A stretch of 61,121 nucleotides of DNA, taken from Alkalicoccus chagannorensis DSM 18086 (GTDB lineage: Bacteria; Bacillota; Bacilli; Bacillales; Salisediminibacteriaceae). The notes under the pieces were generated by a model, which was given only the letters and a program-made list of their open reading frames with translations, had not been told where the DNA came from and did no database searches. Numbering within the stretch: position 1 is the stretch's first letter; every line of letters starts with the position of its first letter. Below are positions 1 through 61,121 of this stretch, one piece after another. The stretch lies in the NCBI RefSeq assembly GCF_000429725.1, contig NZ_AUCK01000008.1:1-61121 (forward strand), written 5' to 3'. The position numbers and the translations under genes are program-made.

Positions 1-231
1 CTGGAACATCGATTGAAACAAGCGGGTGTGGAGGATTCCACCGCAAGCATTCAAGAAGCAGTTCGAAGTGCAACCTTTTCCCAACTCTCGATGAACAACA
101 GCGAAATGTATATTAAACATGAGCCAGATCCCTTATTTCATCAAGCATGTAACGTTCTTGGCCTTCCTACACTTCCGACCTACGGTCGAGTAAACCAAAA
201 ATCGCATGCATATATACAACCGAAAAAATAA
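1..231 (+). CDS. C-terminal fragment, possibly an IS transposase
   Basis: The reading frame is open from the first base of the window and stops at 231, so this is the last 76 codons of a gene that starts outside. The tail is hydrophilic, mixes short helical stretches with basic residues, and ends in Gln-Pro-Lys-Lys. A strong terminator follows directly. The style (a short C-terminal lobe, then a terminator, in a place where B. subtilis has ribosomal-protein genes and ysdA) suggests an IS4/IS1634-type transposase, but I see no catalytic residues because the DDE core would lie upstream. An ordinary hypothetical protein is equally possible. Confidence 0.4.
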   Translation: MEHRLKQAGVEDSTASIQEAVRSATFSQLSMNNSEMYIKHEPDPLFHQACNVLGLPTLPTYGRVNQKSHAYIQPKK

Positions 232-234
232 AAT

Positions 235-281
235 GATCTCCTCAATCGCTTGTCTACCAAGGGTTTGAGGAGATTTTTGCC
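235..281 (+). terminator. Rho-independent terminator after the partial gene
   Basis: ATCTCCTCAA pairs with TTGAGGAGAT across a loop of about 18 bases and is followed by TTTTGCC. It lies just after the stop codon at 231 and ends that transcript. Confidence 0.75.
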
Positions 282-340
282 GTTTGAAACTGCTAAAGTC
301 AGGAGGCAGGCACGACAAAGCGTATCCTTTTTTCTTTACA

Positions 341-391
341 GCAGCATAAAAACGCCGGAAGCAGGGTATGCTTCCAGCGTTTTTATGCTGC
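341..391. repeat. 22-bp inverted repeat, bidirectional terminator-like hairpin
   Basis: Two 22-base arms (341-362 and 370-391) pair with a single G-U type mismatch around a 7-base loop. The outer part is A/T rich on both sides, so it can stop transcription from either direction. It lies between the left-edge gene fragment and the convergent ysdB gene. The rest of the gap (392-570) shows no gene; a stretch near 415-440 weakly resembles the start of the 145-bp repeat described elsewhere. Confidence 0.6.
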
Positions 392-570
392 TTTTGATAA
401 GAAAACCGATCGAGAAACAATTCTCGAGGATGACGGCTTGGATGTATGTTGTTCGCTGAGGCGCTGCGGGCCGCTGCCCATGGAGTGGGAGGCGGCCCCG
501 TTCAGGCTTCATCGAACGCAGGTTTGTTGGTAAAGAACGGCACGATGGAAGCTGTAGGATCAGAGGGTGT

Positions 571-1005
571 TCAGTTCTGAGCGGAGGAATCGTCGTTTTC
601 TTTGTCTGCACGGCGTTCCAGCTGTCGTTTAATGTCAGCGGCCGGCTGGCGCCACTCGATAGACGCCTTCGGGTAGCGGACGAGCAGCTCCTGTTCTACC
701 TGATCAAAATCACGGGCAGTCATCCCCTGAAGATCGTGGCTGTCTTCGGTCTGCAGTTTGATGGAGGTTACTTCCACAGAGTGATCGGCAGGACCAAGAA
801 ATTTCTCTCCCTCAAATAGTGCTCCTTTGACGGTAATCAATATATTACGACGGACCTCGCTGCTGTCATCAAGAACATAGAAATCCTCCCGGCGCCGGGC
901 ACGTTCCAGACGTCGTTTCGGATCGATAAAATACTTCGTTACACTGTAGATAAGGACAGCGACTGCGGCCAGCAGTACAATCCGGAACAGCAGAACCGTA
1001 AACAT
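571..1005 (-). CDS. ysdB: YsdB-like sigma-W pathway membrane-anchored protein
   Basis: The product has 144 residues. Residues 2-22 form one N-terminal membrane helix; the rest is a basic, then acidic, soluble domain. It follows the YsdB pattern closely: helix, YF-DPKR-LE-AR, then a central FEGEKFLG segment and a C-terminal EL-RYP-A-I-W segment. In B. subtilis ysdB belongs to the SigW cell-envelope stress regulon; its biochemical role is unknown. The start chosen here (base 1005) sits 8 bases after AAGGAG; an ATG two codons upstream is too close to that site. It is divergent from the dUTPase gene, as expected next to ysdC. Confidence 0.85.
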   Translation of the reverse strand: MFTVLLFRIVLLAAVAVLIYSVTKYFIDPKRRLERARRREDFYVLDDSSEVRRNILITVKGALFEGEKFLGPADHSVEVTSIKLQTEDSHDLQGMTARDFDQVEQELLVRYPKASIEWRQPAADIKRQLERRADKENDDSSAQN

Positions 1006-1144
1006 AATCATCTCTCCTTCATAGGAAGTCCCTCTGATATTATCGTACACTGCATAGGATTCATGAGTAAAGGAAACGCTCTTATATGTTACGATATTAG
1101 ACGCCTGCAGGTTTCACTAACTAGAAGGAAAAGGAGCGGGAAAA

Positions 1145-1645
1145 ATGGATCTAAAAACATTGTTTGCCAAGCAGTACGAATTGGATACGTATATTGAACA
1201 GGAAAAAGGCGTGAAGGCCGCTGATCTCCTGGAAGAAAAGCTGCTGGCACTGCTGGTGGAAACAGGAGAACTCGCCAACGAAGTACGATCGTTTAAATTC
1301 TGGTCCGACAAAGAGCGATCATCGGACGAGGTGATTCTGGAAGAGTACGTGGACGGGCTGCACTTTCTCTTGTCGATCGGCAATCTGCTGGAGCAGGAAC
1401 CAGCCGAAGAAGTTCCGGTGATTGAAGAAGCAGCCGCCGCAAAGGAAGCAGTGACTTCGGCTTTTTTGGAAATCAGCGGCTATATCTCGCTCGTCCGCAT
1501 GGAGCCGGGAACAGAAACGTATCAGACCTTGTTCGAAGCTTACGTCGATCTGGCCGGGATGCTCGGATATGAATGGGCGGATGTGCTCGATGCTTACAAC
1601 AAAAAGAATGCCGAAAACTATGACCGTCAGCAGCGAGGGTATTAA
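1145..1645 (+). CDS. Dimeric all-alpha dUTP diphosphatase
   Basis: This 166-residue protein belongs to the all-alpha NTP pyrophosphatase (MazG/dUTPase-2) superfamily and should hydrolyse dUTP to dUMP and PPi, keeping uracil out of DNA and feeding thymidylate synthesis. The metal-binding E39-x-x-E42 sits in the helix VETGELANEVRSFKFW, and a second acidic pair is in EEYVDGLHF (residues 66-73). These are the two sites that hold Mg2+ in this family. The region around residues 84-105 is an acidic/alanine insert. The ATG at 1145 follows AAAAGGAGCGGG. It is divergent from ysdB and directly upstream of the aminopeptidase gene. Confidence 0.88.
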   Translation: MDLKTLFAKQYELDTYIEQEKGVKAADLLEEKLLALLVETGELANEVRSFKFWSDKERSSDEVILEEYVDGLHFLLSIGNLLEQEPAEEVPVIEEAAAAKEAVTSAFLEISGYISLVRMEPGTETYQTLFEAYVDLAGMLGYEWADVLDAYNKKNAENYDRQQRGY

Positions 1646-1662
1646 TTCGTTTTCCGAAGTAA

Positions 1663-1691
1663 TTGAGATTGCTGCGGAAAACGTCTATACT
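1663..1691 (+). promoter_or_regulatory. SigA promoter for the M42 aminopeptidase gene
   Basis: TTGAGA (1663-1668) and TATACT (1686-1691) are 17 bases apart. Start of transcription would be near 1698, giving a leader of about 30 bases before the ATG at 1728. Confidence 0.65.
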
Positions 1692-1727
1692 GGTGTGGAG
1701 ACGGATACATAATGAGGAGGCAGAAGA

Positions 1728-2807
1728 ATGGATAACATGCTTGAGATGCTCAAAGAGCTTACAGATGCCAATGGTATTCCGGGTAACGAGCGGGAACCAC
1801 GCGACGTGATGAAGAAACACATCAGTGCTTACGCGGATGAGGTAAAGACGGATCACCTCGGAAGCCTGATTGCACGGAAACAGGGCGGAAAAGAAGATGA
1901 CCCGAAAATCATGGTAGCAGGGCACCTGGATGAGATCGGGTTTATGGTCACCAACATCGACGACCGCGGCTTTCTGAAATTCCAGTGTGTCGGCGGCTGG
2001 TGGGAGCAGGTCATGCTCGCCCAGCGCGTGACGGTTATGACAAAAGACGGCAGCATTCCGGGTGTGATTGGTTCGAAACCCCCTCATATCCTGGCGCCGG
2101 AAGCACGTAAAAAGTCCGTGGATAAGAAGGAAATGTTCATTGATATCGGGGCGGCAGACAAAGAGGAGGCAGCTTCTTTCGGTGTGCGTCCCGGCGATTC
2201 TGTCGTTCCCGTGTGCGACTTTACGGTTATGAAAAACGAAAAGTACCTGATGGCGAAAGCGTGGGACAACCGGATCGGCTGTGCCATTGCGGTTGAAGTG
2301 CTGAAACGTCTGGAAAACGAAAGCCATCCGAATACCGTTTACGGTGTCGGTACTGTCCAGGAGGAAGTCGGTCTGCGAGGAGCAAAAACATCCGCCCACG
2401 CGATCAAACCGGATATCGGCTTCGGTGTCGACGTCGGCATTGCCGGAGATACACCGGGCGTAACCGAAAAAGATGCTCTTTCCAAGATGGGAGAAGGCCC
2501 GCAGATCATCATGTATGACGCGTCCATGATTTCTCATAAGGGGCTTCGTGACTTTGTCACCGGCACGGCAGACGAAAAGGAGATCCCGTATCAGTTCGAT
2601 GCGGTTCCAGGAGGCGGCACAGATTCCGGTTCGATTCACCTGACAGCCGACGGAGTGCCGGCGCTGTCGATCACGATTGCCACCCGCTATATTCATACGC
2701 ATGCAGCGATCCTGCACCGGGATGATTTTGAGAACGCGGTGCAGCTGATTGTAGAAGTAATCAAAAAGCTGGACCGTGACACGGTGCACACGCTGACGTT
2801 CGACTAA
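1728..2807 (+). CDS. ysdC: M42 family glutamyl aminopeptidase/endoglucanase-like metallopeptidase
   Basis: A cytosolic di-zinc aminopeptidase of the M42 family (TET peptidases), 359 residues, the normal length. The metal and catalytic residues are visible in order: H66 and D68 in AGHLDEIG, D180 in AWDNRIG (bridging ligand), the E212-E213 pair in [10 protein letters not shown] (catalytic base), D235 in GVDVGIAGD, and H323 in RYIHTHA. Such enzymes form large dodecamers that degrade peptides released by ATP-dependent proteases. Several members were misnamed cellulases. The gene occupies the ysdC position beside ysdB. AGGAGG lies 9 bases before the ATG. Confidence 0.92.
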
Positions 2808-2926
2808 GGACGCAGGACCGTTTGGATCCAGGTCCTGTGTTACTCTCCGGCACAGCGGCAGCAGGCAAAGGAGCCGGGGCCGCGGCCCTCTTTTACCTGT
2901 ACTTCGTGTGACGTGAAAGACAGGAC

Positions 2927-2966
2927 GCTTCCGGTTATCCGAAATGGATGGCCGGAAGCTTTTTTA
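2927..2966 (+). terminator. Terminator after the M42 gene
   Basis: GCTTCCGG pairs with CCGGAAGC (partly extended by ATCC/GGAT inside) and is followed by six T residues. A second, shorter inverted repeat (CAGGACC/GGTCCTG at about 2813-2838) precedes it without a T tract. Confidence 0.75.
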
Positions 2967-2968
2967 AT

Positions 2969-3258
2969 AGTAGAAGAATGGATAAGTTTTCATAGCGGGT
3001 GACGGCGAAGCCGGCTGCTCGGGAAGAAACAACGAACGTTTTCTTCCCTCAAAAAGCTTGCAGCGCTTCCGCGCGCCGTTCCGACCAAAAGGCGCTCCGC
3101 GCTTTTGTTCTAGTATAGGAATGTATAAGTTTTCATACAGTGTGACGGCGGCTCCATGCGCTGCTCGGGAAGAAACAACGAACGTTTTCTTCCCTAGAAA
3201 ACCTGCAGCACTTCCGCACGCCGTTCCGACCAAAAGGCGCTTTGCGCTTTTGTTCTAG
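2969..3258. repeat. Two tandem copies of a ~145-bp intergenic repeat (copies A and B)
   Basis: Copy A covers 2969-3112 and copy B 3113-3258. Both run: GAATG-ATAAGTTTTCATA, a variable GC-rich part, then GGGAAGAAACAACGAACG and TTTTCTTCCC (a hairpin), then a GCAGC-CTTCCGC-CGCCGTTCCGACC block, and a closing AAAAGGCGC/GCGCTTTT hairpin ending in GTTCTAG. Other copies in the window are at about 9566, 20475, 24640 and 42666, with fragments at 5492, 28240 and 60067. Short frames appear on both strands but they are not conserved as protein, so I read it as a non-coding repeat. Confidence 0.85.
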
Positions 3259-3390
3259 AGAAAGAGGGAGCAGGACGGGTCAGCAGCAGAAGACACCGCG
3301 GGGGCGGCGCTCTTCAGGCAGCGGCTTTCGTATCATCCTGCTGCTCCAGAGAGGAAGCATCTGCAATTTTTCTGAATAAAATGGAAGCAG

Positions 3391-3419
3391 TTGACGTTCT
3401 GCGGGAACTTACCTATAAT
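3391..3419 (+). promoter_or_regulatory. SigA promoter upstream of the YitT gene
   Basis: TTGACG (3391-3396) and a perfect TATAAT (3414-3419) are 17 bases apart. The transcript would have a leader of about 85 bases and probably covers the YitT gene and ysgA, which are 13 bases apart. Confidence 0.8.
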
Positions 3420-3508
3420 GCATACAGTCAACGAAAACGTCACAAGGAAGCTGGTTCCTGAGTGATACTGGTATTTTCATTCTTGTCTGCACGAAAAGAG
3501 GGATCCGC

Positions 3509-4330
3509 TTGAACTATATGTATAGACTCACCGTTATCATTATCTCGTCGATTGCACTCGGTTTTGCGTTTAATATTTTCCTGCTGCCGCATGAAGTACT
3601 GACCGGGGGCGTCACGGGTGTGGCGATGGTCTTCGGGCTGCTCACGCCGCTCAATACGGGATACTGGATCGTGCTGCTGAACCTGCCGATCATTATACTG
3701 GGGTGGTTCAAACTAGGAAAAGAGTTTATTATAAACAGTATCATCTCCGTCGCCGTCACCTCCGTCTCCATGTTGTATATCCCGATCGTCCAAATTACCG
3801 ATGATGCCCTGCTTTCTTCCGTTTTCGGCGGGGTGCTGACCGGTGTCTGCATTGGACTGATCATCCGGTACTACAGCTCGACAGGCGGTTTTGACGTGGT
3901 CGGTATCCTGCTCATCAAAAAATGGGATATGCCGCTCGGCGGACTCATTTTCGCATTAAACTCCCTCGTCGTTGTCGTTTCCGGTTTTTTCTTCGGCTGG
4001 GAACTTGCGATGTACACGATGCTCTCGATTTACATTACGGGCATTGTCATCGACCGTATCCATACGAGACACATTAAACTGAACCTGATGGTCGTCACGA
4101 GCCGCGGAGAAGAACTGCGCCAGGCGCTGATCGATAACCTGGTGCGCGGCATCACGATCATCGACGGTCAGGGAGCCTACACGAGGGAAGACAAAAAGGT
4201 ACTTTTCACGGTCATCACGAGATATGAACTGGAAGTGATCCGCTGGGTGCTCCGGGATATCGATCCGGAAGCATTCGTCAGCATCAGCCAGAGCGTGCAG
4301 GTCGTAGGTAATTTCCGGAAGGACGACTAG
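3509..4330 (+). CDS. YitT family membrane protein (DUF161 plus DUF2179)
   Basis: The product (273 residues) has five or six hydrophobic helices over residues 1-175, then a soluble C-terminal domain from about 185 containing LMVVTSRGEELRQAL and the segment ITIIDGQGAYTREDKKVLFTV, the ligand-binding-like DUF2179 fold. The motif GGVTGVAMVFG near residue 33 is typical. Family members are integral membrane proteins of unknown transport role. A TTG start at 3509 is used because GAAAAGAGGG lies at the right distance; an ATG three codons later is possible. It precedes ysgA, where B. subtilis has different genes. Confidence 0.85.
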   Translation: MNYMYRLTVIIISSIALGFAFNIFLLPHEVLTGGVTGVAMVFGLLTPLNTGYWIVLLNLPIIILGWFKLGKEFIINSIISVAVTSVSMLYIPIVQITDDALLSSVFGGVLTGVCIGLIIRYYSSTGGFDVVGILLIKKWDMPLGGLIFALNSLVVVVSGFFFGWELAMYTMLSIYITGIVIDRIHTRHIKLNLMVVTSRGEELRQALIDNLVRGITIIDGQGAYTREDKKVLFTVITRYELEVIRWVLRDIDPEAFVSISQSVQVVGNFRKDD

Positions 4331-4343
4331 AAAGGAGCGCAGG

Positions 4344-5099
4344 ATGGAACTCATTTCATCAACACAGAATCCGAGAATCAAAGCATGGAAAAAGCTTCAG
4401 AAGAAAAAAGAACGGGATAAATCAGGATTATTTCTTGTGGAAGGGTATCATCTTGTGGAAGAAGCTTTAAAATCCGAGGTGACAGTAAAAGAAATCGTGC
4501 TTGCAGAAGACGTCGATGTCCCGCAGGAATGGTCTATCACCGGGGTGGAGTTCATCCGGGTCACCCCGCCGGTTCTGAAGGAGCTTGCGGAGACAGAAAC
4601 GCCGCAGGGAATGATTGCTGTCTGCGAAAAACCGGACTTGGAGAACCTGCTCTTTGAAGGAGGACAGTACCTGCTGCTGGATGAGATCCAGGATCCCGGC
4701 AACCTCGGCGGAATCATCAGAACTGCGGAGGCTGCCGGTCTGGACGGGGTTATTTTCGGTGAAGGCTGTGCTGATCCTTATAACGGGAAAGTGGTCCGGG
4801 CGACGCAGGGAGCCGTCTTTTATATGCATGTCCAGCATATGCCGCTGCACGACGCAGTTGACCGCTGCCGGGATAATCAAATTCCGGTTTTCGGTACAAG
4901 CCTGCATGGCAGTACGTTCACCGCCATTGCCCCACAGGAGCACTTTGCGCTGCTGCTCGGCAATGAAGGTACGGGCGTGCGCAGAGCGCTCCTGGAGCGT
5001 TCCGACCAGAACCTCTATATCCCGATCTATGGGAACTGTGAGTCGCTCAACGTGAGTGTCGCAGCAGGAATCCTCACGTATCATCTGCGCGGGGATTAA
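4344..5099 (+). CDS. ysgA: TrmH/SpoU family RNA 2'-O-methyltransferase
   Basis: A 251-residue SPOUT enzyme that transfers a methyl group from S-adenosylmethionine to a ribose 2'-OH of RNA, probably rRNA. Residues 5-95 form the RNA-binding SpoU substrate domain; the knotted catalytic domain follows. Its three motifs are clear: DPGNLGGIIRTA (117-128, with the catalytic Arg), LLGNEGTGV (204-212) and IPIYG-CESLNVSVA (226-240, the knot and cofactor site). In B. subtilis ysgA is also directly upstream of pheST. It is transcribed with the YitT gene. The exact RNA target cannot be read from sequence. Confidence 0.9.
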   Translation: MELISSTQNPRIKAWKKLQKKKERDKSGLFLVEGYHLVEEALKSEVTVKEIVLAEDVDVPQEWSITGVEFIRVTPPVLKELAETETPQGMIAVCEKPDLENLLFEGGQYLLLDEIQDPGNLGGIIRTAEAAGLDGVIFGEGCADPYNGKVVRATQGAVFYMHVQHMPLHDAVDRCRDNQIPVFGTSLHGSTFTAIAPQEHFALLLGNEGTGVRRALLERSDQNLYIPIYGNCESLNVSVAAGILTYHLRGD

Positions 5100-5106
5100 A
5101 AAGCAA

Positions 5107-5135
5107 TTGAAACCATAGGCGATAGCGGCTATAAT
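5107..5135 (+). promoter_or_regulatory. SigA promoter of the pheST operon
   Basis: TTGAAA (5107-5112) and TATAAT (5130-5135) are 17 bases apart, starting 8 bases after the ysgA stop. Transcription would begin near 5142, at the start of the T-box leader. Confidence 0.8.
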
Positions 5136-5141
5136 TAACAT

Positions 5142-5401
5142 GTAAATCAATCGGCTGAGATGGAACATAGTAGGCGGAACGATGCGCTGCCAGGGAATCT
5201 GTGCCATAGACTGGAAGCACGGAACAGAGCACACCGCTGAATTCACTCCAGAGCCGGTCCGCATACCAGGGATATCAGGGTGTGCCGGACCCCGCTTGCA
5301 GGCGGTTATCCTGCTTGAATGAGTGAACGGACCGAGTCCGTTAATCAGGGTGGTACCGCGAATGTCTTTCGTCCCTTACGCAGGGAAGGAAGGCTTTTTT
5401 T
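5142..5401 (+). promoter_or_regulatory. Phenylalanine T-box leader with terminator
   Basis: The T-box sequence AGGGTGGTACCGCG is at 5347-5360 and pairs with the tRNA acceptor end. Stem I starts near AGTAGGCGG (5168-5176) and closes at CCGC (5234-5237). The specifier loop then reads GAATTCAC, so the specifier codon is TTC (5242-5244), Phe, followed by the usual purine. The terminator is CTTTCGTCCCT (5366-5376) pairing with AGGGAAGGAAGG, then seven T residues. Uncharged tRNA-Phe should stabilise the antiterminator and switch pheST on. The specifier matches the downstream genes. Confidence 0.92.
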
Positions 5402-5491
5402 ACTTGGTCGGAAAAGGGACAGGCTCGATGCTGAAGATCGGCAGGATCCATCTGCCCGCCGGGAATACGAAAAGCCTGCTCTTTCCTTGGA

Positions 5492-5556
5492 TGATAAGAA
5501 TGTAGAAGTTTTCATCGAGGGAGACGACGGCGCTGTGCGCTTTTGTTCCAGACCAG
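5492..5556. repeat. Internally deleted copy of the 145-bp repeat (copy E)
   Basis: AAGAATGTAGAAGTTTTCAT matches the start of the repeat and GCGCTTTTGTTC its end; the middle hairpin part is missing. It lies between the T-box terminator and pheS, so it is part of the read-through pheST transcript. Confidence 0.6.
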
Positions 5557-5633
5557 GCAGGAAATCTGCTGAGCAGACGAAAAAGGGCCGTGCGCTTTCT
5601 AGCCCGGCTGTTAATTGAAGGAGGCGATGAACG

Positions 5634-6668
5634 ATGCAGGAAAGACTGCAGGAACTGCAGGATGAAGCGGTGAAGCAGGTTGCTGATGCCGATACGCTGC
5701 AGGAGCTGGAAGAAGTCCGAGTCCGATATCTCGGAAAAAAAGGACCAATTACCGAAGTCATGAAAAGCATGGGCAGACTCTCGAAAGAAGAGCGCCCGGC
5801 CGTTGGTGCGAAAGCCAATGAAGTCCGCGGCAGAGTCCAGGAGCTGATCGAAGAGAAAGAACAGACGCTCCGGGAAGCGGCAGTAACGAAACAGCTTGAA
5901 GAAGAGCGGATCGACGTCACGCTGCCGGGACGGCCGGTATCGAAAGGGGCAGGCCATCCTCTGACGTCCGTGGTGGAAACGATTGAAGATGTGTTCACGG
6001 GCATGGGGTTTCAGGTTGCAGAAGGCCCGGAAGTCGAGACGGATTACTATAACTTTGAATCATTGAACCTGCCGAAACATCATCCGGCACGAGATATGCA
6101 GGATACGTTCTTCGTGACATCGGATCTGCTGCTGCGCACGCAGACCTCTCCTGTTCAGACGAGAACGATGGAGCAGCATGAAGGGAAGGGACCGGTCAAA
6201 ATCATCTGTCCCGGCAAGGTATACCGCCGGGATGAAGATGACGCGACGCACTCCCATCAATTCATGCAGATTGAAGGACTGGTGGTGGATGAAGGCATCC
6301 GCATGAGTGATCTGAAAGGAATTTTCGAAGCCTTTGTTAAAAGCTATTTTGGGGAAGACCGGGAGATCCGTCTTCGTCCGAGCTTCTTTCCGTTTACCGA
6401 GCCGTCTGCGGAGCTGGATATCTCCTGTGCGATGTGTGGAGGTTCCGGGTGCCGAACGTGTAAAGGAACGGGCTGGATCGAAGTGCTTGGGTCCGGCATG
6501 GTGCATCCGAACGTCCTGCGTATGGGCGGGTTCGATCCGGAAAAGTATTCCGGCTTTGCGTTCGGCATGGGTGTGGAACGGTTTGCGATGCTGAAATACG
6601 GCATTGATGATATCCGCCATTTCTATACGAACGACACACGATTTCTTGAACAATTCACCCGAGTGTAA
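5634..6668 (+). CDS. pheS: Phenylalanine-tRNA ligase alpha subunit
   Basis: Catalytic subunit of the (alpha-beta)2 class II synthetase that charges tRNA-Phe. It has 344 residues, normal for Bacillus. Residues 1-85 form the N-terminal coiled coil that grips tRNA. The class II core follows, with motif 2 around [20 protein letters not shown] (about 200-219) and motif 3 in [17 protein letters not shown] near 310-326. The [14 protein letters not shown] cluster near 262-275 is typical of Gram-positive PheS. GGAGGCG precedes the ATG. It is followed after 14 bases by pheT and controlled by the Phe T-box upstream. Confidence 0.96.
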
Positions 6669-6682
6669 AGGAGGATTTGGAC

Positions 6683-9100
6683 GTGCTTATTTCTTACCAA
6701 TGGCTGAAAGAATATATACAGCTCGATGATCTGACACCGGAAGAAGCAGCTGAGAAACTGACGCTCCACGGTGTGGAGGTGGATGCTGTTCATCATAAAG
6801 GCGAAGACATCACGAATCTGGTTACCGGGAGGGTCGTCTCCTGTGCGCAGCATCCCGATGCAGACAAGCTCTCTCTCTGTCAGGTTGATGTTGGCGAAGC
6901 GGATCCCGTGCAGATTGTGTGCGGAGCTCCGAACGTTGCGGAAGGACAGGATGTCGCGGTTGCAAGAGTCGGCGGGCGTCTCCCTGGAGGAATGAAAATC
7001 AAGCGGGCGAAACTGCGGGGTCAGGTGTCCGAAGGCATGATCTGTTCGCTGCAGGAGCTAGGCTGGGAAGGGAAGGTCGTGCCGAAAAAATACAGCGAAG
7101 GAATCTTTGTCTTTCCGGAGCCGGTGGTGCCGGGGATGGATGCCAAGCCCCTTCTTGGGCTCGACGATACGATTCTCGAGCTGGATCTCACCCCGAACCG
7201 CTCGGACTGTCTCAGCATGCTCGGGACGGCGTATGAGATGGCAGCGGTCCTGGACAGAGAAGTGAAGCTGCCTGATCCGCAGATTGTTCCTTCGGCAGAA
7301 GAGACGGCTGCTTACATCCGGGTGGATGTACAGTCGCCGGCCGCAAATCCTTACTATGGGGCGCTCATGCTCCGGGACCTGCAGGTGGGCGAATCCCCGC
7401 TCTGGCTGCAGACATCACTCATGGCAGCTGGCGTCCGGCCGCTGAACAACATTGTCGATATTACCAACTACGTGCTGCTGGAGTACGGTCAGCCGCTGCA
7501 CGCCTTCGACTACGATCAGTTCGGCTCAGAGAAAGTCGTCGTCCGTCAGGCGCAGGAAGGAGAAACGATGACGACCCTGGACGGCGAAGAGCGGACGCTG
7601 AACGCTCACCACCTCGTCATTACAAACGGTACGAAGCCGACAGCCATTGCCGGAGTCATGGGCGGCTCGGATGCAGAAGTAGAGGATGCGACGACCAATG
7701 TGCTGCTCGAAGCTGCTTATTTCGATCCGGGGGTAGTCCGGTATGCCCAGAGGGACCTTGGGATCCGCAGCGATTCGAGTATCCGTTTTGAAAAGGGAGT
7801 GGATCCGAACCGCACAGCAGAGGCAGGCCGAAGAGCCGCTTCGCTGATGAAGCAGCTCGCCGGAGGCGAAATTCTGGCTGAGCCGTCGGAACACGATACG
7901 CTGCACCGGCAGCCGCTGGAGCTGGATGTCAGTCTGGCGAGGATCAACCGGGCGCTCGGCACATCTCTGACGATAGAAGAAGTATCGGCGATCTTGAAGC
8001 GGCTGCAGTTCCCTGCAGAACAAACGGATGAGGATCTCCTCGCTGTGACCGTTCCGACGAGAAGACAGGACATCGCCATCGAGCCTGATATCGTGGAAGA
8101 AGTAGCCCGGCTCTATGGATACGACAATATTCCCGTTACTCTGCCGAACACCCCGGCGACACAGGGAGGGCTCTCCCTGGAACAAAAGAAAAAGAGACAG
8201 GTCCGCCGCTTTTTGGAATCGTGCGGCCTGCATGAAGCGGTCAGCTATTCCTTGACGACGGAAGAGAAAGAGGCCCCTCTCGTACCGGAGAACCGCCTTC
8301 GCGTGCCGGTGGCGCTGCCCATGAGCGAAGACCGGAGCTCCCTGCGGACGACGCTCGTGCCGCATCTGCTTGATGCACTCAGTCACAACAAAAACCGCAG
8401 CAGGCAGCATGTCTCCTTGTTTGAGATCGGCTCCGTCTTTTTCACGGAGGAAGAAGAGATCACCAGACAGCCGGACGAGCGAACGTACGCGGCTGGTGCT
8501 ATGATGGGGCTCTGGGAAGAGCATGCATGGCAGGGAGAAAAGAAGCCCGTCGACTTCTTCGTTCTTAAAGGTGTGCTCGAAGGTCTGGCTGCGGAACTGC
8601 AGATAGACGCAGTCTTTGAAGCGGCGGAGCGGCCGGGACTGCATCCGGGACGGACAGCGGTCATCAAAAACGGCGGACGCATCATTGGAACCGCCGGACA
8701 GCTCCATCCGGATACCGCAGCCGCATGGTCCCTGCCGGAAACGTATGTGTTCGAACTCGATCTCCAGTACCTGCTGGAACAACAGGCGGAGGTCATGAAA
8801 TACGTACCGATTCCGCGCTACCCTGCGGTGGACCGGGATATCGCACTCGTCGTGGATACCCATGTTTCCGCTGCGGATATGAAGCAGGTGATCGAAGAAG
8901 CCGGCGGAGATCTGCTCGACAGCGCTTCCGTGTTTGATGTGTACGAAGGAGAACATGTGGAGGCCGGCAAAAAGTCCGTCGCGTTTACGTTGAAATACCT
9001 CGACCGCGGCAGAACGCTGACGGAAGAAGATGTAACCGCCGTACACGAGAACATTCTCGCGGCACTCAACAAACAGACAGGCGCCGTGCTGCGCGGCTGA
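6683..9100 (+). CDS. pheT: Phenylalanine-tRNA ligase beta subunit
   Basis: The partner subunit of PheS, 805 residues. Domains in order: an EMAP-like tRNA-binding OB fold (about 40-150, with LSLCQVDVGE and the A-VGGRLPGGMKIKRAKLRG segment), the B3/B4 editing domain that removes mischarged Tyr (about 215-385, with PLHAFDYDQ and GVMGG), B5 (about 410-475), a catalytic-like core, and the C-terminal ferredoxin-fold anticodon-binding domain (about 710-805, from YPAVDRDIALVVD). I choose GTG at 6683, giving MLISYQWL as in relatives and a spacing of 8 bases after AAGGAGG; the TTG at 6677 is too close to that site. Confidence 0.95.
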   Translation: MLISYQWLKEYIQLDDLTPEEAAEKLTLHGVEVDAVHHKGEDITNLVTGRVVSCAQHPDADKLSLCQVDVGEADPVQIVCGAPNVAEGQDVAVARVGGRLPGGMKIKRAKLRGQVSEGMICSLQELGWEGKVVPKKYSEGIFVFPEPVVPGMDAKPLLGLDDTILELDLTPNRSDCLSMLGTAYEMAAVLDREVKLPDPQIVPSAEETAAYIRVDVQSPAANPYYGALMLRDLQVGESPLWLQTSLMAAGVRPLNNIVDITNYVLLEYGQPLHAFDYDQFGSEKVVVRQAQEGETMTTLDGEERTLNAHHLVITNGTKPTAIAGVMGGSDAEVEDATTNVLLEAAYFDPGVVRYAQRDLGIRSDSSIRFEKGVDPNRTAEAGRRAASLMKQLAGGEILAEPSEHDTLHRQPLELDVSLARINRALGTSLTIEEVSAILKRLQFPAEQTDEDLLAVTVPTRRQDIAIEPDIVEEVARLYGYDNIPVTLPNTPATQGGLSLEQKKKRQVRRFLESCGLHEAVSYSLTTEEKEAPLVPENRLRVPVALPMSEDRSSLRTTLVPHLLDALSHNKNRSRQHVSLFEIGSVFFTEEEEITRQPDERTYAAGAMMGLWEEHAWQGEKKPVDFFVLKGVLEGLAAELQIDAVFEAAERPGLHPGRTAVIKNGGRIIGTAGQLHPDTAAAWSLPETYVFELDLQYLLEQQAEVMKYVPIPRYPAVDRDIALVVDTHVSAADMKQVIEEAGGDLLDSASVFDVYEGEHVEAGKKSVAFTLKYLDRGRTLTEEDVTAVHENILAALNKQTGAVLRG

Positions 9101-9151
9101 TATCCTTTCATGAAAAAAAGGGCTGGGACAACATCGTTTTCCAGCACGTAA

Positions 9152-9196
9152 AAAACGCTTTCGATGACTGCGGGGTCGTCGAAAGCGTTTTGTTTG
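9152..9196 (+). terminator. Hairpin of the IS end acting as pheST terminator
   Basis: AAACGCTTTCGAC pairs with GTCGTCGAAAGCGTTT, followed by TGTTTGT. It is part of the insertion-sequence end but is the first strong hairpin after pheT, so it probably terminates the operon. The homologous hairpin is found after lysC and after hemL. Confidence 0.65.
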
Positions 9197-9500
9197 TAAG
9201 AAATGACGGCGAATCTGTCTCCTTGCAGGGGACTTCCTCATGTTCTCTGCCAGGAGTGCAAACCTTAGTTCCTGCTTTACCTTAGATTTGCCTCTGACCG
9301 GCATGATGCTGAAACGCAAATCCGCCTTCAGATAATCACAAACGGCTTACACGTCGGTTTTGTACCGAGCGTAGATTCTCTTTCGAAAGCACCGGTATCG
9401 GTTCAATGTGGTCGTCACCGCAAACGGCTCTCATGATATTGTTACGGAAAAGATACATTCATCGGCAGCACCAGTTCATTCATGTTCACGTCTTTAACAT

Positions 9501-9565
9501 GAGGATACCTCCGGTTTGGTTATGGCTTGGTCGTTCTAACGTAACCTGAAGGTATTCTTTTTTAA
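9501..9565. terminator. Imperfect inverted repeat with T tract inside the IS remnant
   Basis: GAGGATACCTCCGGTT is the imperfect complement of AACCTGAAGGTATTC, followed by six T residues. It may be the original terminator or boundary sequence in front of the transposase gene; no gene end on the plus strand is near. Confidence 0.4.
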
Positions 9566-9783
9566 GTATAGAAATGTATCCGTTCTCAAAGAGGATGACG
9601 GCGGCTTCATGCACTGCACGGGAAGAAACAAAAACGTTTTCTTCCCTCAAAAGGCTTGCAGCGCTTCCGCACGTCATTCCGACCAAAAGGCGAATGGCTT
9701 CTTTCTATACTGGTTTTGTCCCAGCCTCTTTGATGTTTGGGACAGGACGAGGCAGCGGGCTGTGCTGCATGTCCGGCGGTGCG

Positions 9784-10716
9784 TTACGTATGTGCAAGGG
9801 CCCGTTTCGTATTGGAGAAATGCCATTTTACCATCTGCTTCAGGGCATCTTCTCCTTGAGTGCCCGCAATCCTGCCTGCGGCCTCGTCGACGTGTCTGCC
9901 CGCGCCTTTTGGAAGCTGGACGCCGGCTTTGTCGGAAAGGTCGTCCATCTCTTTTAAAAAGGCGTATCTGGCGAGAATCGAGCCGGCGGCAACAGCTGGA
10001 TGCTGGTCTTCAGCTTTCGTAGCAAAGTAGATCGGAATCTGAGCGGGCCACTGCTTATCGTATTTTTTCAAATAGCGGAAGTAGCCCTCCGGTTTGACGA
10101 ACTGATCGATAAAGACACCGTCGAAAGGAATCTCCTGCTCACGAAGAGAACGGATGACGCCTTTGAGTGCTTCATGATGCAGGAGCGCTTTCATTTCGCC
10201 CTGGTTCATGCCGGCAGCGTTCCACTTGTTGTATGTCGGATTGCGGAGCACTTTCAGTGAATAGGTGCACTGCTGGAGAAGGTTCGGCGCAAGACGGCGG
10301 ATCTCCGGGTCCGTGATCGATTTGGAATCTTTCAGCCCGAGTGCTGCCGTATCGCGGAGCTGCTCCTGCGTCAAGTGTGCCGCTGTCACCGTAATAGGGC
10401 CGAAATAGTCGCCGGTTCCGGTCTCGTCGCTGCCGATGACAGCAAGCGACCGGATGGATTCCGGTGGTGCCCACTTGTGATTCGACACCGATGCCGTTCC
10501 TCCGGCTGCAGCGGAAGTGCCCCATCTGCTGCTTTCTTTTTCTGCCGCAGCCCCCTGAAACAGGACTTTGCCGGAACGGTAGGCGGTGATGGTACATCCC
10601 GGTACAGCAGCCTGGAACAGCGCGCCCTGCGGGGTTTTTGCCTTTCTGGAAGACTGGTAATAGGATTCTACTTGTTTCAGCAGCTGCTGGTCTGCTTTTA
10701 TTGTCTGATGGCTCAT
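9784..10716 (-). CDS. rnhC: Ribonuclease HIII
   Basis: A 310-residue type 2 RNase H that cleaves the RNA strand of RNA-DNA hybrids. Residues 1-85 form the TBP-like N-terminal substrate-binding domain; the catalytic domain begins with IGSDETGTGDYFGP (about residues 94-107), which holds the first Asp and the following Glu of the DEDE site; a later acidic site is in FDGVFIDQF. This start gives MSHQTIK, as in relatives, with AAAGGA 7 bases before it; a frame extension 41 codons upstream has no support. It runs opposite to zapA, the B. subtilis arrangement. Confidence 0.93.
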   Translation of the reverse strand: MSHQTIKADQQLLKQVESYYQSSRKAKTPQGALFQAAVPGCTITAYRSGKVLFQGAAAEKESSRWGTSAAAGGTASVSNHKWAPPESIRSLAVIGSDETGTGDYFGPITVTAAHLTQEQLRDTAALGLKDSKSITDPEIRRLAPNLLQQCTYSLKVLRNPTYNKWNAAGMNQGEMKALLHHEALKGVIRSLREQEIPFDGVFIDQFVKPEGYFRYLKKYDKQWPAQIPIYFATKAEDQHPAVAAGSILARYAFLKEMDDLSDKAGVQLPKGAGRHVDEAAGRIAGTQGEDALKQMVKWHFSNTKRALAHT

Positions 10717-10832
10717 AAGAACGTCCTTTCTGCATGCGTCGGTCATCATGGCTGCCGGAGATTGCCGTTCCGGCAGCTTCGACTCTGATTGTAACAAAAA
10801 GAGGTTTATCTGCGGGGAAAGCAGTGAATTTA

Positions 10833-10861
10833 TTTTCAATATACGGGGAAAGTGTTATGAT
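10833..10861 (+). promoter_or_regulatory. Probable SigA promoter for zapA-cvpA
   Basis: TTTTCA (10833-10838) and TATGAT (10856-10861) are 17 bases apart. A short inverted repeat AACGAT/ATCGTT follows at about 10864-10882, overlapping the expected transcription start. Confidence 0.5.
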
Positions 10862-10900
10862 AAACGATAGTATTCAATCGTTCGTTAGGGGGGGACTGCG

Positions 10901-11152
10901 TTGGCCAGAGAAGAAGAAAAGAAAAAGACAATCGTCACCATCGGCAGTCACACCTATACGGTGACCGGGCGGGAGTCTCCCGGCCACGTGCAGCAGTCTG
11001 CAGCCTACGTAGACGAAAAAATGAAAGAGCTGCGCGCAAAGAACCCATTTTTAACGTCCACTCAGCTTGCTGTTCTGGCTGCGTTGAATATCAGCAGCGA
11101 ATACCATCTGCTGCAGGATCAAATAAACGATACGAAGGAAGAAGAGGAATAG
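10901..11152 (+). CDS. zapA: Cell division protein ZapA
   Basis: An 83-residue cytosolic protein that binds FtsZ and bundles its filaments at the Z ring. It has the ZapA layout: a small beta-strand head (KTIVTIGSHTYTVTG), then a long helix with VDEKMKEL and a STQLAVLAALNISSEYHLL segment, and an acidic tail. The start is TTG at 10901, 6 bases after a G-rich Shine-Dalgarno (TAGGGGGGG). It is 3 bases from cvpA, as in B. subtilis. Confidence 0.9.
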   Translation: MAREEEKKKTIVTIGSHTYTVTGRESPGHVQQSAAYVDEKMKELRAKNPFLTSTQLAVLAALNISSEYHLLQDQINDTKEEEE

Positions 11153-11155
11153 GAT

Positions 11156-11698
11156 ATGCTGAGTTTTATTCTCGTGCTTTGGCTTCTCTCCAATATCATG
11201 GTTGGTTTCCGCCGGGGATTCATGCTGCAGGCGGTACATATTGCAGGACTGTTGATTTCTTTTGCAGTTGCATGGCTGTACTACGACGAGCTTGCCTCGA
11301 TCATCGAATTATGGGTCCCTTACCCGTTCTTTGACGACGATTCGACCATTCAGCTGATGACAGAGAGTTTCCAGACATCGACTGTGTTTTATAATGGCGT
11401 CGCTTTTGTGCTTATTTTTATCACGGTGAAAATCCTGACACAGATCATCGGGTCCATGTTTGATTTTATTGCCAACCTGCCTATTCTTCATACCATCAAC
11501 GGGCTGTTGGGAGCGGTACTCGGTTTTGTCGAAGGCCTGATTATTCTGGCTGTGCTGCTCCACCTTGCCGCCCTGATTCAAGTCGACGTTGTCCAGGAAA
11601 TCCTGCAGGGATCATCGGTGGCACAGTGGATTTATTACTATACGCCGATGGTATCAGCAGAACTGCGTGATCTGTGGGTGGAAGGCATACGCGAATAG
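11156..11698 (+). CDS. yshB: CvpA family membrane protein (YshB)
   Basis: A 180-residue membrane protein of the CvpA family with four hydrophobic helices, at about residues 2-20, 24-45, 80-100 and 115-137. The family was named for its effect on colicin V production and envelope homeostasis; the molecular function is not established. The signature LWLLSNIMVGFRRGF at residues 6-20 is typical. It begins 3 bases after zapA and is followed by a terminator, so zapA-yshB is a two-gene unit. Confidence 0.88.
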   Translation: MLSFILVLWLLSNIMVGFRRGFMLQAVHIAGLLISFAVAWLYYDELASIIELWVPYPFFDDDSTIQLMTESFQTSTVFYNGVAFVLIFITVKILTQIIGSMFDFIANLPILHTINGLLGAVLGFVEGLIILAVLLHLAALIQVDVVQEILQGSSVAQWIYYYTPMVSAELRDLWVEGIRE

Positions 11699-11707
11699 TA
11701 CGGAATA

Positions 11708-11756
11708 GAGTCTGTTTTTCTCCTTGTGCAGCCGCACAGAAAAGCAGGCTCTTTTT
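11708..11756 (+). terminator. Terminator after cvpA
   Basis: GAGTCTGTTTTTCT (11708-11721) pairs with AGAAAAGCAGGCTC (11738-11751) allowing G-U pairs, followed by five T residues. Confidence 0.75.
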
Positions 11757-11818
11757 CACGAAGAAGGAAAGCCCCCAGGCCTGCCGCCTGCTGGAGTCCG
11801 GAACAAAAAAAGGAGCAG

Positions 11819-13552
11819 ATGAACTTGAATAAAAAAGAAGTGCTGCAGACATTAGAGAAAATCGCGGTGTATCTCGAAATACAGGGAGCAAATGCCTTTC
11901 GGGTCTCCGCTTACCGTAAAGCAGCCCAGACGCTCGAAAAAGATGAGCGCAGTCTGGAAGAACTCGGTGATCCGGCGCAGTTGAATGGAATCGGCAAAGG
12001 AACAGCCGCGATTATCCTGGATCTGCATAACACCGGAACCACCGAACTTTTTGACGAATTAAAAGAAGAAGTCCCGTCCGGCTTGATCCCTTTACTGAAA
12101 CTGCAGGGGCTCGGCGGAAAGAAAATCGGGAGGCTGTATCAAGAGCTCGGGATCACCTCCGCGGACGAGTTAAAAAAAGCCTGCGAAGACAAGCGTGTGC
12201 AGGCAATGTCCGGATTCGGAAAGAAAACGGAAGAGAAAATCCTGCAGGCACTGGAGGAAATGGGGCAGCGTCCTGAACGGCTGACGCTCGCGCAGGTCCA
12301 GCCGGCGGTTGAGATGATCGGTGCATTTTTAAATACGGCACCGGGCGTCCTCCGCTGGGAAACGGCCGGCAGTTACAGAAGAGGGAGGGAGACCGTCAAA
12401 GACCTCGACTTTATTGTTGCTGCTTCCGATGCAGCAGCTGTCGCGGAGGCAGTACTGCAGGCACCCTTCACCGATCAGGTGCAGGGAAGCGGAGAGACGA
12501 AAATTTCGCTCGACGCTGCCGTAGAAGATCTGCTTGTTCCGGTGGATTTCCGGATCGTGGAAGACCGTTCGTTTGCCGCAGCGCTGCACCATTTCACCGG
12601 GTCGAAAGATCACAATGTCCTCATGCGGCAGAGAGCCAAAGCCGCAGGACAAAAAATCAGTGAGTATGGAGTAGAGGATGCCGACGACGGAAGCATGGTC
12701 TATTTTCAGACCGAGGAAGCATTTTTTCGTCATTTCGATCTGCCATGGATCCCTCCAGAAGTACGGGAAGGCGGAAACGAGCTGGAGCAGGACTGGCGCT
12801 CCCTCGTGAAACTGGATGATATCCAGGGAGATATGCACATGCACACCACCTGGAGCGACGGGGCTCAGTCGATCGAAGAGATGGCGGACCAGTGCCTTCG
12901 CAAAGGATACTCGTTTATGGCAATCACCGATCACTCCCAGTACTTGAAAGTAGCAAATGGGTTAACACCCGAACGACTCCAGCGGCAGCATGAGGAAGTC
13001 CGCAGAGTACGGGAGGAGAAAGACATTCATCTCTTCACCGGGGTGGAGATGGATATTCTTCCGGACGGGACGATGGATTACGATAAAGGGCTGCTGGCAG
13101 AAGTCGATTACGTCATCGCCTCGATTCATTCTGCGTTCCAGCAGGAAGAAGAGCAGATCATGCACCGGCTGGTGTCTGCCTGCCGTCATCCTTACGTACG
13201 CATGATCGCTCACCCGACCGGCCGGCTGATCGGCCGCCGGGAAGGCTATGCTGTCGATGAAGAGCAGCTGATCCGCACAGCTGCAGAAACGGGAACGGTG
13301 CTTGAATTGAACGCCAATCCGAACAGGCTGGATCTTGCTGTGCCGATCCTGATCAAAGCAGAAAAAGAAGGCGTCCTTCTCTCCGTCAACACCGACGCCC
13401 ACCATTACGATATGCTCGAAGACATGGCTGTAGGCATTAAAGCAGCGAGACGTGCCGGCATATCCAAAGATACGATCATCAACACCTGGGATGCAGATAG
13501 AATCAAAGCATGGCTCGAACAGCCGAAAAGCCCCTTAGTGAAAGGAGACTGA
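11819..13552 (+). CDS. polX: DNA polymerase/3'-5' exonuclease PolX
   Basis: A 577-residue family X DNA polymerase with a PHP phosphoesterase domain, involved in base-excision and gap-filling repair. Order: an 8-kDa-like helix-hairpin-helix region (about 1-95), further HhH repeats with LQGLGGKKIGRLYQELGI, the polymerase palm with AGSYRRGRETVKDLDF (about 180-196, holding the metal-binding Asp pair), then PHP from about 338 with DMHMHTTWSDG and a later TDAHH. The ATG at 11819 follows AAAAGGAGCAG; the open frame further upstream is untranslated. It is 4 bases from mutS2. Confidence 0.94.
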   Translation: MNLNKKEVLQTLEKIAVYLEIQGANAFRVSAYRKAAQTLEKDERSLEELGDPAQLNGIGKGTAAIILDLHNTGTTELFDELKEEVPSGLIPLLKLQGLGGKKIGRLYQELGITSADELKKACEDKRVQAMSGFGKKTEEKILQALEEMGQRPERLTLAQVQPAVEMIGAFLNTAPGVLRWETAGSYRRGRETVKDLDFIVAASDAAAVAEAVLQAPFTDQVQGSGETKISLDAAVEDLLVPVDFRIVEDRSFAAALHHFTGSKDHNVLMRQRAKAAGQKISEYGVEDADDGSMVYFQTEEAFFRHFDLPWIPPEVREGGNELEQDWRSLVKLDDIQGDMHMHTTWSDGAQSIEEMADQCLRKGYSFMAITDHSQYLKVANGLTPERLQRQHEEVRRVREEKDIHLFTGVEMDILPDGTMDYDKGLLAEVDYVIASIHSAFQQEEEQIMHRLVSACRHPYVRMIAHPTGRLIGRREGYAVDEEQLIRTAAETGTVLELNANPNRLDLAVPILIKAEKEGVLLSVNTDAHHYDMLEDMAVGIKAARRAGISKDTIINTWDADRIKAWLEQPKSPLVKGD

Positions 13553-13556
13553 TTCC

Positions 13557-15917
13557 ATGCTGGAACGCGTCTTGCGCGTACTGGAATATGACAAAATGAA
13601 AGACCAGCTGCTTCCGCACGCCGGATCCACGCTCGGAAAACAGCGGGTCAAACAGCTGAAGCCTTCTTTTGACTTTGCGGAAGCATCCGAAGCGCTGACC
13701 CGTACATCGGAAGCAGCCAAAGTCGTCCGGTTGAAAGGCAATGTCCCCCTCGGAGGCCTGAAGGACATTCGTGCTTCGATTAAACGGGCGGACATCGGCG
13801 GACAGCTGAGCGCATCCGAACTGCTGGAAGTCGCTTCGACGATTTATGCCGGCAGGACGTTCAAACAATTTACGGAACAGTTGGTGGAAGACGAGATTGA
13901 CCTGCGGGTACTGCCGGAGATGATGTCGGAAGTCGACCCGCCGACAGCGCTGCAGAGAGAAATTCAACAGGCCGTTGATGAAGACGGAAGCCTGCTTGAT
14001 TCTGCGTCATCCGAGCTCCGGCAGATCCGGCAGCAGATCCGCAGTCATGAATCAACCATCCGCTCCCGGCTGGAGTCGATTACCCGTTCTACATCCGGCA
14101 GAAAGATGCTCTCCGATGCGATCGTCACGATCCGTAACGATCGATACGTCGTGCCGGTGAAAGCCGAATACCGGGGCAGCTTCGGCGGGATGGTCCACGA
14201 TCAGTCGGCCTCCGGTGCGACGCTGTTCATTGAACCGGAGAGTGTCGTCACGGCGAACAATCAGCTCCGGGAAGCAAAAACGAAAGAGAAGTATGAGATT
14301 GAGCGGATTCTGCAGGTGCTCTCCGGCCTGGTGGCGGAAGAGACAGAGCTCCTGAGCATCATCACCGAGGTGATGACGGAAGTCGATTTCATGTTTGCGA
14401 AAGCCTTCTACGGCCGGGAGCTGCGCGCGTCCGAACCGTCGCTGAATGAACATGAGTATGTACAGCTGAAACAGGCCCGCCACCCGCTCATTGGAGAAGA
14501 CGAAATCGTCCCTATTGATGTAGAGCTTGGTGGAGCGTTCTCCTCGCTCATCATCACTGGGCCGAATACGGGCGGGAAGACCGTTACGTTAAAAACCGTA
14601 GGCCTGCTGACACTCATGGCCCAGTCCGGACTGCACCTGCCGTGTCAGGAAGGATCAACCGCAGCGGTATTCCGGCAGATTTTTGCCGATATCGGAGACG
14701 AACAGTCGATTGAACAGAGCCTGAGTACGTTTTCTTCCCATATGACCAATATCGTGACGATTATGGAAAAGCTGGACTTTCAGTCGCTTGTCCTGTTCGA
14801 TGAACTCGGTGCCGGAACGGACCCGACGGAAGGGGCAGCGCTTGCTGTTTCGATCCTCGACCACGCTTTCCAGGCAGGAGCTAAGGTGATCGCGACCACC
14901 CACTACAGTGAACTGAAAGGTTATGCATATAACCGGGACGGGGTAGTCAATGCCAGCGTGGAATTCGATGTGGAAACCCTGCGGCCGACCTATCGACTGC
15001 TGATCGGCGTTCCCGGGCGCAGTAACGCCTTCGCCATCAGCAGCAGGCTCGGACTGAAATCCTCCATTATTGACGATGCGAAGAAACAGATTTCTACAGA
15101 AACGAACCAGGTAGAGAACATGATTTCCTCTCTCGAAGAAAGCCGGAAACAGGCTGAGAAAGAGCTGGAAGAAGCCGCAGCGTTCCGGGCCGAGGCGGAA
15201 GAGCTGCATGCAGAGCTCACCGGTCATCTGGAAGCGTGGCAGGAGGAGAAACAGCGCCTGCTGCAGTCAGCGGAGGAGAAAGCCAAAAAGCAGGTGGAAA
15301 AAGCGCGGGCCGAGGCCGAAGATATCATTTCCTACCTGCGTGAAATGCAGAAAAACAATCCATCGATCAAAGAGCACGAGCTGATTGATGCGAAGAAACA
15401 TCTCGACCAGGCAGAACCTGATTTCGCTCCGAAACAGAAGCAGAAGCCGAAAAAGAAACAGGCGGACTCGGATCAGCTGCTTGCTGGAGACGAAGTCAAA
15501 GTCGAAAGTCTGAATCAAAAAGGGCAGATCGTCGAAGCTGTGAACGACAAAGAATTTACGGTTCAGCTCGGCGTGATGAAGATGAAGGTCCCGAAAAAAG
15601 ATCTCGTCTACATCAGCCGCCCGAAACCTGTAGAAACGAAGCCGATGGCCACCGTCCGAGGCCGGAGCTCCCATGTAAAAACAGAGCTGGACCTGCGCGG
15701 GGAGCGATACGAGAACGCGATGGCGGAAGTGGACAAATATCTGGACGCTGCCGTACTCGCAGGCTATCCGCAGGTATCGATTATTCACGGTAAAGGTACC
15801 GGGGCACTGAAAAAAGGCGTGGAGGAGCTGCTCCGCAGTCATCCGAGTGTGTCCGAAAGCCGGACCGGTTCTCAAGGAGAAGGCGGCTCGGGTGTCACCG
15901 TTGCTAAATTGAAGTAA
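13557..15917 (+). CDS. mutS2: Endonuclease MutS2
   Basis: A 786-residue MutS2 protein. It lacks the mismatch-reading N-terminal domain of MutS and starts directly with the core/lever region. The ATPase has Walker A GPNTGGKTV near residue 336, Walker B LVLFDELGAGTDPTEG near 415-430 and a signature histidine in ATTHYSELKGY. A long Glu/Ala-rich coiled coil covers about 515-610, then a Lys-rich linker, a KOW-like part, and a C-terminal Smr nuclease domain (about 712-786, with LDLRGERYENA and HGKGTGALKKGV). Roles reported for the family include suppression of recombination and rescue of collided ribosomes. Confidence 0.95.
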   Translation: MLERVLRVLEYDKMKDQLLPHAGSTLGKQRVKQLKPSFDFAEASEALTRTSEAAKVVRLKGNVPLGGLKDIRASIKRADIGGQLSASELLEVASTIYAGRTFKQFTEQLVEDEIDLRVLPEMMSEVDPPTALQREIQQAVDEDGSLLDSASSELRQIRQQIRSHESTIRSRLESITRSTSGRKMLSDAIVTIRNDRYVVPVKAEYRGSFGGMVHDQSASGATLFIEPESVVTANNQLREAKTKEKYEIERILQVLSGLVAEETELLSIITEVMTEVDFMFAKAFYGRELRASEPSLNEHEYVQLKQARHPLIGEDEIVPIDVELGGAFSSLIITGPNTGGKTVTLKTVGLLTLMAQSGLHLPCQEGSTAAVFRQIFADIGDEQSIEQSLSTFSSHMTNIVTIMEKLDFQSLVLFDELGAGTDPTEGAALAVSILDHAFQAGAKVIATTHYSELKGYAYNRDGVVNASVEFDVETLRPTYRLLIGVPGRSNAFAISSRLGLKSSIIDDAKKQISTETNQVENMISSLEESRKQAEKELEEAAAFRAEAEELHAELTGHLEAWQEEKQRLLQSAEEKAKKQVEKARAEAEDIISYLREMQKNNPSIKEHELIDAKKHLDQAEPDFAPKQKQKPKKKQADSDQLLAGDEVKVESLNQKGQIVEAVNDKEFTVQLGVMKMKVPKKDLVYISRPKPVETKPMATVRGRSSHVKTELDLRGERYENAMAEVDKYLDAAVLAGYPQVSIIHGKGTGALKKGVEELLRSHPSVSESRTGSQGEGGSGVTVAKLK

Positions 15918-15928
15918 GGAGAGACAGG

Positions 15929-16333
15929 ATGAAATCTCTTTTTGAATCCGAGGTCATGTATACGCTCGGCACATTCAGTGCGGTGGTCGTGCTCGTGTTT
16001 ATCTCTCTCTATCTTTTCGAGCTGGCAGCAGGGTATGACACGAGAAAAGAAATTGCCGCCGGGAACAAAGCGGTCGCCCTCGCGACTGCCGGCAAGATTT
16101 TCGGGCTGGCCAACATTTTCCAGGCTGCGCTTCAGTCGGGAGCCCCCTTTGCAGCAGTTCTCGGCTGGGGATTCTTCGGCATTGTGCTGCTGCTGTCTGT
16201 GTACTTTATGTTTGAATTCATGACACCGGCCTTTCATGTAGACGAAGAGCTCGCATCGGGCAATACCGCAGTCGGGATCATCGCCTTTATCCTACCTGCT
16301 GCGATCTCTTTTGTGATCGCAGCGGGGTTATGA
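15929..16333 (+). CDS. yshE: DUF350 family membrane protein (YshE)
   Basis: A 134-residue integral membrane protein with four hydrophobic helices (about 10-32, 48-68, 75-95, 110-133). The segment AAGYDTRKEIAAGNKAVALATAGKIFGLANIF and its repeat-like echo DEELASGNTAVGIIAF near 108-120 show the internal duplication typical of DUF350 proteins. Function is unknown. It follows mutS2 by 11 bases and sits at the yshE position. Confidence 0.88.
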   Translation: MKSLFESEVMYTLGTFSAVVVLVFISLYLFELAAGYDTRKEIAAGNKAVALATAGKIFGLANIFQAALQSGAPFAAVLGWGFFGIVLLLSVYFMFEFMTPAFHVDEELASGNTAVGIIAFILPAAISFVIAAGL

Positions 16334-16361
16334 GGCAGCAACTTCAGAAAGAGGTGGAACG

Positions 16362-16445
16362 ATGGAGACACTTGCTAAAGTGCTGATGGTGTTCTGTGCA
16401 CTTTTCGTCATAGGCGGCGTCATATATTGGGTCGTCGCGCTCTAG
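16362..16445 (+). CDS. 27-residue single-pass membrane peptide
   Basis: The ATG at 16362 is preceded by GAAAGAGGTGG at good distance and the frame stops at 16445. The 27-residue product starts METLAKVLMV and is hydrophobic almost throughout (about residues 8-26), with one Cys at position 12. It begins 28 bases after yshE and is followed by a strong terminator, so it would be the last gene of the polX-mutS2-yshE transcript. I do not know a named family; it could be a membrane partner of YshE or a chance ORF. Confidence 0.55.
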   Translation: METLAKVLMVFCALFVIGGVIYWVVAL

Positions 16446-16505
16446 CAGCCCGGCTCCGGAACAGCGGAAGCCGACAGCCACCGCGGCTTTCCATTCAATA
16501 GAAGG

Positions 16506-16550
16506 CAAAGACGCTTCCGAGGATCCAGCCTGGATCCGGAAGCGTCTTTG
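16506..16550. terminator. Long terminator hairpin, bidirectional
   Basis: AAAGACGCTTCC plus GGATCC pair with GGATCC plus GGAAGCGTCTTT around a short loop. The run of T residues after the right arm is short, but the stem is nearly perfect over 18 pairs. It closes the mutS2-yshE unit. Confidence 0.75.
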
Positions 16551-16708
16551 TGTGCAGCTGCGGAGAACGAAGGCGCTGATGGATGGGAATCGTATGCAGT
16601 TTATGGAACAGAGGAGGGCGCGCGGCAACGGTTCTCCGCTTGCTTGGCCGCTCTTTCGACCAGCGGAGAAACGGGGCAGGCGCCTTCGTCCACTGGGCAT
16701 CCAATAAA

Positions 16709-16728
16709 AAGAATGAACATTCATTCAA
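16709..16728. promoter_or_regulatory. FadR-type operator upstream of the first acyl-CoA synthetase gene
   Basis: GAATGAACATTCATTC (16711-16726) is a perfect palindrome of the TGAATGA-TCATTCA type bound by Bacillus FadR, the TetR-family repressor encoded 4 kb downstream. Similar sites lie at 20422 and 37286. Long-chain acyl-CoA would release the repressor. The surrounding 16551-16840 region holds no gene. Confidence 0.7.
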
Positions 16729-16762
16729 TTTTTTCGCCGGATTTGCAGAATTATGTTTCTTT

Positions 16763-16778
16763 TTGGAGGCGTTTTCAT
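16763..16778. promoter_or_regulatory. Candidate cre site (CcpA) in the fad leader
   Basis: TTGGAGGCGTTTTCAT agrees with the cre consensus WTGNAARCGNWWWCAW at all but one base. It lies between the FadR operator and the first acyl-CoA synthetase gene, where CcpA could repress fatty-acid breakdown when sugar is plentiful. Confidence 0.5.
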
Positions 16779-16840
16779 TACAATATTAGTAAGAGATGGT
16801 TTACTGCAAGAATCAGGTGGAAAAGAGGGAGGGTACTGGA

Positions 16841-18526
16841 ATGACGACGATGACGCAACAGCCGTGGCTCTCTTCCTATCCGGAAGAGATCCCGGCGACT
16901 ATTCAGTACGAAGCAAAAACCCTGCAGTATTACTTGAAGCGGGCCGCAGAACAATTTCCGGAAAAACCGGCATTTCATTTCATGGGGAAAGAAATGAACT
17001 ACCGGGAAGTTTACTCCGAGGCACTGAAGCTCGCCAACAGCTTAAGGGACCTCGGCGTGGAACAGGGTGACCGGGTGGCTGTTATGCTGGCGAATACGCC
17101 GCAGGCCGTCATCAGTTACTACGGCGCTCTATTGTCGGGAGCTGTAGTGGTGCAGACGAACCCACTGTACGTCGAACGTGAGATTGAACATCAGATGATC
17201 GATTCGGATGCAAAGGTGATGATCTGTCTTGATCTCGTTTATCCACGGGTAGCTAAAGTGCGCGAGCGGACGTCGCTCAAGCATGTGATTGTCACCGGGA
17301 TCAAGGACTATCTCCCTTTCCCGAAAAACATGATTTATCCATTTATTCAGAAGAAGAATACGGGAATCAAAGTGGATATCGACTATTCTGATACGCTCCA
17401 TGCTTTCACGAAAATGGTCGAGCAGGGAAAGGAAGAAGAGATTCCATTAACCATTGATCCACAGAAGGATCTTGCGCTGCTGCAGTATACGGGAGGAACA
17501 ACCGGCCCTGCCAAAGGGGTTATGCTGACACACTATAACCTCGTTGTAAACACACAGCAGTGTGAGGAGTGGATGTACGAGCTGAAGCCGGGTGAAGAAG
17601 TCGTCATGGCGGCTCTGCCTTTCTTCCATGTCTACGGGATGACGACAGTGATGAACTTATCCGTCCGCATGGCGTTTAAGATGATCATTATGCCGAAGTT
17701 CGATCCAAAGCAGATTCTCAAAGCCATTGAAAAGCATAAGGCTACGTTGTATCCCGGGGCGCCGACCATGTACATCGGTCTGCTGAACCACCCGGATATC
17801 GAGAAGCATGACCTGTCTTCGATCAAGGCCTGCATCAGCGGATCTGCGCCGCTTCCAATCGAAGTTCAGAACCGGTTTGAAGCAGTTTCCGGCGGGCGTC
17901 TGGTAGAAGGGTACGGGCTGACAGAAACGTCGCCGGTAGCTGTAGCCAACCTGATCTGGGGAGAGCGGAAGCAGGGATCGATCGGTCTGCCGTGGCCAGA
18001 TACGGAAGTAAAAGTCCTCAGTGCTGAAACCGGCGAAGAAGCGGCACCGAATGAGGTCGGAGAAATCATGATTAAAGGGCCGCAGGTGATGAAAGGATAC
18101 TGGAACCAGCCGGAGGCAACGCAGGCCAGTTTCCGCGGAGAATGGTTCCTTTCCGGGGACATGGGCTATATGGACGAAGAAGGCTTCTTCTACATTGTCG
18201 ACCGGAAAAAAGACATGATTATCGCCGGCGGTTTTAATATTTATCCGCGTGAAATCGAAGAAGTTCTCTATGAACATGAAGCCGTACAGGAAGTATGTGT
18301 CATCGGAGTGCCGGATGCTTACCGTGGGGAGACGGTGAAGGCGTTCGTCGTGCTCAAAGATGGCTCATCCACAGGGGAAAAAGAGCTGGATGACCACTGC
18401 CGGGAGCACCTGGCTTCGTTTAAAGTACCTCAATACTATGAATTCCGTGAAGAGCTGCCGAAGACGATGGTAGGCAAGATTCTGCGCCGGGTGCTGGTGG
18501 AAGAAGAGCGGGAAAAGCAGAACTGA
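16841..18526 (+). CDS. lcfA: Long-chain acyl-CoA synthetase, first copy
   Basis: ATP-dependent fatty acid-CoA ligase of the ANL superfamily, 561 residues, which activates fatty acids for beta-oxidation. The P-loop YTGGTTGPAKGVMLTH is at about 216-231; GYGLTETSP near 360, the hinge DRKKDMIIAGGFNIYP near 450, and the C-terminal lysine in LPKTMVGKILRRVL near 546. The ATG at 16841 follows GAGGGAGG; an upstream in-frame ATG has no ribosome site. It is syntenic with B. subtilis lcfA. The next gene is a close paralogue, so substrate range may be split between them. Confidence 0.9.
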   Translation: MTTMTQQPWLSSYPEEIPATIQYEAKTLQYYLKRAAEQFPEKPAFHFMGKEMNYREVYSEALKLANSLRDLGVEQGDRVAVMLANTPQAVISYYGALLSGAVVVQTNPLYVEREIEHQMIDSDAKVMICLDLVYPRVAKVRERTSLKHVIVTGIKDYLPFPKNMIYPFIQKKNTGIKVDIDYSDTLHAFTKMVEQGKEEEIPLTIDPQKDLALLQYTGGTTGPAKGVMLTHYNLVVNTQQCEEWMYELKPGEEVVMAALPFFHVYGMTTVMNLSVRMAFKMIIMPKFDPKQILKAIEKHKATLYPGAPTMYIGLLNHPDIEKHDLSSIKACISGSAPLPIEVQNRFEAVSGGRLVEGYGLTETSPVAVANLIWGERKQGSIGLPWPDTEVKVLSAETGEEAAPNEVGEIMIKGPQVMKGYWNQPEATQASFRGEWFLSGDMGYMDEEGFFYIVDRKKDMIIAGGFNIYPREIEEVLYEHEAVQEVCVIGVPDAYRGETVKAFVVLKDGSSTGEKELDDHCREHLASFKVPQYYEFREELPKTMVGKILRRVLVEEEREKQN

Positions 18527-18667
18527 TCCTGCTGGAAAACGAAACTCAATGCAGTCGGGCTGGAACAGCAGCCCGGCTGCCTTCGAGGGAGATAGAAGCA
18601 CTCGATAAAACAAAGAGAAAAAGAGATTGGTTCGCTGTGGACAGCAGGCTTTTCAGGAGGAATGTAT

Positions 18668-20350
18668 ATGACAACCGCAGTTAAGCAGCGGCCGTGGATC
18701 GATCAGTATCCACCGGAAATACCGAAAACACTCGACTATGATAACAAAACGCTTCATACGTACCTTGCTGAAGGTGCAGCGGAAGAACCTGATAAAGTAC
18801 TGCTGACATTTATGGGAAAGAAAATGACGTTCAAGGAAGTGTACGAGGCGGCCGCCGCCTTCGCAGCCGGCCTGCAGGAGCTCGGTGTAAAAAAAGGCGA
18901 CCGGGTAGCGATCATACTGGCCAACACGCCGCAGTCGGTCATCAGCTATTATGGATCCATGATGGCAGGTGCCGTTGTTGTGCAGACGAACCCGCTGTAT
19001 GTGGAGCGGGAACTGGAACATCAGATGGTGGACGCCGGAGCAGAAGTGATGATCTGCCTGGATCTCGTTTATCCGCGCGTACAGGCGGTTCGGCAGAAGA
19101 CGAACCTGCGTCATGTGATCGTGACAAAAATCAAAGATTACCTCCCGTTCCCGAAGAATATGGTGTATCCTTTTATTCAGCTGAAAAATACAGGGAAACA
19201 TGTGAAAATCGAGTATGATGCCAGTACGCATGCTTTTCTCGATTTCATCAAAACGACCCGGCAGCTGGAGGAAGCGGACGTCGATCCGGAAAAGGACCTC
19301 GCCCTGCTGCAGTACACCGGGGGAACGACCGGTGCTGCCAAAGGGGTTATGCTGACACACAAAAATCTGGTCGCAAACACGACGCAGTGTATCCGCTGGA
19401 TGTACAACATGGATCATGGCCAGGAAGTTTTATTATGTGCGCTTCCATTTTTCCATGTGTATGGAATGACTGTCGGCATGAATTTCTCGGTCATGGACCG
19501 TTCCAAAATGGTGATCCTGCCGAAGTTCGATACGAAGCAGGTATTGAAAGCAATCCAGCAGGAAAAGGTGTCTATTTTCCCTGGTGCACCGACGATGTAT
19601 ATCGGTCTGCTTCATGACCCGGATATTCACAAATACGACCTGTCTTCCATCGATGTGTGTATCAGCGGCTCTGCGCCTCTGCCTCTGGAAGTACAGCAGC
19701 AGTTTGAAAAAGTGACCGGAGGAAAGCTGTCGGAAGGGTTCGGACTGACGGAAGCTTCGCCTGTCACCCATTTCAATTTGATGTGGGGCAGACGGCCATC
19801 CGGGAGCATCGGTCTTCCCTGGCCTGACACCGACGTGATGATCCTGTCCGCTGAAACGGACGAGGAAGCAGTTCCCGGAGAAGTCGGCGAGCTCTTGATC
19901 CGCGGGCCGCAGGTCATGCAGGGGTACTGGAACCGCCCCGAGGACACAGCGCAGACCATTCAGAATGGCTGGCTGTATACAGGGGATATGGGGTACATGG
20001 ATGAAGAAGGATTCTTCTATATCGTCGACCGGAAAAAAGACATGATCATAGCAGGCGGGTTCAATATCTATCCTCGTGAAATCGAGGAGGTCCTGTTTGA
20101 ACACGAAGGAATTAAAGAAGCTGTCGCGGTCGGCATTCCAGACCCTTACCGTGGAGAGACGGTCAAAGCTTTTGTTGTCCCGCATGAGGAAGGCGGGTTG
20201 ACCGAAAAAGAACTCGATGCCTTCTGCCGGACGAGACTGGCAGCCTACAAAGTGCCGAAACACTGGGAATTCCGAGGGGAGCTACCGAAAACCATGGTAG
20301 GCAAAGTCCTGCGGAGAGCGCTTCAGGAAGAAGAGAAAGCCTCGAACTAA
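18668..20350 (+). CDS. Long-chain acyl-CoA synthetase, second copy
   Basis: A 560-residue paralogue of the preceding gene, colinear over its whole length. The same motifs occur: YTGGTTGAAKGVMLTH at about 216-231, GFGLTEASPV, GDMGYMDEEGFFYIVDRKKDMIIAGGFNIYPREIEEV, and the catalytic lysine in LPKTMVGKVLRRAL. It probably arose by tandem duplication of lcfA; long identical stretches remain but many positions differ, so it is not recent. The ATG at 18668 is 7 bases from CAGGAGG. There is no promoter-like sequence in the 140-base gap, but a GCAGTCGGGCTG/CAGCCCGGCTGC hairpin at about 18552-18581 may reduce read-through. Confidence 0.88.
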   Translation: MTTAVKQRPWIDQYPPEIPKTLDYDNKTLHTYLAEGAAEEPDKVLLTFMGKKMTFKEVYEAAAAFAAGLQELGVKKGDRVAIILANTPQSVISYYGSMMAGAVVVQTNPLYVERELEHQMVDAGAEVMICLDLVYPRVQAVRQKTNLRHVIVTKIKDYLPFPKNMVYPFIQLKNTGKHVKIEYDASTHAFLDFIKTTRQLEEADVDPEKDLALLQYTGGTTGAAKGVMLTHKNLVANTTQCIRWMYNMDHGQEVLLCALPFFHVYGMTVGMNFSVMDRSKMVILPKFDTKQVLKAIQQEKVSIFPGAPTMYIGLLHDPDIHKYDLSSIDVCISGSAPLPLEVQQQFEKVTGGKLSEGFGLTEASPVTHFNLMWGRRPSGSIGLPWPDTDVMILSAETDEEAVPGEVGELLIRGPQVMQGYWNRPEDTAQTIQNGWLYTGDMGYMDEEGFFYIVDRKKDMIIAGGFNIYPREIEEVLFEHEGIKEAVAVGIPDPYRGETVKAFVVPHEEGGLTEKELDAFCRTRLAAYKVPKHWEFRGELPKTMVGKVLRRALQEEEKASN

Positions 20351-20385
20351 GCGGAGAAAAAATGAGCGGAATTGCCTTTCCGGCG

Positions 20386-20414
20386 TTGACAAGGGAAGGC
20401 AGTTCCGCTATGAT
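20386..20414 (+). promoter_or_regulatory. SigA promoter of fadR
   Basis: TTGACA (20386-20391) and TATGAT (20409-20414) are 17 bases apart, 36 bases after the second ligase gene. The FadR operator follows at 20422, over the expected start of transcription, so fadR and the downstream genes should be autoregulated. Confidence 0.85.
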
Positions 20415-20421
20415 GATAATA

Positions 20422-20442
20422 TGAATGAATGGTCATTCATTT
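20422..20442. promoter_or_regulatory. FadR-type operator upstream of fadR
   Basis: TGAATGAATGGTCATTCA is a near-perfect FadR palindrome placed directly downstream of the promoter -10 element. Binding here would block the fadR-fadB-etfBA transcript. Confidence 0.8.
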
Positions 20443-20474
20443 TTAGTGCTCCAACCGTAGTGACGCAGCATAGA

Positions 20475-20597
20475 AACAAGACGGCGGCACTGAGAGCAGG
20501 AAGGAACGGACGAGCACCCTGTACTTTCCCCGGAAAGCCTGCGGCAATGCCGCACGCCGTTCCGGCAGCGAGGCGCTCTGCGTTCATTGTCGAGAGA
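20475..20597. repeat. Diverged copy of the 145-bp repeat (copy G)
   Basis: The right part is clear: CCTGCGGCAATGCCGCACG, then CCGTTCCGGC and GAGGCGCTCTGCG, with the same spacing as copies A and B. The left part (GACGGCGGC followed by a purine-rich stretch) is more diverged. It lies in the fadR leader. Confidence 0.6.
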
Positions 20598-20608
20598 GAA
20601 GGTGACTT

Positions 20609-21220
20609 ATGGCGAAAAAGCGCGGCCAGAAATTTGAGAAGATCATTGATGCTGCAGTCAAGGTGATTGCCGAGAACGGCTACCACCATTCGCAGGTATC
20701 AAAAATAGCGAAAGAAGCCGGCGTGGCCGACGGTACGATTTACTTATATTTTGACAACAAAGAAGATATATTGATCTCGATGTTTGAAGAAAAAATGGGA
20801 GCGTTTGTCGATTATATCCAAAGCCGGATGCAGGAGGCGGATTCGGTCGAGGATAAGCTGCTCATGATGATTAAAATGCATTTAACGCAGCTGGAAAAAG
20901 ACCATGATCTTGCACTGGTCACACAGCTGGAGCTTCGTCAGTCCAATATCTCGATCCGCTTCAAGGTGAATGAGGTGCTGAAAGGATACCTTGGATTGAT
21001 TGACTCTATTATTGAGGAAGGCAAACGTGCCGGTGCTTTTGATCAGCGTATTGACACGAGGATGATGCGTCAGGTGATCTTCGGCGCCATCGACGAAGTG
21101 GTGACGAACTGGGTGATGAAAGATCATCGGTACGAGCTGATGCCGCTCGCTGAACCGCTCCACGCTTTTCTCATTAAAGGTTTGTATGCACCGAATTATC
21201 AACAGGAGGGGATGACATGA
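20609..21220 (+). CDS. fadR: TetR-family fatty-acid degradation repressor FadR
   Basis: A 203-residue TetR regulator. The DNA-binding helix-turn-helix lies at about 22-50 (KIAKEAGVADGTIYLYFDNKEDIL), and the rest is the helical acyl-CoA-binding domain. In B. subtilis FadR represses beta-oxidation genes and is released by long-chain acyl-CoA. The context supports the same role: acyl-CoA synthetases upstream, enoyl-CoA hydratase and ETF genes downstream, and FadR-type operators at 16711, 20422 and 37286. The ATG at 20609 follows AGAAGGTGAC. It overlaps fadB by 4 bases. Confidence 0.93.
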   Translation: MAKKRGQKFEKIIDAAVKVIAENGYHHSQVSKIAKEAGVADGTIYLYFDNKEDILISMFEEKMGAFVDYIQSRMQEADSVEDKLLMMIKMHLTQLEKDHDLALVTQLELRQSNISIRFKVNEVLKGYLGLIDSIIEEGKRAGAFDQRIDTRMMRQVIFGAIDEVVTNWVMKDHRYELMPLAEPLHAFLIKGLYAPNYQQEGMT

Positions 21221-21984
21221 GTGTAAGGCACGAGACGAAAAACAGAATCGGCTGGATCACCCTCGATACCCCTCCGGCCAATGCACTTTCCCACAGCATG
21301 ATACAGGACATCGGCCGGATTGTTGAAGCGATGAACGAGGACGATGACGTACGGGTGATGGTCATTCACGGGGAAGGGAGATTCTTTGCTGCCGGCGCAG
21401 ACATTAAAGAATTTACGGAAGTGAAAAACGGCAGTGAATTCTCTGATCTGGCTAGAGATGGACAGCGGGTGTTCCGGCAGATCGAAACGTCAGGCAAGCC
21501 GGTCATAGCAGCGATGCACGGTGCAGCACTCGGCGGAGGGCTGGAACTGGCGATGGCATGCCATCTCCGCTTAGCCGATGAGAAGACCAAACTCGGCCTG
21601 CCGGAACTATCCCTCGGGCTCATACCGGGGTTTGCCGGGACGCAGCGGCTGCCGAAACTGGCTGGCAGAGCGAAGGCCATGGAGATGCTTTTCACGGCCG
21701 AGCCGATTACTGCGGCAGAAGCGGAGAGCATTGGTCTGATTAATCGGGCCGTGCCCGAAGGAACGTGTCTGGCAGAAGCAGAAAAGCTGGCAGAAGCGAT
21801 CCGCTATAAAGGAGCGTCCGTCGTCCAGTCCATTATGATGCTGATGCAGCACGCAGAAACGGACCCGATCGAACGTGGGCAGGATAAAGAAGCTGTACAG
21901 TTTGGAGATGCATTTGAGCATCCTGATGCACAGGAAGGGATTCAGGCTTTCCTGGAAAAGCGCAGTCCATCTTTCCGGGAATAA
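21217..21984 (+). CDS. fadB: Enoyl-CoA hydratase
   Basis: A 255-residue crotonase-fold enzyme that hydrates trans-2-enoyl-CoA in beta-oxidation. The oxyanion hole is formed in FAAGADIKEF (about 50-59) and GAALGGGLELAMACHLR (about 106-122). Catalytic glutamates are expected near GLPELSLGLIPGFAGTQRL (residues 128-146), where E132 and the E/G exchange typical of YsiB-like proteins are visible. The first codons overlap the fadR stop (ATGA), so translation is coupled. It corresponds to B. subtilis fadB (ysiB). No fused 3-hydroxyacyl-CoA dehydrogenase domain is present. Confidence 0.9.
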   Translation: MSVRHETKNRIGWITLDTPPANALSHSMIQDIGRIVEAMNEDDDVRVMVIHGEGRFFAAGADIKEFTEVKNGSEFSDLARDGQRVFRQIETSGKPVIAAMHGAALGGGLELAMACHLRLADEKTKLGLPELSLGLIPGFAGTQRLPKLAGRAKAMEMLFTAEPITAAEAESIGLINRAVPEGTCLAEAEKLAEAIRYKGASVVQSIMMLMQHAETDPIERGQDKEAVQFGDAFEHPDAQEGIQAFLEKRSPSFRE

Positions 21985-21993
21985 CACGCAATT

Positions 21994-22009
21994 TTGCAAA
22001 CGCTTTAAT
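21994..22009. promoter_or_regulatory. Candidate cre site between fadB and etfB
   Basis: TTGCAAACGCTTTAAT fits the cre consensus except at the C near its end. It starts 10 bases after the fadB stop, where CcpA could act as a roadblock to the etf genes. Confidence 0.35.
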
Positions 22010-22035
22010 ACTATCATTCACAGGAGGGTTTCCTA

Positions 22036-22806
22036 ATGAACATTTATGTCATCATGAAACGTACGTTTGACACGGAGGAAAAAATTCAGATCGACAATGG
22101 AGAAGTCGTAGAGGACGGCGCGGAATTCATCATCAATCCGTATGATGAGTATGCAGTGGAAGAGGCAATCGTTCTACGTGACGAGCACGGAGGAGAAGTG
22201 ACGGTTGTCACTGCAGGCGACGAGGAAGCAGAGAAAGAGCTTCGCACGGCACTCGCCATGGGAGCTGACAAAGCTGTCCTTCTTGAAAACGAGGAGATTG
22301 AAGACGGCGATACATTTACGACTCAGGCTCTGCTGGCTGCCTATTTCAAGGACAAAGAAGTGGACGTGATTCTCGGCGGAAACGTGGCAGTAGACGGCGG
22401 TTCCGGCCAGGTCGGACCGCGCCTTGCAGATCAGCTCGGAATCAACCACGTGACCTCGATCACTTCGATTAAAATTGAAAATGGCACCGCTTCGATTGAA
22501 AAAGATGTTGAAGGGGATCAAATGATGCTGGAAGTACAGCTGCCGGTGCTGGTTACTGCCCAGCAGGGACTGAATGAACCGCGCTATCCTTCCCTTCCCG
22601 GTATTATGAAAGCGAAGAAAAAACCGCTGGAAACGCTGGACCTGGATGACCTGGATCTGGATGAAGACGATGCAGAACCGAAGACGAAAACGGTTGACCG
22701 CTTTCTACCACCTGAAAAACAGGCAGGCAAAATCATCGAAGGCGGTACAGATGATCAAGTACAGGAACTCGTTCATCTCCTGAAAACCGAAGCGAAAGTA
22801 GTCTGA
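22036..22806 (+). CDS. etfB: Electron transfer flavoprotein subunit beta
   Basis: A 256-residue ETF beta subunit that binds AMP and part of the FAD-alpha interface, and passes electrons from acyl-CoA dehydrogenases to the respiratory chain. It begins MNIYVIMKRTFDTEEKI, and the ETF-beta signature lies at about 105-200 with VDGGSGQVGPRLADQLG and the recognition-loop-like VTAQQGLNEPRYPSLPGIMKAKKK. An acidic DLDDLDLDEDDAE insertion follows at about 206-218. CAGGAGGG precedes the ATG. It is 28 bases from etfA. Confidence 0.93.
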   Translation: MNIYVIMKRTFDTEEKIQIDNGEVVEDGAEFIINPYDEYAVEEAIVLRDEHGGEVTVVTAGDEEAEKELRTALAMGADKAVLLENEEIEDGDTFTTQALLAAYFKDKEVDVILGGNVAVDGGSGQVGPRLADQLGINHVTSITSIKIENGTASIEKDVEGDQMMLEVQLPVLVTAQQGLNEPRYPSLPGIMKAKKKPLETLDLDDLDLDEDDAEPKTKTVDRFLPPEKQAGKIIEGGTDDQVQELVHLLKTEAKVV

Positions 22807-22834
22807 CTATAATTCAATCAGAAGGGTGATTCCT

Positions 22835-23794
22835 ATGAGCAGATATCTTGTGGTAGCAGAAATGAAAGATGGTGCGTTCCGTAACGTTTCCTATGAAGCA
22901 GTGGCAGCCGCCAAAAAAGTGGACAGCGGAGCAGAGGTAACAGCACTGGCTGTCGGAGATTCCACCGAAGGAGCCGACGCGCTGCTTCATCACGGGGCGG
23001 ATAAAGTGCTCACGGTGACAAACGACAAACTGCGGGACTACACGCCGGAAGCATGGACCCAAGTGCTGATGGCTGCCATCGAGCAGGAAGATCCGGACGG
23101 TATCGTCATGGGTCACACGGCCATCGGACGTGACATTACACCGAAGATTGCCAGCCGTCTCGGGTCCGGTCTCGTATCCGATGTTGTCGATATCGAAGAA
23201 GACGCTGTTTTCATCCGGCCGATCTATTCCGGTAAAGCGTTTGAAAAAGTGAAGGTGAACGAAGGGAAGACGTTCTTTACGATTCGTCCGAACAACATCC
23301 CGACCCTGGAGAAGGATACAGGTCGCTCTGGTTCGGTGGAAGAACTTCAGGTGGACATCAAGGACCTGCAGACCGTCATTAAAGATGTTGTGAAAAACAC
23401 GACGTCCGGTGTGGATCTGTCGGAAGCCTCGATCATTGTGGCCGGCGGTCGAGGACTTAAAGGAGAAGAAAACTTCAAAATTCTCGATGAACTTGCTGGA
23501 GTGCTGAATGGTGCCGTCGGTGCTTCGCGCGGTGCCTGCGATGCAGAGTATTGTGATTATGCACTGCAGATTGGACAGACGGGCAAGGTCGTGACTCCTG
23601 ACCTTTATATTGCGGTCGGTATTTCCGGTGCAATCCAGCACGTCGCAGGAATGTCCAATTCCAAAGTTATTGTGGCCATCAACAAAGATCCAGAGGCCGA
23701 AATCTTTCAGATTGCAGATTACGGCATCGTCGGCGACCTCTTTGATATCGTTCCGAAGCTGACGGAAGAATTCAAAAAAGCCGTCGTCTCCTGA
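22835..23794 (+). CDS. etfA: Electron transfer flavoprotein subunit alpha
   Basis: A 319-residue ETF alpha subunit carrying the redox FAD. The N-terminal domain pairs with EtfB; the C-terminal FAD domain holds the signature [31 protein letters not shown] at about 272-303, with [11 protein letters not shown] and [11 protein letters not shown] before it. ATG at 22835 follows AGAAGGG; the in-frame GTG at 22826 lies inside that ribosome site. With etfB it forms the complex that re-oxidises acyl-CoA dehydrogenase, although no dehydrogenase gene is in the window. Confidence 0.94.
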
Positions 23795-23908
23795 TCGTTT
23801 AACGACAGGATGGCATGTGTTTGAAGCGGATGGTCGGCACCCTGCAACGGGACCGGACATGAAGCGCCCTCTGAAACAGGGGGAGATGAACAGCTTTAAA
23901 CGAAGAGG

Positions 23909-23950
23909 AGCGCTTTCGACTATCGTCACGGATGGTCGAGAGCGCTTTCT
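23909..23950 (+). terminator. Terminator of the fad-etf operon
   Basis: AGCGCTTTCGAC pairs with GTCGAGAGCGCT, followed by TTCT. The remainder of the 23795-24179 gap contains a second inverted repeat (CCGGCAT/ATGCCGG near 23970) and no gene. Confidence 0.65.
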
Positions 23951-24110
23951 GCTGGGTGAACGGCACCGCCGGCATCCGCCCATCCATGCCGGATGAAAGA
24001 AGGGCGGCTTTCCCTCCGGCTGACCGCGGCTGCTGTCGTTTTGAGCAGGGCATTTGCACGACTGGTAAGCATCGGATAAAATAACGGTAGTACCCAGTGA
24101 GCAGGGTATT

Positions 24111-24138
24111 TTCAACTGGCATCAGGATTCGTTATACT
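24111..24138 (+). promoter_or_regulatory. Probable SigA promoter of trxA
   Basis: TTCAAC (24111-24116) and TATACT (24133-24138) are 16 bases apart, with transcription expected near 24145 and a 35-base leader. Confidence 0.6.
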
Positions 24139-24179
24139 GAATAAAGCAGTTGATTACTGATTAAAGGAGGAATATCATT

Positions 24180-24494
24180 ATGGCAATTACACACGTTACC
24201 GATCAGAATTTCGGCTCCGAAACAAACGAAGGCGTTGTACTGGCAGACTTCTGGGCACCTTGGTGCGGACCTTGTAAGATGATCGCACCCGTTCTTGAAG
24301 AACTGGACGGCGACATGGGCGAGCAGGTGAAAATCGTCAAGCTGGATGTGGATGAAAACCAGCAGACGGCAAGTCAGTACGGGGTGATGAGCATCCCGAC
24401 ACTGCTGGTCATGAAAGACGGAGAAGTGGTAGACCAGATCGTCGGATTCAAGCCGAAGGAAGAGCTGGAAAACACGCTGAACAAGCACCTATAA
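24180..24494 (+). CDS. trxA: Thioredoxin
   Basis: A 104-residue thioredoxin, the general cytosolic protein-disulfide reductant. The active site WCGPC has its cysteines at residues 29 and 32, and the cis-proline lies in the SIPTLLV segment near residue 75. AAAGGAGG precedes the ATG. It is monocistronic: own promoter upstream, strong terminator after. Its place between etfA and uvrC is the B. subtilis order. Confidence 0.97.
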
Positions 24495-24546
24495 TAAAAC
24501 AGAGAAGAGCAGCTGATACAGCAGGCCTCTTCCTGGACGAACCATT

Positions 24547-24583
24547 TCACGCCAGAAGAACGCTGCTTCTGGCGTGATTTTTC
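24547..24583 (+). terminator. Terminator of trxA
   Basis: TCACGCCAGAAG pairs perfectly with CTTCTGGCGTGA, followed by five T residues. Confidence 0.9.
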
Positions 24584-24639
24584 AAGTGATTCGAAGGAGA
24601 ACCTTTGAAGGCAGGCGGACGGTCGTGTTGTCTCTGGAT

Positions 24640-24745
24640 CAGGAAGGATACGTTTCATGGAGGGAAGGAGCTGCTTCTTCCGCATCCAGTAAAGAACGAC
24701 GCTCGTTTTCTTTTCTGGATGCCCTGCGGCGGCTCTTCCCCCTTC
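24640..24745. repeat. Diverged copy of the 145-bp repeat (copy H)
   Basis: GGATACGTTTCATGGAGGG, then AACGACGCTCGTTTTCTT and CCCTGCGGCGGCTCTTCC follow the block order of the repeat. GCATCCAG and CTGGATGC flank the centre and make a local hairpin in place of the usual GGGAAGAAA/TTTCTTCCC one. The rest of the trxA-uvrC gap has only a GGCCGTCTCAAA/TTGAGGCGGCC hairpin at about 24798-24823. Confidence 0.4.
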
Positions 24746-24853
24746 TCGTCCAGGTTCACCCCGCTGCCGCCAGTCCGAATTACACGTTGTCATCGGGCCG
24801 TCTCAAACCTTTTGAGGCGGCCTCTTTCCATCTACAAAGCAAGGAGGAAGTAT

Positions 24854-26638
24854 ATGGTGGAACAGCTGCAGCAGAAGCTGGAATTGATCCCGGCTCAGCC
24901 AGGCTGCTATCTAATGAAAGATAAGCAGGGAACCATTATTTATGTCGGCAAAGCGAAAGTACTGCGGAACCGGGTGCGTTCCTACTTCACCGGTTCCCAC
25001 GACAAGAAAACACAGCGGCTCGTTATGGAGATCCAGGATCTGGAATACATTGTCACGTCCTCCGATCTGGAGGCGCTCGTGCTGGAACAGAATCTGATTA
25101 AGAAATACGAGCCGCGCTATAATATCCTGTTGAAGGATGATAAGTCCTATCCGTTTTTGAAAATCACGAAAGAAGAGCACCCTCGTTTGATCACGACGCG
25201 GAAGGTGAAAAAAGACGGAGCGAAGTATTTTGGTCCTTATCCAAACGCCCAGGCAGCCAACGAGACGAAAAAACTGCTCGACCGGCTTTATCCTCTCCGG
25301 AAGTGCCGAACGATGCCGGACCGGGTATGCCTGTATTATCACATTGGTCAGTGTCTGGCGCCGTGCGAATTCGAAGTCACGCAGGAACAGAATCAGCAGA
25401 TGATCAAAGAGATCACCTCGTTTCTCAGCGGAGGTCATGACGAGATCAAAGCATCGCTCACGTCCAGGATGTACGAAGCATCGGAGGCGATGGATTTTGA
25501 GAAGGCAAAAGAACTCCGGGATCAGGTCCAGCACATCGAATCGGTCATGGAAAAGCAGAAAATTACGATGACGGAACAGAAAGACCGGGATGTTTTCGGC
25601 TATTACGTAGACCGTGGCTGGATGTGTATTCAAGTGTTTTTCGTCAGGCAGGGAAAACTGATTGAACGCGACGCCTCCACTTTCCCGACCTACCAGGATC
25701 CCATTGATGATTTCTACACGTTTCTCGGTCAATTTTATATGGATGAAAAACACCCGAAGCCGAAAGAAATCTTCATTCCCGGCGAGACAGACAGGGAAAT
25801 GGTCGAAGAATTTTTGAAGGTGAACGCCGTCCAGCCGAAGCGGGGGCAGAAAAAAGAACTGGTCGATCTGGCTGTGAAAAATGCAAGAATGGCACTGGAA
25901 GAAAAGTTTCAGCTGATCGAGCGCGATGAGAAACGGACGATTGATGCCGTGGAGCGGCTCGGCCATGCGATGCAGATAGATACACCGCACCGCATTGAGG
26001 CTTTTGACAATTCCAACATCCAAGGGGTGGACCCGGTTTCTGCGATGGTTTCCTTTTTGGATGGAAAACCCGATAAGAAAAACTATCGTAAGTATAAGGT
26101 CAAAACAGTGCAGGGACCGGATGATTATGAATCGATGCGGGAAGTCGTGCGCCGCCGGTATGCCCGCTTGTTAAAAGAAGAGCGTGCGCTGCCGGATCTG
26201 ATCGTCATCGACGGAGGCATCGGGCAGATCACAGCGGCTCAGGAAGTCATGGAGCACGAGCTCGGACTGGCAGTTCCCGTCTGCGGCCTCGCCAAAGATG
26301 ACCGGCACAAAACGTCCCAGCTGATGATGGGGGATCCGCCCCGCCCGGTGGAACTCGTGAAAACAAGCGAGGAATTTTATCTGCTGCAGCGAATTCAGGA
26401 TGAAGTGCACCGCTTTGCTATCAGTTTTCACCGGAACGTCCGGAAACAGACGATGTTCACTTCCGTACTTGATGAGGTGGATGGCATCGGAGAAAAACGA
26501 AAACGGAAGCTTTTGAAGGAATTCGGTTCGTTGAAACGGTTAAAAGAAGCGTCTAAGGAAGAAATCGAGAGAGCGGGCATACCTCCGGCAGTTGCTGAGT
26601 CCTTATTGGAAGCCATACAGGAAGAATCCGGGAAATAG
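24854..26638 (+). CDS. uvrC: UvrABC system protein C
   Basis: The incision subunit of nucleotide excision repair, 594 residues. It makes the 3' cut with its GIY-YIG domain (residues 14-90: [24 protein letters not shown]) and the 5' cut with the RNase H-like domain (about 385-530, with [10 protein letters not shown] and VIDGGIGQ). A UvrB-binding UVR helix pair lies at about 205-235 ([14 protein letters not shown]), and tandem helix-hairpin-helix motifs at the end. The ATG at 24854 follows AAGGAGGAAG; the frame is open far upstream but untranslated. Four Cys near 145-160 ([17 protein letters not shown]) fit the family. Confidence 0.95.
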
Positions 26639-26651
26639 GCGTTCACGCGGT

Positions 26652-26680
26652 TTGTCAAAGAGAAAGCGCTTTGTTACGAT
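26652..26680 (+). promoter_or_regulatory. Probable SigA promoter of lysC
   Basis: TTGTCA (26652-26657) and TACGAT (26675-26680) are 17 bases apart. Transcription would begin near the GG at 26687, exactly at the base of the structured leader described next. Confidence 0.55.
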
Positions 26681-26686
26681 TTAAAA

Positions 26687-26760
26687 GGTGCCGCTCCCGG
26701 GGGAGGAACCGGGAGCTCAGCAACCCGTCCCGTTTGTGTAAACGGTGCGGCAGACAACCA
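26687..26760 (+). promoter_or_regulatory. Structured 5' leader of lysC, riboswitch candidate
   Basis: Three helices nest without overlap worth noting: TGCCGC (26689-26694) with GCGGCA (26747-26752) closes the fold; inside are CTCCCGG with CCGGGAG (26694-26715) and CCGTTT with AAACGG (26730-26745). The joining strand reads CAGCAACCCG and the last helix ends in GGTGC, a combination that resembles the core of the SAM (S-box/SAM-IV) riboswitch clan. The ribosome site AAAGGAGG starts at 26759, right after the fold. It lacks the marks of a lysine riboswitch. Identity as a riboswitch is not proven. Confidence 0.4.
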
Positions 26761-26776
26761 AAGGAGGCTTTCAATA

Positions 26777-28027
26777 GTGGCTACGATCGTGCAGAAGTTC
26801 GGTGGTACTTCCGTCGGAGATACCGATAAAATCAAAAGAGTCGCCCAGCGGATCAAAGCTGGCATGGATGAAGGACACAACGTTGTCACCGTCGTGTCTG
26901 CGATGGGAAAATCAACGGACAAACTGGTAGAGCTCGCTGATGAAATCACAGATCATCCCGATCCACGGGAGATGGATATGCTGCTGACAACCGGGGAGCA
27001 AGTAACGATATCGCTTGTCGTCATGGCGCTGAAAGAACTCGGCGTTGAAGCCGTATCCCTTACCGGCTGGCAGGCCGGCATTGTCACAGAAGAAGTGCAT
27101 CAGGATGCGCGTATTACCGATATACAGACAGAGACGCTGCAACAGCACCTGGACGAAGGCAAAGCTGTGCTCGTTGCAGGTTTTCAGGGTGTCAGTGAAG
27201 AAGGGAATATTACGACACTAGGGCGCGGCGGTTCAGATACAACCGCAGTAGCCCTTGCAGCCGCGCTGGACGCAGAAAGCTGCTCGATTTTCACGGATGT
27301 GACCGGTGTGTATACATCCGATCCGCGTTTTGTCAAAAAGGCACGTCAGCTCGGCAGCATCTCCTACGATGAAATGCTCGAGCTGGCCCACCTCGGAGCA
27401 GGAGTGCTGCATCCGCGCGCCGTTGAATTTGCGAAAAACTTTAACGTGAAGCTGATTGTCCGCTCGAGCATGGAAAATGTCGACGGAACAATCGTGGAGG
27501 AGGAAGCATCCATGGAACAGAATCTGACCGTCCGCGGTCTTGCTTTTGAGAAGAATATCACGAAAGTAACAGTAGAACGCCTCCCGAACCATTACGAGAC
27601 GATGTCCAACTTGTTTAAACTGCTGGCAGACGAAGGCATCAATGTGGATATCATCATCCAGCAGATGACTGCCGATCACGGCGTGAACGTCTCGTTCTCG
27701 ATTGACTCGTCCCATCTCGGTAAAACGCTTGATCTGATTCATGATGCGAAAGAAACCCTTATTTATTCGGAGGTAAGGCATGAGAGCTCCCTCTCCAAAG
27801 TGTCGATTGTCGGTTCCGGCATGATTTCGAATCCGGGTGTAGCAGCGGACATGTTCAAGGTGATGGCAGACGAGGAAGTCGCGATAAAGATGGTCAGCAC
27901 TTCTGAAATTGCCGTATCTGCCGTTGTACCGGAACAGGATATGATTCGGGCATCTGAAGCACTTCACACACACTTTGGACTCGATGCGAAAGAGCAGGAG
28001 AAAATTGAGCTCGCCAAAAATGCCTGA
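26777..28027 (+). CDS. lysC: Aspartokinase
   Basis: Aspartate kinase catalyses the first step of the Lys/Met/Thr/Ile pathway. At 416 residues it has the length of the alpha chain of the Bacillus lysine-sensitive enzyme. KFGGTSVG is at residues 7-14, the substrate site GRGGSDTTAVALAAAL at about 151-166, and two ACT domains occupy about 265-405 (ITKVTVERLPNHYETM and LSKVSIVGSGM). An internal GTG/ATG within could give the separate beta chain known in B. subtilis. The start is GTG at 26777, after AAAGGAGG. The neighbours uvrC and yslB match B. subtilis. Confidence 0.94.
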   Translation: MATIVQKFGGTSVGDTDKIKRVAQRIKAGMDEGHNVVTVVSAMGKSTDKLVELADEITDHPDPREMDMLLTTGEQVTISLVVMALKELGVEAVSLTGWQAGIVTEEVHQDARITDIQTETLQQHLDEGKAVLVAGFQGVSEEGNITTLGRGGSDTTAVALAAALDAESCSIFTDVTGVYTSDPRFVKKARQLGSISYDEMLELAHLGAGVLHPRAVEFAKNFNVKLIVRSSMENVDGTIVEEEASMEQNLTVRGLAFEKNITKVTVERLPNHYETMSNLFKLLADEGINVDIIIQQMTADHGVNVSFSIDSSHLGKTLDLIHDAKETLIYSEVRHESSLSKVSIVGSGMISNPGVAADMFKVMADEEVAIKMVSTSEIAVSAVVPEQDMIRASEALHTHFGLDAKEQEKIELAKNA

Positions 28028-28069
28028 ACACCATCATCGAGCCGAAACGGAATAAACAACACAAAAGAA

Positions 28070-28200
28070 GCTGGGACAACATCGTTCTCCAGCACGTAAA
28101 AAACGCTTTCGATGATCCGATTTGGATCGTCGAAAGCGTTTTGTTTGTAAATCACAATCATGAATCTGCCTCCCTGCAGGGAACGTTTTCTCGATCACTG
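28070..28200 (-). mobile_element. Terminal remnant of the IS1182-like element, with terminator hairpin
   Basis: GCTGGGACAACATCGTTCTC repeats the left end of the element at 9121. The hairpin AAACGCTTTCGATGATCC / GGATCGTCGAAAGCGTTT (28101-28142) follows and has T residues on one side and A residues on the other, so it can terminate both lysC and the convergent MMPL gene. No transposase frame remains and no matching right end was found. Confidence 0.65.
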
Positions 28201-28239
28201 CAGGGAAAAGGCAGCCTCTGCTTCACATGAATATCCTTT

Positions 28240-28292
28240 TTTCCTTGATCGAAATGTGAACGTTCTGATCAAGGAAGACGCTGCCGCTGCGG
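28240..28292. repeat. Fragment of the 145-bp repeat (copy F)
   Basis: GAAATGTGAACGTTCTGAT followed by GAAGACGCTGCCGCTGC matches the first third of the repeat. It runs up to the stop codon of the MMPL gene. Confidence 0.45.
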
Positions 28293-28293
28293 G

Positions 28294-31119
28294 TTATTCC
28301 TTGCCGCCGCGGTCCTTGTTCTGTCTTGGAGCCGGTGGAGCAAAAGGCAGCCAGTTTGCCCGCTGGAACCATTTGGCCATAAGTGGAACGAACAGCGGCA
28401 GCATGACAAAGGCGTACAGCAGCAGACCGGTAAGGACAAGCGTGCCGATCTGTACCAGGGACAGAACGCCGGAAGGCATCATCGCACCAAACGTCCCTGC
28501 GAGAATGACAGCGGCAGACAGGATCACGGTTCCAATCTTTGTCATAGCAGCCTGCATGGCTTCCCGGACCGGCAGGGAGCCGGCATTCTCATTGAACCGG
28601 GCCATCAGAAAAATGGAGTAATCGACCCCGAGCGCCATGAGCATGACAAATCCAAAGAAAGGAACAGCCCAGCTGATACCCGGATAGCCGAAGCCGACGA
28701 CGAAGATGGCCTCCGTCACTGCCATCGCAATGATGTACGTGCCGCTCAGCGATGCCAGAATATAAGCCGGCATGATCAAAGAACGGAGCATGAGCGTCAA
28801 TACTAGAAAGATCCCTCCGAGCATGATGACGGCTGTCCGCACAAAATCAGCGTCGGATATATCGGACAGGTCGGCATTGACAGCCGGCAGTCCGCCAATG
28901 GAGTAGGTCATCTCGTCATCGGAGGAGCCGAGCGCGGTTCCTGTCTGGGACTGGACCGCTCCCATGACCTCCATCGCTTCGTTGGAGTACGGGTCGACAT
29001 CCAGAATGATATCAAACAATGCTGCCTCTTCATCTGGGGCGGCGTACACATCGAAGACGTCATCGAGTTCCTCCAGAGCCTCTTCCGGTACAAAAAAGCC
29101 TTCCGAAGCGTAGCCTTCTGCTGAAGCGATCTCCCGCTGGAGATCATATAATTCTTCGAGGCCTTCTTCGATCTCTGCGGTGCCTTCGAGCACGTCATCC
29201 AATTCATCAGCCGTTTCTTCATACCCGGATGCCGCCCCGGCGAGGGCTTCACTTAATTCGGCGGTCCCGTCGGCCAGGTCTTCCTGCGAAGCGGCCAGAT
29301 CTTCGAGTCCCGCGGCCGTCTCCTCCTGTCCGTCCGCCAGCTCCTCGAGGCCGTCAGCGGCAGCCCTCAGGCCGGAGGCACTTTCGTTCAGTCCGCCAGC
29401 GGATGCAAGAAGCTGCTGCTGTTGTTCCGGAGGGAGCTGGGAAGCAGTCTGTTCCAGTCCTGCAGCTGTCTCCTCAAGCCCTCCGGCAATGGACCTCTGC
29501 TCCGAAGCCGTTTGTGCGGAAGCGCCGGCGGCTTCCTGGACAGCAGCTGCCGCTTGCTCTGTCCCGGCAGCCGTCTCGCTCTGTCCTCCGCTGAGCTCCC
29601 CGGTGTCGGCCTGGAGATCTGCTGCGGCTTCGTACAACCCGTCCTGCAGCTCTTCTAATCCTTCATATAAAGAGGCGGTGCCATCGATTAACTCATCCAG
29701 ACCGTCCGCTGATTCGTCCATCAAGCGGCTCATGCGGAAGTCGTCGATGGTGCTGCCATCCGGCCTTGTCAGACTGCGCACCTCGCCGACGCCGTCCAGC
29801 TGGGAGAGCTGCCCGGAAAGCTGTTCGACGAGGGAGAGCTTTTCGCTGTTCCGGAACGAGTCCGGACTGCTGACGACAACCTGGCCGGGAAACGCATCCC
29901 CAGGTCCGAATTTCTCGGCAACGAGGTCTACCGCCTGGACAGAAGGAGTATCTCGGTCGATTTCATCGAGGGATTCAAACGACAAGCGCTGTTCATAAAA
30001 GAGAAAAGAAGGGACAACCAGTGCAATGAGAATCAGGCTTGTCCAGCCTGGACGCAGCAGCGCGAACGTGCCGAGGCCTTTCCATATGCGGCTGTCCGTG
30101 TCCTCGAGTGTTCGTTTCGACGGCCAGAAGATCCGGCTGCCAAACAGCAGCAGTGCCGGCGGAACCCAGACGGTGATCGCGAGAACGAGAACAGCGATAC
30201 CGACAGCGACACCGGAGGCGGACTGGTAAAGGTCAAAATCCGCCAAGCCGATAGCTGCAAATCCGATAAAGCCTGTGACAGCAGAGGAGAGTACAGTCGG
30301 TCCTACCGCCTTCATCGTTCTCGTCACAGCCTCTTCTCTCGTGCTGGAAACGGCCAGTTCTTCCTTAAATCGGTTCAGAACGAGAATGCAGTAGTCCGTC
30401 CCGATCCCGAAAAGGATAGCGACAATGAATATCTGGGTGAAGTTTGACACCGGAAATCCGGCCTGATCAATGAGAAAGGAAACGATCGGGACCGTGACAA
30501 GGTAGGCAGCTCCTACCGTGATCAGTGGAACAAACGGCGCTGTTACCGAACGGAACACGAGCAGCAGCACAGCAATGACGAAGATGACTGTAATGACTTC
30601 CGTTGTTGCAAGGCCTTCTTCCGAACTGATGATGACATCGTCTTCAATGATCGGCGAGCCGCTGACAAACACGGAGGTCTGATCCACCTCCGCGGCCAGT
30701 TCGAGTTCTTCTCTGATTAACGGAACGTCATTCAGCGACATGTCCATGGTGATGATGGCCATCGCCGTCGTTTCATCCTCGCTGATGAGCGCGCTGCCGC
30801 CCTCCTCCATGAACGGATGGGCGGTATCCTCGACGCCAAAGCCGCTGATCTCCTCTGGGAACTGCTGCAGGTGGTTCTCCAGCTCGGAAAGCTGCGGGGA
30901 CGACAATCCGTCTTCGTCGTAATACACATACAGAATATCTTCCCCGCCCGATGCACCATGGGAGGCGAGCAGTTCATCTGTCACCGCCGTGGGATACCCT
31001 TCCGGAATGTCGAACTGTCCTTCTTCCCGGACCAGCTGATCCATATCCGGACTGGTCAAAAACAACACTGTACCAACGATGATCCAGAGAAATGGGAAAA
31101 TCCAGATCCACTTTTTCAT
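28294..31119 (-). CDS. MMPL-family (RND-type) membrane transporter
   Basis: A 941-residue protein of the MMPL/YdfJ type, probably a proton-driven exporter of lipids, drugs or toxic compounds. One helix at 4-22, then a first loop, then membrane block I (about 175-365) with the relay motif GIGTDYCILVLNRF near 240. A large extracellular segment (about 400-720) follows, rich in Ala/Glu/Gly with repeated E-TAAGLE and ADG-EEL units that predict a long coiled coil. Block II (about 735-920) has ALGVDYSIFLMARFNE. It overlaps the MarR gene by 4 bases and is surely co-regulated by it. In B. subtilis this place between lysC and yslB is empty, so it is an insertion. Confidence 0.88.
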   Translation of the reverse strand: MKKWIWIFPFLWIIVGTVLFLTSPDMDQLVREEGQFDIPEGYPTAVTDELLASHGASGGEDILYVYYDEDGLSSPQLSELENHLQQFPEEISGFGVEDTAHPFMEEGGSALISEDETTAMAIITMDMSLNDVPLIREELELAAEVDQTSVFVSGSPIIEDDVIISSEEGLATTEVITVIFVIAVLLLVFRSVTAPFVPLITVGAAYLVTVPIVSFLIDQAGFPVSNFTQIFIVAILFGIGTDYCILVLNRFKEELAVSSTREEAVTRTMKAVGPTVLSSAVTGFIGFAAIGLADFDLYQSASGVAVGIAVLVLAITVWVPPALLLFGSRIFWPSKRTLEDTDSRIWKGLGTFALLRPGWTSLILIALVVPSFLFYEQRLSFESLDEIDRDTPSVQAVDLVAEKFGPGDAFPGQVVVSSPDSFRNSEKLSLVEQLSGQLSQLDGVGEVRSLTRPDGSTIDDFRMSRLMDESADGLDELIDGTASLYEGLEELQDGLYEAAADLQADTGELSGGQSETAAGTEQAAAAVQEAAGASAQTASEQRSIAGGLEETAAGLEQTASQLPPEQQQQLLASAGGLNESASGLRAAADGLEELADGQEETAAGLEDLAASQEDLADGTAELSEALAGAASGYEETADELDDVLEGTAEIEEGLEELYDLQREIASAEGYASEGFFVPEEALEELDDVFDVYAAPDEEAALFDIILDVDPYSNEAMEVMGAVQSQTGTALGSSDDEMTYSIGGLPAVNADLSDISDADFVRTAVIMLGGIFLVLTLMLRSLIMPAYILASLSGTYIIAMAVTEAIFVVGFGYPGISWAVPFFGFVMLMALGVDYSIFLMARFNENAGSLPVREAMQAAMTKIGTVILSAAVILAGTFGAMMPSGVLSLVQIGTLVLTGLLLYAFVMLPLFVPLMAKWFQRANWLPFAPPAPRQNKDRGGKE

Positions 31120-31562
31120 TCCTCATCCCCCTCGGACAGCCGCCGGCTCAGTTTCTCATAGACCCGTAGAAACGTGTGCCATTCTTCTTCTGTTAAATCC
31201 TGAATAATTGGTTCGATAAACGAGGCGGTAGCCTGTTCACACTGATGAAAGACATCTTTCCCTTTCTCTGTCAGCACCACAGCACGGGAGCGGCGGTCCT
31301 TTTCGTCCAGGCTCCGTCGGATCAGCCCTTCCTTTTCCAGGCGGTTCAATTTTGTCGACACCGCGCTTTTATGTACATCCACTTCTTCAGCGATGTCTTT
31401 CGCTGCGGCCTTTTCCTTGTTATAAAGCACCCGGAGAATGCCGAATTGTTCCAGGGATACCGGGAGCGCTTCATCGACGAGCTTTCTTTCCAGCTTTTTG
31501 ACCGCGGCCAGGTATACGGTTGCATACTGATCGATAAATTGCTTCAGCTTCTGATCGTCCAT
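31116..31562 (-). CDS. MarR-family transcriptional regulator of the MMPL exporter
   Basis: A 148-residue winged-helix MarR protein. The recognition region AAKDIAEEVDVHKSAVSTKLNRLEKEGLIRRSLDEKDRRSR lies at about 55-95, including the wing with the usual D-R-R. The last codons overlap the MMPL start (ATGA), and a perfect palindrome lies upstream at 31595-31615. The simplest reading is local, ligand-relieved autorepression of a regulator-exporter pair. The ligand is unknown. Confidence 0.9.
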   Translation of the reverse strand: MDDQKLKQFIDQYATVYLAAVKKLERKLVDEALPVSLEQFGILRVLYNKEKAAAKDIAEEVDVHKSAVSTKLNRLEKEGLIRRSLDEKDRRSRAVVLTEKGKDVFHQCEQATASFIEPIIQDLTEEEWHTFLRVYEKLSRRLSEGDEE

Positions 31563-31594
31563 CTTGAGATGCCTCCTGAATCGTCGTAGTCATT

Positions 31595-31615
31595 ATAGTT
31601 TACCCCGTAAACTAT
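31595..31615. promoter_or_regulatory. Palindromic operator of the MarR-MMPL operon
   Basis: ATAGTTTAC and GTAAACTAT are perfect inverted arms separated by CCC. On the minus strand a TATAAT -10 box (plus positions 31592-31597) overlaps one arm, so a bound MarR dimer would cover the promoter. The -35 element is not clear. Confidence 0.75.
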
Positions 31616-31648
31616 TTCGGCGCAATCAGCAGGCACCAGCAGCTGTCG

Positions 31649-32059
31649 TTATGTCACCGCGTCTTTTCGATCCCATTTCACCTTGACTTCAATTTTGACC
31701 GGCTTCTTTTTCTTCACTTCATAGACGGCCTCTGTAAGGCATTCCGTTTCCATCTCGATCATCTGAGCAAGAAAACCGGCTTCCAGGGAATACGGGCGGT
31801 CGGCTGCATCACTATCGGTCTCGATCGTAAAGACTTTTTCGTTCTTGGCTGTTTTTTTCTCCTCCAGCCATCCCCAGTTCGACTCCGCAAAAAACGTAAC
31901 GAGCTCCTCAGAACCGAGGGCTCCTTGTTCTCTTGCAAGCGCGCGGCCGCCCCAGTATAAAATAATTTCTTCATCTTCTCCGAGGAGCAGCGGCAGCAGT
32001 TCGTGGCGGAGCCGGTGATAGCTTTTGGAAGAAATCGTGGATTCAGGTGTGGTTGACAT
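31649..32059 (-). CDS. yslB: YslB family protein (DUF2507)
   Basis: A 136-residue soluble protein of the DUF2507 family, V4R/NO-binding-like fold. It has the usual blocks HRLRHELLPLLLG, EEIILYWGGRALARE and WGWLEE, then YSLEAGFLAQMIEMETECLTEAVYEV. The function is not established. I place the start three codons inside the longest frame, because AAGGATG overlaps the first ATG. Its position between lysC and sdhC is the B. subtilis one. Confidence 0.85.
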   Translation of the reverse strand: MSTTPESTISSKSYHRLRHELLPLLLGEDEEIILYWGGRALAREQGALGSEELVTFFAESNWGWLEEKKTAKNEKVFTIETDSDAADRPYSLEAGFLAQMIEMETECLTEAVYEVKKKKPVKIEVKVKWDRKDAVT

Positions 32060-32284
32060 GTGCTTCATCCTTACTTATTGTTTAAATTTACTGTCAGACA
32101 CAGATGTGCTGCAGTAGGCAGAATAATCATAGTCTATCACAGGAAAAAGAATTACTGCAGGGAATGGAAGAAACTGCAGGGGTCTGATATACTGAAGCGC
32201 GTACTACTGCAGGAACTGCATGGACAGCTGCAGGTCTTAGATCGTATTACATATCTTGATATAAACGAAAGCCTGGTGATTGCG

Positions 32285-33634
32285 ATGCGCTTGGGAATGA
32301 CACGGTTTCTCAGCCCGTTCCGGATAATTGTTATCTCCTATCTTGGAGCTATGTTTGTGTTCAGCCTCTTATTGTTCAGCCCTTTCACATCATACGATGG
32401 TGTACAGGTTTCTTATACCGAAGCATTGTTCACGGCAGTAAGTGCTGTGAGTGTAACGGGGCTGACCGTTGTCAACGTAGCAGAAACGTATAACTGGATA
32501 GGTGTCCTTTTTTTAGCGCTGGCGATACAGCTGGGCGGGATCGGAGTGATGACGCTCGGTACCTTTGTCTGGATGGTGCTCGGGCGGAAAATCCCTCTGT
32601 CTCAGCGGATGCTGATCATGGTGGACCAGAACCAGATCTCTTTTTCCGGGCTGGTCAAATTAATGCGCGGGATACTCGGCGTGGCGATCGTGATCGAAGC
32701 CGCCGGGGCGCTCATTCTCGGAACATACTACCTGAACTATTTTGACAGCACGTGGGAAGCCTATTATCAAGGTGCGTTCAGTGCGCTTTCTGCCTTCACG
32801 AATGCCGGATTCGATATTACGGGGGAATCACTCATTCCCTTTGTGGATGATTACTTCGTCCAGCTCGTCCACATTCTGCTGATTTTTTCCGGAGCGATCG
32901 GTTTTCCGGTTCTCATGGAGCTGAAAGCGTATTTTTCACCTGCTAATCCGAATTTCCGCTTCAGCCTTTTCACGAAAATTGCCGTATCCACCTACTTCAT
33001 TGTTTTTGTGATCGGCACCGGCAGTCTCTGGCTGCTGGAAATAGGCGAACATTACGAAGGCATGAGCTGGCATTCACAGCTGTTTTTTTCCATGTTTAAC
33101 TCCGCAACCGCAAGAAGCGGTGGACTTTCGACGATGGATATGAATGACTTGACGCTTGCAAGTCTGCTGTTAATCTCCGGGCTCATGATTATCGGAGCGA
33201 GTCCTTCCAGTGTGGGCGGAGGCATCCGGACGACGACGCTGGCCGTCATGTTTCTGACCATCCGCTCGTTTGCGATGGGGCGGGAGGACGTGAAAGTCTT
33301 TGGAAGAGAGATTCATCCGGAAGATAAACAAAAGGCATTCATCGTCCTGTCGGTGTTCGCCGTCGGCTTGTTCACGGCCGTCATTCTCATATCCGCCTTC
33401 GAGGGCAGCGGGGAATTTGCTTTAATGGCTATCTTATTTGAGGCAAGTTCCGCGTTCGGAACGTGCGGACTATCCATGGGCATCACGCCGGATCTTACCT
33501 TCCCGAGCCAGGTAGTCCTGATGGTCTTGATGCTGATCGGGCGGGTAGGACTTGTTGCTTTCCTCTTCTCGATTCGTGGGGAAGAAAAGAAAACGCCGTA
33601 CAAGTATCCAACCGAGCGTATTATCATCGGGTAG
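32285..33634 (+). CDS. TrkH/KtrB-type potassium (or sodium) transporter
   Basis: A 449-residue membrane protein of the superfamily of K+ transporters. The four P-loop-like repeats are recognisable: SAVSVTGLTVVN (about 58-69), SAFTNAGFDITG (about 173-184), NSATARSGGLSTMDMND and ASSAFGTCGLSMG (about 388-400). Each has the selectivity-filter Gly. The length matches KtrB when the ATG at 32285 is used; the longer frame upstream is unlikely. No KtrA-type gating subunit is adjacent, so the partner must be elsewhere. It is inserted between yslB and sdhC relative to B. subtilis. Confidence 0.88.
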   Translation: MRLGMTRFLSPFRIIVISYLGAMFVFSLLLFSPFTSYDGVQVSYTEALFTAVSAVSVTGLTVVNVAETYNWIGVLFLALAIQLGGIGVMTLGTFVWMVLGRKIPLSQRMLIMVDQNQISFSGLVKLMRGILGVAIVIEAAGALILGTYYLNYFDSTWEAYYQGAFSALSAFTNAGFDITGESLIPFVDDYFVQLVHILLIFSGAIGFPVLMELKAYFSPANPNFRFSLFTKIAVSTYFIVFVIGTGSLWLLEIGEHYEGMSWHSQLFFSMFNSATARSGGLSTMDMNDLTLASLLLISGLMIIGASPSSVGGGIRTTTLAVMFLTIRSFAMGREDVKVFGREIHPEDKQKAFIVLSVFAVGLFTAVILISAFEGSGEFALMAILFEASSAFGTCGLSMGITPDLTFPSQVVLMVLMLIGRVGLVAFLFSIRGEEKKTPYKYPTERIIIG

Positions 33635-33679
33635 TCCTGCCGTTGAGCATTCGTTCACTTTTTCCCATGTCACCCTTCC

Positions 33680-33716
33680 ATCACGCTGCAGTCCGACTGC
33701 AGCGTGATCTGTTTTT
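33680..33716 (+). terminator. Terminator of the KtrB-type gene
   Basis: ATCACGCTGCAG pairs perfectly with CTGCAGCGTGAT, followed by CTGTTTTT. The rest of the 33635-34064 gap holds the sdh promoter and leader. Confidence 0.88.
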
Positions 33717-33919
33717 GTCCGCCGAGTTTTCGTGAACATAACGTTCTTGGCTCTCTGCATGGTTTCAGTAGAGAGGGAAAGATCGCACCGGACTCTATTG
33801 TCAGAGATTTCACATGATCCCCTTCTTTTTCTGAGTAAATATGATACAATTTAAATCGTGACGCGATGAATTGTCTTACATAAGCGCTCCTGTGAGCAGT
33901 GTTCTCTGAATCCGCTTTC

Positions 33920-33948
33920 TTGACTATGCCTGACCGTGGGCGTAAAAT
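33920..33948 (+). promoter_or_regulatory. SigA promoter of sdhCAB
   Basis: TTGACT (33920-33925) and TAAAAT (33943-33948) are 17 bases apart. The transcript would begin near 33955 and carry a leader of about 110 bases including a 13-codon ORF. A second -10-like TACAAT lies at 33845. Confidence 0.75.
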
Positions 33949-34010
33949 ATTACTTGTCAAAAACCTTCTGACATCACGGCAGGACAGCATGGATCAAGAA
34001 AGGGAGGGGA

Positions 34011-34052
34011 TTGAACACAATGACATTTATCGTAACAAACCAACGTGTCTAG
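34011..34052 (+). CDS. Possible 13-residue leader ORF upstream of sdhC
   Basis: TTG at 34011 follows a very strong Shine-Dalgarno (AAAGGGAGGGG) and reads NTMTFIVTNQRV before TAG at 34050-34052. The stop codon runs into AGGGGGAAAG, the ribosome site of sdhC, whose ATG is 12 bases further. It could couple translation to sdhC or be a vestige of an older sdhC start. An internal ATG at 34020 is also possible. Confidence 0.4.
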   Translation: MNTMTFIVTNQRV

Positions 34053-34064
34053 GGGGAAAGTCAG

Positions 34065-34679
34065 ATGTCATCTAACCGCGAGTTTTTGTACCGAAGGCTC
34101 CACTCCCTGCTCGGTGTCATTCCGATCGGGGCATTTCTCATCGTTCACCTAACCGTGAACTGGTTTGCAGTACGCGGGCGTGAAGAGTATAACGCGGCTG
34201 CCGCTTTCATGGAAGCACTGCCGTTCCGTTACGCCATGGAAATTGGCCTCATTTTCCTACCGATCATTTTCCACGCAGTCTATGGCCTGTATATCGCCTT
34301 TCAGGCCCGCAACAACACATCCCAGTTCGGCTATTTCCGAAATTGGATGTTCCGCTTCCAGCGGATTTCCGGTGTCATCGTATTAATATTTATCACTTGG
34401 CATGTGTGGGAGACGAGACTCGCCGCTGCCTTTGGCGCCGAAGTCAACTTCAGCATGATGGAAGATATTGTCGCCAACCCGGCCGCTTTAATCGCTTATA
34501 TTATCGGTATTACGGCAACAACCTTCCATTTCGCAAACGGTCTCTGGTCTTTTGCTGTCACATGGGGTATTACTGTAACGCCGCGTTCCCAACAAATTGC
34601 CACGTACGTTTCAATCGGGGTTTTCGCTGCACTGACATTCGTCGGTATCCGCTCAATCCTCGCATTTGTCGGCGTGTAG
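34065..34679 (+). CDS. sdhC: Succinate dehydrogenase cytochrome b558 subunit
   Basis: The 204-residue membrane anchor of complex II in Bacillus. It has five membrane helices at about 15-33, 60-82, 96-116, 138-158 and 178-198, and carries two b hemes. Likely axial histidines are visible in IVHLTVNWF (about 25-33), FHAVYGLYI (about 69-77), ITWHVWETR (about 111-119) and TTFHFANGLW (about 150-159). It passes electrons from SdhB to menaquinone. It leads the sdhCAB operon, 22 bases before sdhA. Confidence 0.94.
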   Translation: MSSNREFLYRRLHSLLGVIPIGAFLIVHLTVNWFAVRGREEYNAAAAFMEALPFRYAMEIGLIFLPIIFHAVYGLYIAFQARNNTSQFGYFRNWMFRFQRISGVIVLIFITWHVWETRLAAAFGAEVNFSMMEDIVANPAALIAYIIGITATTFHFANGLWSFAVTWGITVTPRSQQIATYVSIGVFAALTFVGIRSILAFVGV

Positions 34680-34701
34680 CATACGAAGGAGTGTCGATCG
34701 C

Positions 34702-36474
34702 ATGAGTAAAGGAGATATTATTGTTGTCGGAGGCGGCCTGGCCGGCCTGATGGCAACAATCAAAGCAGCAGAAAAAGGGAAGCACGTAAAACTTTTCTCC
34801 ATTGTACCCGTTAAACGTTCCCACTCTGTCTGTGCCCAGGGCGGCATCAATGGTGCCCTGAACACAATGGGGGAAGGGGACTCTACCTGGGAGCATTTTG
34901 ACGACTCTGTCTATGGCGGAGACTTTCTTGCCAACCAGCCGCCCGTAAAGGCCATGGCGGATGCCGCACCAGGCATTATCCATCTGCTCGACCGTATGGG
35001 CGTGATGTTCAACCGGACGCCGGAAGGACTTCTGTCTCTGCGGCGTTTCGGTGGAACACAGCACCACCGTACTGCCTATGCCGGAGCAACGACCGGCCAG
35101 CAGCTGCTTTACGCACTGGATGAGCAGGTTCGGCGTCATGAGACGAACGGTCTCGTAACGAAATACGAAGGCTGGGAGTTTCTGCATGCTGTTCTGGATG
35201 AAGACAACGCCTGCCGCGGGATTACCGCGCAAAACCTGAATTCCTCGGAAATTGAATCTTTCCGCTCGGATGCCGTCATCATGGCGACGGGAGGACCTGG
35301 TATCGTCTTCGGGAAGTCGACGAACTCCATGATCAATACCGGCTATGCTGCAGCGGCCGTCTATGAGCAGGGTGTTTACTACGCGAACGGGGAATTCATT
35401 CAGATTCACCCAACGGCTATCCCGGGAGATGACAAGCTGCGACTGATGAGTGAGTCGGCCCGCGGAGAAGGCGGTCGAGTATGGACGTATGATGAGAACG
35501 GCAAGCCGTGGTACTTCCTGGAAGAGAAGTATCCTGCATACGGCAACCTCGTCCCACGGGATATCGCCACACGTGAAATTTTCCACGTCTGTGTCGACCT
35601 GAAGCGCGGCATCAACGGGGAGAACATGGTGTATCTGGACCTCTCCCATAAGGATCCAAAAGAACTCGACATCAAACTCGGCGGCATCATGGAGATCTAT
35701 GAGAAGTTCATGGGCGATGATCCGCGTAAAGTACCAATGAAAATCTTCCCTGCCGTGCACTATTCCATGGGCGGTCTCTGGGTCGACTACGATCAGATGA
35801 CCAACATTCCTGGACTGTTCGCAGCCGGAGAAGTAGATTACTCCATCCATGGTGCGAACCGCCTCGGAGCAAACTCGCTGCTCTCTTCTATCTATGGCGG
35901 CATGGTTGCCGGACCGAACGCGGTGGACTACGTGCTCGGACTGGAAAAGTCTGCGGAAGATATGCCCAGTGATATTTTTGATAAGCAGGTACAGGAGGAT
36001 CAGGAGTCCTTTGAGAACATTCTCAGCATGAACGGGGAAGAGAATGCCTTCCAGATTCACCAGGAGCTTGGTCAGTGGATGACAGAGAACGTGACGGTTG
36101 TCCGGGACAACAAGAAACTTCGGGAGACGGATGATAAGATCAAGGAACTGCTGGAGCGCTATGAGAAGATCAATCTGGCTGACACGGCGAAATGGACAAA
36201 CCAGAGTGCGATGTTTGTCCGTCAGTTGAAGTCGATGCTCAACCTGGCGCGGGTTCTAACGCTCGGCGCCTACAACCGAAATGAGAGCCGCGGCGCTCAT
36301 TACAAGCCGGAGTTTCCGGAACGTAACGACGAAGACTTCCTGAAAACAACGAAAGCAAAATACAATCCGGTATCGAAAGATCCCGAATTTGAATACGAAG
36401 ATGTAGACGTTTCGCTGATTCCTCCACGGAAACGCGACTATACCTCTACCAAGAAAGCTGGTGAAAAGGCATGA
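34702..36474 (+). CDS. sdhA: Succinate dehydrogenase flavoprotein subunit
   Basis: Catalytic subunit of complex II, 590 residues, oxidising succinate to fumarate. The FAD-binding GGGLAGLMA starts at residue 10; the covalent flavin histidine is H41 in KRSHSVCAQGGINGA. Substrate residues occur in the QIHPTAIPG segment near 234 and the R/H pair of HYSMGGLWVDYDQ near 353; the arginine that shuttles protons lies in AAGEVDYSIHGANRLGANSLL. The start at 34702 follows AAGGAG; an upstream in-frame ATG lies inside sdhC. It overlaps sdhB by 4 bases. Confidence 0.96.
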   Translation: MSKGDIIVVGGGLAGLMATIKAAEKGKHVKLFSIVPVKRSHSVCAQGGINGALNTMGEGDSTWEHFDDSVYGGDFLANQPPVKAMADAAPGIIHLLDRMGVMFNRTPEGLLSLRRFGGTQHHRTAYAGATTGQQLLYALDEQVRRHETNGLVTKYEGWEFLHAVLDEDNACRGITAQNLNSSEIESFRSDAVIMATGGPGIVFGKSTNSMINTGYAAAAVYEQGVYYANGEFIQIHPTAIPGDDKLRLMSESARGEGGRVWTYDENGKPWYFLEEKYPAYGNLVPRDIATREIFHVCVDLKRGINGENMVYLDLSHKDPKELDIKLGGIMEIYEKFMGDDPRKVPMKIFPAVHYSMGGLWVDYDQMTNIPGLFAAGEVDYSIHGANRLGANSLLSSIYGGMVAGPNAVDYVLGLEKSAEDMPSDIFDKQVQEDQESFENILSMNGEENAFQIHQELGQWMTENVTVVRDNKKLRETDDKIKELLERYEKINLADTAKWTNQSAMFVRQLKSMLNLARVLTLGAYNRNESRGAHYKPEFPERNDEDFLKTTKAKYNPVSKDPEFEYEDVDVSLIPPRKRDYTSTKKAGEKA

Positions 36475-37235
36475 GCGACCAGACAATCGAAATGATCATC
36501 GTACGTCAGGAAGATCCGGATAGTTCTTCCTACGAGCAGAAGTTTTCGATTCCTTATCGAAGCAACATGAACGTCATTTCCGCACTGATGGAAATCCGCC
36601 GTAACCCGGTGGATGCCGAAGGGAACAACACGACGCCGGTCGCTTGGGATGCAAGCTGTCTGGAAGAAGTCTGCGGTGCCTGTTCTATGGTCATCAACGG
36701 TAAACCGAGACAGTCCTGTACGGCGCTGATTGATAAGCTGGAACAGCCGATCCGCCTCGAGCCGATGAATACGTTCCCGGTTATGCGTGATCTGACTGTC
36801 GATCGCAGCCGCATGTTCGACTCGCTGAAGCGGGTCAAGGCCTGGGTGCCGATCGACGGCACGCACGACCTTGGACCAGGACCGAGAATGCCGGAAGCGA
36901 AGCGCCAGTGGGCGTACGAGCTCTCCAAGTGCATGTCCTGCGGTGTCTGCCTGCAGGCCTGCCCGAACGTAAACGACAAGTCCGATTTCATCGGGCCGGC
37001 AGCTCTGTCCCAGGTGCGTCTCTTTAACGCCCATCCGACAGGGGCGATGCACAAAGCGGAACGTCTTGAAACGCTGATGGAAGGCGACGGCGGTATTGCA
37101 AACTGCGGGAACTCTCAGAACTGTGTTGAGGCGTGCCCGAAGGAAATTCCGCTGACAACCTCAATCGCAGCACTCAACCGTGCGACAACACTGCAGTCGT
37201 TCAAGAACTTCTTTGGTTCCGATAACACTGCGTAA
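36471..37235 (+). CDS. sdhB: Succinate dehydrogenase iron-sulfur subunit
   Basis: A 254-residue protein carrying three clusters. The [2Fe-2S] ligands are C63, C68, C71 and C83. The second domain has CMSCGVCLQAC (C154, C157, C160, C164) and CGNSQNCVEACP (C212, C218, C222) for the [4Fe-4S] and [3Fe-4S] clusters. It relays electrons from FAD in SdhA to the hemes of SdhC. The ATGA overlap couples it to sdhA. In B. subtilis the next gene is gerE; here a terminator and a thioesterase gene follow. Confidence 0.96.
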   Translation: MSDQTIEMIIVRQEDPDSSSYEQKFSIPYRSNMNVISALMEIRRNPVDAEGNNTTPVAWDASCLEEVCGACSMVINGKPRQSCTALIDKLEQPIRLEPMNTFPVMRDLTVDRSRMFDSLKRVKAWVPIDGTHDLGPGPRMPEAKRQWAYELSKCMSCGVCLQACPNVNDKSDFIGPAALSQVRLFNAHPTGAMHKAERLETLMEGDGGIANCGNSQNCVEACPKEIPLTTSIAALNRATTLQSFKNFFGSDNTA

Positions 37236-37240
37236 GCGAG

Positions 37241-37276
37241 TGAGCCTGTTCTCCTCCGGGAGGACAGGCTTCTCTA
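37241..37276 (+). terminator. Terminator of sdhCAB
   Basis: AGCCTGTTCTCC pairs with GGAGGACAGGCT (one mismatch), followed by TCTCTAT. The U tract is weak. Confidence 0.6.
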
Positions 37277-37285
37277 TCATCAAGT

Positions 37286-37303
37286 AATGAATAGTCATTC
37301 ATT
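37286..37303. promoter_or_regulatory. FadR-type operator upstream of the thioesterase gene
   Basis: AATGAATAGTCATTCATT is a palindrome like those at 16711 and 20422. It lies 20 bases before the start codon of the thioesterase gene. A TATCAT box at 37275 may be the matching -10, but no good -35 is seen. Confidence 0.75.
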
Positions 37304-37323
37304 TTAGAGGAGGAGTCGATACA

Positions 37324-37764
37324 ATGGGAATGCCGGCCTACATACAGAACCCTGCCGAGTGGCAGGAAGGATTCACGTTTTTTGATCATGCACGCGTGCG
37401 CTTTTCAGAAACGGATGCGTTCGGTCACGTGAATAATACGGTTGCCTTTGTTTATTTTGAGCAGGCGAGAATCAACTACTTTCAATCCCTCGGCCTGATG
37501 CAGGACTGGATGGAAGGGGAGTCGATTATCGTGACCGGAGACCTGCAGTGTGACTATCACAGGCAGGTGACGTTTGGAGAAGCACTGACCATCGGAGTCA
37601 AGACAGCCTCTGTCGGCCGGACCTCCATCGACGTTCACTATATGGTCACGAATGAAAAGCAGGAGCTCTGCATGACGGGCAGAGGGCGGATTGTCCAGAT
37701 TCATAAACAGACAGGACAATCGCATCCCTGGTCCGATGCTGTCAGCGCGAAGCTGCAGGCTTAA
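37324..37764 (+). CDS. ysmA: 4-hydroxybenzoyl-CoA-type acyl-CoA thioesterase (YsmA)
   Basis: A 146-residue hotdog-fold enzyme that should hydrolyse acyl-CoA. The catalytic Asp is D31 in the signature FSETDAFGHVNNTV; the central helix runs FVYFEQARINYFQSLGL. Strong ribosome site GAGGAGG. In B. subtilis ysmA follows gerE after sdhB. Here a FadR-type operator lies directly upstream, which points to a role in fatty-acid turnover, for instance limiting acyl-CoA build-up when FadR is relieved. Confidence 0.88.
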   Translation: MGMPAYIQNPAEWQEGFTFFDHARVRFSETDAFGHVNNTVAFVYFEQARINYFQSLGLMQDWMEGESIIVTGDLQCDYHRQVTFGEALTIGVKTASVGRTSIDVHYMVTNEKQELCMTGRGRIVQIHKQTGQSHPWSDAVSAKLQA

Positions 37765-37779
37765 GCCGCTGTCATCTCC

Positions 37780-37808
37780 TTGCATCCTCCCGGGACTCAC
37801 TTTATGAT
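37780..37808 (+). promoter_or_regulatory. SigA promoter of glcT
   Basis: TTGCAT (37780-37785) and TATGAT (37803-37808) are 17 bases apart, just after ysmA. Confidence 0.7.
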
Positions 37809-37832
37809 AGGGAAGAACGGGAGGAGCGTATT

Positions 37833-38663
37833 ATGAACGACACATACACGGTGATGAAAGCAGTGAATAACAACGTTGTCATCTGTAAAAAGGAAGATGG
37901 GGGCGAAGCAGTCTTTATCGGCAAAGGAATCGGGTTCGGACGCAGGCAGGGACAAGTATTCGATTCAAGCAGCTACGATAAAGTGTATGCGCTCGTCAAT
38001 GAGCAGGAACGGGAGCAGTATTACCGCTTGACCCAGCAGGAACCGGAAGAGACGATGCTCATGATTCATGAAGCGCTGACGACGATTCATGAAGCGATTG
38101 GAAGACAGCTCAATGAACGGGTCCATTTCGCTTTGACCCAGCATCTCGTTCTGGCATTGCAGCGCACGCGGGACGAAACCGAGATTCAGAATCCGTTTCT
38201 CACAGAGACGAAATGGCTCTACTATGATACGTATGCCGTTGCAGAAGAAGTGGTGGATTTTATTTATCGCCGGACGGGCCTGCGCCTGCCGGATGCCGAA
38301 ATCGGGTTTATCACCCTCCATATTCAGAGTGCGGTCCGTCACCCCGACCGCCACGAACCGGATTTGACTACCCGGTGTGTTCACTATGCCGAAGAGAAGC
38401 TCGGCGTCACGTTTGACCGGCAGCATCCTGCTTTCCAGCAGCTCGTCCAGTACATCCGGATGCTCGCTGAAACGCCGGTTGCGCATCGAACGGAAGAGGT
38501 GGACCGGCAGATCGATTCGTTGTTGAAAGAATCTCATCCTTCATGCTATACTATTTCACGTAACATCATTCGTATGCTCGAAAAGGCAGGCGGTTCCAAA
38601 GCGGAAGCTAGAAGTTACAACCAGCTTGTGCTTCACCTTTTATCTGCCGCAGGAACGAACTGA
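37833..38663 (+). CDS. glcT: BglG/GlcT-family transcription antiterminator
   Basis: A 276-residue antiterminator: an RNA-binding CAT domain (1-55, with VNNNVVICKKEDGGEAVFIGKGIGFG), then two PTS regulatory domains, PRD1 (about 65-170) and PRD2 (about 175-276). PRD histidines that can be phosphorylated are visible in NERVHFALTQHLVLALQRT and in FITLHIQSA. It should bind a target RNA upstream of PTS genes and stop terminator formation when glucose is present. The first suitable target is just downstream, in front of ptsH. In B. subtilis glcT is followed by ptsG; ptsG is absent here. Confidence 0.92.
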   Translation: MNDTYTVMKAVNNNVVICKKEDGGEAVFIGKGIGFGRRQGQVFDSSSYDKVYALVNEQEREQYYRLTQQEPEETMLMIHEALTTIHEAIGRQLNERVHFALTQHLVLALQRTRDETEIQNPFLTETKWLYYDTYAVAEEVVDFIYRRTGLRLPDAEIGFITLHIQSAVRHPDRHEPDLTTRCVHYAEEKLGVTFDRQHPAFQQLVQYIRMLAETPVAHRTEEVDRQIDSLLKESHPSCYTISRNIIRMLEKAGGSKAEARSYNQLVLHLLSAAGTN

Positions 38664-38670
38664 ATATACA

Positions 38671-38760
38671 CATTACGTGTAACTGACACGATCAGGCATG
38701 AGTAATGCAGCAGGTTGGACCGGAGTCGTCTACCCTCTGTACTGCTCATGCTTTTTTTTG
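38671..38760 (+). promoter_or_regulatory. GlcT target RNA (RAT) overlapping a terminator, upstream of ptsH
   Basis: ACGTGTAACTGACACGATCA is close to the B. subtilis ptsG antiterminator (RAT). It runs straight into GCATGAGTAATGCAG (38696-38710), which pairs with CTGTACTGCTCATGC (38737-38751) to form a terminator with eight T residues. This is the classic mutually exclusive pair: GlcT binding prevents the terminator. It sits 8 bases after glcT, so read-through from glcT into ptsHI is controlled by GlcT itself. Confidence 0.85.
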
Positions 38761-38768
38761 TGTATAAC

Positions 38769-38797
38769 TTGCGCCTGGAAGCGTTCACTTGTATGAT
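38769..38797 (+). promoter_or_regulatory. Second promoter of ptsHI, downstream of the terminator
   Basis: TTGCGC (38769-38774) and TATGAT (38792-38797) are 17 bases apart. The spacer contains TGGAAGCGTTCACT, a weak cre-like sequence. It allows glucose-independent expression of ptsHI. Confidence 0.65.
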
Positions 38798-38878
38798 GAA
38801 AAACATATGAACGTGTTTCTCTGATTGTGAATTCGAATGATGAAAAAAGAAGCAAATCCATTAAAGGAGTGTTTGATC

Positions 38879-39142
38879 ATGGCAGAACAACAGTACAAAA
38901 TTACCGCAGAGACAGGAATCCACGCACGTCCGGCTACGCAGCTGGTCAACAAAGCGGGGCAGTTTGAATCAGAAGTAACGCTTGAATATAACGGGAAGTC
39001 CGTCAACCTGAAGTCCATCATGGGCGTCATGTCCCTCGGTGTCAGCCAGGGAGCGGAAGTAACCATCAAGGCGGAAGGTCCGGACGAACAGGAAGCGATC
39101 TCTGCGCTCGACGAAGTCATGAAGCAGGGGCTGTCTGAGTAA
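38879..39142 (+). CDS. ptsH: Phosphocarrier protein HPr
   Basis: An 87-residue HPr. H15 (in GIHARPA) takes phosphate from enzyme I and passes it to sugar-specific EIIA domains; S46 (in [11 protein letters not shown]) is the HPr-kinase site, and the P-Ser form is the co-repressor of CcpA. Both residues are at their exact standard positions. ATG at 38879 follows AAAGGAGTG; the ATG further upstream has no site. The stop codon overlaps ptsI by one base. Confidence 0.97.
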
Positions 39143-40863
39143 TGAGCAGAAAGCTCACAGGCATCGGGGCTTCGGCCGGGATTGCTATTGCGAAGGCTTT
39201 CCGCTACGAAGAACCCGATTTAACCGTGGAGAAAAAGACCGGCGTCGACGTGAAAAAGGAGCTGCAGTCTCTTGATGCAGCGCTGGAAAAGTCGCGCGCG
39301 GAGCTGGAGCAGATCAAAGAGAAGACGATGAACGACCTCGGAGAAGAGCATGCAGAGATCTTTTCCGCGCATCTGCTCGTGCTGAGTGATCCTGAATTCG
39401 TCGATGCGGTGAAACAGAAAGTACAGGACGATGAGATCAATGCCTCTTTCGCTCTGAATGAAAAAGCAGATGAATTCATCATGATCTTTGAGAGCATGGA
39501 TAATGCCTACATGAAAGAACGCGCGGCGGATATCCGGGATGTATCCAAACGTGTCCTCTCCCATCTGCTTGGGAAGCCGATTGTTTCACTGGCAGAGCTG
39601 GATGAGGAAGTTATCATCGTCGGGGAGGACCTGACCCCATCAGATACCGCGCAGCTGAATAAGACGTACGTGAAAGGCTTTGTGACGAACATCGGCGGCA
39701 GAACTTCCCATTCCGCTATTATGGCACGTTCGCTGGAGATCCCTGCCGTCGTCGGGACGAAAGAAGTAACCAGCAGCACCAAGCAGCACGGGATGGTGAT
39801 TGTTGATGGCATCGACGGCACCGTTATCATTAACCCGACGGAGGAAGAACTTCAGACCTACCGGCGTAAGCAGGAAGAGTTTGAAGAAAAGAAAGCAGAA
39901 TGGGCGAAGCTGAAAGACGAGCCCTCTGTCTCTGCCGATGGTCATCATGTGGAGCTTGCTGCGAATATCGGGACTCCTGAGGATCTCGACGGGGTGAAAG
40001 AAAACGGAGCCGAAGGTGTTGGTCTGTACCGCACCGAGTTTCTCTACATGGGACGAAACGAGCTTCCTACCGAAGAAGAACAGTTCAAAGCATATAAGGC
40101 GGTTGCTGAAGGCATGAACGGCCGTCCGGTCGTGATTCGCACGCTGGATATCGGGGGAGATAAGGAACTTCCTTACCTCGACCTTCCGAATGAGATGAAT
40201 CCTTTTCTCGGCTTCCGTGCCATCCGCCTCTGTCTGGAGATGGAAGACATGTTCCGGACGCAGCTGCGTGCCCTTCTTCGTGCCGGCGCCTTTGGCAACT
40301 TGAAAATCATGTTTCCGATGATCGCGACACTGGAAGAATTCCGACAGGCGAAGGCGCTTCTTGATGACGAGCGGGAGAAGCTGAAACAAGAAGGTACAGC
40401 TGCTGCAGAAGAGCTCGAAGTCGGCATCATGGTGGAGATCCCATCCACAGCCGTCATGGCACCGCAGTTTGCGGAAGAAGTCGATTTCTTCAGCATCGGC
40501 ACCAACGACCTGATTCAGTACACGATGGCAGCGGACCGGATGAACGAACGGGTCTCGTACCTGTATCAGCCGTACAGTCCTGCAATCCTGAATCTCGTGA
40601 AGATGGTGATTGATGCAGCACATGCGAAAGGCAAATGGGCCGGCATGTGCGGGGAAATGGCAGGCGATGAAACGGCGATTCCACTGCTGCTCGGCCTGGG
40701 ACTGGACGAGTTCAGTATGAGTGCGACATCCATCCTGCCGGCGCGTACACAGCTGCTCGGCCTCTCGAAAGAAGAGGCAGCTTCTGCAGCTGAAGAAGCG
40801 CTCCAGCTGCGAACGAGCACAGAAGTACAGGAGCTGGTCCAGGAACGTTTCATAAAAAAATAA
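39142..40863 (+). CDS. ptsI: Phosphoenolpyruvate-protein phosphotransferase (enzyme I)
   Basis: The 573-residue first enzyme of the sugar PTS, autophosphorylating with PEP and then phosphorylating HPr. The active histidine is H190 in [19 protein letters not shown]. The C-terminal PEP-binding barrel has [10 protein letters not shown] near 294, [19 protein letters not shown] near 450-468 and the catalytic Cys in GMCGEMAGD near 503. It is translationally coupled to ptsH (TAATG). It serves every PTS sugar, so the lack of a transporter gene here does not leave it without partners. Confidence 0.97.
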
Positions 40864-40878
40864 TCTATTTTCTCCACC

Positions 40879-40914
40879 ATCCGGAGGCGGTTCCCATGCT
40901 GTCTCCGGATTTTC
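40879..40914 (+). terminator. Terminator of ptsHI
   Basis: ATCCGGAG pairs with CTCCGGAT, followed by TTTTCC. Confidence 0.75.
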
Positions 40915-41042
40915 CTATAATGAGCCCCGGCCGCTGATGTGGAGCTGTTTTGTAACTTTTTTATGATGCTGTCGTCTATCATGCTGCAGGACAATGGATA
41001 GGGATATGATTGAAAATTCGCGCACTTTTTGTCAGTACAGCC

Positions 41043-41071
41043 TTGATATTCACATAAAAAAAGATGACAAT
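41043..41071 (+). promoter_or_regulatory. Possible promoter of the MarR gene
   Basis: TTGATA (41043-41048) and GACAAT (41066-41071) are 17 bases apart, about 35 bases before the ribosome site. Confidence 0.45.
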
Positions 41072-41108
41072 AGTAGTAATTGCTGAAGAATCGAAAGGGG
41101 AGTCTATC

Positions 41109-41588
41109 ATGGCTGAAAAGTCTGAAGTTGTAACAACGAATCCGGAGCAGGTGGCAGCTATTGAAAAATCGCTGCGGATGATTGCCGACATCATCAAGCA
41201 GAAAGGCCGTGAGATCTTAAACGAATTTCCGATTACGCCGCCGCAGTTTGTCGCCCTTCAATGGCTCCATGAGTACGGGGATATGACAATCGGGGAGCTG
41301 TCGAACAAAATGTACCTCGCCTGCAGTACGACGACAGACCTTATCGACCGCATGGAAAAGAACGAACTTGTGGAACGGGTAAAAGACACGAATGACCGGC
41401 GTGTCGTAAGGATTCAGCTGCTGGACAAAGGCAGGACGATCATCCAGGAAGTGATTCAGCAGCGTCAGGTGTACCTGCAGCATGTCCTGGATGATTTCTC
41501 CGGTGAGAACGTCGATTTCCTGGAGCAGAGCCTGAGCCAGCTGTTCGATGAAATGAAACGGGATGCGGAGACGTGGAAATCGTTTTAA
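41109..41588 (+). CDS. ysmB: MarR-family transcriptional regulator (YsmB)
   Basis: A 159-residue winged-helix regulator. The helix-turn-helix is in MTIGELSNKMYLACSTTTDLIDRMEKNELVERVKDTNDRRVVRI (about 60-104). It has a C-terminal dimer helix. In B. subtilis ysmB lies directly before racE, as here, and the two are likely co-transcribed. ATG at 41109 follows AAAGGGGAG; an ATG 15 codons upstream has no site. The target genes are unknown. Confidence 0.88.
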   Translation: MAEKSEVVTTNPEQVAAIEKSLRMIADIIKQKGREILNEFPITPPQFVALQWLHEYGDMTIGELSNKMYLACSTTTDLIDRMEKNELVERVKDTNDRRVVRIQLLDKGRTIIQEVIQQRQVYLQHVLDDFSGENVDFLEQSLSQLFDEMKRDAETWKSF

Positions 41589-41738
41589 GAGAAGCTTCAT
41601 ACCGGGACGTGGGACGTTCCCTTCCTGCCGCGGGCCATCGAGCGCAGATGCCCGCGGCGGTCTCCGCTGCCGGGGCCGATTCCGGCAGGGACATCGACCG
41701 ACAGCAGAGACTGATCACCAAAGAGAAAGAGGATGCAT

Positions 41739-42575
41739 ATGCAGGGCGAAGACAAAGCAAGAAGACCGATTGGCGTCATTGATTCCGGGGTGGGCGGACT
41801 GACCGTTGCTTCCGAGCTGATCCGGCAGCTGCCGAAAGAAGAAATTTTATACGTAGGGGACACGAAACGTTGTCCGTACGGGCCCCGTCCCGAATCGGAA
41901 GTGCGTCAGTATACATGGGAAATGATCCATTACTTAATGAAAAAAGACATTAAAATGCTTGTCATCGCCTGCAATACAGCTACCGCGGTGGTGCTGGAGG
42001 AAGCGAAGATGATGCTTCCAATTCCTATCATCGGAGTTATCCATCCAGGTGCTGTGGCAGCGCTGAAGGCGACGAGGAATGAACATATCGGGGTGATCGG
42101 GACGGAAGGAACCATCTACAGCGGCGCCTACCATCGGGAGCTTACGGATATCAACAGCGACGTAAGGGTGGTAAGCCTTGCCTGTCCACCTTTCGTTCCG
42201 CTCGTGGAATCCGGCAGGACCGACTTCGCCGAAGCAGCGGACGTCGTTGAAGAGGTCCTGGCTCCGATGATGGCGTATGATATCGACTGCCTGATTCTCG
42301 GCTGTACGCATTATCCGATCCTCGCACCAGTCATCCGGAAAACGATGGGCGACAGCGTCAAGGTTATTTCTTCCGGCGAGGAAACGGCCCGGGAAGTCAG
42401 TTCACTGCTGTACTTTCAGGAAATGCTGTACAGCGGAGACCGCAGACCGAAGCACCGCTTCTTCACCACGGGAAGCGCCGAAGCTTTCAGCCTTACAGCG
42501 GATGAATGGCTGGAGAAAGAATCCCCTGTAGAACACGTGACACTTGAAACCCCCATCGCAGCAGGATACTTGTAA
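41739..42575 (+). CDS. racE: Glutamate racemase
   Basis: A 278-residue cofactor-independent racemase making D-glutamate for peptidoglycan and, in some bacilli, poly-gamma-glutamate. The two catalytic cysteines are C78 in VIACNTATA and C189 in LILGCTHYP; the N-terminal [13 protein letters not shown] carries the first Asp. I choose the ATG at 41739, 6 bases after GAGG; another ATG two codons upstream touches that site. B. subtilis has gerM between racE and rph; here a repeat copy fills that gap. Confidence 0.94.
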
Positions 42576-42623
42576 TCCGCTGCTATCCTTATCAGCACAT
42601 ACCATTCGCGTTTTTCGCGACGG

Positions 42624-42664
42624 AACCTCCTCTTTCCCCTTACCGGGAAGGAGGAGGTTTGTTT
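42624..42664 (+). terminator. Terminator of racE
   Basis: AACCTCCTCTTTCCC pairs with GGGAAGGAGGAGGTT (one G-U pair), followed by TGTTT. Confidence 0.85.
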
Positions 42665-42665
42665 A

Positions 42666-42795
42666 GAATATAGGAATGTAAAAGTTCTCATACAGTGTGA
42701 CGGCGGCTCCATGCGCTGCTCGGGAAGAAACAAAGCACGTTTTCTTCCCTCAAAAAGCTTGCAGCGCTTCCGCACGCCGTTCCGACCAAAAGCAG
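42666..42795. repeat. Full copy of the 145-bp repeat between racE and rph (copy D)
   Basis: Nearly identical to copies A and B from GGAATGTAAAAGTTCTCATA through GGGAAGAAACAAAGCACG, TTTTCTTCCCTCAAAAAGC and GCCGTTCCGACCAAAAG. It occupies the place of gerM in B. subtilis. The last repeat segment (GCGC/GCGC hairpin) is missing. Confidence 0.85.
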
Positions 42796-42855
42796 GAAAA
42801 GCAGCGGTGCGCTGTTACCTGGATGCTGCATTGCGGAATTCCCGCTGCAGGCCCG

Positions 42856-42884
42856 TTGAAAAAAACGAGCGCAGCACGTATGAT
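42856..42884 (+). promoter_or_regulatory. SigA promoter of rph-ysnA-ysnB
   Basis: TTGAAA (42856-42861) and TATGAT (42879-42884) are 17 bases apart, 54 bases before the rph start. Confidence 0.75.
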
Positions 42885-42937
42885 AGTAGAGGTAATAGAA
42901 CGTGAGAAGGATCGATAGATAAAAGGAGCGTGTCAGC

Positions 42938-43702
42938 ATGCGGACCAACGATCGTCCAGCATTAAAGAAACGGAATGTAGAAGTCATTCCTCATTATATT
43001 AAACATCCGGAAGGATCTGTGCTTATTTCCTTCGGCGATACGAAAGTCATTTGTTCTGCGAGTGTAGAAAACAAAGTACCTCCTTTCCTGCGCGGCAAAG
43101 GTACAGGCTGGATCACAGCGGAATACGCGATGCTCCCGAGAGCAACCGAACAGCGGAACATCCGGGAATCCTCGAAAGGGAAAGTAGCCGGAAGAACAAT
43201 GGAGATCCAGCGGCTGATTGGCCGGGCCCTCCGCTCCGTTGTCCAGCTCGATACGCTTGGAGAACGAACGATCTGGGTGGACTGTGATGTCATTCAAGCC
43301 GATGGAGGAACCAGGACGGCTGCGGTCACCGGCGCCTTTCTTGCTGTTGGTCTGGCGGTCGAAAAACTCATGAAAAACGGAGCATTAAAAGAGAACCCGC
43401 TCACTGGCTATCTGGCTGCGATTTCCGTCGGTATGAACAGCAGCGGCGAAACGCTGCTGGACCTCGATTACAAGGAAGACTCGCAGGCGGATGTCGACAT
43501 GAACGTCGTCATGAAAAGCGGCGGCCGCCTTGTGGAAGTACAGGGTACCGGGGAAGAAGCGACCTTCAACCGCCACCAGATGAACGACATGCTTGATGCA
43601 GCGGAGTCCGGCATCGACGAACTGTTTGAGCTGCAGAAGGAACTTCTCGGTGACTTCGGCTCAACCATTCCAGCGGAAAAGGAGGAGACACATGCCACGT
43701 GA
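42938..43702 (+). CDS. rph: Ribonuclease PH
   Basis: A 254-residue phosphorolytic 3'-5' exoribonuclease that trims the 3' ends of tRNAs. The RNase PH signature [19 protein letters not shown] lies at about 115-133, with the phosphate-binding Arg and Thr; [10 protein letters not shown] (about 66-75) is the other typical block, and [20 protein letters not shown] is near 191-210. The C-terminal tail is normal. Start after AAAGGAGCGTG. It overlaps the ITPase gene by 11 bases. Confidence 0.95.
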
Positions 43703-44294
43703 TCTCTTCATTGCTTCGAACAATGCCGGAAAAATGAAAGAGTTTAAAGCATTCTTTGAACCGAAAGGGTTTACGGTAAAATCTCTGTCTGACCTGCCGG
43801 AAGAGGTGGATGTCGTTGAAGACGGCACGACGTTTGAAGAAAATGCAGCGAAAAAGGCGGAGGAAATCGGGCGGAAGTTCGACATCCCTGTTCTGGCCGA
43901 CGATTCCGGCCTGGAAGTCGACGCGCTGGACGGCGCTCCTGGCGTTTACTCTGCACGTTTTGCCGGAGAACAAAAAGAGGACAGCGCCAACAATGCCCTG
44001 CTTCTGGAAAAAATGAGCGGGATAGAAGACCGGCGCGCTAGGTTCGTCTGCGTCCTCGCCCTGTCCTTCCCCGGAGAGGACACCATTCTTGTCCGAGGTA
44101 CGGTGGAAGGAGAAATTGCTCAAAGCCTGCGGGGGACAGAAGGATTCGGCTATGACCCCCTCTTCTATTTACCGGATCGGAACAAGGTGATGGCGGAATT
44201 GGAACGGGATGAAAAAAACGACATCAGCCACCGGGCGGATGCATTGAAGAAATTATCCAACGTCTGGACCAACTGGAAGGAGGCGGACGAATGA
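43692..44294 (+). CDS. rdgB: XTP/dITP diphosphatase (YsnA/RdgB)
   Basis: A 200-residue HAM1-family pyrophosphatase that removes ITP, dITP and XTP from the nucleotide pool. It starts with the substrate loop [13 protein letters not shown], has [15 protein letters not shown] (catalytic acidic residues), [24 protein letters not shown] near 72-95 and [11 protein letters not shown] near 150, followed by the SHRADAL segment. The GGAGGAG before the ATG lies inside the end of rph. It overlaps the next gene by 4 bases, as ysnA-ysnB in B. subtilis. Confidence 0.94.
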
Positions 44295-44806
44295 AACTGT
44301 TGATTATGAGTGACAGCCACGGCTGGGATCAGGAAGTGAAAGAGGTGGTGGAACGCCACCGGTCAGAAGTAGACGGCATCTTCCACTGTGGCGATTCCGA
44401 GCTGTCTGCTGCCTCCGCTGCGCTGCAGGATGTACAGACTGTCCGCGGCAACTGCGACATGGACCATCATCTCCCGAATGAAATTTCAGAGACCGTAGAA
44501 GGACTCCGTGTGTTTGCAGCACACGGACATCTGCTCAGTGTAAAAACAACCTCGATGAACCTGCTGTATAAAGCCGACGAAGAACAGGCCGATCTCGTCT
44601 GCTTCGGTCACACGCACACGCCGACAGCTGTCCAGAGTGACGGCACGGTGCTCATCAACCCTGGCAGCATGCGTCTCCCCCGTCAGTATCCGGAAGGAAC
44701 GTACGTCCTTGCGGAAAAGAACGGAAGCAGTCTGCACGTGAGATTTTACAAGATGGATGGAAGAGAAGCGGAAGAACTGTCAAAAACTTTTCAGCTCGAA
44801 GGTTGA
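44291..44806 (+). CDS. ysnB: Metallophosphoesterase (YsnB/YfcE)
   Basis: A 171-residue calcineurin-like phosphoesterase of the MJ0936/YfcE type, acting on phosphodiesters in vitro. Metal ligands are seen in order: D8 and H10 in MSDSHG, D36 in FHCGDSE, N59 in VRGNCD, H77 in AAHGH and the GHTHTP at about 116-121. The physiological substrate is not known. It is coupled to the ITPase gene (ATGA). Its 3' end overlaps the promoter of the tRNA gene. Confidence 0.92.
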   Translation: MKLLIMSDSHGWDQEVKEVVERHRSEVDGIFHCGDSELSAASAALQDVQTVRGNCDMDHHLPNEISETVEGLRVFAAHGHLLSVKTTSMNLLYKADEEQADLVCFGHTHTPTAVQSDGTVLINPGSMRLPRQYPEGTYVLAEKNGSSLHVRFYKMDGREAEELSKTFQLEG

Positions 44807-44831
44807 CAGCGGCCCCGCAATTGTTTATATT
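44803..44831 (+). promoter_or_regulatory. SigA promoter of tRNA-Arg
   Basis: TTGACA (44803-44808) and TATATT (44826-44831) are 17 bases apart. The -35 box overlaps the ysnB stop codon. Confidence 0.8.
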
Positions 44832-44874
44832 GGATATTGTCGCTGACAGCAGAACAGCCTGCTGATCCGTGCAC

Positions 44875-44951
44875 GTCCCAGTAGCTCAGCTGGATAGAGC
44901 AACAGCCTTCTAAGCTGTGGGTCGCAGGTTCGAGTCCTGCCTGGGACGCCA
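44875..44951 (+). tRNA. tRNA-Arg (anticodon TCT)
   Basis: GTCCCAG starts the acceptor stem and CTGGGAC closes it, then G and an encoded CCA. The anticodon stem ACAGC/GCTGT encloses the loop CTTCTAA, so the anticodon is TCT (44909-44911), reading AGA/AGG. The T arm is GCAGG-TTCGAGT-CCTGC and the D arm begins TAGCTCAGC. A strong promoter and a terminator make it a single-gene unit, in the same spot downstream of ysnB as in B. subtilis. Confidence 0.97.
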
Positions 44952-44965
44952 TCCATTTACATTCC

Positions 44966-44991
44966 ACCTCCTGCCCTGCAGGAGGTTTTTT
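44966..44991 (+). terminator. Terminator of tRNA-Arg
   Basis: CCTCCTG pairs with CAGGAGG, followed by six T residues. Confidence 0.9.
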
Positions 44992-45179
44992 CATTGAATC
45001 ACTCATCGTTTCAAGCTGATGCAGATACCCCAGGTTCGTCCTGGGCTGAAAAAGGGTATAATACAAAAAGCGGTCCAACCACTCGTGGATGGCTGCATAA
45101 ACTAGAGAAGCGCGCAGCGGAGGATGTTCCCGCTGTGATCCTTGTACGGAAAAGGGAGAAGAGGCCGCATCTCGATTGA

Positions 45180-45208
45180 TTGTTTTTTCGGCCTTACATT
45201 GATACACT
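45180..45208 (+). promoter_or_regulatory. Possible promoter of ysoA
   Basis: TTGTTT (45180-45185) and TACACT (45203-45208) are 17 bases apart, 35 bases before the start codon. Confidence 0.45.
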
Positions 45209-45242
45209 GAACGTAGGACTTAGGCAGGAGAGGAGGGAAGAA

Positions 45243-46247
45243 ATGACTAGAAAAGAAGATCAAGATAATATTGTCCATTTTCCCGGCCTTACGCACCGGC
45301 TGGCGGACAAAGGGATGCGTGCTCTCAAAGAAAAAGAGCCGGAGCAGGCAGTCACGTATTTCGAGCAGATTATCTCCATAGAACCCGAACACGCCCAGGC
45401 ACGCTACGGAATTGTGCTCGCCCACGTGGAGCTGGAAAATCTGGAGGAAGCGAAAAAGCACTGCCGATCGATGCTGGAGGAAGGCATCGGCGATTATTAT
45501 GAAGTGATGCAGGTGTACATATCCATTCTCGTCCAGCTCGGAGATTACGAAGAAGTCACGACGATGCTGGAAGGTGTGATGGAAGAAGACCGGCTGCCGG
45601 CAGACAAAGCGGAACATTTCTATGAACTGCTTCATTTTGCCCGTGAAATGACCACGACCCACCCGGGGCAGAAGATGACGAGTGCCTTTCCACCGAAAGA
45701 ACTGGAGGAGCGCCTCGAACAAGGCAGACCGCCGCAGCAGCTCGGAGCCATGCAGCAGCTGAAGCAGTATGATCAGAAAGAAGTAAAGAAAGTGTACCGC
45801 AGCTTTCTGAAAGATAATGAACAGCATCCGGTACTGAAAAGTTACATGCTGGAGATTTTACGCGAACTGGAATGCTTCGAACAATTTGAAGTGTGCAAGT
45901 TCCAGGAATGCTGGCCGGTAACAGTGTCGGAGAACATGGACCTCGGCCATAAAGAGTTCGGCTATGAGGTGCTCGAACTGCTGAAAAAGGACTTTACATA
46001 CAGCGATCCCTCCCTGCAGCAGCTGATTGAAGACGTATGGTGGCACTTCCTCTTTGCGCTCTACCCGAAAGAGCCCAAGCCGCTGAAGCCGGACGTATGG
46101 GCCGAAGCTCTTTACCGGACTGGAAGAAGGCTGATGTACAGCACACTCGAAGAGGATCGTGAAGGGGCAGCCGCAGACGAGCAGGAAGTAGAAGAGGCGG
46201 AAGCGATGCTCGAAAAAATCGAGCAGGAAGCACCGATGATGGAGTAA
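45243..46247 (+). CDS. ysoA: TPR-repeat protein (YsoA)
   Basis: A 334-residue cytosolic protein. Residues about 18-120 contain two or three tetratricopeptide repeats (KGMRALKEKEPEQAVTYFEQIISIEPEHAQARYGIVLAHVELENLEEAKKH is the first pair). The rest is helical and rich in Glu/Leu, with an acidic C-terminal tail (DEQEVEEAEAMLEKIE). It corresponds to B. subtilis ysoA, which lies between the tRNA and tig. Function unknown; probably protein-protein interaction. ATG at 45243 follows GGAGAGGAGGG. Confidence 0.85.
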   Translation: MTRKEDQDNIVHFPGLTHRLADKGMRALKEKEPEQAVTYFEQIISIEPEHAQARYGIVLAHVELENLEEAKKHCRSMLEEGIGDYYEVMQVYISILVQLGDYEEVTTMLEGVMEEDRLPADKAEHFYELLHFAREMTTTHPGQKMTSAFPPKELEERLEQGRPPQQLGAMQQLKQYDQKEVKKVYRSFLKDNEQHPVLKSYMLEILRELECFEQFEVCKFQECWPVTVSENMDLGHKEFGYEVLELLKKDFTYSDPSLQQLIEDVWWHFLFALYPKEPKPLKPDVWAEALYRTGRRLMYSTLEEDREGAAADEQEVEEAEAMLEKIEQEAPMME

Positions 46248-46290
46248 TACATAACTAGAGAAAGATAGAGGAAGAATCAAAGAGAAAACA

Positions 46291-46318
46291 TTGAAAAGCG
46301 CACAACCTATGTTATAAT
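46291..46318 (+). promoter_or_regulatory. SigA promoter of tig
   Basis: TTGAAA (46291-46296) and TATAAT (46313-46318) are 16 bases apart, with about 50 bases of leader. Confidence 0.85.
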
Positions 46319-46376
46319 ATAATGGTTGTTTAGAGAACAGAAAACGATGAACTTGATGTTGGAGGGAATAAATCCT

Positions 46377-47681
46377 ATGGCAGTAAATTGGGAAAAGCAG
46401 GACGGAAACACAGGCGTCCTTACCGTAGAAGTAGATGCAAAAAGAGTCAATGCCGCGCTGGATCAGGCATTCCAAAAAGTGGTGAAAGACGTGAACGTAC
46501 CAGGATTCCGTAAAGGGAAGGTACCTCGTCCCATTTTTGAACAGCGTTTTGGTGTAGAAGCACTATACCAGGATGCACTGGACATTCTTCTTCCGGAAGC
46601 ATACTCCGAAGCAGTCGACGAAGCCGGGATCGATCCGGTCGACCGTCCGGATATCGACATTGATGACATGGCGAAAAACGAACCACTGACATTCAAGGCG
46701 ACTGTCACAGTCAAGCCGGAAGTGGAACTGGGCGAGTACAAAGGCCTGGAAGTGGAGAAGAAGGAAACGGAAGTGACGGAAGAGGAAGTAGATGAAGATG
46801 TGAAGCGTCTGCAGGAAGAGCACGCGGAGCTGACGGCAGTGGAAGACGGCGAAGCAGCCGAAGGCGACACGGTCGTTATGGACTTTGAAGGTTTCGTGGA
46901 CGGGGAAGCATTCGAAGGCGGCCAGGCAGAGAACTACTCCCTGGAAATCGGCTCTGGACAGTTCATCCCAGGATTTGAAGAGCAGCTGACAGGCAAAAAA
47001 GCCGGTCAGGAAACCGAAGTGGAAGTAACCTTCCCGGAAGAGTACCACTCGGAAGACCTCGCAGGAAAAGCTGCTACGTTCAAAGTAACCATCCACGAAA
47101 TCAAGCGGAAGGAACTTCCGGAACTTGACGATGAGTTTGCAAAAGATGTGGATGAGTCCTACGAATCGTTTGACGACCTGAAAAAAGGCGTGAGAGAAAA
47201 GCTTGAAAACGATAAAAAGCAGCAGGCTGAGATGGAAACGAAAGACGCTCTCGTTGAAAAAGCAACAGAGAACACGTCCATCGATCTTCCTCAAGCAATG
47301 ATCGACAGCGAAGTGGACCGCATGCTTCAGGAATTCGATCAGCGCCTGCAGTCTCAGGGAATGTCTCTTGACATGTACTATCAGTTTGCACAGACAGACG
47401 AAGAAGGCATGAAAGAGCAGTTCCGCGAAGACGCTGAAAAGCGCGTGCGCATGAACATGACGCTCGAAGCGATTGCTACAGCGGAGAACCTCGAAGCATC
47501 GGAAGAAGACGTGGAGAAAGAGCTGGAGAACATGGCGGAAATGTACCAGCGCCCCGTTGATGAAATTCGTCAGCTCCTTGCCATGCAGGGCGGAACGGAC
47601 ATGCTCAAAGGCGATCTTCAAGTTCGTAAAGCGATCGACTTCCTCGTGGACAACAGCAAAGCTGTCCAGGCATCCGAATAA
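46377..47681 (+). CDS. tig: Trigger factor
   Basis: A 434-residue ribosome-associated chaperone and peptidyl-prolyl isomerase. The ribosome-docking signature [10 protein letters not shown] is at residues 43-52. The FKBP-like PPIase domain spans about 150-245 ([34 protein letters not shown]), and the C-terminal substrate cradle covers the rest. The protein is unusually rich in Glu, in keeping with an acidic proteome. ATG at 46377 follows GGAGGG at 10 bases. It is monocistronic, upstream of clpX, as in B. subtilis. Confidence 0.95.
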
Positions 47682-47692
47682 TTTTGATGAAG

Positions 47693-47722
47693 CAAGGCGC
47701 GTAACTACGTGCCTTGTTTCTG
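47693..47722 (+). terminator. Weak terminator of tig
   Basis: CAAGGCGCG pairs with CGTGCCTTG (one G-U pair), followed by TTTC. Confidence 0.6.
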
Positions 47723-47853
47723 CATACATAATCCATCTGCGCCGGGCAGAATCGGGGAAACGCAATTGTTTGACAGGCAGCAGGTTTCTCCGCTACGCTT
47801 GGAATGGTTCAAGTGCCGTCCATATCGTATAAATAGGACGAAATTCAAAACTA

Positions 47854-47862
47854 TGGTACAAT
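47854..47862 (+). promoter_or_regulatory. Extended -10 promoter of clpX
   Basis: TGGTACAAT is an extended -10 (TGn plus TACAAT at 47857-47862) without a good -35. It gives a leader of about 145 bases, which includes a CTCCTGTTGAGAGGAGG hairpin at about 47906-47923. No CIRCE or CtsR heat-shock operator is visible. Confidence 0.5.
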
Positions 47863-48012
47863 CAACGTATTGAACAGCTGATAAAGGCCCGATCGTTGCT
47901 TCACTCCTGTTGAGAGGAGGCTGCTTGTAACGAAGCCTTCCTGAATAGATGCGGAAGAGTTGGCGTAATCTCTGTCGTATGTTTCAATACTTATTAAGAG
48001 GGGTGAACAATT

Positions 48013-49281
48013 ATGTTCAAGTTCAATGAAGAAAAAGGCCAGCTGAAGTGTTCGTTCTGCGGAAAAACACAGGATCAGGTACGTAAGCTGGTGGCAGGTC
48101 CCGGTGTCTATATCTGTGACGAATGCATCGAACTCTGCACCGAAATTGTCGAAGAGGAACTGGGCTCGGAAGAAGAAGTAGAACTGGAAGATATTCCGAA
48201 GCCGCAGGAAATCCGTGACATTCTCAATGAATATGTTATCGGTCAGGATAAAGCGAAGAAAACGCTGTCTGTAGCCGTTTATAACCATTATAAGCGTATT
48301 AATGCCTCTTCCGGCAAAAACGATGAGGTCGAGCTCGCGAAGAGTAACATCTGCCTGATCGGTCCTACCGGAAGCGGGAAAACCCTGCTTGCTCAGACGC
48401 TGGCAAGAATTCTGAACGTCCCATTCGCGATCGCCGATGCTACGTCGCTGACGGAAGCCGGCTATGTCGGTGAAGACGTGGAAAACATTCTGCTCAAGCT
48501 GATTCAGGCAGCAGATTACGACGTAGAAAAAGCGGAACGCGGCATCATTTACATCGATGAGATTGATAAGGTTGCACGTAAGTCAGAGAACCCATCGATC
48601 ACCCGGGACGTATCCGGTGAAGGGGTACAGCAGGCACTGCTGAAAATTCTCGAAGGAACAACGGCAAGTGTACCGCCGCAGGGTGGACGTAAGCATCCTC
48701 ATCAGGAATTCATCCAGATTGATACAACCAACGTGCTGTTTGTTATTGGTGGTGCGTTTGACGGAATCGATCAGATCATCAAGCGCCGTCTAGGTAAGAA
48801 AGTCATCGGTTTCGGTTCAGAACAGGAGAATGCAGGTCTGGAAGAAGACCAGTACCTGTCTAAAATTCTACCGGAAGACCTTCTCCGATACGGCCTGATC
48901 CCTGAGTTTATCGGGCGTATGCCGGTCATCGCTTCCCTGGAGTACCTGGATGAAGAAGCGCTTGTGGAAATTCTGACTGCACCGAAAAACGCACTCGTCA
49001 AGCAGTACAAGAAGCTTCTGGAGCTCGATGATGTGGAGCTGGAATTTACAGACGAAGCGCTCCGGGAAGTCGCACGGCTGGCGATCGAACGAAAAACGGG
49101 AGCACGTGGACTCCGATCCATCATCGAATCACTCATGCTCGATGTGATGTACGATCTTCCGTCGAGAGATGATATCGTGAAATGTGTCATCACGGACGCA
49201 ACCGTTCGTGACAGCAAAGCACCGACACTCATCGATGAAGATGGCGCGGAGATTCCTCAGGAGCCGAAAGAAAGCGCATAA
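48013..49281 (+). CDS. clpX: ATP-dependent Clp protease ATP-binding subunit ClpX
   Basis: A 422-residue AAA+ unfoldase that feeds tagged proteins to ClpP. The N-terminal zinc-binding domain has C13, C16, C35 and C38. Walker A GPTGSGKT is at about 117-124, the pore loop GYVGEDVEN near 150, Walker [10 protein letters not shown] near 180, sensor motifs and the ClpP-docking loop (IGF segment, KKVIGFG near 268) follow. The acidic linker [14 protein letters not shown] (48-62) is typical. B. subtilis has lonB between clpX and lonA; only terminators are found here. Confidence 0.96.
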
Positions 49282-49297
49282 ACCAAATGCAGATCAG

Positions 49298-49361
49298 AGT
49301 GCACCACCGGCGCGGATATCGTTCCTTCCAGGAGCGCCGCGCCGAACGGTGCACTTTTTTT
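49298..49361 (+). terminator. Strong terminator of clpX
   Basis: AGTGCACC and a second GGCGCGG block pair with CCGCGCC and GGTGCACT, followed by seven T residues. Another hairpin (CGCCGGAGGG / CTCCGGCG, 49377-49408) without a T tract lies before lonA. Confidence 0.92.
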
Positions 49362-49462
49362 GTCCTGACCAGAAAACGCCGGAGGGAAAAGAAACTTTTC
49401 CTCCGGCGGCTGTCAGGGTATAGAACGGTAAGGAACGTAACGAGATAACGGAGGTGCCGGTG

Positions 49463-51790
49463 ATGACAAAGAGTAAAGAGCAGACCATGCCGCTTCTGCC
49501 GCTGCGGGGGCTCCTGGTCTATCCGACTATGGTGCTTCATCTGGATGTCGGCCGAAAGAAGTCGGTCAGTGGTCTGGAACAGGCCATGGTCGAAGACAAT
49601 CTCATTTTTCTGCTGACACAGAAAGAAGTGGGCACAGAAGAGCCGGATACACAGGATTTATATACGGTTGGAACGACAGCGAAAGTAAAACAGATGCTGA
49701 AACTGCCGAACGGAACGATTCGAGTCCTCGTAGAAGGACTGGATCGAGGACGGGTGCAGTCGCTGGAAGAGAAAGATGAGTATACTGCTGTTCATATCAA
49801 AACGATCGACGAACGGCAGGAAGCATCCGTGCAGGAACAGGCGCTTATGCGAAACGTGCTCGAGCAGTTTGAGCAGTACACTCAAATTTCCAAAAAAATC
49901 ACACAGGAAACGTTCGCGTCCGTGTCGGACATCGTCGAACCCGGCCGTCTGGCAGACATTATTGCTTCGCACCTGCCGCTTAAAATCGTGCAGAAGCAGG
50001 AAGTGCTGGAGACGCTCGATCTGGAAGAACGTCTCAAGCTGATGCTCCGCATTCTCTCGAACGAACGGGAAGTGCTCGGACTGGAGAAAAAGATTGGGCA
50101 GCGCGTGAAAAAATCGATGGAGAAAACCCAGAAGGAATACTATCTTCGTGAACAAATGAAGGCGATCCAAAAAGAACTGGGCGAACGGGAAGGCAAAGAG
50201 AGTGAATCCGAAGAGCTCCGCGAAAAAATTGAGGATTCCGCGATGCCTGATTCGGTCGAAGAGAAAGCACTGAAGGAACTGAAGCGCTATGAGCGTATGC
50301 CGGCGAACGCTGCAGAAAGCTCTGTCATTCGAAACTACATCGAGTGGTTGACGCAGATTCCATGGACAACAAGCACAGAAGACGTTCTCGATATCAAACG
50401 GTCCGAGAAAATTCTGGATGAAGATCATTACGGGCTGGAAAAAGTGAAAGAGCGGGTGCTGGAATATCTCGCGGTCCAGCAGCTGACAGAAAAACTGAAA
50501 GGCCCTATACTCTGTTTATCCGGACCGCCCGGAGTCGGGAAGACGTCACTCGCAAAGTCCATTTCCCGCTCCCTTGGACGCCATTTCGTCAGGATCTCCC
50601 TCGGGGGTGTCCGTGACGAGGCGGAAATCCGCGGACACCGCCGAACGTATGTCGGCGCCATGCCGGGAAGAATCATTCAGGGTATGAAAAAAGCAGAATC
50701 CACGAATCCGGTCTTCCTGCTGGATGAAATCGATAAAATGGCAAACGATTTCCGCGGCGATCCATCCGCTGCCCTGCTGGAGGTGCTGGATCCCGAGCAG
50801 AACCATACGTTCAGTGATCACTTCATCGAGGAACCGTATGATCTGTCCCAGGTTATGTTTGTCACTACAGCAAATAATATCGGAGCGATCCCGCCGGCGT
50901 TGAAAGACCGCATGGAGGTCATCCACATCCCGGGATATACCGAGGTGGAAAAGGTGGAAATCGCCAAAGGGTACCTTCTTCCGAAGCAGGTGGAAGACCA
51001 TGGACTGTCCAAAAACTCGCTGCAGGTAAGAGATGAAGCGTTAATTCACCTCATCCGCCATTACACGAGGGAAGCCGGGGTCCGTAACCTGGAACGCGAG
51101 CTGGCATCTGTCTGCCGGAAAGCAGCGAAATCGATCGTATCCGGAGAGAAGAAGCGGGTTGTCGTCACCGCAAAAACGCTGGAAGACATGCTCGGCAGCA
51201 AACGATTCAGACACGGCAAAGCGGAACTGGAAAACCAGATCGGTGCTGCAACTGGACTTGCCTATACCGCAGCAGGCGGCGACACGTTGAATATCGAAGT
51301 GGCGCTTGCCCCCGGAGAAGGGAAGCTGACGCTCACCGGGAAGCTCGGTGATGTCATGAAAGAATCTGCCCAGGCGGCCTTCAGCTATATCCGGACGAAA
51401 GCGGACGAATTGAACGTGGATGCCGATTTCACTTCCAAATATGATATTCACATTCATGTTCCTGAAGGAGCGACGCCGAAAGACGGCCCTTCCGCAGGGA
51501 TTACGATGGCAACGGCTCTTATATCGGCACTGACGAACCAGCCGGTGCGGAAAGAAGTCGGCATGACCGGCGAAATTACGCTCCGGGGACGAGTGCTGCC
51601 GATCGGCGGCCTGAAAGAAAAATCAATGAGCGCACACCGCGCCGGCTTAACGCACATTATTATTCCTAAAGATAATGAGAAGGATCTGGAAGATGTACCG
51701 GACAGCGTCCGCAGGGAACTGACTTTCATCCCGGTCTCTCATCTGGATGAAGTGCTGGAGCATGCGCTTGCAGTGGAGGAAAAAATATGA
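49463..51790 (+). CDS. lonA: ATP-dependent protease La (LonA)
   Basis: A 775-residue Lon protease that degrades misfolded and some regulatory proteins. The N-terminal substrate-binding LAN domain spans about 10-205, followed by a coiled coil rich in Lys/Glu. The AAA+ domain has Walker [10 protein letters not shown] near 353 and Walker [11 protein letters not shown] near 417. The C-terminal protease domain has the catalytic Ser in [13 protein letters not shown] (near 677) and Lys in [14 protein letters not shown] (near 720). ATG at 49463 is 8 bases after GGAGG; a GTG three codons upstream lies within it. It overlaps ysxC by 4 bases. Confidence 0.96.
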
Positions 51791-52374
51791 AAATTACAGC
51801 AGCTGAACTGACAATCAGTGCAGCACAGCCGGAGCAGTTTCCGAAAGGCCCCTTTCCGGAAGTCGCTTTGTCCGGACGATCCAACGTAGGGAAGTCTTCT
51901 TTTATCAATAACATGCTGGGACGAAAAGGGCTCGCCCGTACTTCCGGCTCGCCCGGAAAAACCCAGACTCTGAACTACTACTGGATCAATGACCGGTTTC
52001 ATTTCGTAGACGTTCCAGGCTACGGATATGCCAAAGTGTCGAAAAAGGAACGTGAAGCATGGGGAAGAGTGATGGAAGCGTATTTTCAGGAACGGGAACA
52101 GCTGAAATCCGTTATACAGCTTGTCGACGGCAGGCATCAGCCGACCGAAGATGACGTGATGATGTACAACTGGCTGAAGCACTTTGAAATTCCCGTTATT
52201 CTGATCGCCACGAAGATGGACAAGGTCCCAAAAGGGAAGCATCAATCGTATGCGAAACGAATCCGGGAGACGCTTGAACCTGGAGAAGAAGATACCCTCA
52301 TTCTCTTTTCATCGGAAACATCCCTCGGCCGTGATAAGGCCTGGGGAGCGGTGAAAGAGGCTCTGTTCGACTAA
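51787..52374 (+). CDS. ysxC: Ribosome biogenesis GTP-binding protein YsxC/EngB
   Basis: A 195-residue essential GTPase for assembly of the 50S subunit. G motifs are in order: G1 [10 protein letters not shown] (about 30-39), G2 with the conserved Thr in [10 protein letters not shown]3 [10 protein letters not shown] (about 77-86), G4 ATKMDK (about 141-146) and G5 FSSETSLG (about 174-181). It is translationally coupled to lonA (ATGA), the standard Bacillus pair. Confidence 0.95.
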
Positions 52375-52481
52375 TCCCGGATCTTCCCCCCTGCTGCCGC
52401 TGCGGCAGGAGGATGCCTCCGGTTTTGTGACGTCGCACGAGTGTAGAAAACGTCAGTGGACCAATCAACCTGCCTGATGCT

Positions 52482-52516
52482 GAAGGCCCTCACCAAAACA
52501 TGGTGAGGGCCTTCTT
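52482..52516. terminator. Terminator of lonA-ysxC
   Basis: GAAGGCCCTCACCA pairs perfectly with TGGTGAGGGCCTTC around AAAACA, followed by TTAAGGTTTG. It may serve both strands. A GCTGCCGC/GCGGCAG hairpin lies before it at about 52389-52411. Confidence 0.8.
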
Positions 52517-52553
52517 AAGGTTTGTTTTGGTTCTAAAATAAATGTTGGGGTAG

Positions 52554-52700
52554 AGGTTCATTTCCGTAGCATCTTTTCTTCCGTTTCAGGCGGACGCTTG
52601 CCAAGGGGCTTGCCCTCCACTCTCCTCGCGTTGCGAGGAGGATGTTCGGACTGCGCTTGATCCCTCTGACGTCGCCGCCCTTCCCTCCTGAAAAGGGTTC
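52554..52700. repeat. Bacillaceae-type GC-rich intergenic repeat
   Basis: The stretch CGTTTCAGGCGGACGCTTGC followed by AAGGGGCTTGCC and the hairpin CTCCTCGCG/CGCGAGGAGG-like CTCCTCGCGTTGCGAGGAGG (52621-52640) recalls the widespread, highly repeated intergenic sequences of Bacillus relatives. No gene is visible between ysxC and the minus-strand membrane gene. Confidence 0.5.
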
Positions 52701-52799
52701 GTTTTTGTTTTTTCTTTTCAAAGAGAATCATAGGTCCGCCATTTGAAGATCGTTTGAGCATTCCTGAGCCTAATCAGCCTAACATGTGAATGAGAACCT

Positions 52800-53285
52800 T
52801 TATTTTCTGCTGATGAACAGCAGGTACATCCCGACAAGCACGAAGAGCACCGGCCAGTAGGCCATCACCGGATCTGGTATGATGCGGAATGCCGGGGCAA
52901 GTTCCGACTGGAATAAAGCAGCTCCGCTCACAGCCATCAGCACGATGCCTGCGAGCAGTCCATCACGGCGCTGCACCCGGTATTTGGTCAGAAAGGCAGC
53001 GCCGATCACAAGAGTAAAGTAAGGCCACTGGTAGGACCAGAGTCCGAGGGTATGTACCCCGTGAAACAATATACCGAGGCCGGTCAGCAGCGTGCCGGTA
53101 AACATTTTCTGGTCATCTTTGTTGGAAAAGCCCTGCCACATAAAAATGAACCCGATGCCCGCAAAGATGGACGGCCATGTTACAATGATATCTGCATAGG
53201 GTATAAGGATGTTATACTGTTCTGTGATAAAGTAGACACCGATGACAAAAAGCACCGCGCCCGGAAGCGCATATCCGGATTTCAT
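52800..53285 (-). CDS. Small membrane protein, LiaF/DUF5668-like transmembrane region (YsxD position)
   Basis: A 161-residue protein with six hydrophobic helices at about 5-25, 30-48, 62-80, 88-105, 115-133 and 141-158. The repeated pattern of a short helix pair with WPS-FAGIGFIFMWQG resembles the LiaI/LiaF-like membrane domain. It has the position and size of B. subtilis ysxD between ysxC and hemA. Function unknown. The start three codons into the frame is preferred because AAAGGA touches the first ATG. It is divergent from hemA. Confidence 0.75.
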   Translation of the reverse strand: MKSGYALPGAVLFVIGVYFITEQYNILIPYADIIVTWPSIFAGIGFIFMWQGFSNKDDQKMFTGTLLTGLGILFHGVHTLGLWSYQWPYFTLVIGAAFLTKYRVQRRDGLLAGIVLMAVSGAALFQSELAPAFRIIPDPVMAYWPVLFVLVGMYLLFISRK

Positions 53286-53343
53286 ACATATCATTCCTTT
53301 CCGTATCGGTCACAATTCTTTCAAAAAAGCGTCGGCAGATCAT

Positions 53344-53372
53344 GTGACGACCTTATTTAAAAGTGTTATAAT
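53344..53372 (+). promoter_or_regulatory. SigA promoter of the heme operon
   Basis: GTGACG (53344-53349) and TATAAT (53367-53372) are 17 bases apart. The leader to the hemA start is about 85 bases. Confidence 0.7.
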
Positions 53373-53463
53373 CTATAAAGATGGTTAAGAAAGCAGTACT
53401 TCTATGAGTATAACAGAGTAGACAAAATAAATGGATGTCGATTCAGGGGGGTGGAACCGCAGC

Positions 53464-54858
53464 ATGCATGTACTAGTAACCAGTTTGAATTATAAATCAA
53501 CGCCTGTAGAAATACGAGAAAAATTCACATTTCAGGATGATCTGACACCAGCGCTGGAGCAGCTGCGGCAGTCGAAAAGCATTCTGGAGTGTGTCATTGT
53601 ATCCACATGCAATAGAACAGAACTCTACGTTGTCGCGGATCAGGTGCATACCGGCCGTTACTATACGAAGCTTTTCCTGCAGGAATGGTTTGAAGAACCG
53701 AAAGAGAACTTCAGTCATCATCTTCAAATCAGAGAAGATGAACACGCGATCGAACATCTTTTCCGGGTAGCCAGCGGACTTGATTCCATGATTCTCGGTG
53801 AAACACAGATTCTTGGGCAGATCCGCCAGAGCTTTGATACAGCAAGAGAGGCCGGAACGACCGGTACCGTATTCAATCATTTATTCAAGCAGGCGGTAAC
53901 AACGGCGAAACGAGCGCACTCGGAGACGAAAATCGGCGAAAATGCCGTCTCTGTCAGCTACGCGGCTGTGGAACTCGGACGCCGTATTTTCGACGGCTTT
54001 GATGATAAAAAAGTCCTCGTGATGGGCGCCGGCAAAATGAGCGAACTGACGGCGAAGCACCTTTCCTCCAGCGGGGTTACCGACATTACGGTCATGAACC
54101 GGACGAAAGAAAAAGCACAAGAGCTGGCCCAGCGCTTCACCGGGAGAGCAGAGGGGATGGACCGCATGAACGAATCCCTTCAGTCGACAGATATTCTGAT
54201 CAGCTCCACCGGCTCAAACGATTATGTGATCCGGAAGAACGAAGTGAAGGACCTGCTGAAAAAACGGCGCGGACGTCCGCTGTTCCTTGTTGATATCGCG
54301 GTTCCCCGTGATCTCGATCCAGAGCTTGCAGAACTCGATAACGTCTATCTCTATGACATTGACGATCTGCAGGGCATCGTGAACGCAAATCTGGAGGAAC
54401 GAAAAGAAGAAGCGGAGAAAATCGAGCTGATGATCGAAGAAGAGCTTGTTGCGTTCAGTCACTGGCTCGATACGCTCGGAGTTGTGCCGGTGATTACAGC
54501 GCTTCGCTCTAAAGCTTCGACGGTGCAGGAGCAGACGATGGAGAGCCTCGAGAGAAAGCTTTCCAGCCTGTCCGAACGGGAGAAGAAAGTGATCCGCAAG
54601 CATATGAAGAGCATCATCAATCAAATGCTGCGTGATCCAATAACAGCACTCAAAGAAGTGCCGCAGGAAGATAATGCAGACGAACTGCTGCAGTATATGA
54701 CGAAAGTATTCGCTCTGGAAGATCATATTGAAGAGGGGGAATCCCCGCTCACACATGATATCCGTATCAACAAGCAGGAGAGAGAATGGAGCATTCAGGA
54801 GCGCAGAACCAGACTGGCTGAAAAGAAAGAAGCCCTCGTCCGGACCTTCCTCTCATGA
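53464..54858 (+). CDS. hemA: Glutamyl-tRNA reductase
   Basis: Reduces Glu-tRNA to glutamate-1-semialdehyde, the first step of C5 tetrapyrrole synthesis. 464 residues. The catalytic Cys is C49 in STCNRTELY; the glutamyl/tRNA region carries GLDSMILGETQILGQIR near 107-123; the NADPH Rossmann domain has VLVMGAGKMSELTAKHL near 186; the C-terminal helical dimerisation domain is long and charged. ATG at 53464 follows GGGGGGTGG. It overlaps hemX by 4 bases. It is the control point of the pathway, usually through heme-dependent protein stability. Confidence 0.95.
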   Translation: MHVLVTSLNYKSTPVEIREKFTFQDDLTPALEQLRQSKSILECVIVSTCNRTELYVVADQVHTGRYYTKLFLQEWFEEPKENFSHHLQIREDEHAIEHLFRVASGLDSMILGETQILGQIRQSFDTAREAGTTGTVFNHLFKQAVTTAKRAHSETKIGENAVSVSYAAVELGRRIFDGFDDKKVLVMGAGKMSELTAKHLSSSGVTDITVMNRTKEKAQELAQRFTGRAEGMDRMNESLQSTDILISSTGSNDYVIRKNEVKDLLKKRRGRPLFLVDIAVPRDLDPELAELDNVYLYDIDDLQGIVNANLEERKEEAEKIELMIEEELVAFSHWLDTLGVVPVITALRSKASTVQEQTMESLERKLSSLSEREKKVIRKHMKSIINQMLRDPITALKEVPQEDNADELLQYMTKVFALEDHIEEGESPLTHDIRINKQEREWSIQERRTRLAEKKEALVRTFLS

Positions 54859-55667
54859 GTGTCCTGTACTTTTTTCTCCTCGTCAGCTACTCCCTGAGTG
54901 TCCTCGGGTACTTCGTTGATTTTATGCAGCCGAACCAGAAGGTCAATCGTATGGCCTTCTGGTTGCTTTCTATTGTCTGGATTGTGCAGCTCTTTCTCTT
55001 TATTTATCGATTTGTAACCTTGGAGCGTCTGCCTATCATGACAGCGTTCGAAGGTATGTTTGTCTATGTGTGGATTTTAGTATCCATCTCGCTGATCCTG
55101 AACGCGCGCGTACGCATGAACATATTCATGCTTCTGGTCAACACAATCGGCTTTATCCTGCTCTCGATCAGCCTGATGATGCCTGCCGAAGAAGTGTCCA
55201 GCCGACTGGCCGACGTGCTGATTACGGAATTTCTCGTCGTTCACGTAGGACTGCTGATGCTGTCTTATGGGGCGTTTACGATCTCTTTCGTCTTCGCTCT
55301 CCTCTACGTGATTCACCATAAGCTGTTGAAGAAAAAAGTGTGGGGGCGCTGGATGGAGAAATTCGGCTCCCTCTCGAGCCTCGAACGCTATTCCTACTAT
55401 GCGGTCCTGATGGGCACACCGCTGCTGTTCACCGGCCTGATTCTCGGGATGGTCTGGGCTGCGATGACGACGGGCGGCGTTCCGTGGTTTGATTTGAAGG
55501 TGCTCAGCTCCTTTCTTGTTCTGCTCGTTTACGGTGCCTATCTCGTCCAGTACCGGGTGGCCGGCATGAGAGGTTACAGCGTATCGCTTTTAAATACGGC
55601 TGCCTTCCTGCTGCTGCTGATCAACTATTTCCTTTCCAGCGAATTCTCCGATTTCCACATCTGGTAA
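54855..55667 (+). CDS. hemX: HemX, CcsA-family membrane protein
   Basis: A 270-residue integral membrane protein with eight hydrophobic helices. It belongs to the cytochrome c assembly (CcsA/ResC) superfamily. In B. subtilis HemX lowers the steady-state level of HemA. The family WxWD heme motif is not seen in full; the region GMVWAAMTTGGVPWFDLKVL (about 197-216) takes its place. It is translationally coupled to hemA (ATGA) and followed by a 68-base gap before hemC. Confidence 0.9.
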   Translation: MSVLYFFLLVSYSLSVLGYFVDFMQPNQKVNRMAFWLLSIVWIVQLFLFIYRFVTLERLPIMTAFEGMFVYVWILVSISLILNARVRMNIFMLLVNTIGFILLSISLMMPAEEVSSRLADVLITEFLVVHVGLLMLSYGAFTISFVFALLYVIHHKLLKKKVWGRWMEKFGSLSSLERYSYYAVLMGTPLLFTGLILGMVWAAMTTGGVPWFDLKVLSSFLVLLVYGAYLVQYRVAGMRGYSVSLLNTAAFLLLLINYFLSSEFSDFHIW

Positions 55668-55735
55668 GGGGCACCAGCAGGCGTGTCATGTTACAATAGT
55701 GGGCGGAAGCAAGAGGAACTATCAAGGAGGTTACT

Positions 55736-56686
55736 ATGCGGAATATTGTCATCGGCAGCCGGCGCAGCAACCTGGCTATGACCCAGACACGATGGGTCAT
55801 TGAACAGCTGGAAGCGCTGGATCTGCCGTTTACGTTTGAAATCAAAGAAATTGTAACAAAAGGAGATAAAATCCTCGATGTGACGCTGTCCAAAGTCGGA
55901 GGGAAAGGTCTCTTCGTCAAAGAGATTGAGCAGGCGATGTTCGATAAAGAAATCGATATGGCTGTACACAGCTTGAAAGACCTGCCCTCGGAAATAGCAG
56001 ACGGACTGACGGTCGGCGCGGTTCCCGAGCGGGAAGATCCACGGGATGCGTTTATCTCCAATACGGGGGAAAAACTTGATGAGCTGCCTGCAGGAGCCGT
56101 CGTTGGAACGAGCAGTCTGCGCCGAGCCGCACAGGTACTCATTCAGCGTCCGGATCTGAAGATTCAGTGGATCCGCGGAAACATTGAAACGCGACTGCGG
56201 AAATGCCGGGAAGAAGGATATGATGCCATCATTCTCGCGGCGTCCGGCTTGAAACGTGTCGGATGGGATCCTTCGATTGTGTCGGAGTTTCTTGATCCGG
56301 TTTCCTGCCTGCCGGCTGTCGGCCAGGGCGCTCTCGGAATCGAGTGCAGAGAGGATGATACGGAACTGCTGGAGCTTCTCGCAGAGATCGAAGATCGGAC
56401 TACATCCCGTACGACGAAAGCGGAACGGGCCTTTCTGCACGCGGTAGAAGGCGGTTGTTCCGTGCCGATAGCAGGGCATGCGGTTCTGGAAGAAGATGAT
56501 CAGGTGACGCTGACCGCGCTTGTAGCATCGCCGGACGGCAAGCAGGTATTTAAAGAAACGCGGACCGGCCACGATCCGGAAAAGATCGGGCGTGAAGCAG
56601 CTGAAAAAATGCTGCAGCAGGGTGCGAAAGAAGTACTGGATCAGGTGAAAGAGGACCTGGAGAAGCAGGAGCCATGGAATCTCTAA
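55736..56686 (+). CDS. hemC: Porphobilinogen deaminase (hydroxymethylbilane synthase)
   Basis: Condenses four porphobilinogens into hydroxymethylbilane on a dipyrromethane cofactor. 316 residues. The cofactor-holding cysteine is in [13 protein letters not shown] near residue 241. Substrate arginines are in [11 protein letters not shown] (7-17), [10 protein letters not shown] (about 126-135) and [10 protein letters not shown] (about 144-153); the catalytic Asp is in VHSLKDLP near 80-87. AAGGAGG precedes the ATG. It overlaps hemD by 13 bases. Confidence 0.96.
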
Positions 56687-57366
56687 TCAATACCCGGGCA
56701 GTCCATCAGCAGGAGAGCCTCCGCCGCTGTATTGAAGCAGCTGGATTTGAAAGCGTGGATGTTCCTGTGACGAGGACGGTCTTCTTCAAGCCGGAGAAAC
56801 CGTTACCGGATGCGGACGCACTGATTCTTTTTACAAGCGTCAACGCGGTAAAGGCGTTCTCCTCGATGACAGAGAGCAGGCATTGGGATACTGCCTGTGT
56901 CGGGGCCAAAACAGCCGCCGCGGCTTCTACCGCTGGCTTCCGTGTGCTGTTCACACCGGAAGAGTACCGTGCAGGGCCGTTTGCATCGGCCGTGTCGGCT
57001 GCAGTCCCACGTCGTCGACGGCTTTTTTATCCGAAAAGCCGCATCGCCGGTCCGGTGCTCGAAAACGAGCTCGCCCGCGCCGGCTTTCAGGTGGATAGTG
57101 CCGAGCTGTACGACACCGTTGCTGAAACGAGCAGCCGGAGGGCACTGACTGCGTATGCACAGACAGCTGCAGGCATTTGTCTCATGAGTCCATCCGCTGT
57201 CCTCGCTTGTTTTGAAATGATGCCGTCGCCGCCGGCACAGCTTGATTTTCTCTGTATCGGGCCTGTCACCGCAGAAGCACTGGCCCGCTATACAGGGCGA
57301 ACACCATTTGTTCCTTCAACGTATACCATGGAAGCAATGATTGACCAATATGTACAAAGCAGGTGA
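56674..57366 (+). CDS. hemD: Uroporphyrinogen-III synthase
   Basis: Closes and rearranges hydroxymethylbilane to uroporphyrinogen III. 230 residues, somewhat shorter than the B. subtilis protein. The family diverges fast; typical features remain: an N-terminal NTRAVHQQ block, [13 protein letters not shown] near 48-60, a C-terminal half with [15 protein letters not shown], and the [24 protein letters not shown] segment. Its start lies inside hemC and its stop is 4 bases from the hemB start, so the operon is tightly packed. Confidence 0.9.
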
Positions 57367-57370
57367 TGAT

Positions 57371-58348
57371 GTGTCTTTATCGTTTGATCGGCACCGCCGT
57401 CTTCGGACGACGCCATCGATGAGAAGGATGGTGCGGGAAACAAAACTGCACAAGGAAGATTTTATCTACCCGATTTTCGTCATGGATGGTACCGATATTC
57501 AAAATCCGGTCGCCTCCATGCCGGGAGTCTATCAGTGGTCGCTGGACCGTGTGGACGAAGAAGTACAGGATGCTGTGGATAAAGGGATCGAGTCGCTGAT
57601 TCTGTTCGGCGTGCCTGCCTCCAAAGACGCTGTCGGGTCGAGTGCCTACGACGAAAACGGGATCGTTCAGCGGGCACTCAGGCAGATCAAAAGCAATCAT
57701 CCGCAGCTGAATCTGATTGCCGATACGTGCCTCTGTCAGTTTACGGATCACGGCCACTGTGGTGTCGTGGAGAACGGGGAAATCAAGAACGATGAGTCGC
57801 TGGATCTCCTCGTCCAGACGGCTGTTTCCCAGGCGGAAGCCGGCGCCGATATCATCGCTCCGTCCAATATGATGGATGGATTCACAGCCGCGATCAGACA
57901 GGGGCTTGATGATGCAGGCTATGTGCATGTTCCTGTCATGAGCTACTCCGTCAAATATGCATCCGCTTTTTACGGCCCCTTCCGTGATGCGGCTCATTCC
58001 TCGCCGCAGTCCGGCGATCGGAAAACGTATCAGATGGACCCGGCGAACCGTCTCGAAGCACTTCGGGAAGCGGAGTCGGACGAAGCAGAAGGCGCAGACT
58101 TTTTCATCGTCAAACCGGCACTGTCGTACCTGGATATTATCCGGGATGTGCGCGACCGGCATCACAAGCCCGTGGTGGCCTACAACGTCAGCGGGGAATA
58201 CTCCATGATCAAGGCCGCGTCTGCGCAGGGATGGATTGATGAGCAGGCAGTCGTGATGGAGAAATTGACCAGCATGAAGCGGGCAGGAGCGGATCTGATT
58301 CTGACCTACTTCGCAAAAGACGCCGCCGTCTGGCTCGACGAAGCATAA
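57371..58348 (+). CDS. hemB: Delta-aminolevulinic acid dehydratase (porphobilinogen synthase)
   Basis: Joins two aminolevulinates to porphobilinogen. 325 residues with the GTG start at 57371, which gives the family N-terminus [20 protein letters not shown] and follows AGGTGAT. An ATG 10 codons upstream lies inside hemD. The Cys-rich zinc site [14 protein letters not shown] (about 118-131) marks the zinc-dependent type. Catalytic lysines are in [14 protein letters not shown] (near 195) and [10 protein letters not shown] or [10 protein letters not shown] (near 248). Confidence 0.95.
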
Positions 58349-58370
58349 AAACGCGTATAGAGGTGATTCG

Positions 58371-59669
58371 ATGAAATGGGAGAATTCAACAGCAGCATTT
58401 GAGGAAGCGAAAGACGTCATGGTCGGCGGTGTAAACAGTCCGGTCCGTGCGTTTAACGCGGTCGGCAGAGACCCGATCTTTTTTGACGAAGGCAAAGGGG
58501 CACGAATCAAAGACATAGATGGGAACGAATACCTGGACTATGTTCTTTCCTGGGGACCGCTCATTCATGGTCACGCAGATGATCACATTGTCGAGACTCT
58601 GCAGAGACTGACGGCGAAGGGCACAAGTTTTGGTGCACCGCACGTCCTGGAGACGAAGCTGGCCGAATTGATTATCGAACGGGTGCCGTCGATCGAGACG
58701 GTCCGTATGGTGAGTTCCGGTACCGAGGCAACGATGAGTGCCCTGCGGGTAGCGAGAGGGTTTACCGGCCGGAACAAAATCCTCAAATTTGAAGGGTGCT
58801 ATCACGGTCACAACGACTCGCTCCTCATTAAAGCAGGATCCGGCGTAGCCACGCTTGGACTGCCGGATTCTCCGGGTGTACCCGAGTCGGTGGCGGCCAA
58901 TACCTTGACGGTTCCATATAATGACCTGGAAAGCTTAAAGCTGGCGTTTGAGAAGTTCGGCGATGATATTGCCGGAGTGATACTGGAACCAGTTACCGGC
59001 AATATGGGTGTCGTCCGGCCGGAAGAAGGGTTTCTGGAAGGCGTCCGGGAGCTGACGAACGAGCATGGCTCTCTGCTGATTTTTGATGAAGTCATGACTG
59101 GCTTCCGGGTCGGCTATCACTGCGCGCAGGGAGAACTGGGCGTGACGCCGGACTTGACGTGTCTCGGAAAAGTCGTCGGAGGCGGTATGCCTGCCGGTGC
59201 GTTCGGTGGACGCAGCGACATCATGGAGATGATTGCACCTGCGGGGGCCATCTATCACGCGGGGACGCTCTCCGGTAATCCACTCGCCATGGCAGCAGGA
59301 TTCGAAACAATCAACCGCCTGACGCCGGAGGATTACGATCGTTTCGACCGGATCGGGCGCCGCTTGACGGAAGGTCTTGCCGCAGCAGCGAAAAAGTATG
59401 ACATTCCGCACCACACCGTCAATGCAGGATCGATGGTCGGCTTCTTCTTTACGAATGAATATGTTCGTGATTTTGCTACGGCGAAGACTTCGGATCTGGA
59501 TATGTTCAGCCGGTTCTTCAATCTCATGCTGGAACAGGGGATTTCGCTCCCGCCCGCTCAGTTTGAAGGCCTCTTCCTCTCCACGAAGCATACGGAAGAA
59601 GATATCGATGAAACGATCACTGCAGCAGAAAAAGCATTCGCACAGATCCAGCAGGAACAGCAGCAGTAG
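58371..59669 (+). CDS. hemL: Glutamate-1-semialdehyde 2,1-aminomutase
   Basis: A pyridoxal-phosphate enzyme that moves the amino group of glutamate-1-semialdehyde to give 5-aminolevulinate. 432 residues, normal. The signature [10 protein letters not shown] starts at residue 17; phosphate binding is in [15 protein letters not shown] (about 120-134); DEVMTGFR holds the Asp that pairs with the PLP ring; the Schiff-base lysine is near 266 in [17 protein letters not shown]. It ends with a Gln/Glu-rich tail. It is the last gene of the hem operon. In B. subtilis spoVID and ysxE follow; here they do not. Confidence 0.96.
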
Positions 59670-59782
59670 CCGGAAGCCGGAGACGTTAATGCCGCTTCTG
59701 CCTAAAGCCCAGTCCAGGCAGAGCAGAGCGGAGACGCTGTTGAATCCCGGACATCCGTCCACCTTCTGAACTATACAGCTCA

Positions 59783-60062
59783 GGCTGGGGCAGCATTGTT
59801 TTCCAGCACGAAAAGAACGCTTTCGATGATCCAAGTTGGATCGCCGAAAGCGTTTTGTTTGTCCATAACGATCACGAACCTGCCACGAGTGCAAACCCGA
59901 GTTTCTGTTTTACCTTGTCTTTGCCTCTCACCGGCATACTGGTGAAACGCAGACACGCTTGCAGAAATCGAACGACGGCTTCTACGCCGGTCTTGCGAAG
60001 ACCATAGACGGCTCCAGGCTGGCAGATCTATAGACGCTCGCGCAGAAAGGAGCGGCCCCAGC
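59783..60062 (-). mobile_element. 280-bp internally deleted IS1182-like remnant downstream of hemL
   Basis: Left end GGCTGGGGCAGC (59783) and right end GCGGCCCCAGC (60052-60062) are inverted. The minus strand encodes the transposase tail RFTSMPVRGKDKVKQKL near 59900-59950, as in the 9121 copy, with no catalytic part. It has shrunk to MITE size. The hairpin AACGCTTTCG / CGAAAGCGTTTTG (59816-59856) inside its left end lies 147 bases after hemL and should terminate the hem operon. Confidence 0.65.
59816..59860 (+). terminator. IS-derived hairpin terminating the hem operon
   Basis: AACGCTTTCGATGATCC pairs with GGATCGCCGAAAGCGTT, followed by TTGTTTGT. It is the same hairpin as those after pheT and lysC. 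Confidence 0.6.
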
Positions 60063-60066
60063 ACGA

Positions 60067-60150
60067 GGCTGCGGCTGCATGGCGCTTCGCGCTTCCGATC
60101 TGGAGCAGGAATGCGTGCGTTCTCATCAGGAAAGCGGACGGCGCTGGTGG
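60067..60150. repeat. Diverged partial copy of the 145-bp repeat (copy I)
   Basis: TGGCGCTTCGCGCTTCC resembles the closing hairpin of one unit and GGAATGCGTGCGTTCTCATC with GGACGGCGCTGG the start of the next, as at the junction of the tandem copies A and B. It lies between the IS remnant and the stop codon of the last gene. Confidence 0.45.
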
Positions 60151-60157
60151 TCAGCGG

Positions 60158-61121
60158 CTATTCGTCCTCCACGCGCTGTAATGATACAGTCATCTCTCCT
60201 GACTCTTCCGTTCTCGTGACGACGTAGTTCAACCGGTACTGCAGTCCCTGTAAATCGGACAGGGTCAGTTCCTCGCTGCCGTTGGTGGACAGCGTGGCTG
60301 TCTCCTCTTTCAGATGATGATATTGATGACGGTCAGCATAAGCAGTGAAATGCGGCTGTTCACGGCCTTCTTCATCGTAAATGATCAAGTCGTTGCTTTG
60401 GACCTGCTGATTCAGCTGCATGTCCTGAGGCATTTCGAGATGAAACTGCGTACCGAGGTAGGGGAGCGACAACGCTGGAAATTGTGTTTCCACCTGAAGT
60501 TCATTATTGTTCAAGGCGGCGTCAATATGAACGCTGCCGACAGAGGTGTCAAAACGGCTGATCAGCTCGTCGTCCTCGATCAGGGGGAATACTTCCTCTT
60601 CATGCTCCACTTCAATCCGATGATCATGTCGAAAAGTCGTTTCCTCCAGCGTGTCGTACCAGAGGCTCTCATAAAGGACGAACGGCTCCTCGATGCTGGA
60701 GCTCTGGAAAGGCAGGTTGGCCGTTCTCTTCAAGGAAGCTTCTTGGCCGCTGCCAAGAACCGCGGAAGGTTCATCTTCGAAGTGAGTACGGTTTTCTAAA
60801 GATGCTTCCTGCTCATAGTAGACAGCGGTGGCAGCTGGACCGACGTGGACACTGGACAGGCGCATATGTTCATGCTGATCGAGGTATACGGGCTCTTCCG
60901 GTTCATACGCGCGGCTTTCCACTACGTGAAACGGCAGGCTCAGCTCCTCGCCCTCCATAAAGTGCAGTTCCTCCCCAGCTTCTACTTCGCTGTCTTCAAA
61001 GAAAGGACCGAGAGCCAGCTCCATCGTCCCGGTATCCGGGTTTTCCAGCGGAGGCAGCTGCATGGTGACGGCGACTTCCCCGTCGTCTTTCAGCTCTGGT
61101 TCTTGTGGAAGCGGCTGTATC
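60158..61121 (-). CDS. Unrecognised acidic beta-rich protein, N-terminus outside the window
   Basis: The frame is open from the right edge to the stop at 60158-60160, at least 320 codons. I do not recognise a family. The product is strongly acidic with many short alternating hydrophobic segments (beta-strand style), few Cys and no membrane helix in the visible part. Several strand blocks look alike (for example FHVVESRAYEPEEPVYLDQHEHMRLSSVHVGP). The first visible residues are proline/acid rich. An extracellular or anti-sigma-associated domain such as DUF4179/DUF5643 is one guess. It is convergent with hemL and replaces spoVID of B. subtilis. Confidence 0.65.
   Translation of the reverse strand, partial: IQPLPQEPELKDDGEVAVTMQLPPLENPDTGTMELALGPFFEDSEVEAGEELHFMEGEELSLPFHVVESRAYEPEEPVYLDQHEHMRLSSVHVGPAATAVYYEQEASLENRTHFEDEPSAVLGSGQEASLKRTANLPFQSSSIEEPFVLYESLWYDTLEETTFRHDHRIEVEHEEEVFPLIEDDELISRFDTSVGSVHIDAALNNNELQVETQFPALSLPYLGTQFHLEMPQDMQLNQQVQSNDLIIYDEEGREQPHFTAYADRHQYHHLKEETATLSTNGSEELTLSDLQGLQYRLNYVVTRTEESGEMTVSLQRVEDE

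Follow-up and report, generated by a model that had tools for sequence, protein, structure and literature searches.

A putatively asporogenous Alkalicoccus lineage with a retained Spo0A phosphorelay and a changed region upstream of spo0A

Gene order and gaps in the window

The window (the whole stretch of DNA analysed, 61,121 nt) is positions 1 to 61,121 of contig NZ_AUCK01000008.1 from Alkalicoccus chagannorensis DSM 18086, assembly GCF_000429725.1. Genes were anchored by tblastn, and the conserved order sdhB-ysmA, racE-rph, clpX-lonA, hemL and valS was found to be present in this genome (G000). In Bacillus subtilis, gerE lies between sdhB and ysmA, gerM between racE and rph, lonB between clpX and lonA, and spoVID-ysxE after hemL. 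The genes flanking these positions, and the gaps between them, are as follows.

36471..37235, + strand: sdhB, which in B. subtilis lies to the left of gerE (read from sequence, tblastn anchor)
37236..37323, no strand: sdhB-ysmA gap without gerE, 88 bp, with a FadR-like palindrome inside; also short in the relative G008
37324..37764, + strand: ysmA-like acyl-CoA thioesterase (YbgC/FadM family match, below curated cut-off)
41733..42575, + strand: racE, glutamate racemase (over curated cut-off)
42576..42937, no strand: racE-rph gap without gerM, 362 bp, with a dispersed repeat copy inside (42660-42794)
42938..43702, + strand: rph, RNase PH (over curated cut-off)
48013..49281, + strand: clpX (read from sequence, anchor)
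49282..49453, no strand: clpX-lonA gap without lonB, 172 bp; lonB is also missing there in the sister genome G022
49454..51790, + strand: lonA, endopeptidase La (over curated cut-off)
58371..59669, + strand: hemL, which in B. subtilis lies to the left of spoVID-ysxE (read from sequence, anchor)
59670..60157, no strand: start of the hemL-valS interval without spoVID-ysxE, with a dispersed repeat copy inside (59769-59884)
60158..61121, - strand: 3' part of a gene for 514 aa that spans 60158-61702 of the contig; the N terminus is rich in Cys and His, and a weak DUF5643 match falls below cut-off

A sequence-only reading of this block had reported gerE, gerM, lonB and spoVID-ysxE as missing from these positions, and all four absences were borne out; the contig runs past the window end, so the interval after hemL could be inspected up to valS, and it held neither spoVID nor ysxE. 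The gap contents described in that reading were partly upheld. The repeat copy between racE and rph is there, as is a palindrome between sdhB and ysmA which we take to resemble a FadR box, and sspI, said not to be seen near ysgA, was likewise not noticed by eye as an ORF between ysgA (4344-5099) and pheS (from 5634), a stretch that reads by eye as a T-box-like leader. Between clpX and lonA a single terminator-like site (+ strand, 49334) was found in place of the several terminators reported, and what had been read as an insertion-sequence remnant after hemL is a dispersed repeat copy, one of three (at 9115, 28063 and 59777), with no sign of an insertion sequence seen. In the slot of the 514-aa gene, genes that look similar by eye occupy the same place in two further genomes of the set described below (G001 and G007).

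Sporulation genes across the family

Thirty-five genomes of the family were compared, with G000 (a draft of 38 contigs, 99.92% complete) as one of the eight genomes of the window's genus (g1); g7 comprises three genomes, G031, G032 and G033. SpoIVA, SpoIIE over cut-off and SASP (PF00269) served as markers, and each was found in 0/11 genomes of g1 and g7 vs 24/24 genomes of the other six genera, giving a marker-negative set of 11 and a marker-positive set of 24. The SpoIIE matches below cut-off in the marker-negative genomes were all confined to the phosphatase end of the model (positions 541-762). An AbrB paralogue of SpoVT length (179 aa) was present in 4/4 marker-positive genomes examined vs 0/11 marker-negative ones. 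All 12 sigma-70 factors of G000 (region 2 matches) were scanned against NCBIfam; seven exceeded specific cut-offs (SigA, SigB, FliA/SigD, SigH, SigI, SigW and SigX), five reached the general sigma-70 model only, and among the 25 best families for each factor none of the 12 exceeded a SigE, SigF, SigG or SigK cut-off in this genome. The SigB-like factor L005 was considered as a hidden SigF or SigG and rejected, since it passes the SigB cut-off but neither the SigF nor the SigG one. Between efp and accB of G000, gene names being read by eye, the spoIIIA operon was also missing. The earlier claim of an asporogenous lineage is thus strongly supported on gene content: no SigE, SigF, SigG or SigK in G000, and no SpoIVA, full-length SpoIIE, SASP or AbrB paralogue of SpoVT length in 8/8 g1 genomes.

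How much the gaps themselves say was calibrated on 80 named relatives (L numbers), fetched with RNase PH whatever their spore status, at analyst-set cut-offs of 330 bp (sdhB-ysmA), 1300 bp (clpX-lonA) and 900 bp (racE-rph). Gaps below the cut-off were found in 32/39, 24/34 and 9/74 measured relatives, respectively, leaving room for gerM in 65/74; L017 and L018, which belong to the window's own genus, fall in all three short counts. Two family members carrying SpoIVA, SpoIIE and SASP each show one of these short gaps: G008 has 128 bp between sdhB and ysmA (and also GerM, with a Germane domain over cut-off, and a LonB-like ORF), and in G022, the marker-positive sister of g1, clpX directly precedes lonA. 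With the G008 GerM as tblastn query, relatives were found in 68/80 named loci, with none in the L017 and L018 loci and none in six marker-negative blocks (G000, G001, G002, G007, G032 and G033); G022 lies outside this comparison, the 40 kb searched having held no racE-rph. In marker-positive G023, SpoVID and YsxE, both over NCBIfam cut-offs, lie between hemL and valS; with SpoVID as query, the match in G022 was confined to 67 residues on the LysM side, and the same six marker-negative blocks gave none. Because the gerE and lonB gaps are also empty in G008 and G022, respectively, which have sporulation genes, gerM and spoVID-ysxE are the informative gaps and the gerE gap is uninformative in this family; lonB may have been lost before sporulation. 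The gaps are real, but the case against chance, built on a run of four or five losses within the block, took B. subtilis as sole yardstick and is weaker than stated, since two of the four gaps are empty in relatives with sporulation genes. Synteny alone was rejected as proof, the gerE and lonB positions being empty in many relatives.

The relationship of the two marker-negative groups was examined in a Lon+PyrG tree of 20 genomes, which took the place of a first Lon tree containing a long-branched LonB row from L019. G022 was sister to g1 (100/99) and g7 stood apart (99/98), with the deeper fork among g6, g7 and g1+G022 left without resolution. A single g1+g7 clade was rejected (AU p=0.00035), in a test that followed the Lon tree already showing the split and was thus not blind. 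Unless they were regained, the sporulation genes were lost on at least two occasions, and in both cases the relay stayed and the promoter changed in the same way.

The phosphorelay and the region upstream of spo0A

Spo0A was found in 30/30 genomes searched, that of G000 being over the TIGR02875 cut-off. Its acceptor Asp region is kept in 10/11 marker-negative genomes and its DNA-binding helix in 11/11, conserved except for an Ala to Pro/Ser change in 8/8 g1 genomes near what we take to be B. subtilis position 209. The Spo0B family is present in 35/35 genomes, and next to obg, with the phosphorylated-His RHD motif, in 26/26 inspected, including all 11 marker-negative ones; the G000 protein has both Spo0B Pfam domains over cut-off and matched no NCBIfam model. 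Spo0F follows pyrG in 7/8 g1 genomes (G005 ends at a contig edge there) and 3/3 g7 genomes, and keeps its acceptor Asp in an LLDMKIPG-type motif. Two of the 11 HisKA kinases of G000 carry HEIRNPL/HEVRNPL motifs, presumably a sporulation-kinase-like signature, and no receiver gene was found in the short stretches around these two kinases, which cover their neighbours in part. The relay resembles that of B. subtilis in its members (Spo0F-Spo0B-Spo0A), kept motifs, 0A box at abrB and neighbours (pyrG-spo0F-fba, spo0B-obg, recN before spo0A); it differs in having no sporulation sigma cascade and no spoIVB, and in the absence of both the 0A boxes and the sigmaH-type promoter ahead of spo0A.

The region upstream of spo0A was compared between the 11 marker-negative and 19 marker-positive genomes. 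In B. subtilis, spoIVB lies between recN and spo0A. recN directly precedes spo0A in 11/11 g1 and g7 genomes vs 0/19 marker-positive ones, in most of which an intervening ORF was seen that we take to be spoIVB. Two 0A boxes, near -180 and -50, lie within 220 bp upstream of spo0A in 19/19 marker-positive genomes, vs 0/11 marker-negative ones, and a sigmaH-type promoter (pattern built from the sigmaH consensus) overlaps the -50 box in 15/19 vs 0/11; by these sequence criteria, none of the marker-negative genomes has the 0A-box and sigmaH-promoter arrangement through which Spo0A regulates its own gene. In 10/11 marker-negative genomes an extended -10, TGNTATANT, is found 53-75 bp ahead of the spo0A start, none being recognisable in G001; 9/19 marker-positive genomes have such an element at a distance of about 200 bp from the start, ahead of both 0A boxes. 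spo0A has vegetative and stationary promoters with distinct roles, and the data are most simply explained by loss of the autoregulated stretch that separated promoter and gene, with the vegetative promoter left.

Spo0A~P represses abrB. A 0A box just after the -10 of the abrB promoter was found in 8/8 g1 and 3/3 g7 genomes (G033 has two abrB copies, one of them without the full flank), and when eight abrB promoters are aligned the columns of the box show no variation. WTTTGTCGAAW sites were examined in eight genomes (8/9 in G000; all in G001, G002, G007, G022 and G032; 15/21 in G033; 6/17 in G023; the abrB loci of the last four genomes were added by hand), and abrB was the only place common to all eight among the sites examined.

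What the retained relay may do

Taken together, these comparisons suggest that Spo0A, once a self-amplifying switch for sporulation, has very probably been cut back on two occasions to a regulator of abrB. A more specific course of events, towards which we lean only slightly, would have the same route taken both times: the sporulation genes examined, spoIVB included, would have been lost; the Spo0A-stimulated spo0A promoter, as a neighbour of spoIVB, would have gone with them; and the phosphorelay would have been preserved by selection on its abrB output, making abrB control its sporulation-independent core job. The signalling relay, which in other bacteria governs the decision to form a spore, has been kept under strong selection in this salt-loving bacterium and the other sequenced genomes of its genus, and apparently now controls ordinary stationary-phase behaviour.

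Rates of Spo0A evolution bear on whether the phosphorelay is instead a relic, still present but decaying, which we regard as unlikely. Distances to outgroups were larger for Spo0A in g1 than in G022 (1.55x) and in g7 than in marker-positive g6 (3.8x), with control ratios for the same two comparisons of 1.00/1.38 (Lon) and 1.07/1.17 (PyrG); Spo0F (1.29x) and Spo0B (1.46x) were also faster in g1 than in G022, the spo0A frame is broken in G031 (g7), and these observations, with the lost 0A boxes upstream of spo0A, would be expected of a relic. However, purifying selection acts on Spo0A in those pairs for which dN/dS was computed, with values of 0.020-0.036 for three g1 pairs (drawn from G004, G005 and G006) and 0.014-0.030 for three g6 pairs. 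Decay also sits poorly with Spo0A and Spo0B being present in 11/11 genomes from which SpoIVA, SpoIIE and SASP are gone, and with the kept abrB box and phosphorelay His and Asp motifs. The faster evolution of Spo0A fits a reduced role and also slow decay. Also weighing against the main reading are a Spo0A dN/dS higher than that of Lon (0.008 and 0.017, one pair each), the broken frame in G031, the lack of a recognisable extended -10 in G001 and 0A-consensus counts that do not exceed the reversed control in the asporogenous genomes.

Acquisition by Spo0A of a new main target, for example pfkA, is improbable, though a predicted box after accA and before pfkA is common to the four Alkalicoccus genomes compared (4/4 g1), and the sites examined in G022, G032 and G033 include none at this position. 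This is a single site adjoining the accA stop codon, and its automatic coding/non-coding flags were mixed, as were those of the abrB site, stop-to-stop frames having been used. Motif counts argue against it too: 0A consensus sites vs the reversed control numbered 9/9 (G000), 17/44 (G001), 19/43 (G002), 14/18 (G007), 21/25 (G032) and 21/22 (G033), with 33/19 and 17/39 in marker-positive G022 and G023, so that the consensus is not enriched over the reversed control in the asporogenous genomes. A broad Spo0A regulon drawn from motif counts was rejected on the same figures.

Loss of the whole spore programme, initiation included, as the sequence-only reading had worded it, is highly improbable. 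The execution genes searched for are indeed absent, sigE, sigF, sigG and sigK (in G000) and spoIIE of that reading's own search list among them, but spo0A, on the same list, is present; all g1 genomes retain spo0A and spo0B, 7/8 were seen to retain spo0F, and G000 retains sigH, which refutes the initiation part and makes the wording too strong. False absence from missing assembly pieces or moved genes, for which the draft state of G000 could be cited, has a negligible chance of being the explanation, given its completeness, the same absences in the single-contig marker-negative genomes G002, G031 and G033, and flanking genes that adjoin each other.

These lineages have known counterparts. Table 5 of PMC3533761 includes non-spore-forming Bacilli that encode Spo0A, namely Bacillus (now Salisediminibacterium) selenitireducens, Exiguobacterium and Macrococcus caseolyticus, a group without sigE, sigF, sigG, sigK, spoIIE, spoIVA, spoIVB, the spoIIIA genes and SASPs. 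The present genomes share the kept Spo0A and the missing-gene set of this group, the paper's third category: Spo0A is encoded, spoIIE, spoIVA and SASPs are absent, and so are sigE, sigF, sigG and sigK in G000. Different here are the eight genomes of another genus, with a sister positive for sporulation genes and independent of g7, and the kept Spo0F and Spo0B, the kept abrB box and the lost 0A boxes upstream of spo0A; PMC3533761, in the part available, lists missing genes and does not treat Spo0F/Spo0B, the abrB box or 0A-box loss. A search of the open-licence literature found no account of sporulation genes in Alkalicoccus or Salisediminibacterium and no second genus-wide case of a kept relay and abrB box with repeated 0A-box loss. 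The Spo0A-positive asporogenous kind is thus already known, and the repeated rewiring upstream of spo0A looks new.

The presence of spo0A is a poor guide to sporulation, and so are missing genes when B. subtilis synteny is the only reference. Two independent natural losses would separate the phosphorelay's sporulation job from its other jobs, and make it testable which Spo0A targets selection keeps once spores are gone and whether spo0A autoregulation matters for sporulation only. If the reading is true, the promoter switch upstream of spo0A would be the part needed for sporulation only.

Repeats and the gene in the spoVID-ysxE slot

Two dispersed repeats were found in the window, at the following positions:

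3014-3239, 9558-9692 and 42660-42794: first dispersed repeat, approximately 80-135 bp
9115-9217, 28055-28170 and 59769-59884: second dispersed repeat

The racE-rph gap, which is the position of gerM in B. subtilis, contains the copy of the first repeat at 42660-42794, and the second repeat corresponds to the element termed an IS remnant in the sequence-only reading. The spoVID-ysxE slot, after hemL and before valS, is occupied by a 514-aa gene on the minus strand (window 60158-61121, extending to 61702 on contig C7), whose product has a Cys/His-rich N terminus and a weak match to DUF5643. By eye, similar-looking genes were seen in the same slot in two other Alkalicoccus genomes, G001 and G007.

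Other window genes and leaders

The ysmA-racE interval (37833-40863) contains a GlcT-like antiterminator, scoring below the curated cut-off, together with ptsH and ptsI, the latter two identified by eye; this arrangement differs from the gene order of B. subtilis. The engB-hemA interval carries a minus-strand gene for a LiaI/LiaF-like membrane protein (52800-53294). A T-box-like leader was read by eye upstream of pheS (~5110-5420), although an Rfam scan at the gathering threshold did not list it.

spo0A loci and a candidate Spo0A-box-like site

In the A. chagannorensis genome, spo0A is immediately followed by genes recognized by eye as prophage-like, along with one that resembles a tyrosine recombinase (locus L014, 2153-17963); in G007, too, spo0A has a similar ORF on its downstream side. 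Of the 11 marker-negative genomes (without SpoIVA, full-length SpoIIE and SASP), G031 (L125) is the only one in which the spo0A reading frame appears broken, and the marker-positive relative G027 has a second Spo0A-type match (C3:21101-21412). A candidate Spo0A-box-like site between accA and pfkA is conserved in four Alkalicoccus genomes (loci L309, L318, L342, L355).
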